The position numbers and the translations under genes were made by a program. The notes beneath the pieces were generated by a model, which made no database searches, had not been told where the DNA came from, and was given only the letters and a program-made list of their open reading frames with translations. Below, piece after piece: positions 1 through 64,000 of a DNA stretch of 64,000 nt. This stretch comes from Siphonodentalium dalli (taxonomy: Eukaryota > Mollusca > Scaphopoda > Gadilida > Siphonodentaliidae). The stretch lies in contig CP136064.1 of assembly GCA_032622095.1 (NCBI GenBank), positions 129,257,605-129,321,604 of the forward strand, given 5' to 3'. Position 1 is the first letter of the stretch; each line of letters begins with the position of its first letter.

Positions 1-471
1 ACTCAGCATCGCATGCGAATATGTTTCGATTGTAAAATTCAAAGAAATGTAACTCTAACATACCCGTTATTTAGTAAAAAATCATACCAAAAGAATGACA
101 CCACAAAGAGACACGTTTCAAAAACACTATAGGAAAAATCACTTTTAGGGTGGGTGGGCTTGGGGGGAGGCGGACGGCACTGTCTAAGACCTGTTGGGAA
201 CTTAGAAACCTGTTGGGAAACACAAAATTCTAAGACCTGTTGGGAAACACAAAATTCAAACTGTTATTGAAGCGCCGCAGGCGCGTTAAGCAACGTCACC
301 CCCTTTTTCAAATTGATATCGAGGCAGTCAGGTCGCGCCAAGGGTAGACTGAGCAAATCGAGACGGGATGCTGGTCCCGCCAAACTCTCCAGACGGCATC
401 GACATATCAAAACGCATGCGATTCTCGCCTATCGTATCCGTATTTGGACGAGATTGTAAGACCATAGCCTG
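1..471. other. Left flank outside the duplicated segment
   Basis: No gene is recognised. It holds a G-rich patch around 150-178 and a short GC-rich palindromic patch near 271-284 (GCGCCGCAGGCGC). It is the only left-hand sequence not repeated at the right end of the window: similarity to the right end starts at base 472. Confidence 0.6.
184..258. repeat. Short tandem repeat, about 26-bp unit
   Basis: The words CTAAGACCTGTTGGGAA and ACACAAAATTC recur at 184-258 as about two and a half imperfect units. Seen directly; no function is suggested. Confidence 0.6.
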
Positions 472-816
472 CGCAGTCATGCATCGATGATCGATCCATA
501 TAATTATATTGTCTTATTTCTGACACCCGCCACTCACCAGTAAACGCAAGACTCGTCATTTTAAGAGCCTGTGATGTACTCATGTTCGAATTTACATCGT
601 GGAACCCATGCAAGTCTAAGATCCATATGCGAATATAAGGCCACTGACTATAGACAGTAAGATACATGCGCTGATTCGCCCACCCCCCACCCAGCCGCTA
701 TCCAGCATCCATGTCACACAATAATGTCAACTCGGACTCGGCTATTTCTCGATAACCTCTTTATGCCGTACATACAGATTGTACAAGCCCACATTGTTTT
801 GTTCCGGACTGTAGAA

Positions 817-991
817 AATTGTCGATAACCAGTCTAAATGAGCGGGAACTTAACTTACTACTTAAGTAGGACTTAATCTTGTTTTGTGAAACGCGTTCTT
901 GAAACGGAAAAGTTACATCATAAGATCCACCTTAGATATTAGATTAAGTCCATCTTAAGATAATCTTATGACATTGCTTCATGAAACAGGG
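817..991 (+). repeat. Dispersed repeat family, copy 1 of 4
   Basis: About 175 bp running from ATTGTCGATAACCAG to CTTCATGAAACAGGG. It shares the words ACTACTTAAGTAGGACTTAA, GAAACGCGTTCTTGAAACGG and AGATTAAGTCCATCTTAAGA with 57075-57248 and 60749-60929, and is partly related in opposite orientation to 57690-57869. It has no coding capacity and looks like a small non-autonomous element. The end motif CAGGGCCCTGTTTCATGAA, seen complete at 57690, is probably one terminus. Confidence 0.7.
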
Positions 992-2451
992 CTTGATATG
1001 CAAATTTTCAAATATATAACATTATTTATGGATGGCTGTCTTTCTAAATGAAAATAAATATGATATGTATTGAATCAAGAAAAATTAAGTCTCCTATCAT
1101 GATCATCAGATATGCTACCATGTATATATGAACTGCACTTTAGTGTGCTATCTTACAGAAGTTCTTGGTCCCAGAAAATAGAAATATTTTACATATTCTG
1201 CATGCAATAAAAGTAAAGTAAATGGGGTTATTATTTCCAACGAGATTATGCCTATTAAGGGTATCCTAAACGTGACAGAGTTGAAATTTATTCCAATATG
1301 GCCGAAAATTAATTTTTTTTTAAATGAGCTCTAATTCACTATAAGGTTTGCAAAATCATCAAAATGAACCAATACAGTATAATTATCATGAAACATAGAT
1401 CATTTTGAAATGTAAAATGTTGTCCCATCTTACAGGAATCTATATAAAATAATTATGAAACAATTGTTTTCAATTTTACACTTTGTTACAGTACTCATAT
1501 CTGTAAAATTACTGCATGTTTTTAGTATAATAGTTTACCGATAGGTTCTATGATATTCCAATATATTTAGAGGGACCTTGCTTTTTCGTTATGTTTCTTG
1601 TGTCATAAATTCACCATGTAAAATGTGGTCGTATCCGCTCGATATACGAAATTAACAACAACGCTCGAAAAATAGGGAACTTAATTTTTTAGTAAACAGT
1701 TACTAAAATCTGAGAATATATAATCACCACCCATTGGCACATTTAAGTACTTTATGGCCAAAACTATCGTGGATTTAAATGACAATTTCTTAGAAAAGAG
1801 ATATTTGAAGGTAAACTTTGACAAAATGGATTGTAAACATTCACGTGAATAAAAACACGGAATACCCTCCAAACGAAGTTAATCACAAGTATGAAATAAT
1901 TCACTCTTTAAATAATTTTTGTATTTACACATGGCAAAACACCTGAATATGCATTCGATTGACAACCTAGTACACGGTATACATATATAAACAGAATTTA
2001 TTAAATAATGTGTATATCTTTGAAGTATTATTTTGTTAGAGGGTATGGTTTCCCGGTCTTTCCCAAATCTATTTTTAGAGTCGTATGCGTTTTCCTCTTT
2101 GCCGAGCTTTGCAGATGCGAACTATTCTTATTAAAAGCAATCAAAACAAGGTTACACGTATAATACACAGTGGAAATAATCTACAACAACTGTAATTCAT
2201 GCAGGTATAATAGATAACTGCGCAATCGGTCATCCAAATTCATTTTTAGGGCTGTTGTATAGTTTGATCAACTTTCTCAGAAAAATAAAAACAGGCCGAA
2301 ATCTCGTTTTGGTTTCGGTTTGATGGATGACTAAGTGAGTTCAAAATATCAACAAAAAAAGATATTAGGGGTAATTATGCTATAATTATGTCAAATTATA
2401 ATATATGCTAGCTTCTTAGTGTTGTTTTTCAACTGTCTGGGGTAATTTCTG

Positions 2452-2766
2452 TCAGAAAATCTCTGAAGTATGAATGTATGCCAGGCCAATTGTGTCAAAA
2501 TGCACCAGTATCACAAAATATGATGCATCTGATATCTTAGGGAATGTTGGAAATAATACATACAGTGTAATTATTTGCTTCAATGTGTTATAAAGTTTCA
2601 GTTTTGAATGAGGTATTGATGAAATAGGGGCAAAATAGACAGCCTCATACATCCATATCATCAAGCTCACTTCATTGCCAACTTGGCTTCCCATACCAAA
2701 AAATAGTCCCATAAAGCAAATGGCCACATATTTGTGTTCAACTGATGGAGGGTGCCTTGAACTCAA
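2452..2766 (-). CDS. Unrecognised 104-codon open frame inside the duplication
   Basis: The frame encodes a fairly hydrophobic peptide with an early stretch like YVAICFMGLFFGMGSQ. I recognise no family, signal or catalytic motif, and no clear splice acceptor precedes it. An identical frame sits in the second copy at 62393-62707, but that follows from the near-identity of the whole duplicated segment and is not evidence of selection. It may be chance or old transposon-derived sequence. Low confidence that it is a gene. Confidence 0.12.
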   Translation of the reverse strand: MSSRHPPSVEHKYVAICFMGLFFGMGSQVGNEVSLMIWMYEAVYFAPISSIPHSKLKLYNTLKQIITLYVLFPTFPKISDASYFVILVHFDTIGLAYIHTSEIF

Positions 2767-3424
2767 TGGAGTTGCAGCTAAAACAGTGAGTTATTTTATA
2801 AAATGATGGTCCCTCTCCTCATCCTGGAATCCTAATCTATAAGATGCCACAATAATTATGTTTGCTTGCTTTATTAGTTCTGACTTCTGGTGATTGGCAT
2901 ACTTTCGTTCACTTTCCAGTTAATTTTCTCAATGAAATATATCTTTTAAAAATATGGATGTGATGCCAAAAACAATTTCAATCATATTCCTATGTCATTG
3001 TGAAATTTCATTTAATTGGAGTTATAGTCTTGCAATGATTGGCATTCATCGGAGTGAGGGGTATAAAAGCTCATTCGGTCATCTTTGTCACGCTTAGGAT
3101 ATCCTTAAATATTGTGTCACAATAATCGCTTGTACCAAATATCAATAAGAAATTCCAGACAGTTTTGAGAAAATCCTTTTCGAAAAAGACCAGGAAATGT
3201 TGACAAAACGTCGGTTGACCCTTAACATCGGCTATTGTCACGTATTCGCCATATTACGACCCGATTGGCTAAAATATACACGAGAGACATCTGGTGTTAC
3301 ACACATATAGTTTACTCATGTTGGAGCGTTTCAAAAAAACCTGTCTTCAATCAGTAATTGTAATGTTCTAAAGATAGTAATATTTCTGTCCTCGCCCTTA
3401 TAAAAAACACACTGTGAGAAACCA

Positions 3425-4060
3425 TGGCAAATACACCGTGGTATTTACCGTGATTGGAACAGGTAATTCTGGTAAAATTTGTCTATAGAATCGTCAACAT
3501 ATTATACGCACATATGTAGACCCACCCATGTATTTTTACTCCAGTGAAATGGAACCATCCATGTATTTCACCAAGGTATTTTAACGGGGATGTAAGTGTG
3601 TATGTGGTGGTTCTACCAGGGTAATTTACCTCGATATTAAGGTAATTTACCACGGTAGTACCGGGTTGCAGTTTTAGAAACCTTAAAATTTGAGACAACG
3701 TATTTGAGGTCATATGAATGGCACATGTAATTACATAAGGTGTAAAACTTCTGGACTTAGCTGACCTATTTATAAGAATATTATTTCCCCATTTTGTTAA
3801 CTTTTGAGTATGACACCGGGTACAATCGTTTTCCATTGATTAACTAACAAAATATGATTTTATTCTCATAATAAGAGACAGAAAACATATTAGCTGTGTA
3901 TTGTGTTATTTTGAAATAGAGTTATCGCTGATGCCCGTGTAAAATACTCTGATAAAAAGCCATGTAAAACCCACGTAAAAAGGAAATACTCTTGTAAATT
4001 CCAAGTAATGGCATTGTGTACCCCACTTATATTATACTCTGGTAAATCCTGGTGTATTAC
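3425..4060. repeat. Degenerate GGTAA/TTACC-rich interspersed motif
   Basis: Many imperfect copies of words such as GGTAATTTACC, CGTGGTATTTACCGTG, CCATGTATTT and CTGGTAAATCCTGG occur close together up to the satellite edge. They give many local inverted repeats. The 117-codon minus-strand frame across 3483-3836 is built from these words, so I do not call it a gene. Confidence 0.4.
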
Positions 4061-4287
4061 AATTACATACAAGACTCAGAGTAAATCTTACTGCGGAGCG
4101 TGTCTCACACAGGACGGTATAGAGACTCAGAGTGAATCTTACTACGGAGCGTGTCTCACACAGGACGGTATAGAGACTCAGACTGAATCTTACTACGGAG
4201 CGTGTCTCACACAGGACGGTATAGAGACTCAGAGTGAATCTTACTGCGGAGCGTGTCTCATATAGGACGGTATAGAGACTCAGAGTG

Positions 4288-5460
4288 AATCTGACAGTAG
4301 AGTGGGTCTAACACAGGACGGTATAGAGACTTAGAGTGAATCTTACAGTGGAGCTTGTCTCACACAGGTCGGTATAGAGACTCAGAGTGAATCTTACTGC
4401 GAGCGTATCTCACACAGGACAGTATAGAGACTCGTACTGAATCTTACTGCGGAGCGTGTCTCGCACAGGACGGTATAGACACTCAGAGTGAATCTGACAG
4501 TAGAGCGTGTCTCACACAGGACGGTATAGAGACTCAGAGTGAATCTGACAGTAGAGTGGGTCTAACACAGGACGGTATAGAGACTCAGAGTGAATCTTAC
4601 TACGGAGCGTGTCTCACACAGGACGGTATAGAGACTCAGACTGAATCTTACTACGGAGCGTGTCTCACACAGGACGGTATAGACACTCAGAGTGAATCTG
4701 ACAGTAAAGCGTGTCTCACACAGGACGGTATAGAGACTCAGAGTGAATCTTACTACGGAGCGTGTCTAACACAGGACGGTATAGAGACTCAGAGTGAATC
4801 TTACTACGGAGCGTGTCTCACACAGGACGGTATAGAGACTCAGACTGAATCTTACTACGGAGCGTGTCTCACACAGGACGGTATAGAGACTCAGAGTGAA
4901 TCTGACAGTAAAGCGTGTCTCACACAGGTCGGTATAGAGACTCAGAGTGAATCTGACAGTAGAGTGGGTCTAACACAGGACGGTATAGAGACTTAGAGTG
5001 AATCTTACAGTGGAGCTTGTCTCACACAGGTCGGTATAGAGACTCAGAGTGAATCTTACTGCGAGCGTATCTCACACAGGACAGTATAGAGACTCGTACT
5101 GAATCTTACTGCGGAGCGTGTCTCGCACAGGACGGTATAGACACTCAGAGTGAATCTGACAGTAGAGCGTGTCTCACACAGGACGGTATAGAGACTCAGA
5201 GTGAATCTGACAGTAGAGTGGGTCTAACACAGGACGGTATAGAGACTTAGAGTGAATCTTACAGTGGAGCTTGTCTCACACAGGTCGGTATAGAGACTCA
5301 GAGTGAATCTTACTGCGAGCGTATCTCACACAGGACAGTATAGAGACTCGTACTGAATCTTACTGCGGAGCGTGTCTCGCACAGGACGGTATAGACACTC
5401 AGAGTGAATCTGACAGTAGAGCGTGTCTCACACAGGACGGTATAGACACTCAGAGTGAAT
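4288..5460 (+). repeat. Left-edge five-monomer higher-order repeat
   Basis: A run of unusual monomers (GACAGTAGAGTGGGTCTAAC, GAGACTTAGAG, CAGTGGAGCTTG, CAGGTCGG, GCGAGCGTATC, GACTCGTACTG) recurs in the same order. The GAGACTTAG marker falls at about 4326, 4988 and 5242, so the spacings are about 662 and 254 bp (13 and 5 monomers, less small deletions). Confidence 0.8.
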
Positions 5461-5950
5461 CTGACATTAGAGCGTGTCTCACACAGGACGGTATAGAGAC
5501 TCAGAGTGAATCTTACTGCGGAGCGTGTCTCACACAGGTCGGTATAGAGACTCATACTGAATCATACTACGGAGCGTGTCTCACACAGGACGGTATAGAG
5601 ACTCAGACTGAATCTTACTACGGAGCGTGTCTCACACATGACGGTAGAGACTCATACTGAATCTTACTGCGGAGCGTGTCTCGCACAGGACGATATAGAG
5701 ACTCAGACTGAATCTTACTGCGGAGCGTGTCTCACACAGGACGGTATAGAGACTCAGAGTGAATCTTACTACGGAGCGTGTCTCACACATGACGGTATAG
5801 AGACTCAGAGTGAATCTTACTACGGAGCGTGTCTCACACAGGACGGTATAGAGACTCAGACTGAATCTTACTACGGAGCGTGTCTCACACAGGACGGTAT
5901 AGAGACTCAGAGTGAATCTTACTGCGGAGTGTGTCTCACACGGGACGGTA

Positions 5951-6049
5951 TAGAGACTCAGACTGAATCTTACTGTGGAGTGTGTCTCACACATGACGGT
6001 ATAGAATTAGCACAGAGCGAAGAGGAAGATCTAAGGCACCTTCTCAGAC
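5951..6049 (+). repeat. Copy of the array's right-hand flank embedded in the array
   Basis: A variant monomer (TACTGTGGAGTGTGTC, CACATGACGG) runs into non-satellite sequence at 6001-6049 containing GAATTAGCACAGAGCGA, AGGAAGATCTAAGGCACC and TTCTCAGAC, then returns to satellite. The same variant monomer followed by the same non-satellite tract, with one substitution, forms the right-hand boundary of the array at about 36955-37053. Confidence 0.92.
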
Positions 6050-6570
6050 TCATACTGAATCTTACTGCGGAGCGTGTCTCACACATGTCGGTATAGAGAC
6101 TCAGAGTGAATCTTACTACGGAGCGTGTCTCACACAGGACGGTATAGAGACTCAGAGTGAATCTGACAGTTGAGCGTGTCTCACACATGACGGTAGAGAC
6201 TCATACTGAATCTTACTGCGGAGCGTGTCTCGCACAGGACGATATAGAGACTCAGACTGAATCTTACTGCGGAGCGTGTCTCGCACAGGACGGTATAGAG
6301 ACTCAGACTGAATCTTACTGCGGAGCGTGTCTCATATAGGACGGTATAGAGACTCAGAGTGAATCTTACTGCGGAGCGTGTCTCGCACAGGACGGTATAG
6401 AGATTCAGAGTGAATCTGACAGTAGAGTGTGTCTAACACAGGACGGTATAGAGACTTAGAGTGAATCTTACAGTGGAGCGTGTCTCGCACAGGTCGGTAT
6501 AGAGACTCGTACTGAATCTTACTGCGGAGCGTGTCTCACACAGGACGGTATAGAGACTCAGAGTGAATCT

Positions 6571-7182
6571 GACAGTAAAGCGTGTCTCACACATGACGGT
6601 ATAGAGACTCAGAGTAAATCTTACTGCGGAGCGTGTCTCACACAGGACGGTATAGAGACTCAGACTGAATCTTACTGCGGAGCGTGTATCGCACAGGACG
6701 GTATAGAGACTCAGAGTGAATCTTACTGCGGAGCGTGTCTCACACAGGACGGTATAGAGACTCAGAGTGAATCTGACAGTTGAGCGTGTCTCACACAGGT
6801 CGGTATAGAGACTCAGACTGAATCTTACTGCGGAGCGTGTCTCACACAGGACGGTATAGAGACTCAGAGTGAATCTGACAGTAAAGCGTGTCTCACACAT
6901 GACGGTATAGAGACTCAGAGTAAATCTTACTGCGGAGCGTGTCTCACACAGGACGGTATAGAGACTCAGACTGAATCTTACTGCGGAGCGTGTATCGCAC
7001 AGGACGGTATAGAGACTCAGAGTGAATCTTACTGCGGAGCGTGTCTCACACAGGACGGTATAGAGACTCAGACTCAATCTTACTACGGAGCGTGTCTCAC
7101 ACAGGACGGTATAGAGACTCAGACTGAATCTTACTACGGAGCGTGTCTCACACAGGACGGTATAGAGACTCAGAGTGAATCT
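6571..7182 (+). repeat. Tandem duplication of a six-monomer block (306 bp)
   Basis: The order of variant monomers from GACAGTAAAGCG through CACATGACGG and GAGTAAATC is repeated exactly with a spacing of 306 bp (markers at about 6571 and 6877). Seen directly. Confidence 0.75.
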
Positions 7183-10100
7183 TACTGCGGAGCGTGTAAC
7201 ACACAGAACGGTATAGAGACTCAGAGTGAATCTTACTGCGGAGCGTGTCTCACACAGGTCGGTATAGAGACTCAGACTGAATCTTACTGCGGAGCGTGTC
7301 TCACACAGGACGGTATAGAGACTCAGACTGAATCTTACTGCGGAGCGTGTCTCACACAGGACGGTATAGAGACTCAGAGTGAATCTTTCTGCGGAGCGTG
7401 TCTCACACAGGACGGTATAGAGACTCAGAGTGAATCTTACTGCGGAGCGTGTCTCACATAGGACGGTATAGAGACTCAGAGTGAATCTTACTACGGAGCG
7501 TGTTTCACACAGGACGGTATAGAGACTCAGAGTGAATCTTACTACGGAGCGTGTCTCACACAGGACGGTATAGAGACTCAGACTGAATCTTACTGCGGAG
7601 CGTGTCTCACACGGGACGGTATAGAGACTCAGACTGAATCTTACTGCGGAGTGTGTCTCACACGGGACGGTATAGAGACTCAGACTGAATCTTACTACGG
7701 AGCGTGTTTCACACAGGACGGTATAGAGACTCAGAGTGAATCTTACTGCGGAGTGTGTCTCACACGGGACGGTATAGAGACTCAGACTGAATCTTACTGC
7801 GGAGCGTGTCTCACACAGGACGGTATAGAGACTCAGAGTGAATCTTACTACGGAGCGTGTTTCACACAGGACGGTATAGACACTCAGACTGAATCTTACT
7901 GCGGAGCGTGTCTCACACAGGACGGTATAGAGACTCAGACTGAATCTTACTGCGGAGCGTGTATCGCACAGGACGGTATAGAGACTCAGACTGAATCTTA
8001 CTGCGGAGCGTGTCTCACACAGGACGGTATAGAGACTCAGACTGAATCTTACTACGGAGCGTGTCTCGCACAGGACGGTATAGAGACTCAGACTGAATCA
8101 TACTACGGAGCGTGTCTCACACAGGACGGTATAGAGACTCAGAGTGAATCTTACTGCGGAGCGTGTCTCATATAGGACGGTATAGAGACTCAGAGTGAAT
8201 CTTACTGCGGAGCGTGTCTCACACAGGACGGTATAGAGACTCAGACTGAATCTTACTGCGGAGCGTGTCTCACACAGGACGGTATAGAGACTCAGAGTGA
8301 ATCTGACAGTTGAACGTGTCTCACACAGGACGGTATAGAGACTCAGACTGAATCTTACTACGGAGCGTGTCTCACACAGGACGGTATAGAGACTCAGAGT
8401 GAATCTTACTACGGAGCGTGTCTCACACAGGACGGTATAGAGACTCAGAGTGAATCTTACTGCGGAGCGTGACTCGCACAGGACGGTATAGAGACTCAGA
8501 GTGAATCTTACTGCGGAGCGTGTCTCACACATGACGGTATAGAGACTCAGAGTGAATCTTACTGCGGAGCGTGTCTCACACATGACGGTATAGAGACTCA
8601 GAGTGAATCTTACTACGGAGCGTGTCTCACACAGGACGGTATAGAGACTCAGAGTGAATCTTACTGCGGAGCGTGTCTCACACATGACGGTATAGAGACT
8701 CAGAGTGAATCTTACTGCGGAGCGTGTCTCACACATGACGGTATAGAGACTCAGAGTGAATCTTACTACGGAGCGTGTCTCACACAGGACGGTATAGAGA
8801 CTCAGAGTGAATCTTACTATGGAGCGTGTCTCACACAGGACGGTATAGAGACTCAGAGTGAATCTTACTACGGAGCGTGTCTCACACAGGACGGTATAGA
8901 GACTCAGAGTGAATCTTACTACGGAGCGTGTCTCGCACAGGACGGTATAGAGACTCAGAGTGAATCTGACAGTAGAGCGTGTCTCACATAGGACGGTATA
9001 GAGACTCAGAGTGAATCTTACTGCGGAGCGTGTCTCACATAGGACGGTATAGAGACTCAGAGTGAATCTTACTACGGAGCGTGTCTCATACAGGACGGTA
9101 TAGAGACTCAGAGTGAATCTTACTGCGGAGCGTGTCTCACACAGGACGGTATAGAGACTCAGACTGAATCTTACTGCGGAGCGTGTCTCACACAGGACGG
9201 TATAGAGACTCAGACTGAATCTTACTACGGAGCGTGTCTCACACAGGACGGTATAGAGACTCAGACTGAATCTTACTGCGGAGCGTGTCTCACACAGGAC
9301 GGTATAGAGCCTCAGAGTGAATCTTACTACGGAGCGTGTCTCGCACAGGACGGTATAGAGACTCAGAGTGAATCTTACTACGGAGCGTGTCTCGCACAGG
9401 ACGGTATAGAGACTCAGAGTGAATCTTACTGCGGAGCGTGTCTCGCACAGGACGGTATAGAGACTCAGACTGAATCTTACTACGGAGCGTGTCTCACACA
9501 GGACGGTATAGAGACTCAGAGTGAATCTTACTGCGGAGCGTGACTCACACAGGACGGTATAGAGACTCAGAGTGAATCTTACTGCGGAGCGTGACTCACA
9601 CAGGACGATATAGAGACTCAGACTGAATCTTACTGCGGAGCGTGTCTCACACAGGACGTTATAGAGACTCAGAGTGAATCTTACTGCGGAGCGTGTCTCA
9701 CATAGGACGGTATAGAGACTCAGACTGAATCTTACTGCGGAGCGTGTCTCACATAGGACGGTATAGAGACTCAGAGTGAATCTTACTGCGGAGCGTGACT
9801 CACACAGGACGGTATAGAGACTCAGAGTGAATCTTACTACGGAGCGTGTCTCACACAGGACGGTATAGAGACTCAGAGTGAATCTTACTGCGGAGCGTGT
9901 ATCGCACAGGACGGTATAGAGACTCAGAGTGAATCTTACTGCGGAGCGTGTATCGCACAGGACGGTATAGAGACTCAGACTGAATCTTACTACGGAGCGT
10001 GTCTCACACAGGACGGTATAGAGACTCAGAGTGAATCTTACTACGGAGCGTGTCTCATACAGGACGGTATAGAGACTCAGACTGAATCTTACTGCGGAGC

Positions 10101-12739
10101 GTGTCACACACAGGACGTTATAGAGACTCAGAGTGAATCTTACTGCGGAGCGTGTATCGCACAGGACGGTATAGAGACTCAGACTGAATCTTACTACGAG
10201 CGTGTCTCACACAGGACGGTATAGAGACTCAGAGTGAATCTTACTGCGGAGCGTGTCTCACACAGGACGGTATAGAGACTCAGAGTGAATCTTACTACGG
10301 AGCGTGTCTCACACAGGACGGTATAGAGACTCAGAGTGAATCTTACTACGGAGCGTGTCTCACACAGGACGGTATAGAGACTCAGACTGAATCTTACTGC
10401 AGAGCGTGTCTCACACAGGACGATATAGAGACTCAGAGTGAATCTGACATTAGAGCGTGTCTCACACAGGACGGTATAGAGACTCAGACTGAATCTTACT
10501 GCGGAGCATGTCTCACACAGGACGGTATAGAGACTCAGAGTGAATCTGACATTAGAGCGTGTCTCACATAGGACGGTATAGAGACTCAGAGTGAATCTTA
10601 CTGCGGAGCGTGTCTCACATAGGACGGTATAGAGACTCAGAGTGAATCTTACTGCGGAGCGTGTCTCACACAGGACGGTATAGAGCCTCAGAGTGAATCT
10701 TACTACGGAGCGTGTCTCACACAGGACGGTATAGAGCCTCAGAGTGAATCTTACTACGGAGCGTGTCTCACACAGGACGGTATAGAGACTCAGAGTGAAT
10801 CTTACTGCGGAGCGTGTCTCACACAGGACGGTATAGAGACTCAGACTGAATCTTACTGCGGAGCGTGTCTCACACAGGACGGTATAGAGACTCAGAGTGA
10901 ATCTTACTGCGGAGCGTGTCTCACACAGGACGGTATAGAGACTCAGACTGAATCTTACTGCGGAGCGTGTCTCACACAGGACGGTATAGAGACTCAGAGT
11001 GAATCTTACTGCGGAGCGTGTAACACACAGGACGGTATAGAGACTCAGACTGAATCTTACTGCGGAGCGTGTCTCACACAGGACGGTATAGAGACTCAGA
11101 GTGAATCTTACTACGGAGCGTGTCTCACACAGGACGGTATAGAGACTCAGAGTGAATCTTACTGCGGAGCGTGTCTCACACAGGACGGTATAGAGACTCA
11201 GACTGAATCTTACTGCGGAGCGTGTCTCACACAGGACGGTATAGAGACTCAGAGTGAATCTTACTACGGAGCGTGACTCGCACAGGACGGTATAGAGACT
11301 CAGAGTGAATCTTACTGCGGAGCGTGTCTCACACAGGACGATATAGAGACTCAGACTGAATCTTACTGCGGAGCGTGTCTCACACAGGACGGTATAGAGA
11401 CTCAGAGTGAATCTTACTGCGGAGCGTGTCTCGCACAGGACGGTATAGAGACTCAGAGTGAATCTTACTACGGAGCGTGTCTCGCACAGGACGGTATAGA
11501 GACTCAGAGTGAATCTTACTGCGGAGCGTGTCTCACACAGGACGGTATAGAGACTCAGAGTGAATCTTACTGCGGAGCGTGACTCACACAGGACGGTATA
11601 GAGACTCAGACTGAATCTTACTGCGGAGCGTGTCTCACACAGGACGGTATAGAGACTCAGAGTGAATCTTACTGCGGAGCGTGTCTCACACAGGACGGTA
11701 TAGAGACTCAGACTGAATCTTACTGCGGAGCGTGTCTCACACAGGACGGTATAGAGACTCAGAGTGAATCTTACTGCGGAGCGTGTCTCACACAGGACGA
11801 TATAGAGACTCAGAGTGAATCTTACTGCGGAGCGTGTCTCGCACAGGACGGTATAGAGACTCAGAGTGAATCTTACTACGGAGCGTGTATCGCACAGGAC
11901 GGTATAGAGACTCAGACTGAATCTTACTACGGAGCGTGTCTCACACAGGACGATATAGAGACTCAGACTGAATCTTACTACGGAGCGTGTCACACACAGG
12001 ACGGTATAGAGACTCAGACTGAATCTTACTACGGAGCGTGTCTCACACAGGACGATATAGAGACTCAGAGTGAATCTTACTGCGGAGTGTGTCTCACACA
12101 GGACGATATAGAGACTCAGAGTGAATCTTACTACGGAGCGTGTAACACACAGGACGGTATAGAGACTCAGAGTGAATCTTACTGCGGAGCGTGTATCGCA
12201 CAGGACGGTATAGAGACTCAGAGTGAATCTTACTACGGAGCGTGTCTCACACAGGACGATATAGAGACTCAGACTGAATCTTACTACGGTGCGTGTCTCA
12301 CACAGGACGGTATAGAGACTCAGAGTGAATCTTACTACGGAGCGTGTCTCACACAGGACGGTATAGAGACTCAGAGTGAATCTTACTACGGAGCGTGACT
12401 CGCACAGGACGGTATAGAGACTCAGACTGAATCTTACTGCGGAGCGTGTCTCACACAGGACGGTATAGAGACTCAGACTGAATCTTACTACGGAGCGTGT
12501 CTCACACAGGACGGTATAGAGACTCAGAGTGAATCTTACTGCGGAGCGTGTCTCACACAGGACGGTATAGAGACTCAGAGTGAATCTTACTACGGAGCGT
12601 GTCTCACACAGGACGGTATAGAGACTCAGACTGAATCTTACTGCGGAGCGTGTATCGCACAGGACGATATAGAGACTCAGACTGAATCTTACTACGGAGC
12701 GTGTCTCGCACAGGACGGTATAGAGACTCAGACTGAATC

Positions 12740-15700
12740 TTACTGCGGAGCGTGTCTCACATAGGACGGTATAGAGACTCAGAGTGAATCTTACTACGGA
12801 GCGTGTCTCACATAGGACGGTATAGAGACTCGGACTGAATCTTACTGCGGAGCGTGTCTCAAACAGGACGGTATAGAGACTCAGAGTGAATCTTACTGCG
12901 AGCGTGTCTCACACAGGACGGTATAGAGACTCAGAGTGAATCTTACTACGGAGCGTGTCTCACACAGGACGGTATAGAGACTCAGAGTGAATCTTACTAC
13001 GGAGCGTGTCTCACACAGGACGGTATAGAGACTCAGACTGAATCTTACTGCGAGCGTGTCTCACACAGGACGGTATAGAGACTCAGACTGAATCTTACTG
13101 CGGAGCGTGTCTCACACAGGACGGTATAGAGACTCAGAGTGAATCTTACTGCGGAGCGTGTATCGCACAGGACGGTATAGAGACTCAGAGTGAATCTTAC
13201 TGCGGAGCGTGTCTCACACAGGACGGTATAGAGACTCAGACTGAATCTTACTACGGAGCGTGTCTCACACAGGACGGTATAGAGACTCAGACTGAATCTT
13301 ACTGCGGAGCGTGTCTCGCACAGGACGATATAGAGACTCAGAGTGAATCTTACTGCGGAGCGTGTCTCGCACAGGACGGTATAGAGACTCAGAGTGAATC
13401 TTACTGCGGAGCGTGTCTCACATAGGACGGTATAGAGACTCAGACTGAATCTTACTGCGGAGCGTGTCTCACACAGGACGGTATAGAGACTCAGAGTGAA
13501 TCTTACTGCGGAGCGTGTCTCACACAGGACGGTATAGAGACTCAGACTGAATCTTACTGCGGAGCGTGTCTCACACAGGACGGTATAGAGACTCAGAGTG
13601 AATCTTACTACGGAGCGTGTAACACACAGGACGGTGTAGAGACTCAGAGTGAATCTTACTGCGGAGCGTGTCTCACACAGGACGGTATAGAGACTCAGAG
13701 TGAATCTTACTGCGGAGCGTGTCTCACACAGGACGGTATAGAGACTCAGAGTGAATCTTACTGCGGAGTGTGTCTCACACAGGACGGTATAGAGACTCAG
13801 AGTGAATCTTACTGCGGAGTGTGTCTCACACAGGACGGTATAGAGACTCAGAGTGAATCTTACTACGGAGCGTGTCTCACACAGGACGGTATAGAGACTC
13901 AGAGTGAATCTTACTACGGAGCGTGTCTCGCACAGGACGGTATAGAGACTCAGAGTGAATCTTACTACGGAGCGTGTCTCACACAGGACGGTATAGAGAC
14001 TCAGAGTGAATCTTACTACGGAGCGTGTCTCGCACAGGACGGTATAGAGACTCAGAGTGAATCTTACTACGGAGCGTGTCTCACACAGGACGGTATAGAG
14101 ACTCAGAGTGAATCTTACTGCGGAGCGTGTCTCACACAGGACGGTATAGAGACTCAGAGTGAATCTTACTGCGGAGCGTGTCTCACACAGGACGGTATAG
14201 ACACTCAGAGTGAATCTTACTACGGAGCGTGTCTCACACAGGACGGTATAGAGACTCAGACTGAATCTTACTACGGAGCGTGTCTCACACAGGACGGTAT
14301 AGAGACTCAGAGTGAATCTTACTGCGGAGCGTGTCTCACACAGGACGGTATAGAGACTCAGACTGAATCTTACTACGGAGCGTGTCTCACACAGGACGGT
14401 ATAGACACTCAGAGTGAATCTTACTACGGAGCGTGTATCGCACAGGACGGTATAGAGACTCAGAGTGAATCTGACATTAGAGCGTGTCTCACACAGGACG
14501 ATATAGAGACTCAGAGTGAATCTTACTACGGAGCGTGTCTCACACAGGACGGTATAGAGACTCAGAGTGAATCTTACTACGGAGCGTGTCTCACACAGGA
14601 CGGTATAGAGACTCAGAGTGAATCTGACATTAGAGCGTGTCTCACACAGGACGGTATAGAGACTCAGAGTGAATCTTACTGCGAGCGTGTCTCACACAGG
14701 ACGGTATAGAGACTCAGAGTGAATCTTACTGCGGAGCGTGTATCGCACAGGACGGTATAGAGACTCAGAGTGAATCTTACTGCGGAGCGTGTCTCACACA
14801 GGACGGTATAGAGACTCAGAGTGAATCTGACATTAGAGCGTATCTCACACAGGACGATATAGAGACTCAGAGTGAATCTTACTACGGAGCGTGTCTCACA
14901 CAGGACGGTATAGAGACTCAGACTGAATCTTACTGCGGAGCGTGTCTCACACAGGACGGTATAGAGACTCAGAGTGAATCTTACTACGGAGCGTGTCACA
15001 CACAGGACGGTATAGAGACTCAGATTGAATCTTACTACGGAGCGTGTCTCACACAGGACGGTGTAGATACTCAGAGTGAATCTTACTGCGGAGCGTGTCT
15101 CACACAGGACGGTATAGACACTCAGAGTGAATCTTACTACGGAGCGTGTATCGCACAGGACGGTATAGAGACTCAGAGTGAATCTTACTACGGAGCGTGT
15201 CTCACACAGGACGGTATAGAGACTCAGAGTGAATCTTACTACGGAGCATGTCTCACACAGGACGGTATAGAGACTCAGAGTGAATCTTACTACGGAGCGT
15301 GTCTCACACAGGACGGTGTAGATACTCAGAGTGAATCTTACTGCGGAGCGTGTCTCACACAGGACGGTATAGACACTCAGAGTGAATCTTACTACGGAGC
15401 GTGTATCGCACAGGACGGTATAGACACTCAGAGTGAATCTTACTACGGAGCGTGTATCGCACAGGACGGTATAGAGACTCAGACTGAATCTTACTACGGT
15501 GCGTGTCTCACACAGGACGGTATAGAGACTCAGAGTGAATCTGACATTAGAGCGTATCTCACACAGGACGGTATAGAGACTCAGAGTGAATCTTACTACG
15601 GAGCGTGTCTCGCACAGGACGATATAGAGACTCAGACTGAATCTTACTGCGGAGCGTGTCTCACACAGGACGGTATAGAGACTCAGACTGAATCTTACTG

Positions 15701-18700
15701 CGGAGCGTGTCTCACACAGGACGGTATAGAGACTCAGAGTGAATCTTACTACGGAGCGTGTCTCACACAGGACGATATAGAGACTCAGACTGAATCTTAC
15801 TGCGGAGCGTGTCTCACATAGGACGGTATAGAGACTCAGAGTGAATCTTACTACGGAGCGTGTCTCACATAGGACGGTATAGAGACTCAGACTGAATCTT
15901 ACTACGGAGCGTGTCTCACACAGGACGGTATAGAGACTCAGAGTGAATCTTACTACGGAGCGTGTCTCACACAGGACGGTATAGAGACTCAGAGTGAATC
16001 TTACTGCGAGCGTGTCTCACACAGGACGGTATAGAGACTCAGAGTGAATCTTACTACGGAGCGTGTCTCACACAGGACGGTATAGAGACTCAGAGTGAAT
16101 CTTACTACGGAGCGTGTCTCACACAGGACGGTATAGAGACTCAGACTGAATCTTACTGCGAGCGTGTCTCACACAGGACGGTATAGAGACTCAGAGTGAA
16201 TCTTACTGCGAGCGTGTCTCACACAGGACGGTATAGAGACTCAGACTGAATCTTACTGCGGAGCGTGTCTCACACAGGACGGTATAGAGACTCAGACTGA
16301 ATCTTACTGCGGAGCGTGTCTCACACAGGACGGTATAGAGACTCAGAGTGAATCTTACTGCGGAGCGTGTATCGCACAGGACGGTATAGAGACTCAGAGT
16401 GAATCTTACTGCGGAGCGTGTCTCACACAGGACGGTATAGAGACTCAGACTGAATCTTACTACGGAGCGTGTCTCACACAGGACGGTATAGAGACTCAGA
16501 CTGAATCTTACTGCGGAGCGTGTCTCGCACAGGACGATATAGAGACTCAGAGTGAATCTTACTGCGGAGCGTGTCTCGCACAGGACGGTATAGAGACTCA
16601 GAGTGAATCTTACTGCGGAGCGTGTCTCACATAGGACGGTATAGAGACTCAGACTGAATCTTACTGCGGAGCGTGTCTCACACAGGACGGTATAGAGACT
16701 CAGAGTGAATCTTACTGCGGAGCGTGTCTCACACAGGACGGTATAGAGACTCAGACTGAATCTTACTGCGGAGCGTGTCTCACACAGGACGGTATAGAGA
16801 CTCAGAGTGAATCTTACTACGGAGCGTGTAACACACAGGACGGTGTAGAGACTCAGAGTGAATCTTACTGCGGAGCGTGTCTCACACAGGACGGTATAGA
16901 GACTCAGAGTGAATCTTACTGCGGAGCGTGTCTCACACAGGACGGTATAGAGACTCAGAGTGAATCTTACTGCGGAGTGTGTCTCACACAGGACGGTATA
17001 GAGACTCAGAGTGAATCTTACTGCGGAGTGTGTCTCACACAGGACGGTATAGAGACTCAGAGTGAATCTTACTACGGAGCGTGTCTCACACAGGACGGTA
17101 TAGAGACTCAGAGTGAATCTCACTACGGAGCGTGTCTCGCACAGGACGGTATAGAGACTCAGAGTGAATCTTACTACGGAGCGTGTCTCACACAGGACGG
17201 TATAGAGACTCAGAGTGAATCTTACTACGGAGCGTGTCTCGCACAGGACGGTATAGAGACTCAGAGTGAATCTTACTACGGAGCGTGTCTCACACAGGAC
17301 GGTATAGAGACTCAGAGTGAATCTTACTGCGGAGCGTGTCTCACACAGGACGGTATAGAGACTCAGAGTGAATCTTACTGCGGAGCGTGTCTCACACAGG
17401 ACGGTATAGAGACTCAGAGTGAATCTTACTACGGAGCGTGTCTCACACAGGACGGTATAGAGACTCAGACTGAATCTTACTACGGAGCGTGTCTCACACA
17501 GGACGGTATAGAGACTCAGAGTGAATCTTACTGCGGAGCGTGTCTCACACAGGACGGTATAGAGACTCAGACTGAATCTTACTACGGAGCGTGTCTCACA
17601 CAGGACGGTATAGACACTCAGAGTGAATCTTACTACGGAGCGTGTATCGCACAGGACGGTATAGAGACTCAGAGTGAATCTGACATTAGAGCGTGTCTCA
17701 CACAGGACGATATAGAGACTCAGAGTGAATCTTACTACGGAGCGTGTCTCACACAGGACGGTATAGAGACTCAGAGTGAATCTTACTACGGAGCGTGTCT
17801 CACACAGGACGGTATAGAGACTCAGAGTGAATCTGACATTAGAGCGTGTCTCACACAGGACGGTATAGAGACTCAGAGTGAATCTTACTGCGAGCGTGTC
17901 TCACACAGGACGGTATAGAGACTCAGAGTGAATCTTACTGCGGAGCGTGTCTCACACAGGACGGTATAGAGACTCAGAGTGAATCTTACTGCGGAGCGTG
18001 TCTCACACAGGACGGTATAGAGACTCAGAGTGAATCTTACTGCGAGCGTGTCTCACACAGGACGGTATAGAGACTCAGAGTGAATCTTACTGCGGAGCGT
18101 GTATCGCACAGGACGGTATAGAGACTCAGAGTGAATCTTACTGCGGAGCGTGTCTCACACAGGACGGTATAGAGACTCAGAGTGAATCTGACATTAGAGC
18201 GTATCTCACACAGGACGATATAGAGACTCAGAGTGAATCTTACTACGGAGCGTGTCTCACACAGGACGGTATAGAGACTCAGACTGAATCTTACTGCGGA
18301 GCGTGTCTCACACAGGACGGTATAGAGACTCAGAGTGAATCTTACTACGGAGCGTGTCACACACAGGACGGTATAGAGACTCAGATTGAATCTTACTACG
18401 GAGCGTGTCTCACACAGGACGGTGTAGATACTCAGAGTGAATCTTACTGCGGAGCGTGTCTCACACAGGACGGTATAGACACTCAGAGTGAATCTTACTA
18501 CGGAGCGTGTATCGCACAGGACGGTATAGAGACTCAGAGTGAATCTTACTACGGAGCGTGTCTCACACAGGACGGTATAGAGACTCAGAGTGAATCTTAC
18601 TACGGAGCATGTCTCACACAGGACGGTATAGAGACTCAGAGTGAATCTTACTACGGAGCGTGTCTCACACAGGACGGTGTAGATACTCAGAGTGAATCTT

Positions 18701-18840
18701 ACTGCGGAGCGTGTCTCACACAGGACGGTATAGACACTCAGAGTGAATCTTACTACGGAGCGTGTATCGCACAGGACGGTATAGACACTCAGAGTGAATC
18801 TTACTACGGAGCGTGTATCGCACAGGACGGTATAGAGACT
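12740..18840 (+). repeat. Higher-order repeat of about 3.2 kb, two copies
   Basis: The monomer series starting near 12.74 kb recurs from about 15.81 kb. One long open stretch (13768-14709) is matched by 16977-17918 at an offset of 3209 bp with very few changes. After an extra block of about 152 bp in the second copy, the match resumes (14676-14999 with 18037-18360, offset 3361) and continues through the rare GACTCAGATTGAATC monomer (about 15020 and 18380). Confidence 0.85.
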
Positions 18841-21800
18841 CAGAGTGAATCTTACTACGGAGCGTGTATCGCACAGGACGGTATAGAGACTCAGAGTGAA
18901 TCTTACTGCGGAGCGTGTGTCTCACACAGGACGGTATAGAGACTCAGAGTGAATCTTACTACGGAGCGTGTCTCACACAGGACGGTATAGAGACTCAGAG
19001 TGAATCTTACTGCGGAGCGTGTCTCACACAGGACGGTAAAGAGACTCAGAGTGAATCTTACTACGGAGCGTGTCTCGCACAGGACGATATAGAGACTCAG
19101 AGTGAATCTTACTACGGAGCGTGTCTCACACAGGACGGTATAGACACTCAGAGTGAATCTTACTACGGAGCGTGTCTCACACAGGACGGTATAGACACTC
19201 AGAGTGAATCTTACTACGGAGCGTGTATCGCACAGGACGGTATAGACACTCAGAGTGAATCTTACTGCGGAGCGTGTATCGCACAGGACGGTATAGAGAC
19301 TCAGAGTGAATCTTACTACGGAGCGTGTATCGCACAGGACGGTATAGAGACTCAGAGTGAATCTTACTGCGGAGCGTGTCTCACACAGGACGGTATAGAG
19401 ACTCAGAGTGAATCTTACTGCGGAGCGTGTCTCACACAGGACGGTATAGAGACTCAGAGTGAATCTTACTACGGAGCGTGTCTCGCACAGGACGATATAG
19501 AGACTCAGAGTGAATCTTACTACGGAGCGTGTCTCACACAGGACGGTATAGAGACTCAGAGTGAATCTTACTACGGAGCGTGTCTCACACAGGACGGTAT
19601 AGAGACTCAGAGTGAATCTTACTACGGAGCGTGTCTCACACAGGACGGTATAGACACTCAGAGTGAATCTTACTACGGAGCGTGTATCGCACAGGACGGT
19701 ATAGAGACTCAGAGTGAATCTTACTGCGGAGCGTGTCTCACACAGGACGGTATAGAGACTCAGAGTGAATCTTACTACGGAGCGTGTCTCACACAGGACG
19801 GTATAGAGACTCAGAGTGAATCTTACTGCGGAGCGTGTCTCACACAGGACGGTAAAGAGACTCAGAGTGAATCTTACTACGGAGCGTGTCTCGCACAGGA
19901 CGATATAGAGACTCAGAGTGAATCTTACTACGGAGCGTGTCTCACACAGGACGGTATAGAGACTCAGAGTGAATCTTACTACGGAGCGTGTCTCACACAG
20001 GACGGTATAGAGACTCAGAGTGAATCTTACTACGGAGCGTGTCTCACACAGGACGGTATAGAGACTCAGAGTGAATCTTACTGCGGAGCGTGTCTCACAC
20101 AGGACGGTATAGAGACTCAGAGTGAATCTTACTACGGAGCGTGTCTCACACAGGACGGTATAGAGACTCAGAGTGAATCTGACATTAGAGCGTGTCTCAC
20201 ACAGGACGGTGTAGATACTCAGAGTGAATCTTACTGCGAGCGTGTCTCACACAGGACGGTATAGAGACTCAGAGTGAATCTTACTGCGGAGCGTGTCTCA
20301 CACAGGACGGTAAAGAGACTCAGAGTGAATCTTACTACGGAGCGTGTCTCACACAGGACGGTATAGAGACTCAGAGTGAATCTTACTACGGAGCGTGTCT
20401 CACACAGGACGGTATAGAGACTCAGAGTGAATCTTACTGCGGAGCGTGTCTCACACAGGACGGTATAGAGACTCAGAGTGAATCTTACTGCGGAGCGTGT
20501 CTCACACAGGACGGTATAGAGACTCAGAGTGAATCTTACTGCGGAGCGTGTCTCGCACAGGACGATATAGAGACTCAGAGTGAATCTTACTACGGAGCGT
20601 GTCTCACACAGGACGGTATAGAGACTCAGAGTGAATCTGACATTAGAGCGTGTCTCACACAGGACGGTGTAGATACTCAGAGTGAATCTTACTGCGAGCG
20701 TGTCTCACACAGGACGGTATAGAGACTCAGACTGAATCTTACTGCGGAGCGTGTCTCACACAGGACGGTATAGAGACTCAGAGTGAATCTTACTGCGGAG
20801 CGTGTCTCACACAGGACGGTATAGAGACTCAGAGTGAATCTTACTGCGGAGCGTGTCTCACACAGGACGGTATAGAGACTCAGACTGAATCTTACTACGG
20901 AGCGTGTCTCACACAGGACGGTATAGAGACTCAGAGTGAATCTTACTACGGAGCATGTCTCACACAGGACGGTATAGAGACTCAGAGTGAATCTTACTAC
21001 GGAGCATGTCTCACACAGGACGGTATAGAGACTCAGACTGAATCTTACTACGGAGCGTGTCTCACACAGGACGGTATAGAGACTCAGAGTGAATCTGACA
21101 TTAGAGCGTGTCTCACACAGGACGGTATAGAGACTCAGAGTGAATCTTACTACGGAGCGTGTATCGCACAGGACGGTATAGAGACTCAGAGTGAATCTTA
21201 CTGCGGAGCGTGTATCGCACAGGACGGTATAGAGACTCAGAGTGAATCTTACTGCGGAGCGTGTCTCACACAGGACGGTATAGAGACTCAGAGTGAATCT
21301 TACTACGGAGCGTGTCTCACACAGGACGGTATAGAGACTCAGAGTGAATCTTACTACGGAGCGTGTATCGCACAGGACGGTATAGAGACTCAGAGTGAAT
21401 CTTACTACGGAGCGTGTCTCGCACAGGACGGTATAGAGACTCAGAGTGAATCTTACTGCGAGCGTGTCTCACACAGGACGGTATAGAGACTCAGAGTGAA
21501 TCTTACTACGGAGCGTGTATCACAGGACGGTATAGAGACTCAGAGTGAATCTTACTGCGAGCGTGTCTCACACAGGACGGTATAGAGACTCAGAGTGAAT
21601 CTTTCTGCGGAGCGTGTCTCACACAGGACGGTATAGAGACTCAGAGTGAATCTTACTACGGAGCGTGTCTCACACAGGACGGTATAGAGACTCAGAGTGA
21701 ATCTTACTACGGAGCGTGTCTCGCACAGGACGATATATATAGAGACTCAGAGTGAATCTTACTGCGGAGCGTGTCTCGCACAGGACGGTATAGAGACTCA

Positions 21801-24800
21801 GAGTGAATCTGACATTAGAGCGTGTCTCACACAGGACGGTGTAGATACTCAGAGTGAATCTTACTGCGAGCGTGTCTCACACAGGACGGTATAGAGACTC
21901 AGAGTGAATCTTACTGCGGAGCGTGTCTCACACAGGACGGTATAGAGACTCAGAGTGAATCTTACTGCGGAGCGTGTCTCGCACAGGACGGTATAGAGAC
22001 TCAGAGTGAATCTTACTACGGAGCGTGTATCGCACAGGACGGTATAGAGACTCAGAGTGAATCTTACTACGGAGCGTGTCTCACACAGGACGGTATAGAG
22101 ACTCAGAGTGAATCTTACTGCGGAGCGTGTCTCACACAGGACGGTATAGAGACTCAGAGTGAATCTTACTGCGGAGCGTGTCTCGCACAGGACGGTATAG
22201 AGACTCAGAGTGAATCTTACTGCGGAGCGTGTATCGCACAGGACGGTATAGAGACTCAGAGTGAATCTTACTACGGAGCGTGTCTCACACAGGACGGTAT
22301 AGAGACTCAGAGTGAATCTTACTACGGAGCGTGTCTCACACAGGACGGTATAGAGACTCAGACTGAATCTTACTACGGAGCGTGTCTCACACAGGACGGT
22401 ATAGAGACTCAGAGTGAATCTTACTACGGAGCATGTCTCACACAGGACGGTATAGAGACTCAGAGTGAATCTTACTACGGAGCATGTCTCACACAGGACG
22501 GTATAGAGACTCAGACTGAATCTTACTACGGAGCGTGTCTCACACAGGACGGTATAGAGACTCAGAGTGAATCTGACATTAGAGCGTGTCTCACACAGGA
22601 CGGTATAGAGACTCAGAGTGAATCTTACTACGGAGCGTGTATCGCACAGGACGGTATAGAGACTCAGAGTGAATCTTACTACGGAGCGTGTCTCACACAG
22701 GACGGTATAGAGACTCAGAGGTGAATCTTACTACGGAGCGTGTATCGCACAGGACGGTATAGAGACTCAGAGTGAATCTTACTACGGAGCGTGTCTCGCA
22801 CAGGACGGTATAGAGACTCAGAGTGAATCTTACTGCGAGCGTGTCTCACACAGGACGGTATAGAGACTCAGAGTGAATCTTACTGCGGAGCGTGTCTCAC
22901 ACAGGACGGTATAGAGACTCAGAGTGAATCTTACTACGGAGCGTGTCTCACACAGGACGGTATAGAGACTCAGAGTGAATCTTACTGCGGAGCGTGTCTC
23001 ACACAGGACGGTATAGAGACTCAGAGTGAATCTTACTACGGAGCGTGTCTCACACAGGACGGTATAGAGACTCAGACTGAATCTTACTGCGGAGCGTGTC
23101 CTCACACAGGACGGTATAGAGACTCAGAGTGAATCTTCTGCGGAGCGTGTCTCACACAGGACGGTATAGAGACTCAGAGTGAATCTTACTGCGGAGCGTG
23201 TCTCACACAGGACGGTATAGAGACTCAGACTGAATCTTACTACGGAGCGTGTCTCACACAGGACGGTATAGAGACTCAGAGTGAATCTTACTACGGAGCA
23301 TGTCTCACACAGGACGGTATAGAGACTCAGACTGAATCTTACTACGGAGCGTGTCTCACACAGGACGGTATAGAGACTCAGAGTGAATCTTACTACGGAG
23401 CATGTCTCACACAGGACGGTATAGAGACTCAGAGTGAATCTTACTACGGAGCATGTCTCACACAGGACGGTATAGAGACTCAGAGTGAATCTTTACTGCG
23501 GAGCGTGGTCTCGCACAGGACGATATAGAGACTCAGAGTGAATCTTACTACGGAGCGTGTCTCACACAGGACGGTATAGAGACTCAGAGTGAATCTGACA
23601 TTAGAGCGTGTCTCACACAGGACGGTGTAGATACTCAGAGTGAATCTTACTGCGAGCGTGTCTCACACAGGACGGTATAGAGACTCAGACTGAATCTTAC
23701 TGCGGAGCGTGTCTCACACAGGACGGTATAGAGACTCAGAGTGAATCTTACTGCGGAGCGTGTCTCACACAGGACGGTATAGAGACTCAGAGTGAATCTT
23801 ACTGCGGAGCGTGTCTCACACAGGACGGTATAGAGACTCAGACTGAATCTTACTACGGAGCGTGTCTCACACAGGACGGTATAGAGACTCAGAGTGAATC
23901 TTACTACGGAGCATGTCTCACACAGGACGGTATAGAGACTCAGAGTGAATCTTACTACGGAGCATGTCTCACACAGGACGGTATAGAGACTCAGACTGAA
24001 TCTTACTACGGAGCGTGTCTCACACAGGACGGTATAGAGACTCAGAGTGAATCTGACATTAGAGCGTGTCTCACACAGGACGGTATAGAGACTCAGAGTG
24101 AATCTTACTACGGAGCGTGTATCGCACAGGACGGTATAGAGACTCAGAGTGAATCTTACTGCGGAGCGTGTATCGCACAGGACGGTATAGAGACTCAGAG
24201 TGAATCTTACTGCGGAGCGTGTCTCACACAGGACGGTATAGAGACTCAGAGTGAATCTTACTACGGAGCGTGTCTCACACAGGACGGTATAGAGACTCAG
24301 AGTGAATCTTACTACGGAGCGTGTATCGCACAGGACGGTATAGAGACTCAGAGTGAATCTTACTACGGAGCGTGTCTCGCACAGGACGGTATAGAGACTC
24401 AGAGTGAATCTTACTGCGAGCGTGTCTCACACAGGACGGTATAGAGACTCAGAGTGAATCTTACTACGGAGCGTGTATCACACAGGACGGTATAGAGACT
24501 CAGAGTGAATCTTACTGCGAGCGTGTCTCACACAGGACGGTATAGAGACTCAGAGTGAATCTTTCTGCGGAGCGTGTCTCACACAGGACGTATAGAGACT
24601 CAGAGTGAATCTTACTGCGGAGCGTGTCTCACACAGGACGGTATAGAGACTCAGAGTGAATCTTACTACGGAGCGTGTCTCGCACAGGACGATATATATA
24701 GAGACTCAGAGTGAATCTTACTGCGGAGCGTGTCTCGCACAGGACGGTATAGAGACTCAGAGTGAATCTGACATTAGAGCGTGTCTCACACAGGACGGTG

Positions 24801-27800
24801 TAGATACTCAGAGTGAATCTTACTGCGAGCGTGTCTCACACAGGACGGTATAGAGACTCAGAGTGAATCTTACTGCGGAGCGGTGTCTCACACAGGACGG
24901 TATAGAGACTCAGAGTGAATCTTACTGCGGAGCGTGTCTCGCACAGGACGGTATAGAGACTCAGAGTGAATCTTACTACGGAGCGTGTATCGCACAGGAC
25001 GGTATAGAGACTCAGAGTGAATCTTACTACGGAGCGTGTCTCACACAGGACGGTATAGAGACTCAGAGTGAATCTTACTGCGGAGCGTGTCTCACACAGG
25101 ACGGTATAGAGACTCAGAGTGAATCTTACTGCGGAGCGTGTCTCGCACAGGACGGTATAGAGACTCAGAGTGAATCTGACTGCGGAGCGTGTATCGCACA
25201 GGACGGTATAGAGACTCAGAGTGAATCTTACTACGGAGCGTGTCTCACACAGGACGGTATAGAGACTCAGAGTGAATCTTACTACGGAGCGTGTCTCACA
25301 CAGGACGGTATAGAGACTCAGACTGAATCTTACTACGGAGCGTGTCTCACACAGGACGGTATAGAGACTCAGAGTGAATCTTACTACGGAGCATGTCTCA
25401 CACAGGACGGTATAGAGACTCAGAGTGAATCTTACTACGGAGCATGTCTCACACAGGACGGTATAGAGACTCAGACTGAATCTTACTACGGAGCGTGTCT
25501 CACACAGGACGGTATAGAGACTCAGAGTGAATCTGACATTAGAGCGTGTCTCACACAGGACGGTATAGAGACTCAGAGTGAATCTTACTACGGAGCGTGT
25601 ATCGCACAGGACGGTATAGAGACTCAGAGTGAATCTTACTACGGAGCGTGTCTCACACAGGACGGTATAGAGACTCAGAGTGAATCTTACTACGGAGCGT
25701 GTATCGCACAGGACGGTTATAGAGACTCAGAGTGAATCTTACTACGGAGCGTGTCTCGCACAGGACGGTATAGAGACTCAGAGTGAATCTTACTGCGAGC
25801 GTGTCTCACACAGGACGGTATAGAGACTCAGAGTGAATCTTACTGCGGAGCGTGTCTCACACAGGACGGTATAGAGACTCAGAGTGAATCTTACTACGGA
25901 GCGTGTCTCACACAGGACGGTATAGAGACTCAGAGTGAATCTTACTGCGGAGCGTGTCTCACACAGGACGGTATAGAGACTCAGAGTGAATCTTACTACG
26001 GAGCGTGTCTCACACAGGACGGTATAGAGACTCAGACTGAATCTTACTGCGGAGCGTGTCTCACACAGGACGGTATAGAGACTCAGAGTGAATCTTTCTG
26101 CGGAGCGTGTCTCACACAAGGACGGTATAGAGACTCAGAGTGAATCTTACTGCGGAGCGTGTCTCACACAGACGGTATAGAGACTCAGACTGAATCTTAC
26201 TACGGAGCGTGTCTCACACAGGACGGTATAGAGACTCAGAGTGAATCTTACTACGGAGCATGTCTCACACAGGACGGTATAGAGACTCAGACTGAATCTT
26301 ACTACGGAGCGTGTCTCACACAGGACGGTATAGAGACTCAGAGTGAATCTTACTACGGAGCATGTCTCACACAGGACGGTATAGAGACTCAGAGTGAATC
26401 TTACTACGGAGCATGTCTCACACAGGACGGTATAGAGACTCAGACTGAATCTTACTACGGAGCGTGTCTCACACAGGACCGGTATAGAGACTCAGAGTGA
26501 ATCTGACATTAGAGCGTGTCTCACACAGGACGGTATAGAGACTCAGAGTGAATCTTACTACGGAGCGTGTATCGCACAGGACGGTATAGAGACTCAGAGT
26601 GAATCTTACTACGGAGCGTGTCTCACACAGGACGGTATAGAGACTCAGAGTGAATCTTACTACGGAGCGTGTATCGCACAGGACGGTATAGAGACTCAGA
26701 GTGAATCTTACTACGGAGCGTGTCTCGCACAGGACGGTATAGAGACTCAGAGTGAATCTTACTGCGAGCGTGTCTCACACAGGACGGTATAGAGACTCAG
26801 AGTGAATCTTACTACGGAGCGTGTCTCACACAGGACGGTATAGAGACTCAGACTGAATCTTACTGCGGAGCGTGTCTCACACAGGACGGTATAGAGACTC
26901 AGAGTGAATCTTACTACGGAGCGTGTCACACACAGGACGGTATAGAGACTCAGATTGAATCTTACTACGGAGCGTGTCTCACACAGGACGGTGTAGATAC
27001 TCAGAGTGAATCTTACTGCGGAGCGTGTCTCACACAGGACGGTATAGACACTCAGAGTGAATCTTACTACGGAGCGTGTATCGCACAGGACGGTATAGAG
27101 ACTCAGAGTGAATCTTACTACGGAGCGTGTCTCACACAGGACGGTATAGAGACTCAGAGTGAATCTTACTACGGAGCATGTCTCACACAGGACGGTATAG
27201 AGACTCAGAGTGAATCTTACTACGGAGCGTGTCTCACACAGGACGGTGTAGATACTCAGAGTGAATCTTACTGCGGAGCGTGTCTCACACAGGACGGTAT
27301 AGACACTCAGAGTGAATCTTACTACGGAGCGTGTATCGCACAGGACGGTATAGACACTCAGAGTGAATCTTACTACGGAGCGTGTATCGCACAGGACGGT
27401 ATAGAGACTCAGAGTGAATCTTACTACGGAGCGTGTATCGCAGGACGGTATAGAGACTCAGAGTGAATCTTACTGCGGAGCGTGTGTCCTCACACAGGAC
27501 GGTATAGGGACTCAGAGTGAATCTTACTACGGAGCGTGTCCTCACACAGGACGGTATAGAGACTCAGAGTGAATCTTACTGCGGAGCGTGTCTCACACAG
27601 GACGGTAAAGAGACTCAGAGTGAATCTTACTACGGAGCGTGTCTCGCACAGACGATATAGAGACTCAGAGTGAATCTTACTACGGAGCGTGTCTCACACA
27701 GGACGGTTATAGACACTCAGAGTGAATCTTACTACGGAGCGTGTCTCACACAGGACGGTATAGACACTCAGAGTGAATCTTACTACGGAGCGTGTATCGC

Positions 27801-30800
27801 ACAGGACGGTATAGACACTCAGAGTGAATCTTACTGCGGAGCGTGTATCGCACAGGACGGTATAGAGACTCAGAGTGAATCTTACTACGGAGCGTGTATC
27901 GCACAGGACGGTATAGAGACTCAGAGTGAATCTTACTGCGGAGCGTGTCTCACACAGGACGGTATAGAGACTCAGAGTGAATCTTACTGCGGAGCGTGTC
28001 TCACACAGGACGGTATAGAGACTCAGAGTGAATCTTACTACGGAGCGTGTCTCGCACAGGACGATATAGAGACTCAGAGTGAATCTTACTACGGAGCGTG
28101 TCTCACACAGGACGGTATAGAGACTCAGAGTGAATCTTACTACGGAGCGTGTCTCACACAGGACGGTATAGAGACTCAGAGTGAATCTTACTACGGAGCG
28201 TGTCTCACACAGGACGGTATAGACACTCAGAGTGAATCTTACTACGGAGCGTGTATCGCACAGGACGGTATAGAGATCAGAGTGAATCTTACTGCGGAGC
28301 GTGGTCTCACACAGGACCGGTATAGAGACTCAGAGTGAATCTTACTACGGAGCGTGTCTCACACAGGACGGTATAGAGACTCAGAGTGAATCTTACTGCG
28401 GAGCGTGTCTCACACAGGACGGTAAAGAGACTCAGAGTGAATCTTACTACGGAGCGTGTCTCGCACAGGACGATATAGAGACTCAGAGTGAATCTTACTA
28501 CGGAGCGTGTCTCACACAGGACGGTATAGAGACTCAGAGTGAATCTTACTACGGAGCGTGTCTCACACAGGACGGTATAGAGACTCAGAGTGAATCTTAC
28601 TACGGAGCGTGTCTCACACAGGACGGTATAGAGACTCAGAGTGAATCTTACTGCGGAGCGTGTCTCACACAGGACGGTTATAGAGACTCAGAGTGAATCT
28701 TACTACGGAGCGTGTCCTCACACAGGACGGTATAGAGACTCAGAGTGAATCTGACATTAGAGCGTGTCTCACACAGGACGGTGTAGATACTCAGAGTGAA
28801 TCTTACTGCGAGCGTGTCTCACACCGGACGGTATAGAGACTCAGAGTGAATCTTACTGCGGAGCGTGTCTCACACAGGACGGTAAAGAGACTCAGAGTGA
28901 ATCTTACTACGGAGCGTGTCTCACACAGGACGGTATAGAGACTCAGAGTGAATCTTACTACGGAGCGTGTCTCACACAGGACGGTATAGAGACTCAGAGT
29001 GAATCTTACTGCGGAGCGTGTCTCACACAGGACGGTATAGAGACTCAGAGTGAATCTTACTGCGGAGCGTGTCTCACACAGGACGGTATAGAGACTCAGA
29101 GTGAATCTTACTGCGGAGCGTGTCTCGCACAGGACGATATAGAGACTCAGAGTGAATCTTACTACGGAGCGTGTCTCACACAGGACGGTATAGAGACTCA
29201 GAGTGAATCTGACATTAGAGCGTGTCTCACACAGGACGGTGTAGATACTCAGAGTGAATCTTACTGCGAGCGTGTCTCACACAGGACGGTATAGAGACTC
29301 AGACTGAATCTTACTGCGGAGCGTGTCTCACACAGGACGGTATAGAGACTCAGAGTGAATCTTACTGCGGAGCGTGTCTCACACAGGACGGTATAGAGAC
29401 TCAGAGTGAATCTTACTGCGGAGCGTGTCTCACACAGGACGGTATAGAGACTCAGACTGAATCTTACTACGGAGCGTGTCTCACACAGGACGGTATAGAG
29501 ACTCAGAGTGAATCTTACTACGGAGCATGTCTCACACAGGACGGTATAGAGACTCAGAGTGAATCTTACTACGGAGCATGTCTCACACAGGACGGTATAG
29601 AGACTCAGACTGAATCTTACTACGGAGCGTGTCTCACACAGGACGGTATAGAGACTCAGAGTGAATCTGACATTAGAGCGTGTCTCACACAGGACGGTAT
29701 AGAGACTCAGAGTGAATCTTACTACGGAGCGTGTATCGCACAGGACGGTATAGAGACTCAGAGTGAATCTTACTGCGGAGCGTGTATCGCACAGGACGGT
29801 ATAGAGACTCAGAGTGAATCTTACTGCGGAGCGTGTCTCACACAGGACGGTATAGAGACTCAGAGTGAATCTTACTACGGAGCGTGTCTCACACAGGACG
29901 GTATAGAGACTCAGAGTGAATCTTACTACGGAGCGTGTATCGCACAGGACGGTATAGAGACTCAGAGTGAATCTTACTACGGAGCGTGTCTCGCACAGGA
30001 CGGTATAGAGACTCAGAGTGAATCTTACTGCGAGCGTGTCTCACACAGGACGGTATAGAGACTCAGAGTGAATCTTACTACGGAGCGTGTATCACACAGG
30101 ACGGTATAGAGACTCAGAGTGAATCTTACTGCGAGCGTGTCTCACACAGGACGGTATAGAGACTCAGAGTGAATCTTTCTGCGGAGCGTGTCTCACACAG
30201 GACGGTATAGAGACTCAGAGTGAATCTTACTGCGGAGCGTGTCTCACACAGGACGGTATAGAGACTCAGAGTGAATCTTACTACGGAGCGTGTCTCGCAC
30301 AGGACGATATATATAGAGACTCAGAGTGAATCTTACTGCGGAGCGTGTCTCGCACAGGACGGTATAGAGACTCAGAGTGAATCTGACATTAGAGCGTGTC
30401 TCACACAGGACGGTGTAGATACTCAGAGTGAATCTTACTGCGAGCGTGTCTCACACAGGACGGTATAGAGACTCAGAGTGAATCTTACTGCGGAGCGTGT
30501 CTCACACAGGACGGTATAGAGACTCAGAGTGAATCTTACTGCGGAGCGTGTCTCGCACAGGACGGTATAGAGACTCAGAGTGAATCTTACTACGGAGCGT
30601 GTATCGCACAGGACGGTATAGAGACTCAGAGTGAATCTTACTACGGAGCGTGTCTCACACAGGACGGTATAGAGACTCAGAGTGAATCTTACTGCGGAGC
30701 GTGTCTCACACAGGACGGTATAGAGACTCAGAGTGAATCTTACTGCGGAGCGTGTCTCGCACAGGACGGTATAGAGACTCAGAGTGAATCTTACTGCGGA

Positions 30801-31408
30801 GCGTGTATCGCACAGGACGGTATAGAGACTCAGAGTGAATCTTACTACGGAGCGTGTCTCACACAGGACGGTATAGAGACTCAGAGTGAATCTTACTACG
30901 GAGCGTGTCTCACACAGGACGGTATAGAGACTCAGACTGAATCTTACTACGGAGCGTGTCTCACACAGGACGGTATAGAGACTCAGAGTGAATCTTACTA
31001 CGGAGCATGTCTCACACAGGACGGTATAGAGACTCAGAGTGAATCTTACTACGGAGCATGTCTCACACAGGACGGTATAGAGACTCAGACTGAATCTTAC
31101 TACGGAGCGTGTCTCACACAGGACGGTATAGAGACTCAGAGTGAATCTGACATTAGAGCGTGTCTCACACAGGACGGTATAGAGACTCAGAGTGAATCTT
31201 ACTACGGAGCGTGTATCGCACAGGACGGTATAGAGACTCAGAGTGAATCTTACTACGGAGCGTGTCTCACACAGGACGGTATAGAGACTCAGAGTGAATC
31301 TTACTACGGAGCGTGTATCGCACAGGACGGTATAGAGACTCAGAGTGAATCTTACTACGGAGCGTGTCTCGCACAGGACGGTATAGAGACTCAGAGTGAA
31401 TCTTACTG
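18361..31408 (+). repeat. Nested higher-order repeats of 2.96 kb and 8.57 kb
   Basis: Rare monomers act as markers. The GACGATATATATAGAG insertion monomer occurs near 21730, 24689 and 30307. GACTCAGATTGAATC occurs near 18380 and 26950. GACGGTAAAGAG occurs near 19035, 19850, 20310, 27605, 28425 and 28885. These fit an 18.36-22.83 kb block repeated at about 26.93-31.41 kb (offset about 8.57 kb), with 20.5-23.5 kb also copied to 23.5-26.5 kb (offset about 2.96 kb). The pattern is typical of successive unequal exchanges in a satellite. Confidence 0.85.
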
Positions 31409-33340
31409 CGAGCGTGTCTCACACAGGACGGTATAGAGACTCAGAGTGAATCTTACTGCGGAGCGTGTCTCACACAGGACGGTATAGAGACTCAGAGTGA
31501 ATCTTACTACGGAGCGTGTCTCACACAGGACGGTATAGAGACTCAGAGTGAATCTTACTGCGGAGCGTGTCTCACACAGGACGGTATAGAGACTCAGAGT
31601 GAATCTTACTACGGAGCGTGTCTCACACAGGACGGTATAGAGACTCAGACTGAATCTTACTGCGGAGCGTGTCTCACACAGGACGGTATAGAGACTCAGA
31701 GTGAATCTTTCTGCGGAGCGTGTCTCACACAGGACGGTATAGAGACTCAGAGTGAATCTTACTGCGGAGCGTGTCTCACACAGGACGGTATAGAGACTCA
31801 GACTGAATCTTACTACGGAGCGTGTCTCACACAGGACGGTATAGAGACTCAGAGTGAATCTTACTACGGAGCATGTCTCACACAGGACGGTATAGAGACT
31901 CAGACTGAATCTTACTACGGAGCGTGTCTCACACAGGACGGTATAGAGACTCAGAGTGAATCTTACTACGGAGCATGTCTCACACAGGACGGTATAGAGA
32001 CTCAGAGTGAATCTTACTACGGAGCATGTCTCACACAGGACGGTATAGAGACTCAGACTGAATCTTACTACGGAGCGTGTCTCACACAGGACGGTATAGA
32101 GACTCAGAGTGAATCTGACATTAGAGCGTGTCTCACACAGGACGGTATAGAGACTCAGAGTGAATCTTACTACGGAGCGTGTATCGCACAGGACGGTATA
32201 GAGACTCAGAGTGAATCTTACTACGGAGCGTGTCTCACACAGGACGGTATAGAGACTCAGAGTGAATCTTACTACGGAGCGTGTATCGCACAGGACGGTA
32301 TAGAGACTCAGAGTGAATCTTACTACGGAGCGTGTCTCGCACAGGACGGTATAGAGACTCAGAGTGAATCTTACTGCGAGCGTGTCTCACACAGGACGGT
32401 ATAGAGACTCAGAGTGAATCTTACTGCGGAGCGTGTCTCACACAGGACGGTATAGAGACTCAGAGTGAATCTTACTACGGAGCGTGTCTCACACAGGACG
32501 GTATAGAGACTCAGAGTGAATCTTACTGCGGAGCGTGTCTCACACAGGACGGTATAGAGACTCAGAGTGAATCTTACTACGGAGCGTGTCTCACACAGGA
32601 CGGTATAGAGACTCAGACTGAATCTTACTGCGGAGCGTGTCTCACACAGGACGGTATAGAGACTCAGAGTGAATCTTTCTGCGGAGCGTGTCTCACACAG
32701 GACGGTATAGAGACTCAGAGTGAATCTTACTGCGGAGCGTGTCTCACACAGGACGGTAAAGAGACTCAGAGTGAATCTTACTACGGAGCGTGTCTCGCAC
32801 AGGACGATATAGAGACTCAGAGTGAATCTTACTACGGAGCGTGTCTCACACAGGACGGTATAGAGACTCAGAGTGAATCTGACATTAGAGCGTGTCTCAC
32901 ACAGGACGGTATAGAGACTCAGAGTGAATCTTACTGCGAGCGTGTCTCACACAGGACGGTATAGAGACTCAGAGTGAATCTTACTACGGAGCGTGTATCG
33001 CACAGGACGGTATAGAGACTCAGAGTGAATCTTACTACGGAGCGTGTCTCACACAGGACGGTATAGAGACTCAGAGTGAATCTTACTGCGGAGCGTGTCT
33101 CACACAGGACGGTATAGAGACTCAGAGTGAATCTTACTGCGGAGCGTGTCTCGCACAGGACGGTATAGAGACTCAGAGTGAATCTTACTACGGAGCGTGT
33201 ATCGCACAGGACGGTATAGAGACTCAGAGTGAATCTTACTACGGAGCGTGTCTCACACAGGACGGTATAGAGACTCAGAGTGAATCTTACTGCGGAGCGT
33301 GTCTCACACAGGACGGTATAGAGACTCAGAGTGAATCTTA
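31409..33340 (+). repeat. Higher-order repeat of about 966 bp
   Basis: The block starting with the 50-bp GCGAGCG monomer at about 31409 recurs at about 32375, each followed by the same order of variants to a GAATCTTTCTGCGG monomer (about 31705 and 32672). The spacing is about 19 monomers. Confidence 0.7.
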
Positions 33341-34699
33341 CTGCGGAGCGTGTCTCGCACAGGACGGTATAGAGACTCAGAGTGAATCTTACTGCGGAGC
33401 GTGTATCGCACAGGACGGTATAGAGACTCAGAGTGAATCTTACTACGGAGCGTGTCTCACACAGGACGGTATAGAGACTCAGAGTGAATCTTACTACGGA
33501 GCGTGTCTCACACAGGACGGTATAGAGACTCAGAGTGAATCTTACTACGGAGCGTGTCTCGCACAGGACGGTATAGAGACTCAGAGTGAATCTTACTGCG
33601 GAGCGTGTCTCGCACAGGACGGTATAGAGACTCAGAGTGAATCTTACTGCGGAGCGTGTCTCGCACAGGACGGTATAGAGACTCAGAGTGAATCTTACTG
33701 CGGAGCGTGTATCGCACAGGACGGTATAGAGACTCAGAGTGAATCTTACTGCGGAGCGTGTCTCGCACAGGACGGTATAGAGACTCAGAGTGAATCTTAC
33801 TGCGGAGCGTGTCTCGCACAGGACGGTATAGAGACTCAGAGTGAATCTTACTGCGGAGCGTGTATCGCACAGGACGGTATAGAGACTCAGAGTGAATCTT
33901 ACTACGGAGCGTGTCTCACACAGGACGGTATAGAGACTCAGAGTGAATCTTACTACGGAGCGTGTCTCACACAGGACGGTATAGAGACTCAGAGTGAATC
34001 TTACTACGGAGCGTGTCTCGCACAGGACGGTATAGAGACTCAGAGTGAATCTTACTGCGGAGCGTGTCTCACACAGGACGGTAAAGAGACTCAGAGTGAA
34101 TCTTACTGCGGAGCGTGTCTCACACAGGACGGTATAGAGACTCAGAGTGAATCTTACTACGGAGCGTGTCTCACACAGGACGGTATAGAGACTCAGAGTG
34201 AATCTGACATTAGAGCGTGTCTCACACAGGACGGTGTAGATACTCAGAGTGAATCTTACTGCGAGCGTGTCTCACACAGGACGGTATAGAGACTCAGAGT
34301 GAATCTTACTGCGGAGCGTGTCTCACACAGGACGGTATAGAGACTCAGACTGAATCTTACTGCGGAGCGTGTCTCGCACAGGACGGTATAGAGACTCAGA
34401 GTGAATCTTACTGCGGAGCGTGTCTCACACAGGACGGTATAGAGACTCAGAGTGAATCTTACTGCGAGCGTGTCTCACACAGGACGGTATAGAGACTCAG
34501 AGTGAATCTTACTGCGAGCGTGTCTCACACAGGACGGTATAGAGACTCAGAGTGAATCTTACTGCGAGCGTGTCTCACACAGGACGGTATAGAGACTCAG
34601 AGTGAATCTTACTGCGGAGCGTGTCTCACACAAGACGGTATAGAGACTCAGAGTGAATCTTACTGCGAGCGTGTCTCACACAGGACGGTATAGAGACTC

Positions 34700-37002
34700 A
34701 GATTGAATCTTACTGCGGAGCGTGTCTCACACAGGACGGTACAGAGACTCAGAGTGAATCTTACAGCGGAGCGTGTCTCACACAGGACGGTACAGAGACT
34801 CAGAGTGAATCTTACAGCGGAGCGTGTCTCACACAGGACGATAGAAACTCAGAGTGAATCTTACTACGGAGCGTGTCTCATACAGGACGGTATAGAGACT
34901 CAGACTGAATCTTACTACGGAGCGTGTCTCACACATGACGGTATAGAGACTCAGAGTGAATCTTACTACGGAGCGTGTCTCATACAGGACGGTATAGAGA
35001 CTCAGACTGAATCTTACTACGGAGCGTGTCTCACACATGACGGTATAGAGACTCAGACTGAATCTTACTACGGAGCGTGTCTCACACATGACGGTATAGA
35101 GACTCAGAGTGAATCTGACAGTTGAGCGTGTCTCACACAGGTCGGTATAGAGACTCAGACTGAATCTTACTGCGGAGCGTGTCTCACACAGGACGGTATA
35201 GAGACTCAGAGTGAATCTTACTACGGAGCGTGTCTCACACAGGACGGTATAGAGACTCAGAGTGAATCTTACTGCGGAGCGTGTCTCACACAGGACGGTA
35301 TAGAGACTCAGAGTGAATCTGACAGTTGAACGTGTCTCACACAGGACGGTATAGAGACTCAGACTGAATCTTACTACGGAGCGTGTCTCACACAGGACGG
35401 TATAGAGCCTCAGAGTGAATCTGACAGTAGAGTGTGTCTAACACAGGACGGTATAGACACTCAGAAGAGTGAATCTGACAGTAGAGTGTGTCTCACACAG
35501 GTCGGTATAGAGACTCAGACTGAATCTTACTGCGGAGCGTGTCTCACACAGGACGGTATAGAGACTCAGACTGAATCTTACTACGGAGCGTGTCTCACAC
35601 ATGACGGTATAGAGACTCAGAGTGAATCTGACAGTAGAGTGTGTCTCACACAGGTCGGTATAGAGACTCAGACTGAATCTTACTACGGAGCGTGTCTCAC
35701 ACATGACGGTATAGAGACTCAGAGTGAATCTGACAGTAGAGTGTGTCTCACACAGGACGGTATAGACACTCAGAAGAGTGAATCTGACAGTAGAGTGTGT
35801 CTCACACAGGTCGGTATAGAGACTCAGACTGAATCTTACTGCGGAGCGTGTCTCACACAGGACGGTATAGACACTCAGACTGAATCTTACTGCGGAGCGT
35901 GTCTCAGACAGGACGGTATAGAGCCTCAGACTGAATCTTACTGCGGAGCGTGTCTCACACAGGACGGTATAGAGACTCAGACTGAATCTTACTGCGGAGC
36001 GTGTCTCACACAGGACGGTATAGAGCCTCAGACTGAATCTTACTGCGGAGCGTGTCTCACACAGGACGGTATAGAGACTCAGACTGAATCTTACTACGGA
36101 GCGTGTCTCATACAGGACGGTATAGACACTCAGAGTGAATCTTACTGCGGAGCGTGTCTCACACAGGACGGTATAGAGCCTCAGACTGAATCTTACTGCG
36201 GAGCGTGTCTCACACAGGACGGTATAGAGACTCAGACTGAATCTTACTACGGAGCGTGTAACACACAGGACGGTATAGAGACTCAGAGTGAATCTTACTA
36301 CGGAGCGTGTCTCACACAGGACGGTGTAGAGCCTCAGAGTGAATCTTTCTGCGGATCGTGTCTCACACATGACGGTAGAGACTCAGAGTGAATCTTACTG
36401 CGGAGCGTGTCTCACACAGGACGGTATAGAGACTCAGAGTGAATCTTTCTGCGGAGCGTGTCTCACACAGGACGGTATAGAGACTCAGAATGAATCTTAC
36501 TGCGGAGCGTGTCTCACACAGGACGATAGAAACTCAGAGTGAATCTTACTGCGGAGCGTGTCTCACACAGGACGGTATATAGACTCAGACTGAATCTTAC
36601 TGCGGAGCGTGTATCACACATGCGACGATATATTTATAGAGACTCAGACTGAATCTCACTGCGGAGCGTGTCTCACACAGGACGGTATAGAGACTCAGAC
36701 TGAATCTTACTGCGGAGCGTGTCTCACACAGGACGGTATAGAGCCTCAGACTGAATCTTTCTGCGGAGCGTGTCTCACACAGGACGATAGAGACTCAGAG
36801 TGAATCTTACTGCGGAGCGTGTCTCACACAGGACGGTATATAGACTCAGACTGAATCTTACTGCGGAGCGTGTATCACACATGACGATATATTTATAGAG
36901 ACTCAGAGTGAATCTTACTGCGGAGCGTGTCTCACACATAGGACGGTATAGAGACTCAGACTGAATCTTACTGTGGAGTGTGTCTCACACATGACGGTAT
37001 AG
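34700..37002 (+). repeat. Divergent right edge of the array
   Basis: Monomers here carry variants rare in the centre: GACGGTACAGAG, GACGATAGAAAC, CACATGACGG, CAGGTCGG, GAGCCTCAG, an AGA insertion in ACTCAGAAGAGTG, and TATATTTATAGAG insertions near 36625 and 36885. Several are shared with the left edge (4.2-7.6 kb) but not the middle. Indels break all long frames towards the boundary at 37002. Confidence 0.8.
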
Positions 37003-37200
37003 AATTAGCACAGAGCGACGAGGAAGATCTAAGGCACCTTCTCAGACGAGTTAGGTTCAACCCATATGAGCCGTGGTCAGGTTTTATGCAACCGGCTATC
37101 AACAATATTATAGTGGTCAATCTACGATCGCTGTCATATCAATTGATTGGATAATTCTATACCGAGTCGATGTAGCCTATGTCCGATCGACGACAACGGA
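37003..37200 (+). other. Array right boundary and possible exon-like tract
   Basis: The satellite plus-strand frame continues past the boundary for about 50 codons, reading IELAQSDEEDLRHLLRRVRF and then NPYEPWSG, before a stop near 37150. The peptide looks more like ordinary protein than the satellite does, but I recognise no family. A 2-bp insertion in the last monomers (CACACATAGG, near 36939) breaks continuity with the array upstream. It could be a remnant of the sequence in which the satellite arose, or chance. Confidence 0.25.
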
Positions 37201-38216
37201 TAACTTGGCGTTGACCCTCGCTCGGCATAAACCACGTGGGCCATATACTGGTGAATACGAGCGCATGATGCTTAGTACTGTCGGATATAAGCTTTTATTT
37301 GTCCTTTGGTACAACTTTCAATTGCCACAAACCTGCATCGAACAATTAAGCACCGCGTCAATCCAACACACTACAGTAACACTTAGATTCCTACTCATGG
37401 ATGTCAACACCCATGATAGTTTGGTTCAATAACAAGAAGTGCTAGCATGTACAAGGACAAATTAAACACATTGTGACTCATTTATTTTATAAATAAAGAA
37501 AAGGACAACGACCTTGTCTATAAGAGCAGAACACCACACAGAACACGCATGCATGCACCTGACATGGTACTTACATATACTATATAGTTGCCTAATCTGA
37601 CGTACGGACATTGCAATCAATATGAATGATCGTATGGTTCGTTGTCCCCTATAATGCGGTGCAAACCATAACTTAAAATTAGTTTTGTATCAAATGAAAG
37701 GTACGACTCTGCCGCTAACAGTAGTCTTGTAATGTCAATTACTGATCATATAATGTCCTAGGACGAATTCAATACATATGCGTCGTGTGATAAGAACATA
37801 TAATTGAAAGACAGATATAATTATATTAGTCGACAAGTATCCTGCAATAATTACACCTACTTCATTTTATATTCTATTGTGAAGGTATTTTTTTTTTTAA
37901 AGTCTATGCAAAGTCAGCTTTAGTGTGTGGAACTAAGATAATTATATTAGGTCGATATTTGGTCGATATTTTATCAGTACTGAAATGTCAGGTGCACTTA
38001 CCGTACAATGTAATATTTTGTAGTCAAGTTTCATATTTACCAACAACGCACTAGCTTCGCTGAACATAGAAATGAACTACTAGTATTAAGTGATATTTTG
38101 AGGCCATTAAATGTAAGAAACTTAATATGCACATAAATGCAAAGATACCTTCATCACAGTTGATCAACGGCAACGTATACCGGAAGCAACGGAGTCCCAG
38201 GCGAGGAATCTTAAGT

Positions 38217-38304
38217 AGGATAATAGCTGAAAACTTTACATAATATCAGCGAATCCATTCGCGATCCATTCGCTGAAATATTGTACAGTATTCAGCCATT
38301 ATCC
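38217..38304. repeat. Imperfect hairpin, 88 bp
   Basis: The left arm begins AGGATAATAGCTGAA and the right arm ends TTCAGCCATTATCCT. The inner parts (ATCAGCGAATCCATTCG and CGATCCATTCGCTGAA) also pair. The inverted repeat fills nearly the whole span, as in a small foldback or MITE-like sequence. Confidence 0.6.
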
Positions 38305-39169
38305 TATACCTATTTGCAGCTAAAACGGTATCAGAAAGTGTTTATGACCGAGTTCAGAATATCACCTCTGATCAGAATGGATCAACCCGACACATGAGTT
38401 GAACCATGTGGTCGCCCCCATTCATCCGCTCAATGGCTGCACGGATGTCGTGACATCTTAACCAATTGTCAACTTAATGGACTGCATGGCAGTACCACAT
38501 TGTTTGTCCAACCATTGACTGAACAAGACTTCTCGACAATGATCTCCTTTTGTGATAGATTTAACCAATATCCTCAGAGTTTTGCGGCGTATTTATGATT
38601 AGGCGGAGAAGTATAGATTTAATGACTAATTGGTGTGCGCGTTATGCCTAATCGGAGATTTTGTCCGTTGGGATCGTTACTGAAGATCAACAGACTACAT
38701 TTACATGGAAATTTCTATATTAGTTTTGGTTTCTCGTGAGGTGTGTTACATCATGCCACCCGGGAACGGAATTAGATTGGGGAAATGTTAAGGAATCACT
38801 TAACTAAATTGTTTCCCATATAGACGACAATGTTAACGTTTCAGCCAAATTCACTGAATTGAAGCCTGCACGCCACTCACGTGATATTTACCCAGCTAGA
38901 TTGACAACAGCTGGTCATGGAAATGCAAGAAAAATCATAGGTCATGTGCTGTCATGTGATTGCTTTTTAGAATACATCCCTAAGTGTAGGACAGGGCTAT
39001 CCCACAGCCAAATTTATCCGAGAAAAACCCCGAACTACAGCAGCAAGTTAAATAAATTTCCCACTGACAAAAATCCATTCCCCCATTAATTACCAGTTTA
39101 AAGTATTTAGATATGATGTACAAATCAAATAAACAAGATTTCGTCCTTTAATAACGTGTCACGTGTGTC

Positions 39170-39330
39170 AGGTGAAGGCCATTCTTCTGTTACCTTCACC
39201 TCTACCATGCCATGGCACACTTGCTACCCGACTCTGGAACGCATTTAGCTCCCTGATTCCATAACAGTTAAATCCCTACATGAAACAACATTCCTAAAAT
39301 TTGTAGTTAACATATCCCCCAGTGACGAGG
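39170..39330 (+). pseudogene. Possible LINE C-terminal scrap
   Basis: One frame reads PCHGTLATRLWNAFSSLIP and, after a frame change, VKSLHETTFLKFVVNI. Known LINE polyproteins often end with a motif of the type RLWN-x-LP followed by SL-x(n)-FK. The match is short, broken by a stop and a frameshift, and rests on motif memory only. Confidence 0.3.
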
Positions 39331-39709
39331 CTGTATAAGTTTACCGAATCTGTCATGTTTCTAACTATAAATCAGAGCGATGAATATATATAGTATATTT
39401 GAAAATCGTTGTCTAGATAGCTACATGCATGCATGCAAGTATATTATGGTATCATACATGCAAGTCACGATAATTGTTTATTAAATTGGATCTTGAGCGT
39501 CCGTTATTTAAAATAATGGACTGTTGTTAGTAAAATAATGTACGGTCTCGACAATAACCGTACATTATCCTATAAACTGGAAGCGACTAACAAAGAAGTG
39601 ACGTCATAGCCATGTTTTAAACACATTTAGACACCACTTATATACAGATTAAATTTGCATAAAACGTTATAGTGTCGTCAGTGATTGGACACTGATTAAT
39701 CCTCACTGA

Positions 39710-39915
39710 AAATCTCGTTGACTAAAATGTTACTTAAGAATTACTCAACCGTAGTGTAAGTAAACCACCATGCAACGTTGACTAAAGTTTTGAGTAAACT
39801 ATTTCCACTCAACAGTTGAGTAAAAAAAATTCTCAACATTGCATTCATAACAGTGAAATCGCTCAACAACCGATTGATTTTGCTCAACAGTAACTGTTGA
39901 CTGAAACATGTAGCT
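39710..39915. repeat. ACTCAAC/GTTGAGT interspersed motif with palindrome
   Basis: Variants of CTCAAC, GTTGACT and TTGAGTAA recur about ten times, including the near-perfect palindrome ACTCAACAGTTGAGT at 39807-39821. This is probably the remains of a small inverted-repeat element. Confidence 0.4.
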
Positions 39916-40379
39916 TTCTTAGTTAAGAAAAGGAGTTGGCTATATAGGAATATCTGTTGGAAGAATTCTCGAAACTGAACTGGATGACACATCCAGAATC
40001 AGCGAACGAATCAGAATTGGAAATATCGTGAAATTTATGAAATTCCCTATAATGGTCTGTTGAAAAATATTAACTTATGTTGTGATATAATTTGAATCAT
40101 ATGGTTCACAAGTCACGATTGTTTGTGGTGTCCATGAAATTAGAATCTCGGCTTCAAAATGTTTACTCTTTAATGAGGCGATGAACTTATAAAGTTCTGA
40201 CATACCTATCGGCCATCTCCTCACATCTCAATGATGCATTTATAGATCCAAAAATAATGTTGAAACGTAGATTAAACATCTCGAAATGACTACCATTATA
40301 GATGTACGGTGTTTTAAATTGAGTTATTGTTCCTATAACTTTAAATCAACGTATTGATTAAATTCGATAGAGATATACT

Positions 40380-40860
40380 CATTTGTCATTTCTGAGTACT
40401 CGTTATATCATAAATATATCATAATGTATGGTATTGCATAACAAGTAAGCATTAAGTGATATCACATATTCGATTTTATGATATCATAAAATGAATTTGT
40501 GATATCACTTATTCGAATTTGTGATATCATATATTAAGTTTGTAATATCAATAATTCGGATAAAAATATTATGTATTGATATCACTATTATTGATATCAC
40601 TATTTAGTGATATCATAAAATGTTATTCATATCATAAAATGAATTTATGATATCACAAAATCGAATTATTTATATCACTAAATGCTTACTATTTTGTGAC
40701 ATCATATATTCGATTTTATGATATCATAAATTAATTTTATGATATCACTCTTCGAATTAGTGATATCATATATTTATTTTGTGATATTAATAACTACTAG
40801 TTATTTTATGATATCACATATAATGACATATTCGATTTTATTATATCACATATTCACGGA
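40380..40860. repeat. GATATC palindrome cluster 1
   Basis: About eighteen copies of GTGATATCAC, ATGATATCAT or close variants are spaced roughly every 20-30 bp, separated by words such as AAAATGAATT and ATTCGATTTT. The core is self-complementary, so either strand can fold into many hairpins. It shares a longer phrase (AAGTAAGCA, then TTAGTGATATCA and ATTCGATTTTATGATATCA) with the cluster at 50740-51120. Confidence 0.85.
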
Positions 40861-41215
40861 TGTCAGTAAAAGTGCGGTCTAAATGAAATATACCGAAAGC
40901 ATGTTTTCGTCACACATGTTATCGGTCATAGTAGCCAACTCATAATGGACATTTTGAACACATAACGTTGCAATATCTCAGCTGAATTTCGGCATAATGT
41001 CTTTATCACGGACTGATTTGATAGTTTATCGGCCCCACTGCATAGGCCTATAAAGTGTACGTGTACGAAGTTTGCTGATTATATATGCTGGTATTGCCAG
41101 GCGAATAATTCTTTGATATAGCACCACTGATGGTACCATTTTCGCTTTTAGTGGAATTTCTTGTAACAGATAATTGTCCCCCGAAAAATTAATTTACGGG
41201 GGACTATAAAAACGG

Positions 41216-41270
41216 GCTCCGTCCGTCCGTTCGTTCGTCAGTCCGTCTGTTCGTCCGTTCGTCCGTCGCA
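41216..41270 (+). repeat. TCCG/TTCG-type pyrimidine-rich tract
   Basis: An imperfect run of GTCCGTCC, GTTCGTTCG and GTCTGTTCG words immediately precedes the 190-bp tandem repeat. Similar tracts are, to my knowledge, common in invertebrate dispersed repeats. Confidence 0.75.
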
Positions 41271-41276
41271 CTTTGA

Positions 41277-42010
41277 GTACCTTCATGGTGTAATCATCTC
41301 CTCCTACAGTTTTCATCCTAGAGATTTGAAACTTCAGAATATTGTTGTCCATATATTGAAGATGTGCAACATGTATATAGATGACGGAAAAATTATTTTT
41401 TGACAGAGTTATTAACCCTTTTCGACTAAGAAATTTTCAACATTATTTATAATTTTCTGTATGAGGGTACCTTCATGGTGTAATCAACTCCTCCTACAGT
41501 TTTAATCGTAGATATTTGAAACTTCAGAGTATTGTTACCCACATATTGGAGATGTGCAACATATATATATAGATGACGGAACCATTATTTTTACGGAGTT
41601 ATTAACCCTTTTCAACTTAGAAAATTTCAACATTTTTTATAATATTCTGTATGGGGGTACCTTCGTGGTGTAATCAACTCCTCCTACAGTTTTAATCGTA
41701 GATATTTGAAACTTCAGAGTGTTGTTCCCACATATTGGAGATGTGCAACATGTATATAGATGACGGGGAAAAAAACATTTGACAGAGTTATTAACCCTTT
41801 TCAACTTAGAAAATTTCAACATTTTTTATAATATTCTGTATGGGGGTACCTTCGTGGTGTAATCATCTCCTCCTACAGTTTTCATCCTAGATATTTAAAC
41901 TTCAGAGTATTGTTACCCACATATTGAAGATGTGCAACATGTATATAGATGACGGAAACATAATTTTTTTACGGAATTATTAACCCTTTCGAACTTAGAA
42001 CATTTCAACA
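41277..42010 (+). repeat. Tandem repeat, four units of about 190 bp
   Basis: Units begin GTACCTTCATGGTGTAATCA or GTACCTTCGTGGTGTAATCA at 41277, 41467, 41657 and 41846, giving periods of 190, 190 and 189 bp. Each contains CTCCTCCTACAGTTTT, GATGTGCAACATGTATATAG, ATGACGG and ATTAACCCTTTTC. The units are well conserved, so the amplification is fairly recent. No coding signal. Confidence 0.92.
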
Positions 42011-42501
42011 TTGTTTTTTATTTCTTTAACAAAGCGGCATCGACTTGCCACGTTGTCTGGGGACACTGTGGTCGGCTGACCTTTTATTTTACCTATGATA
42101 GCTATATTAAGTTTATACTGGTAGTATATTATCTCCGTTAGGGGTTGTTCGTGTACTTTTGTATTTTCCAATTGAATTCCTCCTCTGGAACTAGACCTAA
42201 TCACAAGTTTCGTAATTATGAATGGACCAGTAGTCTAATTGTGGCCACTATAACCAGGGGTAGGGGGTAATCTACTGGGTCGACCATGATTCGACTCAGA
42301 ATGAGAACAGTTGGGGTCTGAAACTGATATATATTATATTTATTGTATGCCTCCAATGTGGAGAAAAATATTTATAACATGGTAATCATATATACATGGT
42401 TGTTACACAAACTTAGATGTATACACAAGGAAGTGTATTATGCGTTAAGATCATTTTGATTTTCCGCGAATGCATCGACACATGATTAACAGGTAGGAGG
42501 A

Positions 42502-43690
42502 TTAGTCAATAATAATGTGGTCCATGTCTTGAAATACCACGTCGGGAGGCGTCATAACCACAGTTCCAAGCAAGAAGGCACATATGGTGGAGTCATCAAT
42601 TGCATCAAGGTAGAGGTATGTTGTCACTCCATATTTATTCAGAATGTGTTCCAAGTAGCTATTCCGAAGTTTGACCATGTGGTCTGAGATACAATAACGT
42701 ATCGCATGAAGGATCTCATTGTCATAGATTTTAAAACAAACATGACACACGGTATTATTTACATACGAAGTTTTGTTTAGCAGCAGTGCAAGATTCTTCA
42801 ATTGTTCGCCATAAGCAGGGTATTTCTTCAGTAGAGACCATATGCTCCAACTTGTTGAAGGGTCGTTGTGTATTTTATGGAAGATATTAAGGCTAGCATC
42901 ACCCGAAACTGAAGCCGACAACTGTTGCACATAGTGTTGCCACACTGCATGCTGAAATATCGATTTCCATGAAGACTTTGAGGGAAAAGTACAATTTTTC
43001 ACGAATGAGTCGAGGTAAGAATAAAGACCATATAGTATTGCAATATATCTATGATGTCTGGTACGAAGCCTGTAGTCATGCGATCGAACAGTGTAAGTTG
43101 GAATAATTTCAGTAGGAATATTCTGAAGGGTGTCTGCCGATCCTGTGGTAGGTGAATTAAATTGGATAGAAATGCAAGTTTCTTCAAATGTATTTCACTC
43201 TCAAGTGGCAGGAGACCAAGCAAACTCAGCGAAATATTAGTCGGTGTGCGCGATGGAAGAGATTGAATGTGTTTTACACATGTCCGATATGACTTCTCAA
43301 TTGTGTACGTAGCTGAAATGTTCGGAAGCTCCAATTGTTCACAGCCATACAAGGCTTTTGGTAACGATACTGATTTGAGTAGAGTTGCTTTCGTTATCGG
43401 TGTGCACATATTGAGTAGGTTTTTACCAGCTAAGCTGAAATATGACTTTCTCAATTTGTCAGCGACCTGAGAACATCGAGTTGCCATGGACTGAAATTTG
43501 CACTGCTTAATGCCAAGGTGTAAACATTCCGCGCTTTCGTCTAATTGTTTATCACTGAGGAACCATGTTCTGTTGTGTGCAGAATCTTGACGTTTTGTTT
43601 CATTGAAGACGACAACGACGCTCTTTGTACATGAGAAGGTGAACCGCCACAAACTCACACCCCGATTTGTTTTTCTTAAATTAATTAGCT
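42502..43690 (-). pseudogene. 5'-truncated, frameshifted LINE reverse transcriptase
   Basis: Reading from about 43660 down, the peptide starts within the end of a reverse transcriptase palm region (SLWRFTFSCTKSVVVVF), continues with CLHLGIKQ (the xLG motif after the palm) and KALYGCEQLELP (the conserved YG-x-E region), and then a long alpha-rich C-terminal part. Near 43030 the frame shifts: the upstream frame ends at 42999, but the downstream frame continues the same protein as YGLYSYLDSFVKNCTFPSKS. It ends after a CHVCFKIYDNEILHAIRYC segment, a Cys/His cluster typical of LINE C-termini. The catalytic FADD-type box and the endonuclease are missing, so it cannot be active. A CAATAAA on the minus strand at 42339-42345 may mark the old 3' end. 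The clade is uncertain; a CR1/L2-like element is plausible. Confidence 0.75.
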
Positions 43691-43789
43691 GTTTTGATTG
43701 GCCAGGGAGGACACACCGGGCCGACCATGGCTGGGCCCGGTGTAAGAATATTTTGAAATATGAGCATGAAAATTGCAAATTCAGAGCAT

Positions 43790-45030
43790 CTATAGACTCT
43801 CTTTATAAGTTTCCAAGTGTTGGAAATTTCCAACCTATAACATCCCTTTACAAAGTTGGAAAATCTTCAACTGGTGGCCATCCTAAGGTAGGAAAATATG
43901 CAAATGTTGGACTAAAACAACAAATTCCCCACTAGTAATGATAAATTGTTGAAAATCAAACAACGGGAACAATTTCAACCTGTTATTGGTGTGAAATTTA
44001 CAACTAATGTTTGGTCTGCATTGTATGAATTTTTCAAATGTTGAAAAAGATTGACCAAAGTTGGGGTGAGATAGCCGCCCACACTCAAACTTCCGCTGTC
44101 GCCACGTCCCTGTACATTATTAGTGTACATACAGCTGTTCGATATACATACTGGCATCTCCCCGGCTACATTATGTCTACAAAATGCGGTTGCATATATT
44201 CAATTGTGTTGGTTGTGTTTATGTGATTAATGTGCATTTGGTGACTCACCCTGATACATATCTGAAGCTTCTGATATAAATGTAGCCAACATAGTTAGCT
44301 TTCTATCAATGGACATGTAATTCAATCAATGTACATATAAGGTTAGTCTAAGAATCTAGAACGTGGCGAAGGAAGCTCATAAAAAGTGGTGGGGGATCAC
44401 AGGGGGGTAATACCATAAGATGTCAAACTATATAGGATTTGGTCTAATAAAATTTTCAACTAAATAGGATTTGGTTTTGAGTAATGCAAAATTCCAATAT
44501 TAGCTTATATTAAAAATTTGGGTTTCTATGTGTTCTTTGTAAGAGTATGGACTGAGTAAATACACTAGTAACAAGAATGACATAGCATTTATCCATGGTT
44601 TATGAATTATGTACGCTGTGCATGTAGTACATTATACCTGATTTTAATCAGAATATGGCTGAGGAACGAATTCGAGTTACATGTATTCAAATTCCAAGGA
44701 GTCACAAGTTATAACTCACACAATAGTCACAACTATGCATGCTGAATGATTGTTATATTGTTAAAGCTGTCCTCAGAAAGATCTGGAGTTTTGACATTAC
44801 TTGTAGACTAGTGACCATGAATCTATGGTTGGTAAAACAAACCAGTCTGAACTTGAAGGAAATGCTTTCCTTTCAATTCCATATATGATTTCAGGTAATG
44901 AGCATTACTGGAATTTATTTACTCAAATGACAGTTTATTAACCTGTAATATAGACATTATATTGCAGGACAAATTTAAATAAACTTATTAATATACTGCT
45001 AAGAGAGGAACTAAATGTATAGATATAAGT
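43790..45030. other. AT-rich intergenic sequence
   Basis: No gene is recognised. Around 43810-44050 the words TTGGAAA, TTCCAAC and TGTTGAAAA recur on both strands and suggest an old inverted-repeat element. The rest shows nothing I can name. Confidence 0.4.
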
Positions 45031-45175
45031 ACTAGTAGAGGCTCTTATGTACTCCCGTGTGCATTTTGTGAAGAAATATAGCGACTATGCTAGTGACGTT
45101 GCTTGATATCTCAAGCACCAGAAAACAAATGTTAGACACCTGGCGGTCGCGACTGGGTGGATTTATGACGTCATC

Positions 45176-46400
45176 AAGATGGCCGCCATCCAAAATGTCA
45201 GAGTATGCACTGAGTCAGTTTGATTAATAGCTAATAGTGAATTTATGATAGAAAATTAAATATCTCACCACTGATGTGAAACTAATACACCACACTTTCA
45301 CTTGACAGAAAAAGTTGCCACCATAAATCAAGATGGCCGCCAAAATGGCGACCGAAATTCGGAAAATTGGTTATTTTTCACACTTTCCTCTTGAATCATT
45401 AGCTGATGTTTGAAATTTGTAGCTAATAGCGACCTAAATTTGAATAAATTCTAGTATTCAACCATTTCGATAACATAATATGTCATATTTCTGATCTCGT
45501 TCCTGCCAACTATCTTAAAATGTGAATTCAAAAATATGCTATGAAAGTTAACCAAAATTCAATTAAGTGATTCTAGCCAAGTGTTAAACAGAAAATAACT
45601 GAATTTGATGAAGATAAAGTAAAACTGTTTTAAATATGTGAATTGCCATATAATTACACTGAAAATAATGCATCTTTGTTTAAGATGGCGGCCAAGATGG
45701 CTGCCAAAAAGAGAAATCATCAAAATCTGTCAAATTTTCATTGATATCACTCATGTGCTGGGGAAAAGTGAATATATATGTTTATACTCGGGAATTCAAC
45801 AGAATGATACCACGGAAATTAGATCAAATAATTTTCATGACAGCCACATTTACAGAATGGGCACTGAGTGAGGAAGATGATTTAATACAAAATATTTCTA
45901 CATCAACGATGAAATTGCACCAAGTTTCATTTTCAAGAACAAAATTGAATTAAAAAACCCAAGATGGCTGTCAAAATGGCGACAGAAATATAGAAATTTG
46001 TTGAGTTGGCACACATGACCCTTACATTATTTTCGGTTATTTGTAAACTGTGGCAAGCAGGACTGTGGGTCTAATTTGGGTCTAATTGTTGTCCATACTC
46101 CAAAAAATACTAATTAAATAATGTGCTATGTACTTTCACAAAAAAACTTGCTTCTCGGGGTTATAGATTAACCTTGGAGATACATGGGCAGAATAACACA
46201 AACAAAAGTGTACACAGTTTTAAATATGGTTAGCTCATCCATTACACTCCACATTGATCTATTTGACCCAGATGGTCGCCAAAATGGCCGCCAAAATTCA
46301 CAATTATAAAATTTGACAAATCTTTATATTCTCAAATGTATTTAGGTTTTTATAACCGAGAATATATCAAAATGGTTTCTTAGAAACCTAACATGAAATT
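45176..46400 (+). repeat. Left arm subrepeats with AAGATGGCGGCC-like cores
   Basis: AAGATGGCCGCC or close variants occur at 45176, 45330, 45682, 45694, 45961 and 46269, often followed by AAAATGGCGACCGAAATT-like words. They mark diverged tandem subunits inside the arm. Confidence 0.7.
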
Positions 46401-46429
46401 GCCCAATATAATTTAAATAATCCTTCCAG

Positions 46430-48700
46430 TTTTTGGGAAGGAACTCAAACCGTATATGTGCTGACTGTATCAGTATAATAGCATAACGAGTGCTCGAGCG
46501 CAAAAGAATCCATGCAGTCATAATACAGAGAGAAATCCAACATTACGGCTATATTATTTCGTTTGCGGAAGATCTGCTTTATTCGTTGTCTAATGTTGAT
46601 GAACAGTTGGCTACATTGGATTCGTCTGGCCACAAAAATTTGGAATATTCAGGAGCAATATCACAAATTGACGTCACCGAAATCGAAGTCTGTATTGCTA
46701 TCATACTGCTTCGGTTGTAGCATGAAGAGTCCATAAAACAGATTTATGAAATAAATATCAACACGGCCGCTGACTTCATAGCAGATACATTGCAGATTCA
46801 CTTCGCTGTAGACTACAGCCTGTAGTCTAATAGAACTGTGCGCATAACCGAGTTGATGCTGGTCAGTTTAGTTTAGAATATAACAAAAACATCAGTATAA
46901 CCTAAGGTTTGTCATTATCCACGTCGAGTGCAGCAAGTGACAATAACAGCTACTCAACTTCTTCCTGGTTGTCAACAGAAAAATATCGTGAAAAGCACAA
47001 TGCCTAATGCCTGAATATGTAGTTATGAAATACCTCACCGAAACACCAGAATCTCACCTTTGGCCCATGCCATATGATGGGGCATCGAAGCAACAGGATA
47101 CAATGACGGGTAATCAAGACCATTTAAATGAATGTTTATTAAGAGTTCTTGTAAAACATCCACACGGGGACATTCATTAGCATTATACAGCAACTGTTCG
47201 TTCACAGAAAGTAAAGATATTAGAATCACAGATACCCACAATCTCGTATGAAATCCTTTGATTGTCCATCTAACACATGCAGTTTATATAATCTGCTGGC
47301 AAACCATACAACCATAAAAGTCAGATCCGACAATTACAAGCTGAAAGCGTGGGGATATATATATACTGCGAAAAGGTGGAAGTAATAGACAACAAAGTTA
47401 TGCTTGAATTGAGATAAGATTGTGGACGTTAGCTATATGAAGAGTCAATAACTGAAATTGACTTTAACTTTTGCTCAGGAAAGTATAAACTTTTCAACGT
47501 TTAACGACCTGTGTTTTCAGCAGACCTGAATTCATTGCAGTGTGATAGCAAATGTTCCTCTATAACATCTAGAAGGAATACCACAAACTTTCCACCCAAT
47601 AATACATATAGCTCAACATGTCGGTGAGTTCAATCGCCTCTACAGCCAAAATTGAACTGTGCGGGAATATATATCCTAATAGTTTTATCTGGAACGTTGC
47701 CGATAGCCGATACAATTACAGAAGAGCAGGCATTAAAAACAATTGGTGTGAACATGCTTCTTGTATGACATTTTGATGAGACCGTATAAGGCAAGTATGG
47801 AAGAACTTCGATAATACATGCGACAAATATGACACTAGTGTATCTAATATAAACTTGATGTCTGCACCAGTTCTGCACAGTGAGATGGGATAATACACGG
47901 AACGAACTTGCAGTATATGTGATGTCCAGAGAACTATCTCATTTGTGGAACTCAAATATACCAATGGAACTACTAATATGAGGCTATCTTCCTACCCTAG
48001 CTCTATCGATCAAAATCAGCCATACTTTTGCAAATCTTGGGTGTGGAGTCAGTGAGTTGAGCTATGGGCTTTTCGGTGCTCAACGGCAGTTTCTGTTTTT
48101 GTTTCGAACTTGAACGTAATTTATCTCTAGTTGCTGTTGTTAGCATGAAATAAGCAGAAGACACATATAGGCACATCTGAAGGCTCTCGGTTGGTAGTTT
48201 CCGACAAAGCTATTATTGTCGTATAATCACCTAATGTACTCACGCAGTGCATTGGATTTTAACTAGATGTTATTCAAGGACGAGCAAATGTAAATTTTCT
48301 CAATTTCAGAAAAGTGTACCCTGTTTTCTTGCATGTATGTTAATACCAACGACGAATCCCACAAATATCAGCTCTTATTCTTATATTTGGAGTTAGTATA
48401 CACTAATAGAGCATGTTGACATGGAAGCTGTCTGTAAGGTCAAAGCATGATATTCCTTTATTCCCTTTGAGTACCGCATTGTTCGATATCCAGTCAATTA
48501 AGTGTCGTGACCAGCTGAATTTCGGTATAATTAACTTAGTATGATGGCATTACATGAGCAGTACAGGAGTGCCGGAGTCAAGTGAACAATTCTTATACAA
48601 ACCCATTAAGAGGGACGATATCAAGATGAAGTAATAAGAACTATTGCTCAATACCGACAGCCTAATTGTTGAGTTACGGATTTTCTCCAGTCTAGTCACC
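46430..48700. other. Centre of the foldback element
   Basis: Only short open frames with no domain I recognise. The near-perfect inverted repeat GACTACAGCCTGTAGTC lies at 46811-46827. No transposase or RNA gene was seen. Confidence 0.4.
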
Positions 48701-48719
48701 CGATTGGGCAATTTCCGAT

Positions 48720-50494
48720 GTACATATAATGGATTTGGATATTTTCTAAACAGGTCAGCATCAGATGAATTTATCTAATTTTCGTGGTTTCTATGTTTCC
48801 ACTCTCATGAATTCTCGGGTAACAGCTACTGTTCGCAAAATATTCGTATTGTATCACCATTCCTGGTTCTTTTGTTAACAGGGAACAAATTTGTTTACAA
48901 CTAGTCACTGAAATCCACAATAGGAGCGTTATCAATGAAACTAGCCAATTTGGATTATCTCTCCATTTAACCTTCTCAGTCACCATCTTAAATTTAGATG
49001 CATATGCTTAATAGTATGTCAATGTATCATGCCATGATTGCCAAATGAATAGATATTATAATTTATTGGAAAATAAGGTTGCTATTACCCACTGATTTCA
49101 AACCGCTGTGATTAATTTAAGGCGAGTGTGAAAAATCATCAATTATTATAATTTAGGTGCCGTTTTGGGAGCCATATTAGATTTTGAGTAACAGCTACTG
49201 TTCACACAATATTCATATTGTATCAGCATTCCTGGGTCTTTTGCCAACAGGGAACAAATTTGTTTACCAGTAGTCACTGAAAACCACCTTAGGAGCGTTA
49301 TCAATGAAACTAGCAAATTTGGATGATTTCTCAATTTAACTATCTCAGTCACCATCTTGAATTTAGATGCATGTGCTTAATAATAAGATAAGATAAGATA
49401 AGATATATGTCAATGTAACATGTCATGATTGCCGAATGATTAAATATTATAATTTATTGGAAAATAAGGTTGCTATCACCCACCGATTTCAAACCGCTGT
49501 GATTAATTGTAGAGACGAGTGTGAAAAATCATCAATTGTTAGAATTTCGGTCGCCGTTTTGGGAGCCATCTTAGATTTTGATCTCCAAATTTCACTGTAA
49601 TGAGGAAGTGTGATGCAATGTAATCATTGATGGCAAACTATAATCATTTTACTACCTAAAATTTCCTCCCAGACTCAATGCCAACTCTGAAATTGTTCAT
49701 GGTTATCATTTTGATGATTTTATCTCATTTTCGTGGTTTCATTCTCTTGAATTCTTGGGTATAAACAGCCATTGTTCAGAAAATATTCATATTGTTTCAT
49801 AACTCCATGCTCTTTCGCTAACAAGGAGCAAATAAATTCACATGTATTCACTAAACCGGACATTATGAGTGATATAAAAGAAAACTGGACAGATTGTAAT
49901 GATTTCTCTAGTTTGGCAACCATTTTGGCCGCCATCTTGAATATAAGTGCACTATTTTGGTTGTAATTATATGGCAATCTATATATTAAAATTGTTGCAC
50001 ATTTTCTTCATCAAATTCAGCTATGTTCTGGCTAACACTTGGCTCGAGTCACAAAATCGATTTTTGGTAAAATGTCGTAGCATATTTATGAATTCACATT
50101 TTGACGAATCTTGGTGGGAATAAGACCCAAAGTAGGACATATTATCACGTTCAAATGGTTAGGTATTAACATTTATTTAAATCTAAGTTGCTATTGGCCA
50201 CCGATTTCAAACAATCGTGAATTTTTTAAAAGACAAGTGTGAAAATTCATAAATATTCCGAATTTCGGTCGCCATTTTGGCGGCCATCTTGGTTTAATGT
50301 GGTCAATTGTTCTGTCAAGGTGAAGCCTGTTGTAATGGTATCACAACTGTAGAGAAATATTATATTTCCTGTCATAAATTCATTACTAGCTATTAATCAA
50401 ACTGGCGCAGTGCCTACCCATTAGCATAGTCGCTATATTTCTTCACAAAATGCACACGCGGGAGCCAAAAAATGGACATAAGAGCCTCTACTAT
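48720..50494 (-). repeat. Right arm subrepeats (inverted relative to the left arm)
   Basis: Three diverged subunits give related minus-strand peptides at 48771-48986, 49146-49355 and 49720-49977 (shared words LVSLITLL, CSLLAKE and QYEYF). This reflects DNA repetition, not a gene family. Reverse-complement cores (GGCCGCCATCTT and variants) lie at about 49562, 49927 and 50279. Confidence 0.7.
49384..49406 (+). repeat. AAGAT/GATAA microsatellite
   Basis: About four and a half copies of a 5-bp unit (AAGAT) occur within the right arm of the foldback element. Confidence 0.85.
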
Positions 50495-50551
50495 ACAACT
50501 ATTGGAATATGAGTCATGAAATTTCCAACTATTGAAAATTATGGTCCTCAT

Positions 50552-50570
50552 GGGGGTGTGAGACACCCCC
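50552..50570. other. Perfect GC-rich hairpin
   Basis: GGGGGTGT, a three-base GAG loop, then ACACCCCC: eight paired bases. It lies in a GC-richer patch (50545-50700) just outside the foldback element. No T-run follows and no RNA gene was recognised. Confidence 0.6.
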
Positions 50571-50739
50571 TATTGCTAATAATTCAGGTGTGGCGACATG
50601 AGTTCCCCAACGCAGAGGCTACGCTCTCTGGGCGAGAGGGTGGCCAGATGAGTACTGTCCGGAAAGCCTAAGTGCGCACGAGAAACGCCCTTGGTAGCTG
50701 GAAGAAATCATTACAATTTGTTGAGTATTGTTTGATTTA

Positions 50740-51120
50740 TTGATATTTTTTTATATCATAAAATGTTGGTGAATTAGTAATATCACAAAACGATTTTATA
50801 ATATCACAAAATGGAATTAGTGATATCATAAATTAATTTTGTGATATCATAAAACGAATATACGATATCACAAAATAAGTAAGCAGTTAGTGATATCAAT
50901 AATTCGATTTTATGATATCACAGAATTAGCTATTGATATCACAAAATGAATTAGTGATATCACAAATTCAATATTATGATTTCACAAAATGAATTTATGA
51001 TATCACAAATCGGAATTAGTGATATCTTTAAATCATTTTGTGATAACAAATATTCGAATTAGTAATACCATATGTTCATTTTGTGATATCATAAAATGAA
51101 TTAGTGATATCACTAAATGG
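50740..51120. repeat. GATATC palindrome cluster 2
   Basis: About fifteen copies of GTGATATCA or ATGATATCA-type words occur with the same spacer words as the cluster at 40380-40860. The two clusters share an ordered phrase of about 40 bp, so they are homologous and not two independent low-complexity tracts. Confidence 0.85.
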
Positions 51121-51900
51121 GATATATATATTCCCTGATTCTACAGATTCACTGTAATACATATACAAGTTCCCAAAATATTTCATTATACCCATTGACA
51201 GACGAAGCCCTGTGTGTGTATACCGATTTGGATTTATATATGAAGAAAGAGTGCTACATTTTTTAACATTTGTTTTGTCTGTCAAAATAATGACGATGAA
51301 TTAGCATGCCGGGCCCACGAACTTTGCAACCAGAGAAATATATACGGAACTTGGCTATATACATGTGTATGGCGCGAGGGCCATACACACAATCGTTTGT
51401 CGTTCCGTTGATAACATATTTCCCCAGTCTTGCAAACCCATTATGAAACCACTACCTTAACAACAGATTGCTATGTACGGCTTCAGTATTCCCAATTTAA
51501 GAAAAAAAAAAACAATGACCGACTAACCGGTTATTCAAATTGTCAAATGATATTGGATTTAGACGAGCAGAATAGAGATATTTGCATAGATATTTGCATA
51601 CTGGCATCGGATATGTAGTCGCCAATAGAATATCGGAACATCAGATCTGTCTCATACCCCGGAAACTCGGATTGCGACGCGTGCATGGGAGATAGAGCGG
51701 AATTGGCGCCATGGTGAGTCCCGATCTAATGGCTTCTCCATATATACTCGTGAATTATCCTGTGGGAATGGAATACCGTGGTAGTCCGTGACATTAATTT
51801 AGCTGCTGAACTAATTATCGTGATTGCTTGTGATAAGATATTAAGTTTCCACGCGAGACGATTTACAAATCACACGACGTTCGATCCATATTCTCGTCGG
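51120..51900. other. Region upstream of the stress-protein exon
   Basis: Contains a hairpin at 51364-51389 and a CATGGTGAGT sequence at about 51712-51721 that resembles a splice donor, which might belong to an alternative 5' exon. No TATA box or promoter can be assigned with confidence. Confidence 0.3.
51364..51389. other. Perfect 10-bp hairpin
   Basis: TGTGTATGGC and GCCATACACA pair around a six-base loop (GCGAGG). Seen directly; function unknown. Confidence 0.6.
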
Positions 51901-51920
51901 ATTTCGTGACGTGGGCCACG

Positions 51921-52002
51921 ATGGCTGTCAGGCCCCGAAGACGCAGCCGTACTGTTCTCATCGCCATAGATGATAGCGAGTTTTCGGAATATGCCTTCAA
52001 TT
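51921..52002 (+). CDS. First coding exon of a universal stress protein (UspA-domain) gene
   Basis: The ATG at 51921 sits in a good context (GCCACGATGG). It encodes a short basic leader, MAVRPRRRS, then RTVLIAIDDSEFSEYAF, which matches the start of the UspA fold: beta-1 (VLIAID), the conserved Asp of the nucleotide-binding region, and a Ser/Glu-rich turn leading into helix 1. The exon ends AAT-T followed by GTAAGT at 52003. The phase fits the family: T plus GG from the next exon would give the Trp that commonly follows AFxW in these proteins. Animal USP proteins are small cytosolic stress-related proteins with poorly known roles. No second exon carrying the glycine-rich ATP-binding motif could be found in the remaining 12 kb, so the gene is incomplete here: a long intron, an assembly break, or a dead first exon. 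Identification rests on motif recognition. Confidence 0.65.
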
Positions 52003-52085
52003 GTAAGTTTAATAATTGTCCTCCGAAAAGAATGACTGTCGAAATGAGCGGTGTCGAAATGAGCAGTGTCCATCCGTCCAAAATA

Positions 52086-52440
52086 ATTGTTGTCTGGGTG
52101 ATAACTTGAATATTTTACAAGCTTTTTTAAATTTCATAAATGGTTTACATACGATAAAGTCCTGGTCAAGTTCGAATTTGGGTCTGGCCAGACAATTTTG
52201 ACAGAGTTATTTCCCTTTTTGTATTTGCAGATTATTATTATTATTATTATTATTATTATAATGTCCTATGATAACTTACATTTAACCTATTGCTTTCAAA
52301 GTTGGTATCTGGATTACTCACATGGAAAAGCAGGTCAATTTCGAATATGGGTCCGGTCCAATCTTTTTGACATAATTATGCCCCATTTTGACTTAGAATT
52401 GCTGTTTATTTTGACGTCCGAGTGATAACTTTATAGTTTT
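52086..52440 (+). repeat. Two diverged units of an intronic dispersed repeat
   Basis: Two related stretches, about 52086-52220 and 52262-52435, share GTGATAACTT or ATGATAACTT, TTCGAATTTGGGTCTGG or TTCGAATATGGGTCCGG, and a TTTTGACAGAGTTATTTCCC or TTTTGACATAATTATGCCCC end. They lie just inside the putative intron after the stress-protein exon. Confidence 0.55.
52231..52259 (+). repeat. ATT microsatellite
   Basis: About ten uninterrupted ATT units follow a TTTGCAG that resembles a splice acceptor only by chance. Confidence 0.95.
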
Positions 52441-53910
52441 ATTGTTGTCTGCATGGGTGACGTCAAATTTAGAAACTGGATTATTGACATGAAAATACAG
52501 GTTAAAAATAACAGATATGAATCGTGGACATTTGGCCGAAAAAGCTTCTATTAAATAATATAGATTGTATTTAGAATTGTTCTCATATAATCCTGGTACA
52601 GTAAAAAGAGGGCAATTTGTAGCAGAACAGAAATTTTGCGGAAAAGTTCGGAGCCTACAAAGAGGACGAAATTTTATCGTGTTAAGTATAGCACCCTCAA
52701 TCAACGGTAAGTAACGGTAAGAGGAATATTATATGGTCAGAAATGATTATTTTTCAAACTAATATGGCCTATAAATCGGTGTCTTCGCATATAGACGAAC
52801 GCGAACCTAAAATAAATACGTTATAAACGGGATAAACAAAACCATGATGCTGAAATGAGTTTGGTATGTTTGTAAGACAATGAAGTTAACATCATATATA
52901 CATTTCTTCAAATTGAGTCTGAATCTGGGCTAGCAAACTCTCCACCCAAGCGCTTTTGCTCACTGCTTCATTCTTTTTAGGTTCATAACAATTGGTGTTC
53001 GCGAATCTTGATGCCATGTGGTTCCCCAATGTTCTATATGGCTGCCAATTCAAACGCGAACAACTTATCGTCCGCTAATTCAGTACTGTTAGAATTCCAA
53101 CAAATGATGAAAGTTAGATGTAATATTGAATTAGAAGTATAAAAAAAATGGTATCTTTTGGATTTCCATGTGGAAATTCCTCAGACAATATTATAGGAAT
53201 TTGCATCCTTCTTTTCAAAAGTTATATATACTCATGTAAACTGAGATCTAATAGACCCAAATATAGCTGGCTTCTTAGTACGGCTAAAATGTTATAAAAC
53301 AATGTAGAAGTTAGGTACTTTGCATTAAAACAAATTAGACTGAACTTTCAAAATAGATGGAAAACAATTCAAGAACTATTCCATAATTGAGTGGTCACGG
53401 TGCTGCAGATAGAAATCCTAAATATAGTATATCTATTACTCACCCATTTTCAGCTTATGACTCATATATAATAGAGAACATTGAACCAGTATGCTGAGCG
53501 TTGTAGTTTACACCATAATTATTGTAAACAAATTACAGTATAATGGAGAGAAATCTTCTTCACCTCATTCAATATATGCATATATTATTATAAATTATGA
53601 AATATACAAAGAATTGAAAACTTAACTATTCTACTAATCAGTTAACCAATTGTACAACTATAAACTCTTCCTAGTGTTAAGAACAACTGGTAACAGGACA
53701 TTAATGATATCTACTGTACCGTGCTTTCCATTTGAGCTTTTAGAAATTATATGAATTTTCCTTCTTTATATATATAAACACATGTATATTATAGTATGAT
53801 TTGTTAAAAACGCGACATATAATATATGCAAGAATGATTTTCATTCAAAAACTTATTATGATTATTGCTCAATGATTTAGTATGTTTCCAATTTAGAATT
53901 TGGAACTTAG
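52440..53910. other. AT-rich sequence with no recognised feature
   Basis: Only short open frames. I searched by eye for later UspA exon motifs (a glycine-rich segment followed by GS) and found none. Confidence 0.4.

Positions 53911-53913
<3 letters not shown>

Positions 53914-53983
<70 letters not shown>
53914..53983. repeat. AT dinucleotide microsatellite
   Basis: About 35 uninterrupted AT units. Fully self-complementary, so able to extrude as a cruciform and prone to length error in assembly. Confidence 0.97.
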
Positions 53984-53989
<6 letters not shown>

Positions 53990-54310
53990 GTCTGTCTGAT
54001 GCAGGCGCGAGCCCCCTTTGAGTGATTCGTATTTTTTCCTGGTATTCCGGTCACATTATGAATACACTATAGTAATGACCCCATCTAGTTGGTGAACATG
54101 CAGTGAATCGTGGATGTCGGAATAATCCTGAGTCACTCATGGGTCTGTTCGCGCTGGTACACGAGCAACTGTTACGCCGTCAATCCGCTAGGGACCTTAA
54201 CTCAATTGAATTGTTTTTTGAAACTTTAAAAATATTTGTATACGCAATAAATGTATTGACTCCATTTATATGCAATAAAACTATTTGACTTTATTTGACT
54301 TTGACTTGAA
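53990..54310 (+). repeat. Possible retroelement 3' end with TTTGAC tail
   Basis: A GC-richer stretch ends in TATGCAATAAAACTATTTGA followed by TTTGAC-type repeats to about 54308. A polyadenylation-like AATAAA close to a short simple repeat is the usual ending of some LINEs. The 61-codon frame at 54103-54288 is not recognised. Confidence 0.3.
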
Positions 54311-54590
54311 TGATATGTAAATATATGACCATGTATTTAGACCCAAATAAAAACATTAAAAAAAAAATTATCGTCCGTAGAGCTTCTTCAGGTGTTGAAA
54401 CAATCATACTGTCACAGGTCGAAATAATTCTTTCATCAGACATTTTAAATTGTTGGTTTACACACATAGCACTCACACATGCATGCTCGTGATTTGTCAT
54501 AAAACATCGGACCGGGAAGTCTCTATACCACCGACTGATGTCAATGATTTTCCTCCCACTCAAAACGTTTTTTTTTAGTTTGGCCATATA

Positions 54591-55444
54591 TATATAACTA
54601 GAAGGTGACCCGACTTCGTCCGGGCTTTGACCTTGAATTGTCCATTTTGAAGGTCAAGTGGGGTCCAAAACACTGCCCGGACAAAAGTACCCGACAAATA
54701 TGCCCGTCGAAATCCATCCGGTTTTATCCGATTTGACCTTGAATTGATCATTTTGAAGGTCAAGGTCAGGTCGGGGTCACGACTCGACCCGTCCAAAACA
54801 CTCAGTGGACAAAAGTAACCCCACGTATCAAATTTCGTCGAAATCCCATCAAAATTGGCGATATGACCTTGAATTGACCCGATTTCTAGGTCAAGGTCAC
54901 GTCGCACGGGCAAATGAATATGCTTGAATTGATCATTTTGAAGGGCAGGGTCAGGTCGGGGTCACGATTTGATCCGTCCAAAACACTCAGAGGACAAATG
55001 TAACCCTATGTATAACATTTCGTCGAAATCCCATCAAAATTGGCGATTTGACCTTGAATTGACCCGATTTCAAGGTCAATGTCACGTCGCACGGGCAAAT
55101 GAATATGCTTATGAGACTCCCCATACGAAAGTACCCCCACATACCAAGTTTAATCGAAATCCCGTGATATTCGGGCGTTTGACCTTGAAATTACCCGATT
55201 TCAAGGTCAAGGTCACGTCGCACGGGCAAATTAATAGGTTTATACCACTCCCCGGCCGAAGGTACCTCCACATACCAAGTTTAATCGAAATCCCGTGATA
55301 TTCGGGCGTTTGACCTTGAAATTACCCGATTTCAAGGTCACGTCGCACGGACAAATTAATAGGCCCATGCCACCCCCCGGCCGAAAATACCCCCACATAC
55401 CAAGTTTCATCAAAATCGGCTCGGCCGTTTTCGAGTTCATCGCG

Positions 55445-55488
<44 letters not shown>

Positions 55489-55511
55489 TCTTCCAAAATA
55501 TATAATAGAAG
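54591..55511 (+). mobile_element. CA-tailed retroposon-like element with tandem subunits
   Basis: The body (about 54605-55486) consists of roughly five diverged subunits of 90-150 bp containing TGACCTTGAATTGACCCGA, AAGGTCAAGGTCACGTCGCA and TCGAAATCCCATCAAAATT. It ends with AAGTTTCATCAAAATCGGCT, CGTTTTCGAGTTCATCG and a CA tail. Near-identical words flank it: TATATAACTAGAAG (54591-54604) and TATATAATAGAAG (55499-55511), a candidate target-site duplication differing by one base. A 3' end of this form is, to my knowledge, typical of RTE-like LINEs or their SINEs. No reverse transcriptase is present. Confidence 0.6.
55446..55486 (+). repeat. CA microsatellite tail
   Basis: About 20 CA units at the 3' end of the element above, beginning right after CATCGCGA. 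Confidence 0.95.
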
Positions 55512-55519
55512 TGGCATAT

Positions 55520-57070
55520 CGATCACAAATAATCTTAAAGTTAAGACCTATACGTTGTGATCCGCAGTTGGTCCGAAATGTGGATGGGATCTAGTTCATG
55601 TATATATTATTATAAACACATTTAACTGAATAACACCTTGCTAGCACGGAGGGGTGTTTCAGAAATGGTAGTAATTAATAACCAACTGGTAAGCTATAGC
55701 AGTGACGTGGCCAGTGCATGGTTGCAAGATTGGCGGGGTGTCCGCTACTAACTGTAAACCGCCACGACCGGACTATATATACATTTCTAATTGCTGTAAC
55801 AAAAAATATATTTACATAGAGTTGAACATCATTTGCGATTCAAATAACCCAATCGCACTGTAGACAATAATCATGTTGAGACAATTAGTCCGAACATTTT
55901 CACATCGAGGATAATAGTAAATGATTATACTCAGTTTTTTTTATATAAATGCTTATGTCAGCTATTATTATTATTTACTTGCCTTTCTATATTATTATGT
56001 TATAATTTGATTGTAAAATGTATTGTATATGTACCCCGTATATATATCGGCAAGATAATAATACATAATATGTGTTATTTTATTATTATTATTATGTATA
56101 TTATCATAGCATGTATATAGTATACGGACCGCGCGGGCACACCGGGATCCGCGAAATAACATATCATATCACTGTGAACCGGCCCACAGACCCCTGGGGG
56201 AATTACTAAAATAACAATTATATATTTTAGTAATTTTCCCCAGGGGTCTGTGAACCGGCCGTCTGTTCACGTGTTGTTCATTATAGACGCTCTTTATTAG
56301 AAGTCGTTGATTTGGTTTTTATTAAAACATATAGGCAGAATGTCGTTCAACGTAACATACTTTCGAAGTGCATACGCAGTTTGTTAATTATAACAGGCGT
56401 TTAGCATATTTGTAAACAGAACCAGAGCAAATGGCATTAACATCATTTATATATGGCTTCTACAAGTATGTCTCAGATTGGAAATAAGTCTATTGGGAGC
56501 GCGATATGAAGTCCTATTCACATTTTAGCAATATAAATAAAGAGCGTTTTGTGTTAGTATTCCGTGAATGTTGGCAATTAATAAAGAGCGTTTAGCTCAG
56601 TGCTTCCATTGTGGTGTATTGTATGTGTATGTCGTCGTGGCGACATATTCGGTTTCCTGGTATTATAGATGCTTCAAAGGCGTATAATGTATTAGAACCT
56701 ATAATATCAGCATTGAAAGGTGCGAACATATGTCTCGCGTCGCCTTAGTGCCATGTTATATGGACGACGGTTCACATTCCGAGTTACGATGTATAAGTCC
56801 CTTTAATAACTTAAATAAAATATTTGAGCTCGTTACGTTTGTATAAAATAGGCATTGGAAGCATGCAGCTATGTGTGGATGGGGTCTGACGCGAAAACAC
56901 AGTTAAAAAGCGCGCTCGTGCAGTTAAGAATATATGCACCATTCATTATACTGATTATCGCCCTTGCATTAAAATATCATAATTATCTTAGACACGCCCT
57001 AGTATCTGTCACCAGACACTGTACCTAGGCATATAACATACACAGAACCAACATTTTATGTGCATAGCTG
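55520..57070. other. AT-rich intergenic sequence
   Basis: No gene recognised. It contains the strong hairpin at 56185-56252 and short TTATTA-rich tracts near 55965-56100. Confidence 0.4.
56172..56260. repeat. Long-stem hairpin flanked by a direct repeat
   Basis: The arms at 56185-56213 and 56223-56252 (CACAGACCCCTGGGG and TTACTAAAATA, with reverse complements) pair over about 29 bp with one small bulge and a loop of about 10 bases. CTGTGAACCGGCC occurs on both sides, at 56172-56184 and about 56248-56260, in direct orientation. The arrangement resembles a tiny foldback insertion. Confidence 0.8.
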
Positions 57071-57074
57071 TAAT

Positions 57075-57248
57075 AAATTGTCGAGAGCCAGTCTAAAAGC
57101 GCGCGAACTTAAATTACTACTTAAGTAGGACTTAATCTTGTTTTGTGAAACGCGTTCTTGAAACGGAAAAGTTACATCATAAGATCCGCCTTAGATCTTA
57201 GATTAAGTCCATCTTAAGATAAACTTATGACATTGCTTCATGAAACAG
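57075..57248 (+). repeat. Dispersed repeat family, copy 2 of 4
   Basis: Matches 817-991 over its length (AAATTACTACTTAAGTAGGA, GAAACGCGTTCTTGAAACGG, CATTGCTTCATGAAACAG) with scattered substitutions. It lies outside the duplicated segment, which shows the family is dispersed and not merely co-duplicated. Confidence 0.75.
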
Positions 57249-57689
57249 ACCCCAGATCAGAGAAATATAGAAGAGATCGGTGGTTTATACTTCAAAAACG
57301 TTTCTTTGTCAAACTTAGAATCCTAACTGTTTCAGTCTAAAAAGACGATCTTTAAAATCAGTAATTTGGAAACACCGCTCTTAAAAAAAACGTTCTTTAC
57401 AATAACAGGTTTACGCTGATAGAGCGTATAACAGTGTGAGTATCGGGTGCACTGGTCCGATCCCCGACCCGTTTTTACATTTTGTGAAAATGGCTTCATA
57501 TGGATATAAATTATGCCTCCGTCTGAAGGTTTTGTTTGTCCAATTAAAACAAAAATTATGCAGACGAGTCCTCTCGAGCAGGGAACAATCAACTGAATAT
57601 AGTACACAGTAGATAGCATACCTGGTCAGCTGGAGATTTGGCTTTGGACCTGTGACCGAAAACTCATCTTAGCCCAAAGTGTTATTGAT

Positions 57690-57869
57690 CAGGGCCCTGT
57701 TTCATGAAAGCAACTTATGACATAGTTGGGACTTAATATGGTCATAAGTTCAAACTTCAGTCATAAGTGCGTTTCACGAACAAGGTCTTAACTTAAGATG
57801 GTCTTAACTTTGGTCTTAACTTTAAGACTGGTGTGATGTGTCTTAAGATAATCTTAAAGTTAAGACCCA
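57690..57869 (-). repeat. Dispersed repeat family, copy 3 of 4 (inverted, diverged)
   Basis: Starts CAGGGCCCTGTTTCATGAA, the reverse complement of the end of the other copies, then shows diverged TCATAAG, ACTTAA and GTTTCACGAACAAGGTCTTA words. It ends near TTAAAGTTAAGACCCACG. The following GTGGCATATCGATCACAAAT also occurs at 55511-55530. Confidence 0.55.
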
Positions 57870-57949
57870 CGTGATAAGTGGCATATCGATCACAAATATG
57901 GCGGCCTATGTTATTTTGCAATTACGGAGATATCTGTACATTGTCTGTG

Positions 57950-58290
57950 GTGGGCAACTCGTCGTCTGGTATACAGGGTCGTGGCTACAGAGTGAGAGGG
58001 GGTGTTTGCCTCGAAATGTCCAACTACACCCCCTTAAACAATACCAAATTCTCTTTGGGTTTAAACATTCCATCTGGTACCTCAAACTTTCGAAAACCAA
58101 AGTTTGGAGAGAGCACCCCACCCCCACCCCCCCCCCCCCCCCCCCCACCGTATAACCATAGGGTTAGTTTGGTAAAAACAATTCAGAGCACAGGCTTATC
58201 ATCAGGGACGTGGCGAATGGGGTTTGTGTGTTGTCTACCCACCCCCCCCCCCCCCCCCGCCCACACACACACACACTTTGGTCAAAATGT
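57950..58290 (+). repeat. Repeat with C-homopolymer tracts
   Basis: Contains uninterrupted C runs of about 20 bases (58127-58146) and 17 bases (58242-58258), the second followed by a short CA repeat. Words upstream (TCCAACTACACCCCCTTAA, CCATCTGGTACCTCAAA) resemble the reverse complement of 59640-59790, so this is one copy of a dispersed family. Overlapping open frames rich in proline come from the C runs. Confidence 0.55.
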
Positions 58291-58439
58291 TTAGCAATTG
58301 GAAATTTCATGCCTGACAAAACAACATTAATCGTACACTATATATAGGTTTCAATTGTTTGAATTTCTAACTAGTACAGGAATGTGTTGTTAAACTTGTT
58401 TTAGACAAACAGCAGCAACCGAAATGGGAATCAGTTGGA

Positions 58440-58580
58440 AAATCACCAACTTTAGGGGCGTCAGGTCAGGGGGGGGTCAGAAAAAATTTCCAGGCACGTA
58501 TGATGGGGTGGGTGGGTGTCTCTCGTGTCCGAAAAGCAGTTTTTTCCATGTGCCAAATTTTTCTCCATTTCGGAAGTTGG
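58440..58580 (+). repeat. Inverted partner of the repeat at 59420-59615
   Basis: AAAAAATTTCCAGGCACGTA followed by TGAT (58481-58504) is the exact reverse complement of 59566-59589, and neighbouring GGTCAG and G-rich words also match. The pair forms an inverted repeat about 1.1 kb apart. Confidence 0.65.
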
Positions 58581-59410
58581 ATCAGTTGCACAATGGCCAA
58601 CAATAAACCAAATTCAACTTGATAGAACAAGAAACTGCGCTATTGGAAAAAATAAAATTTAATCAGGATTCCATCTACTGATACAACAAAATAAAAATAA
58701 CTATGCAGAACTCAGCTGAAAATAAGCAATAAAATGAAAGCACACTTGACCATATGTGACATGGAAATAAAGATATAATAAATAATGGAATAAAATAGAC
58801 TTTTGACAACGTAAAACATAAAATCTTAACATATAAATTGAAGGCCAGTTGGGTCAGCTTGAACAATTTCAAATTGTTTTCCAAGTTAATGTGGATCAGC
58901 TTGTAATGTTAATCACAGTAACAAAGTTTTATCGTCACTGATATCGTGAGCAAAAAAAAGAAGTGAGATTGGGCTATCCATCCATATGTTATTCCCAATT
59001 GTTACGAAGCCTATTAAGTCAGGCAGTGGCTACCAGCCTGCCATTACACGCTATAACATGTTTCCTCAGTTCTGGTTTCTGAGATGCCCCAAGAAGAGTC
59101 ATGCGGGTATATCATGGTTATGTTTGGTATTAGCATTATTCTTCAAACTGGGATGAACTGGGATGAACAGTTGTATTTCCACATGTTTTGATAAAAAAAA
59201 TTGGTTCAAGCAATATATCACATAGGAAATATCAAAATATCAAATAATCACTATATATTATGAAAATGAATGTTAATAAAAACTTTGGCACTCTGCCTAT
59301 CCCTAGAAATATGATTATGTTGACACATATCTTGATTAATGACACTTATATGATAATTTCAAATAGTATCGTTATCTTCATTATGCACTGTTCTATTAAA
59401 ATCTCGCGCA
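58580..59410. other. AT-rich spacer between inverted repeats
   Basis: No gene recognised. Short hydrophobic open frames are explained by base composition. Confidence 0.4.
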
Positions 59411-59419
59411 ATAAACTAT

Positions 59420-59830
59420 TTAGGGGGTGGGTGTCCAAAACTGACCGGAAAAAAATTCCTGAAACGGAAAAAAAAGGGTGGGTGTCCAAAATTGCCTGGA
59501 AAAAAAGGCCGAAAACGGAAGAAATTGGGTGGGTGGGTGGTCCGAGGCCGGAAAAAATTAAAATGATCATACGTGCCTGGAAATTTTTTTCGACCCCCCC
59601 CCCCCCCCCCCTCCCCCCTCTGGTCAGGTTAGAAATTTCGAACTGTTGGAATATTTGAGATACCAATTGGAAAGTTTATATCCAACGGGTGGGGTGGACA
59701 TGGCATTTCGCGAACATGGAAGTTTTCCCGGTTCAATTAAGGGGCGGGTGCAGTTGGAAATTGCACGATGTACCCCCCCCCCCCCCCCCCACAGAGACCA
59801 ACTAGCCACCCTGAGCCACATCGAATGTAT
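59420..59830 (-). repeat. GGGTGGGTGTCC subrepeats and C-homopolymer tracts
   Basis: Three imperfect units of about 50 bp start GGGTGGGTG near 59425, 59478 and 59527, followed by CCGGAAAAAA or CTGGAAAAAA words. C runs of 18 bases lie at 59594-59611 and 59773-59790. It is related in inverted orientation to 57950-58580. Confidence 0.6.
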
Positions 59831-59839
59831 GATATAGTC

Positions 59840-60406
59840 AATTATCAGCTGTGTGTGTGACCTATAGATAATATATATTATAAAATTGTATTACCCACGA
59901 ATTAAACTTTTGATAAGAATTGTGGCCTTGCTCAAAGCTCACAATCTCCTCTATGTTATTCCATGTGTGTGTGGGGAGATGGGGTAAAATGAGATCAATT
60001 AATGTATTGATTCTTTCGTCTTTCCAAATTTCCGTCGGCTGTTTTGCAGGGGTGGGATGACCATTGTACAGCATACTGTATATATGATATACATACCCGT
60101 AACGATGACACCCCTTAATGCGAGTGTGCTAATGAAAACGTAGTTATATATATATATCCATGTTATGACAGCCGCATAAAACATCTGCATAAAAATAATG
60201 AAAAAAGTAACTCTAACAAATATTTTTCATTTCCCTTTGAATCGAAAACTGACCTATGTGTGTCCTGATGACATCGCCGATTTATTTTGATTATTGCTAC
60301 ACGTAGAGAGCGGTGGTCGATAATACACGTGTTATGTCGGCTCACATAAAAAAAATCGCCGCCTGATCATTGCTCTCAGTGGATTAACTCGGCGTAAATG
60401 CATGGT
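59840..60406. other. Right flank before the second duplicated segment
   Basis: AT-rich sequence with no gene recognised. It meets the second segment copy at 60406/60407 with no extra bases, as expected for a simple tandem junction. Confidence 0.5.
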
Positions 60407-60748
60407 CGCAGTCATGCATCGATGATCGATCCATATAATTATATTGTCTTATTTCTGACACCGCCACTCACCAGTAAACGCAAGGCTCGTCATTTTAAGA
60501 GCCTGTGATGTACTCATGTTCGAATTTACATCGTGGAACCCATGCAAGTCTAAGATCCATATGCGAATATAAGGCCACTGACTATAGACAGTAAGATACA
60601 TGCGCTGATTCGCCCACCCCCACCCAGCCGCTATCCAGCATCCATGTCACACAATAATGTCAACTCGGACTCGGCTATTTCTCGATAACCTCTTTATGCC
60701 GTACATACAGATTGTACAAGCCCACATTGTTTTGTTCCGGACTGTAGA

Positions 60749-60929
60749 AAATTGTCGATAACCAGTCTAAATGAGCGGGAACTTAACTTACTACTTAAGT
60801 AGGACTTAATCTTGTTTTGTGAAACGCGTTCTTGAAACGGAAAAGTTACATCATAAGATCCACCTTAGATATTAGATTAAGTCCATCTTAAGATAATCTT
60901 ATGACATTGCTTCATGAAACAGGGCCCTG
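60749..60929 (+). repeat. Dispersed repeat family, copy 4 of 4 (within duplication copy B)
   Basis: Same as 817-991 but with a complete terminus, CAGGGCCCTGCAGGCTTG, where copy A reads CAGGGCTTG. The 9-bp difference falls exactly at the end of the repeat. Confidence 0.7.
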
Positions 60930-62392
60930 CAGGCTTGATATGCAAATTTTCAAATATATAACATTATTTATGGATGGCTGTCTTTCTAAATGAAAATAAA
61001 TATGATATGTATTGAATCAAGAAAAATTAAGTCTCCTATCATGATCATCAGATATGCTACCATGTATATATGAACTGCACTTTAGTGTGCTATCTTACAG
61101 AAGTTCTTGGTCCCAGAAAATAGAAATATTTTACATATTCTGCATGCAATAAAAGTAAAGTAAATGGGGTTATTATTTCCAACGAGATTATGCCTATTAA
61201 GGGTATCCTAAACGTGACAGAGTTGAAATTTATTCCAATATGGCCGAAAATTAATTTTTTTTTAAATGAGCTCTAATTCACTATAAGGTTTGCAAAATCA
61301 TCAAAATGAACCAATACAGTATAATTATCATGAAACATAGATCATTTTGAAATGTAAAATGTTGTCCCATCTTACAGGAATCTATATAAAATAATTATGA
61401 AACAATTGTTTTCAATTTTACACTTTGTTACAGTACTCATATCTGTAAAATTACTGCATGTTTTTAGTATAATAGTTTACCGATAGGTTCTATGATATTC
61501 CAATATATTTAGAGGGACCTTGCTTTTTCGTTATGTTTCTTGTGTCATAAATTCACCATGTAAAATGTGGTCGTATCCGCTCGATATACGAAATTAACAA
61601 CAACGCTCGAAAAATAGGGAACTTAATTTTTTAGTAAACAGTTACTAAAATCTGAGAATATATAATCACCACCCATTGGCACATTTAAGTACTTTATGGC
61701 CAAAACTATCGTGGATTTAAATGACAATTTCTTAGAAAAGAGATATTTGAAGGTAAACTTTGACAAAATGGATTGTAAACATCACGTGAATAAAAACACG
61801 GAATACCCTCCAAACGAAGTTAATCACAAGTATGAAATAATTCACTCTTTAAATAATTTTTGTATTTACACATGGCAAAACACCTGAATATGCATTCGAT
61901 TGACAACCTAGTACACGGTATACATATATAAACAGAATTTATTAAATAATGTGTATATCTTTGAAGTATTATTTTGTTAGAGGGTATGGTTTCCCGGTCT
62001 TTCCCAAATCTATTTTTAGAGTCGTATGCGTTTTCCTCTTTGCCGAGCTTTGCAGATGCGAACTATTCTTATTAAAAGCAATCAAAACAAGGTTACACGT
62101 ATAATACACAGTGGAAATAATCTACAACAACTGTAATTCATGCAGGTATAATAGATAACTGCGCAATCGGTCATCCAAATTCATTTTTAGGGCTGTTGTA
62201 TAGTTTGATCAACTTTCTCAGAAAAATAAAAACAGGCCGAAATCTCGTTTTGGTTTCGGTTTGATGGATGACTAAGTGAGTTCAAAATATCAACAAAAAA
62301 AGATATTAGGGGTAATTATGCTATAATTATGTCAAATTATAATATATGCTAGCTTCTTAGTGTTGTTTTTCAACTGTCTGGGGTAATTTCTG

Positions 62393-62707
62393 TCAGAAAA
62401 TCTCTGAAGTATGAATGTATGCCAGGCCAATTGTGTCAAAATGCACCAGTATCACAAAATATGATGCATCTGATATCTTAGGGAATGTTGGAAATAATAC
62501 ATACAGTGTAATTATTTGCTTCAATGTGTTATAAAGTTTCAGTTTTGAATGAGGTATTGATGAAATAGGGGCAAAATAGACAGCCTCATACATCCATATC
62601 ATCAAGCTCACTTCATTGCCAACTTGGCTTCCCATACCAAAAAATAGTCCCATAAAGCAAATGGCCACATATTTGTGTTCAACTGATGGAGGGTGCCTTG
62701 AACTCAA
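62393..62707 (-). CDS. Unrecognised 104-codon open frame, second copy
   Basis: Encodes the same peptide as 2452-2766. Its intactness follows from the recent duplication. No family recognised; low confidence that it is a gene. Confidence 0.12.
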   Translation of the reverse strand: MSSRHPPSVEHKYVAICFMGLFFGMGSQVGNEVSLMIWMYEAVYFAPISSIPHSKLKLYNTLKQIITLYVLFPTFPKISDASYFVILVHFDTIGLAYIHTSEIF

Positions 62708-64000
62708 TGGAGTTGCAGCTAAAACAGTGAGTTATTTTATAAAATGATGGTCCCTCTCCTCATCCTGGAATCCTAATCTATAAGATGCCACAATAATTAT
62801 GTTTGCTTGCTTTATTAGTTCTGACTTCTGGTGATTGGCATACTTTCGTTCACTTTCCAGTTAATTTTCTCAATGAAATATATCTTTTAAAAATATGGAT
62901 GTGATGCCAAAAACAATTTCAATCATATTCCTATGTCATTGTGAAATTTCATTTAATTGGAGTTATAGTCTTGCAATGATTGGCATTCATCGGAGTGAGG
63001 GGTATAAAAGCTCATTCGGTCATCTTTGTCACGCTTAGGATATCCTTAAATATTGTGTCACAATAATCGCTTGTACCAAATATCAATAAGAAATTACAGA
63101 CAGTTTTGAGAAAATCCTTTTCGAAAAAGACCAGGAAATGTTGACAAAACGTCGGTTGGCCCTTAACATCGGCTATTGTCACGTATTCGCCATATTACGA
63201 CCCGATTGGCTAAAATATACACGAGAGACATCTGGTGTTACACACATATAGTTTACTCATGTTGGAGCGTTTCAAAAAAACCTGTCTTCAATCAGTAATT
63301 GTAATGTTCTAAATATAGTAATATTTCTGTCCTCGCCCTTATAAAAAACACACTGTGAGAAACCATGGCAAATACACCGTGGTATTTACCGTGGTGATTG
63401 GAACAGGTAATTCTGGTAAAATTTGTCTATAGAATCGTCAACATATTATACGCACATATGTAGACCCACCCATGTATTTTTACTCCAGTGAAATGGAACC
63501 ATCCATGTATTTCACCAAGGTATTTTAACGGGATGTAAGTGTGTATGTGGTGGTTCTACCAGGGTAATTTACCTCGATATTAAGGTAATTTACCACGGTA
63601 GTACCGGGTTGCAGTTTTAGAAACCTTAAAATTTGAGACAACGTATTTGAGGTCATATGAATGGCACATGTAATTACATAAGGTGTAAAACTTCTGGACT
63701 TAGCTGACCTATTTATAAGAATATTATTTCCCCATTTTGTTAACTTTTGAGTATGACACCGGGTACAATCGTTTTCCATTGATTAACTAACAAAATATGA
63801 TTTTATTCTCATAATAAGAGACAGAAAACATATTAGCTGTGTGTTGTGTTATTTTGAAATAGAGTTATCGCTGATGCCCGTGTAAAATACTCTGATAAAA
63901 AGCCATGTAAAACCCACGTAAAAAGGAAATACTCTTGTAAATTCCAAGTAATGGCATTGTGTACCCCACTTATATTATACTCTGGTAAATCCTGGTGTAT

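Follow-up and report, generated by a model that had tools for sequence, protein, structure and literature searches.

The two ends of this window, by which we mean the whole stretch of 64,000 nucleotides of Siphonodentalium dalli DNA analyzed here, carry near-identical sequence, and the question is what was duplicated, where the copies begin and end, and whether the doubling belongs to the animal or to its assembly. A first-pass annotation made from the window alone read the locus as a tandem duplication of 472-60406, a unit of about 59.9 kb that includes a satellite. Features are collected in Table 1, and coordinates outside the window refer to contig C4.

RESULTS

Extent and phase of the probable duplication

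The claim that 472-4057 recurs at 60407-64000 on the same strand held (99.4%, with 5 mismatches and 16 gap positions in 6 gap openings). Among 40 candidates scored in the 2.23-Gb genome, these two copies alone cover the whole of 472-4057, the remaining scored matches being parts of a dispersed repeat inside the stretch, so the match is far beyond chance. Within the window, positions 1-471 indeed have no repeated copy and no extra sequence lies at 60406/60407. The match actually ends at 64015, past the window edge, and although the 51-bp array had been predicted to restart at about 64016, the following 10 kb are free of satellite words. The lack of satellite beyond 64000 rules out the earlier choice of unit, and that choice only.

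What looks like a left boundary at 471/472 is where a 566-bp mobile element ends. Leftward of this element homology resumes and runs for about 26 kb, up to a second 51-bp array, and it was missed at first because it lies outside the window. The copy of 37001-60413 is found at C4:129231677-129257509, with a 2,453-bp element inside it and the 566-bp element after it, and is preceded by the second, shorter array. The order along the contig is P - sat0 - R0 - L1 - sat1 - R1 - L2 - Q, in which sat0-R0-L1 and sat1-R1-L2 lie end to end on the same strand. The repeated unit is satellite-R-L, present twice head to tail, rather than 472-60406, and its right copy occupies 4073-64015 (59,943 bp). The tandem arrangement, the inclusion of the satellite, and a right-hand copy of about 59.9 kb thus survive from the first-pass annotation, but the limits and phase it gave do not; most of the partner copy falls to the left of the window. 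A unit of 472-60406, with the satellite restarting just past the window, is accordingly no longer tenable in practice; the match and its edges are clean inside the window, but the edge at 472 is formed by the end of a transposon, and R and L are neighbors in the left copy as well. The sequence running across 60406/60407 is old and continuous.

Alignment of R1 with R0 gave 24 mismatches in 20,662 columns and 5 in a further 2,788, and over the copies as a whole 34 of 26,931 aligned bases are substituted (0.126%), the differences being spread across R and L. Probes from R and from L each returned two full copies and no third among the 40 candidates scored for each. A 2,500-bp probe from Q matched in full only itself, and among its 40 scored candidates the first 334 bp of Q had no other match; this reflects the candidate cap, since relatives of a dispersed repeat do match there. 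In P, the 500 bp adjoining sat0 are matched wholly or almost wholly at 39 other scored places; since they belong to a dispersed mobile element, they say nothing about a single-copy flank, and sat0, too, is bounded on its left by a transposon edge.

Table 1. Features of the window; positions are those of the window unless prefixed C4.
Feature	Position	Strand	Remarks
566-bp mobile element, 3' part	1-471	+	Whole element C4:129257510-129258075, between R0 and L1
L1, end of left copy	472-4072	+	99.4% to 60407-64000; match to 64015
Novel junction L1/sat1, putative duplication breakpoint	4072-4073	+	Microhomology of about 1 bp (A); C4:129261676/129261677
sat1, 51-bp satellite array, about 646 units	4073-37003	+	TRF
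Relic, within sat1, of the array's right edge: final unit and about 45 bp of R	5950-6048	+	Satellite again after it
R1, spacer with universal stress protein exon 1	37004-60406	+	Copy R0, C4:129231677-129257509
Predicted exon 1b of universal stress protein gene, coding part	51921-52002	+	Identical exon 1a at C4:129246600
L2, end of right copy	60407-64000	+	Continues to 64015, then Q (intron 1), no satellite

Mobile elements in the left copy

The 566-bp element is found in the left copy only, with a 7-bp duplication (CGCAGTC) on both sides, and its empty site in the right copy is 60407-60413. The family was examined here and at 11 relatives, and both ends could be read at 11 of these 12 loci; the 7-bp target duplication was perfect at 9 of the 11, carried one mismatch at another, and was absent directly at the ends of the last. 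Like it, the 2,453-bp element is multi-copy, has target duplications, and has a base-exact empty site in the right copy. A 315-bp element, also multi-copy, is absent from the matching place in sat1, and no clear target duplication was seen around it.

The putative new junction and its polarity

Of 38 other places matched by the L probe, 13 match to the last base of the query, 3 stop one base short, and the rest end earlier. Ten relatives were fetched from the 13 places at which the main match reaches the end of L, and 7 of the 10 read through from L into Q, compared with none that pass from L into satellite. The possibility that L simply ends at a transposon end was rejected, as most of the fetched relatives continue into Q. 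Judged from these relatives, the locus as assembled holds one new junction, L1/sat1, and the other outer junction, L/Q, would be ancestral.

The satellite arrays

At up to 3 mismatches the satellite has 681 matches genome-wide, 494 in the window and 187 in the stretch that holds sat0, and it is thus confined to the two arrays (681 of 681); exact satellite words had no match in genome_contigs or viral_contigs. The arrays differ in size (226 units in sat0 versus about 646 in sat1) and have unit order in common only near R, so that one must suppose that the event was followed by strong turnover or by a large deletion, and a deletion in sat0 fits their unlikeness as well as complete turnover does. 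When units were shuffled 200 times, the outcome for the left part of sat0 (9,788 bp) was mixed: its longest exact tract in common with sat1, 254 bp, was reached in 15 shuffles, the 21.7% of its length covered by common tracts of at least 150 bp in 67, and the number of such tracts, 91, in 3. Parsing slips at interruptions, around units 38-45 in sat1 and units 200-210 in sat0, which makes unit statistics there unreliable.

A predicted universal stress protein gene across the right breakpoint

Exon 1 was first spotted by eye, from a motif that resembled a Usp-like start, and was then tested by searches. The exon 1 peptide occurs in two copies, and the Usp C-terminal exon occurs once at the locus (C4:129345068); exons 2 and 3 were found by reading Q. 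Exact identity between the copies around exons 1a and 1b reaches 1,133 bp upstream from the ATG and, counted from the ATG itself, 2,025 bp downstream. The predicted 150-aa product aligns with positions 3-141 of the 141 of Pfam Usp (PF00582) at an E value of 4.8e-29, and the domain scores 102.2 bits against a curated cut-off of 24 for the predicted splice form, in a gene model whose exon 3 ends and exon 4 acceptor are ambiguous, with 18 variants listed. Ten of the 27 stop-to-stop frames of at least 90 aa outside the array, the frame of the exon itself included, were compared with Pfam, and none scored over the cut-off; searches of the window against Rfam (gathering scores) and for tRNA genes returned nothing.

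The right breakpoint, at 129321619, falls between exon 1b and exon 2, in predicted intron 1. On this gene model the event is a partial duplication of a gene at its 5' end, with exon 1 doubled and the later exons single at the locus. The right copy is predicted still to head a complete gene via exon 1b, and exon 1a, 62.9 kb upstream, is predicted to supply another promoter and an alternative first exon that could be spliced to exon 2 across sat1.

DISCUSSION

The locus is very probably a recent head-to-tail segmental duplication of satellite-R-L. The ancestral order would have been P, satellite, R (with the promoter and exon 1), L (part of intron 1), and Q (the rest of intron 1 and the later exons). 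In a single event, the end of L, in intron 1, would have been joined to a point inside the satellite array, producing P - sat0 - R0 - L1 followed by sat1 - R1 - L2 - Q. As only about 1 bp is shared at the join, we infer end joining or replication template switching rather than homologous crossing-over. Later, the three mobile elements (315, 2,453, and 566 bp) would have entered the left copy, and both arrays would have been altered in length and unit order.

The chief alternative, which we consider improbable, is an assembly artifact in which two haplotypes were placed in series, one ending after L1 and the other starting inside the satellite. Contigs often break in satellites, and the differences between the copies, in insertions and in the length of the arrays, are of a kind that alleles can show. 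The account of vertebrate genomes in PMC8081667 counts false duplications among the commonest assembly errors, and the heterozygosities given there (0.1-1.1% and 1.6%) mean that a difference of 0.126% could be allelic. Against such an origin, there is no N anywhere in the 128 kb read, the L1/sat1 join included, and one gapless join would have to coincide exactly with the loss of both Q from one haplotype and P from the other. The locus thus resembles the false duplications covered by that account in having near-identical copies in series in an assembly, but differs from them in its gapless join, its low substitution difference, and its possession of one new junction only. Two insertions of a larger mobile segment, an idea to which the several mobile elements in and around the unit might lend appeal, is hardly credible, as the two full-length copies are the only ones among the candidates scored and lie adjacent and in tandem, and the remaining matches are fragments of dispersed repeats that the unit contains.

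A segmental duplication of satellite-R-L has counterparts in other systems. In yeast, the CUP1 arrays are attributed in PMC4232551 to tandem duplication by unequal nonhomologous recombination, and in both cases a once single-copy segment stands head to tail with a new junction that lacks extended homology. Unlike CUP1 as described there, the breakpoints here lie in a satellite array and an intron, there is one extra copy, and only the 5' end of a gene is involved. Breakpoints of copy-number changes in the human germline are stated in PMC4090240 to be enriched in tandem repeats, and the breakpoint here likewise falls within tandemly repeated DNA; in contrast to the human cases treated in that source, this is a single case, in Siphonodentalium dalli.

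The locus exemplifies an ordinary process clearly. It provides a young, polarized tandem duplication, resolved to the base, in which one breakpoint falls in a satellite restricted to the locus. It also illustrates that a reading restricted to a window can put a duplication in the wrong phase. A stronger version, in which the satellite acted as a fragile site that enabled the event, the stress gene has two promoters, and the loss of array order is clocked by the spacers, seems doubtful to us. If it were true, each promoter would have its own array (226 and 646 units) about 15 kb upstream of it, with one array inside the intron of the gene. The arrays would be datable because the spacers give a clock (0.126%), and over that period the satellite would have lost nearly all of its unit order except at the edge. 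If the duplication is real in the animal, a stress gene has had its promoter and first exon doubled, and the two arrays, their relative age being known, would allow the rate at which satellite order changes to be set against that of point mutation.

Copies of the unit and its limits

The genome searched comprised 2.23 Gb in nine contigs, and the window (C4:129257605-129321604) was read within a continuous stretch of 128 kb (C4:129219605-129347604; 0 N). The near-identity of 472-4057 and 60407-64000 described in the first-pass annotation was borne out (99.4%, same strand), and the match extends 15 bases beyond the window, to 64015, where it ends. The 51-bp array had been predicted to restart at about 64016, which is refuted by the next 10 kb, in which neither a 19-base satellite word (≤2 substitutions) nor a 51-base unit (≤3) was found. 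Among 40 scored candidates, probe 37100-39100, from the spacer R1, has a second copy at C4:129231776, 62.9 kb leftward, and no further full copy; probes 51121-53120 and 3109-4072 gave the same result, with two copies each. The spacer is repeated whole on the left side, as 37001-57633 (24 mismatches over 20,662 alignment columns) and a second block, 57630-60413 (5 mismatches in 2,788 columns). The order in the left copy is the first spacer block, a 2,453-bp element, the second block, a 566-bp element, and L1, the left copy (472-4072) of the window-end sequence L2 (60407-64015).

Window positions 1-471 are the last 471 bases of the 566-bp element, which is flanked on both sides by CGCAGTC, while the right copy has a single CGCAGTC and no insert; the boundary at 471/472, previously taken as the left limit of the unit, is therefore the end of a transposon. 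The proposed tandem duplication including the satellite is supported, as a unit of satellite, R, and L with a right copy of 59,943 bp (the left is now 41,571 bp), but not with the limits first assigned to it.

Coordinates of features at the locus (without contig name, window positions)
Feature	Position	Place	Remark
sat0, left satellite array	C4:129220106-129231679	left of R0, the left spacer copy	about 226 units
sat1, right satellite array	4073-37003	in window	about 646 units
315-bp element	C4:129230536	in sat0, left copy only	complete or nearly so at all 40 listed places, own included
2,453-bp element	C4:129252296	left copy only	
566-bp element	C4:129257510	left copy only	
Exon 2	C4:129337164-129337244	Q, right of L2	predicted; found by reading Q
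Exon 3 (probable)	near C4:129342245-129342336	Q	predicted; found by reading Q

Origin of the present order

The last ~680 bases of L are part of an old dispersed repeat, which allowed the two junctions of L to be compared. At 13 of the 38 other places scored, the match reaches the query's final base; 10 of these 13 were fetched. Compared with L2 followed by Q, all ten relatives continue beyond the boundary by 8 bases or more; seven of them match Q over 71 bases or more, either directly or past an interruption, and three end at 8 bases. Compared with L1 followed by satellite, all ten end 3 bases past it. Most relatives thus read on into Q and none into satellite, so that L|Q is the old, ancestral arrangement and L1|sat1 the break, the new junction. 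With one junction new and the other old, the present order, P - sat0 - R0 - L1 - sat1 - R1 - L2 - Q, would follow from a single tandem duplication of the unit. The new junction joins the end of L, ...ACATACAA, to satellite starting GACTCAG; the satellite base preceding this point is also A, giving a microhomology of about one base, and end joining or template switching may have made the join.

Substitutions separate the copies at 34 of 26,931 aligned positions (0.126%; 13 transitions and 21 transversions, two inserts left out), with 29 gaps, 2 of them target duplications. The main alternative, that the copies are instead two haplotypes assembled in series, as the first-pass annotation had allowed, is improbable. 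The L1|sat1 join rests on the assembly, assemblies are known to be weak at satellites, and 0.126% falls within the heterozygosity of 0.1-1.1% reported for other genomes (PMC8081667); however, the join has no gap, the substitution difference is low, and only one new junction is present.

Mobile elements

Under the tandem duplication, the three young insertions all lie in the left copy and none in the right, gene-heading copy, a difference that is not significant; in R and L, the right copy has no insert >13 bp of its own, and the 315-bp element is absent from the matching place in sat1. The 2,453-bp element occurs end to end at 22 other places among the scored candidates (95-99%). An older copy from its family (about 90%) spans the R/L boundary at 57691-60929, and in the left copy the young insert lies ~60 bp from this older member, whose end differs by 9 bp between copies (window 993 vs 60923-60934; present in L2, absent from L1). 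The 566-bp family was sampled at 12 loci, this one included (L039-L050), 11 of them readable at both ends. Its ends are fixed (CACCTAGT...ATAGCCTG), lengths run from 488 to 1,035 bp in the readable copies, and 7-bp target duplications are perfect in 9/11 and carry one mismatch in 1/11; the remaining locus, L043, has no duplication directly at its ends.

P, the 500 bp abutting sat0 on the left (C4:129219605-129220104; L038:1-500), is a dispersed element with full-length or nearly full-length matches (93-97%) at 39 other scored places, so that a mobile element also cuts off sat0 on its left. P is palindrome-rich (AACGTTGGATTCCAACGTT). Short arrays at 40450-40814 and 50753-51119, mutually similar in both orientations, are rich in GTGATATCAC palindromes, and a stretch of Q near C4:129342390-129342890 is related to them.

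Satellite arrays

At ≤3 mismatches, the satellite unit has 681 matches in the genome, all on a single strand; the window accounts for 494 of them and the left stretch for the other 187. At this threshold, it is restricted to this locus. Near R, the two arrays have the same unit order in roughly the final 1.7 kb of sat0, 315-bp insert included. In the other 9,788 bp of sat0, long exact tracts shared with sat1 are no commoner than for shuffled units by two of three measures; the third, the number of tracts of at least 150 bp, shows an excess, with 91 against a shuffle mean of 57, a count reached by 3/200 shuffles. Erasure of unit order by turnover fits these data, as does a large internal loss in sat0, with the arrays retaining different parts of one longer array; we prefer the deletion because shared order gives way abruptly to unshared order. 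Within sat1 there are large internal copies (e.g., 1,271 identical bases, 8,572 bases apart), and at 5950-6048 lies a relic in which the array's right edge and about 45 bp of R are followed by satellite, joined at AGAC. This relic, which was not found in sat0, is a trace of an earlier duplication inside the array. Long open frames (up to 669 aa) run on both strands of 4073-37003 because the 51-base unit equals 17 codons, and 50-base units disrupt them; they look like by-products of the period.

A predicted universal stress protein gene at the right limit

The open frame at 51921-52002 looks like the first part of a universal stress protein, and a GTAAGT donor stands at its end. Its 27-residue exon 1 peptide occurs twice in the genome, identically, once per copy. 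The family model has nine genome matches above the cut-off, all to its C-terminal part, one of them at C4:129345068-129345244, 23.5 kb right of the window. One of 18 listed splice variants was used as the gene model; the predicted 150-residue protein aligns with 3-141 of 141 positions of Pfam Usp (E 4.8e-29) and has matches to eight distinct solved sequences, of which several carry the name universal stress protein. As exon 1b, the right-copy first exon, is in the unit and exon 2 in Q, the right end of the duplication, C4:129321619, falls in intron 1. On this model, the duplication has doubled exon 1 together with the region upstream, with the later predicted exons in Q, outside the unit. Because the right copy runs on unbroken into the remaining gene, the predicted gene should still work.

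The event belongs to a known kind, tandem segmental duplication with one breakpoint in tandem repeats (PMC4232551, PMC4090240); distinguishing features here are its clear polarity and the paired, locus-specific arrays accompanied by a spacer clock.
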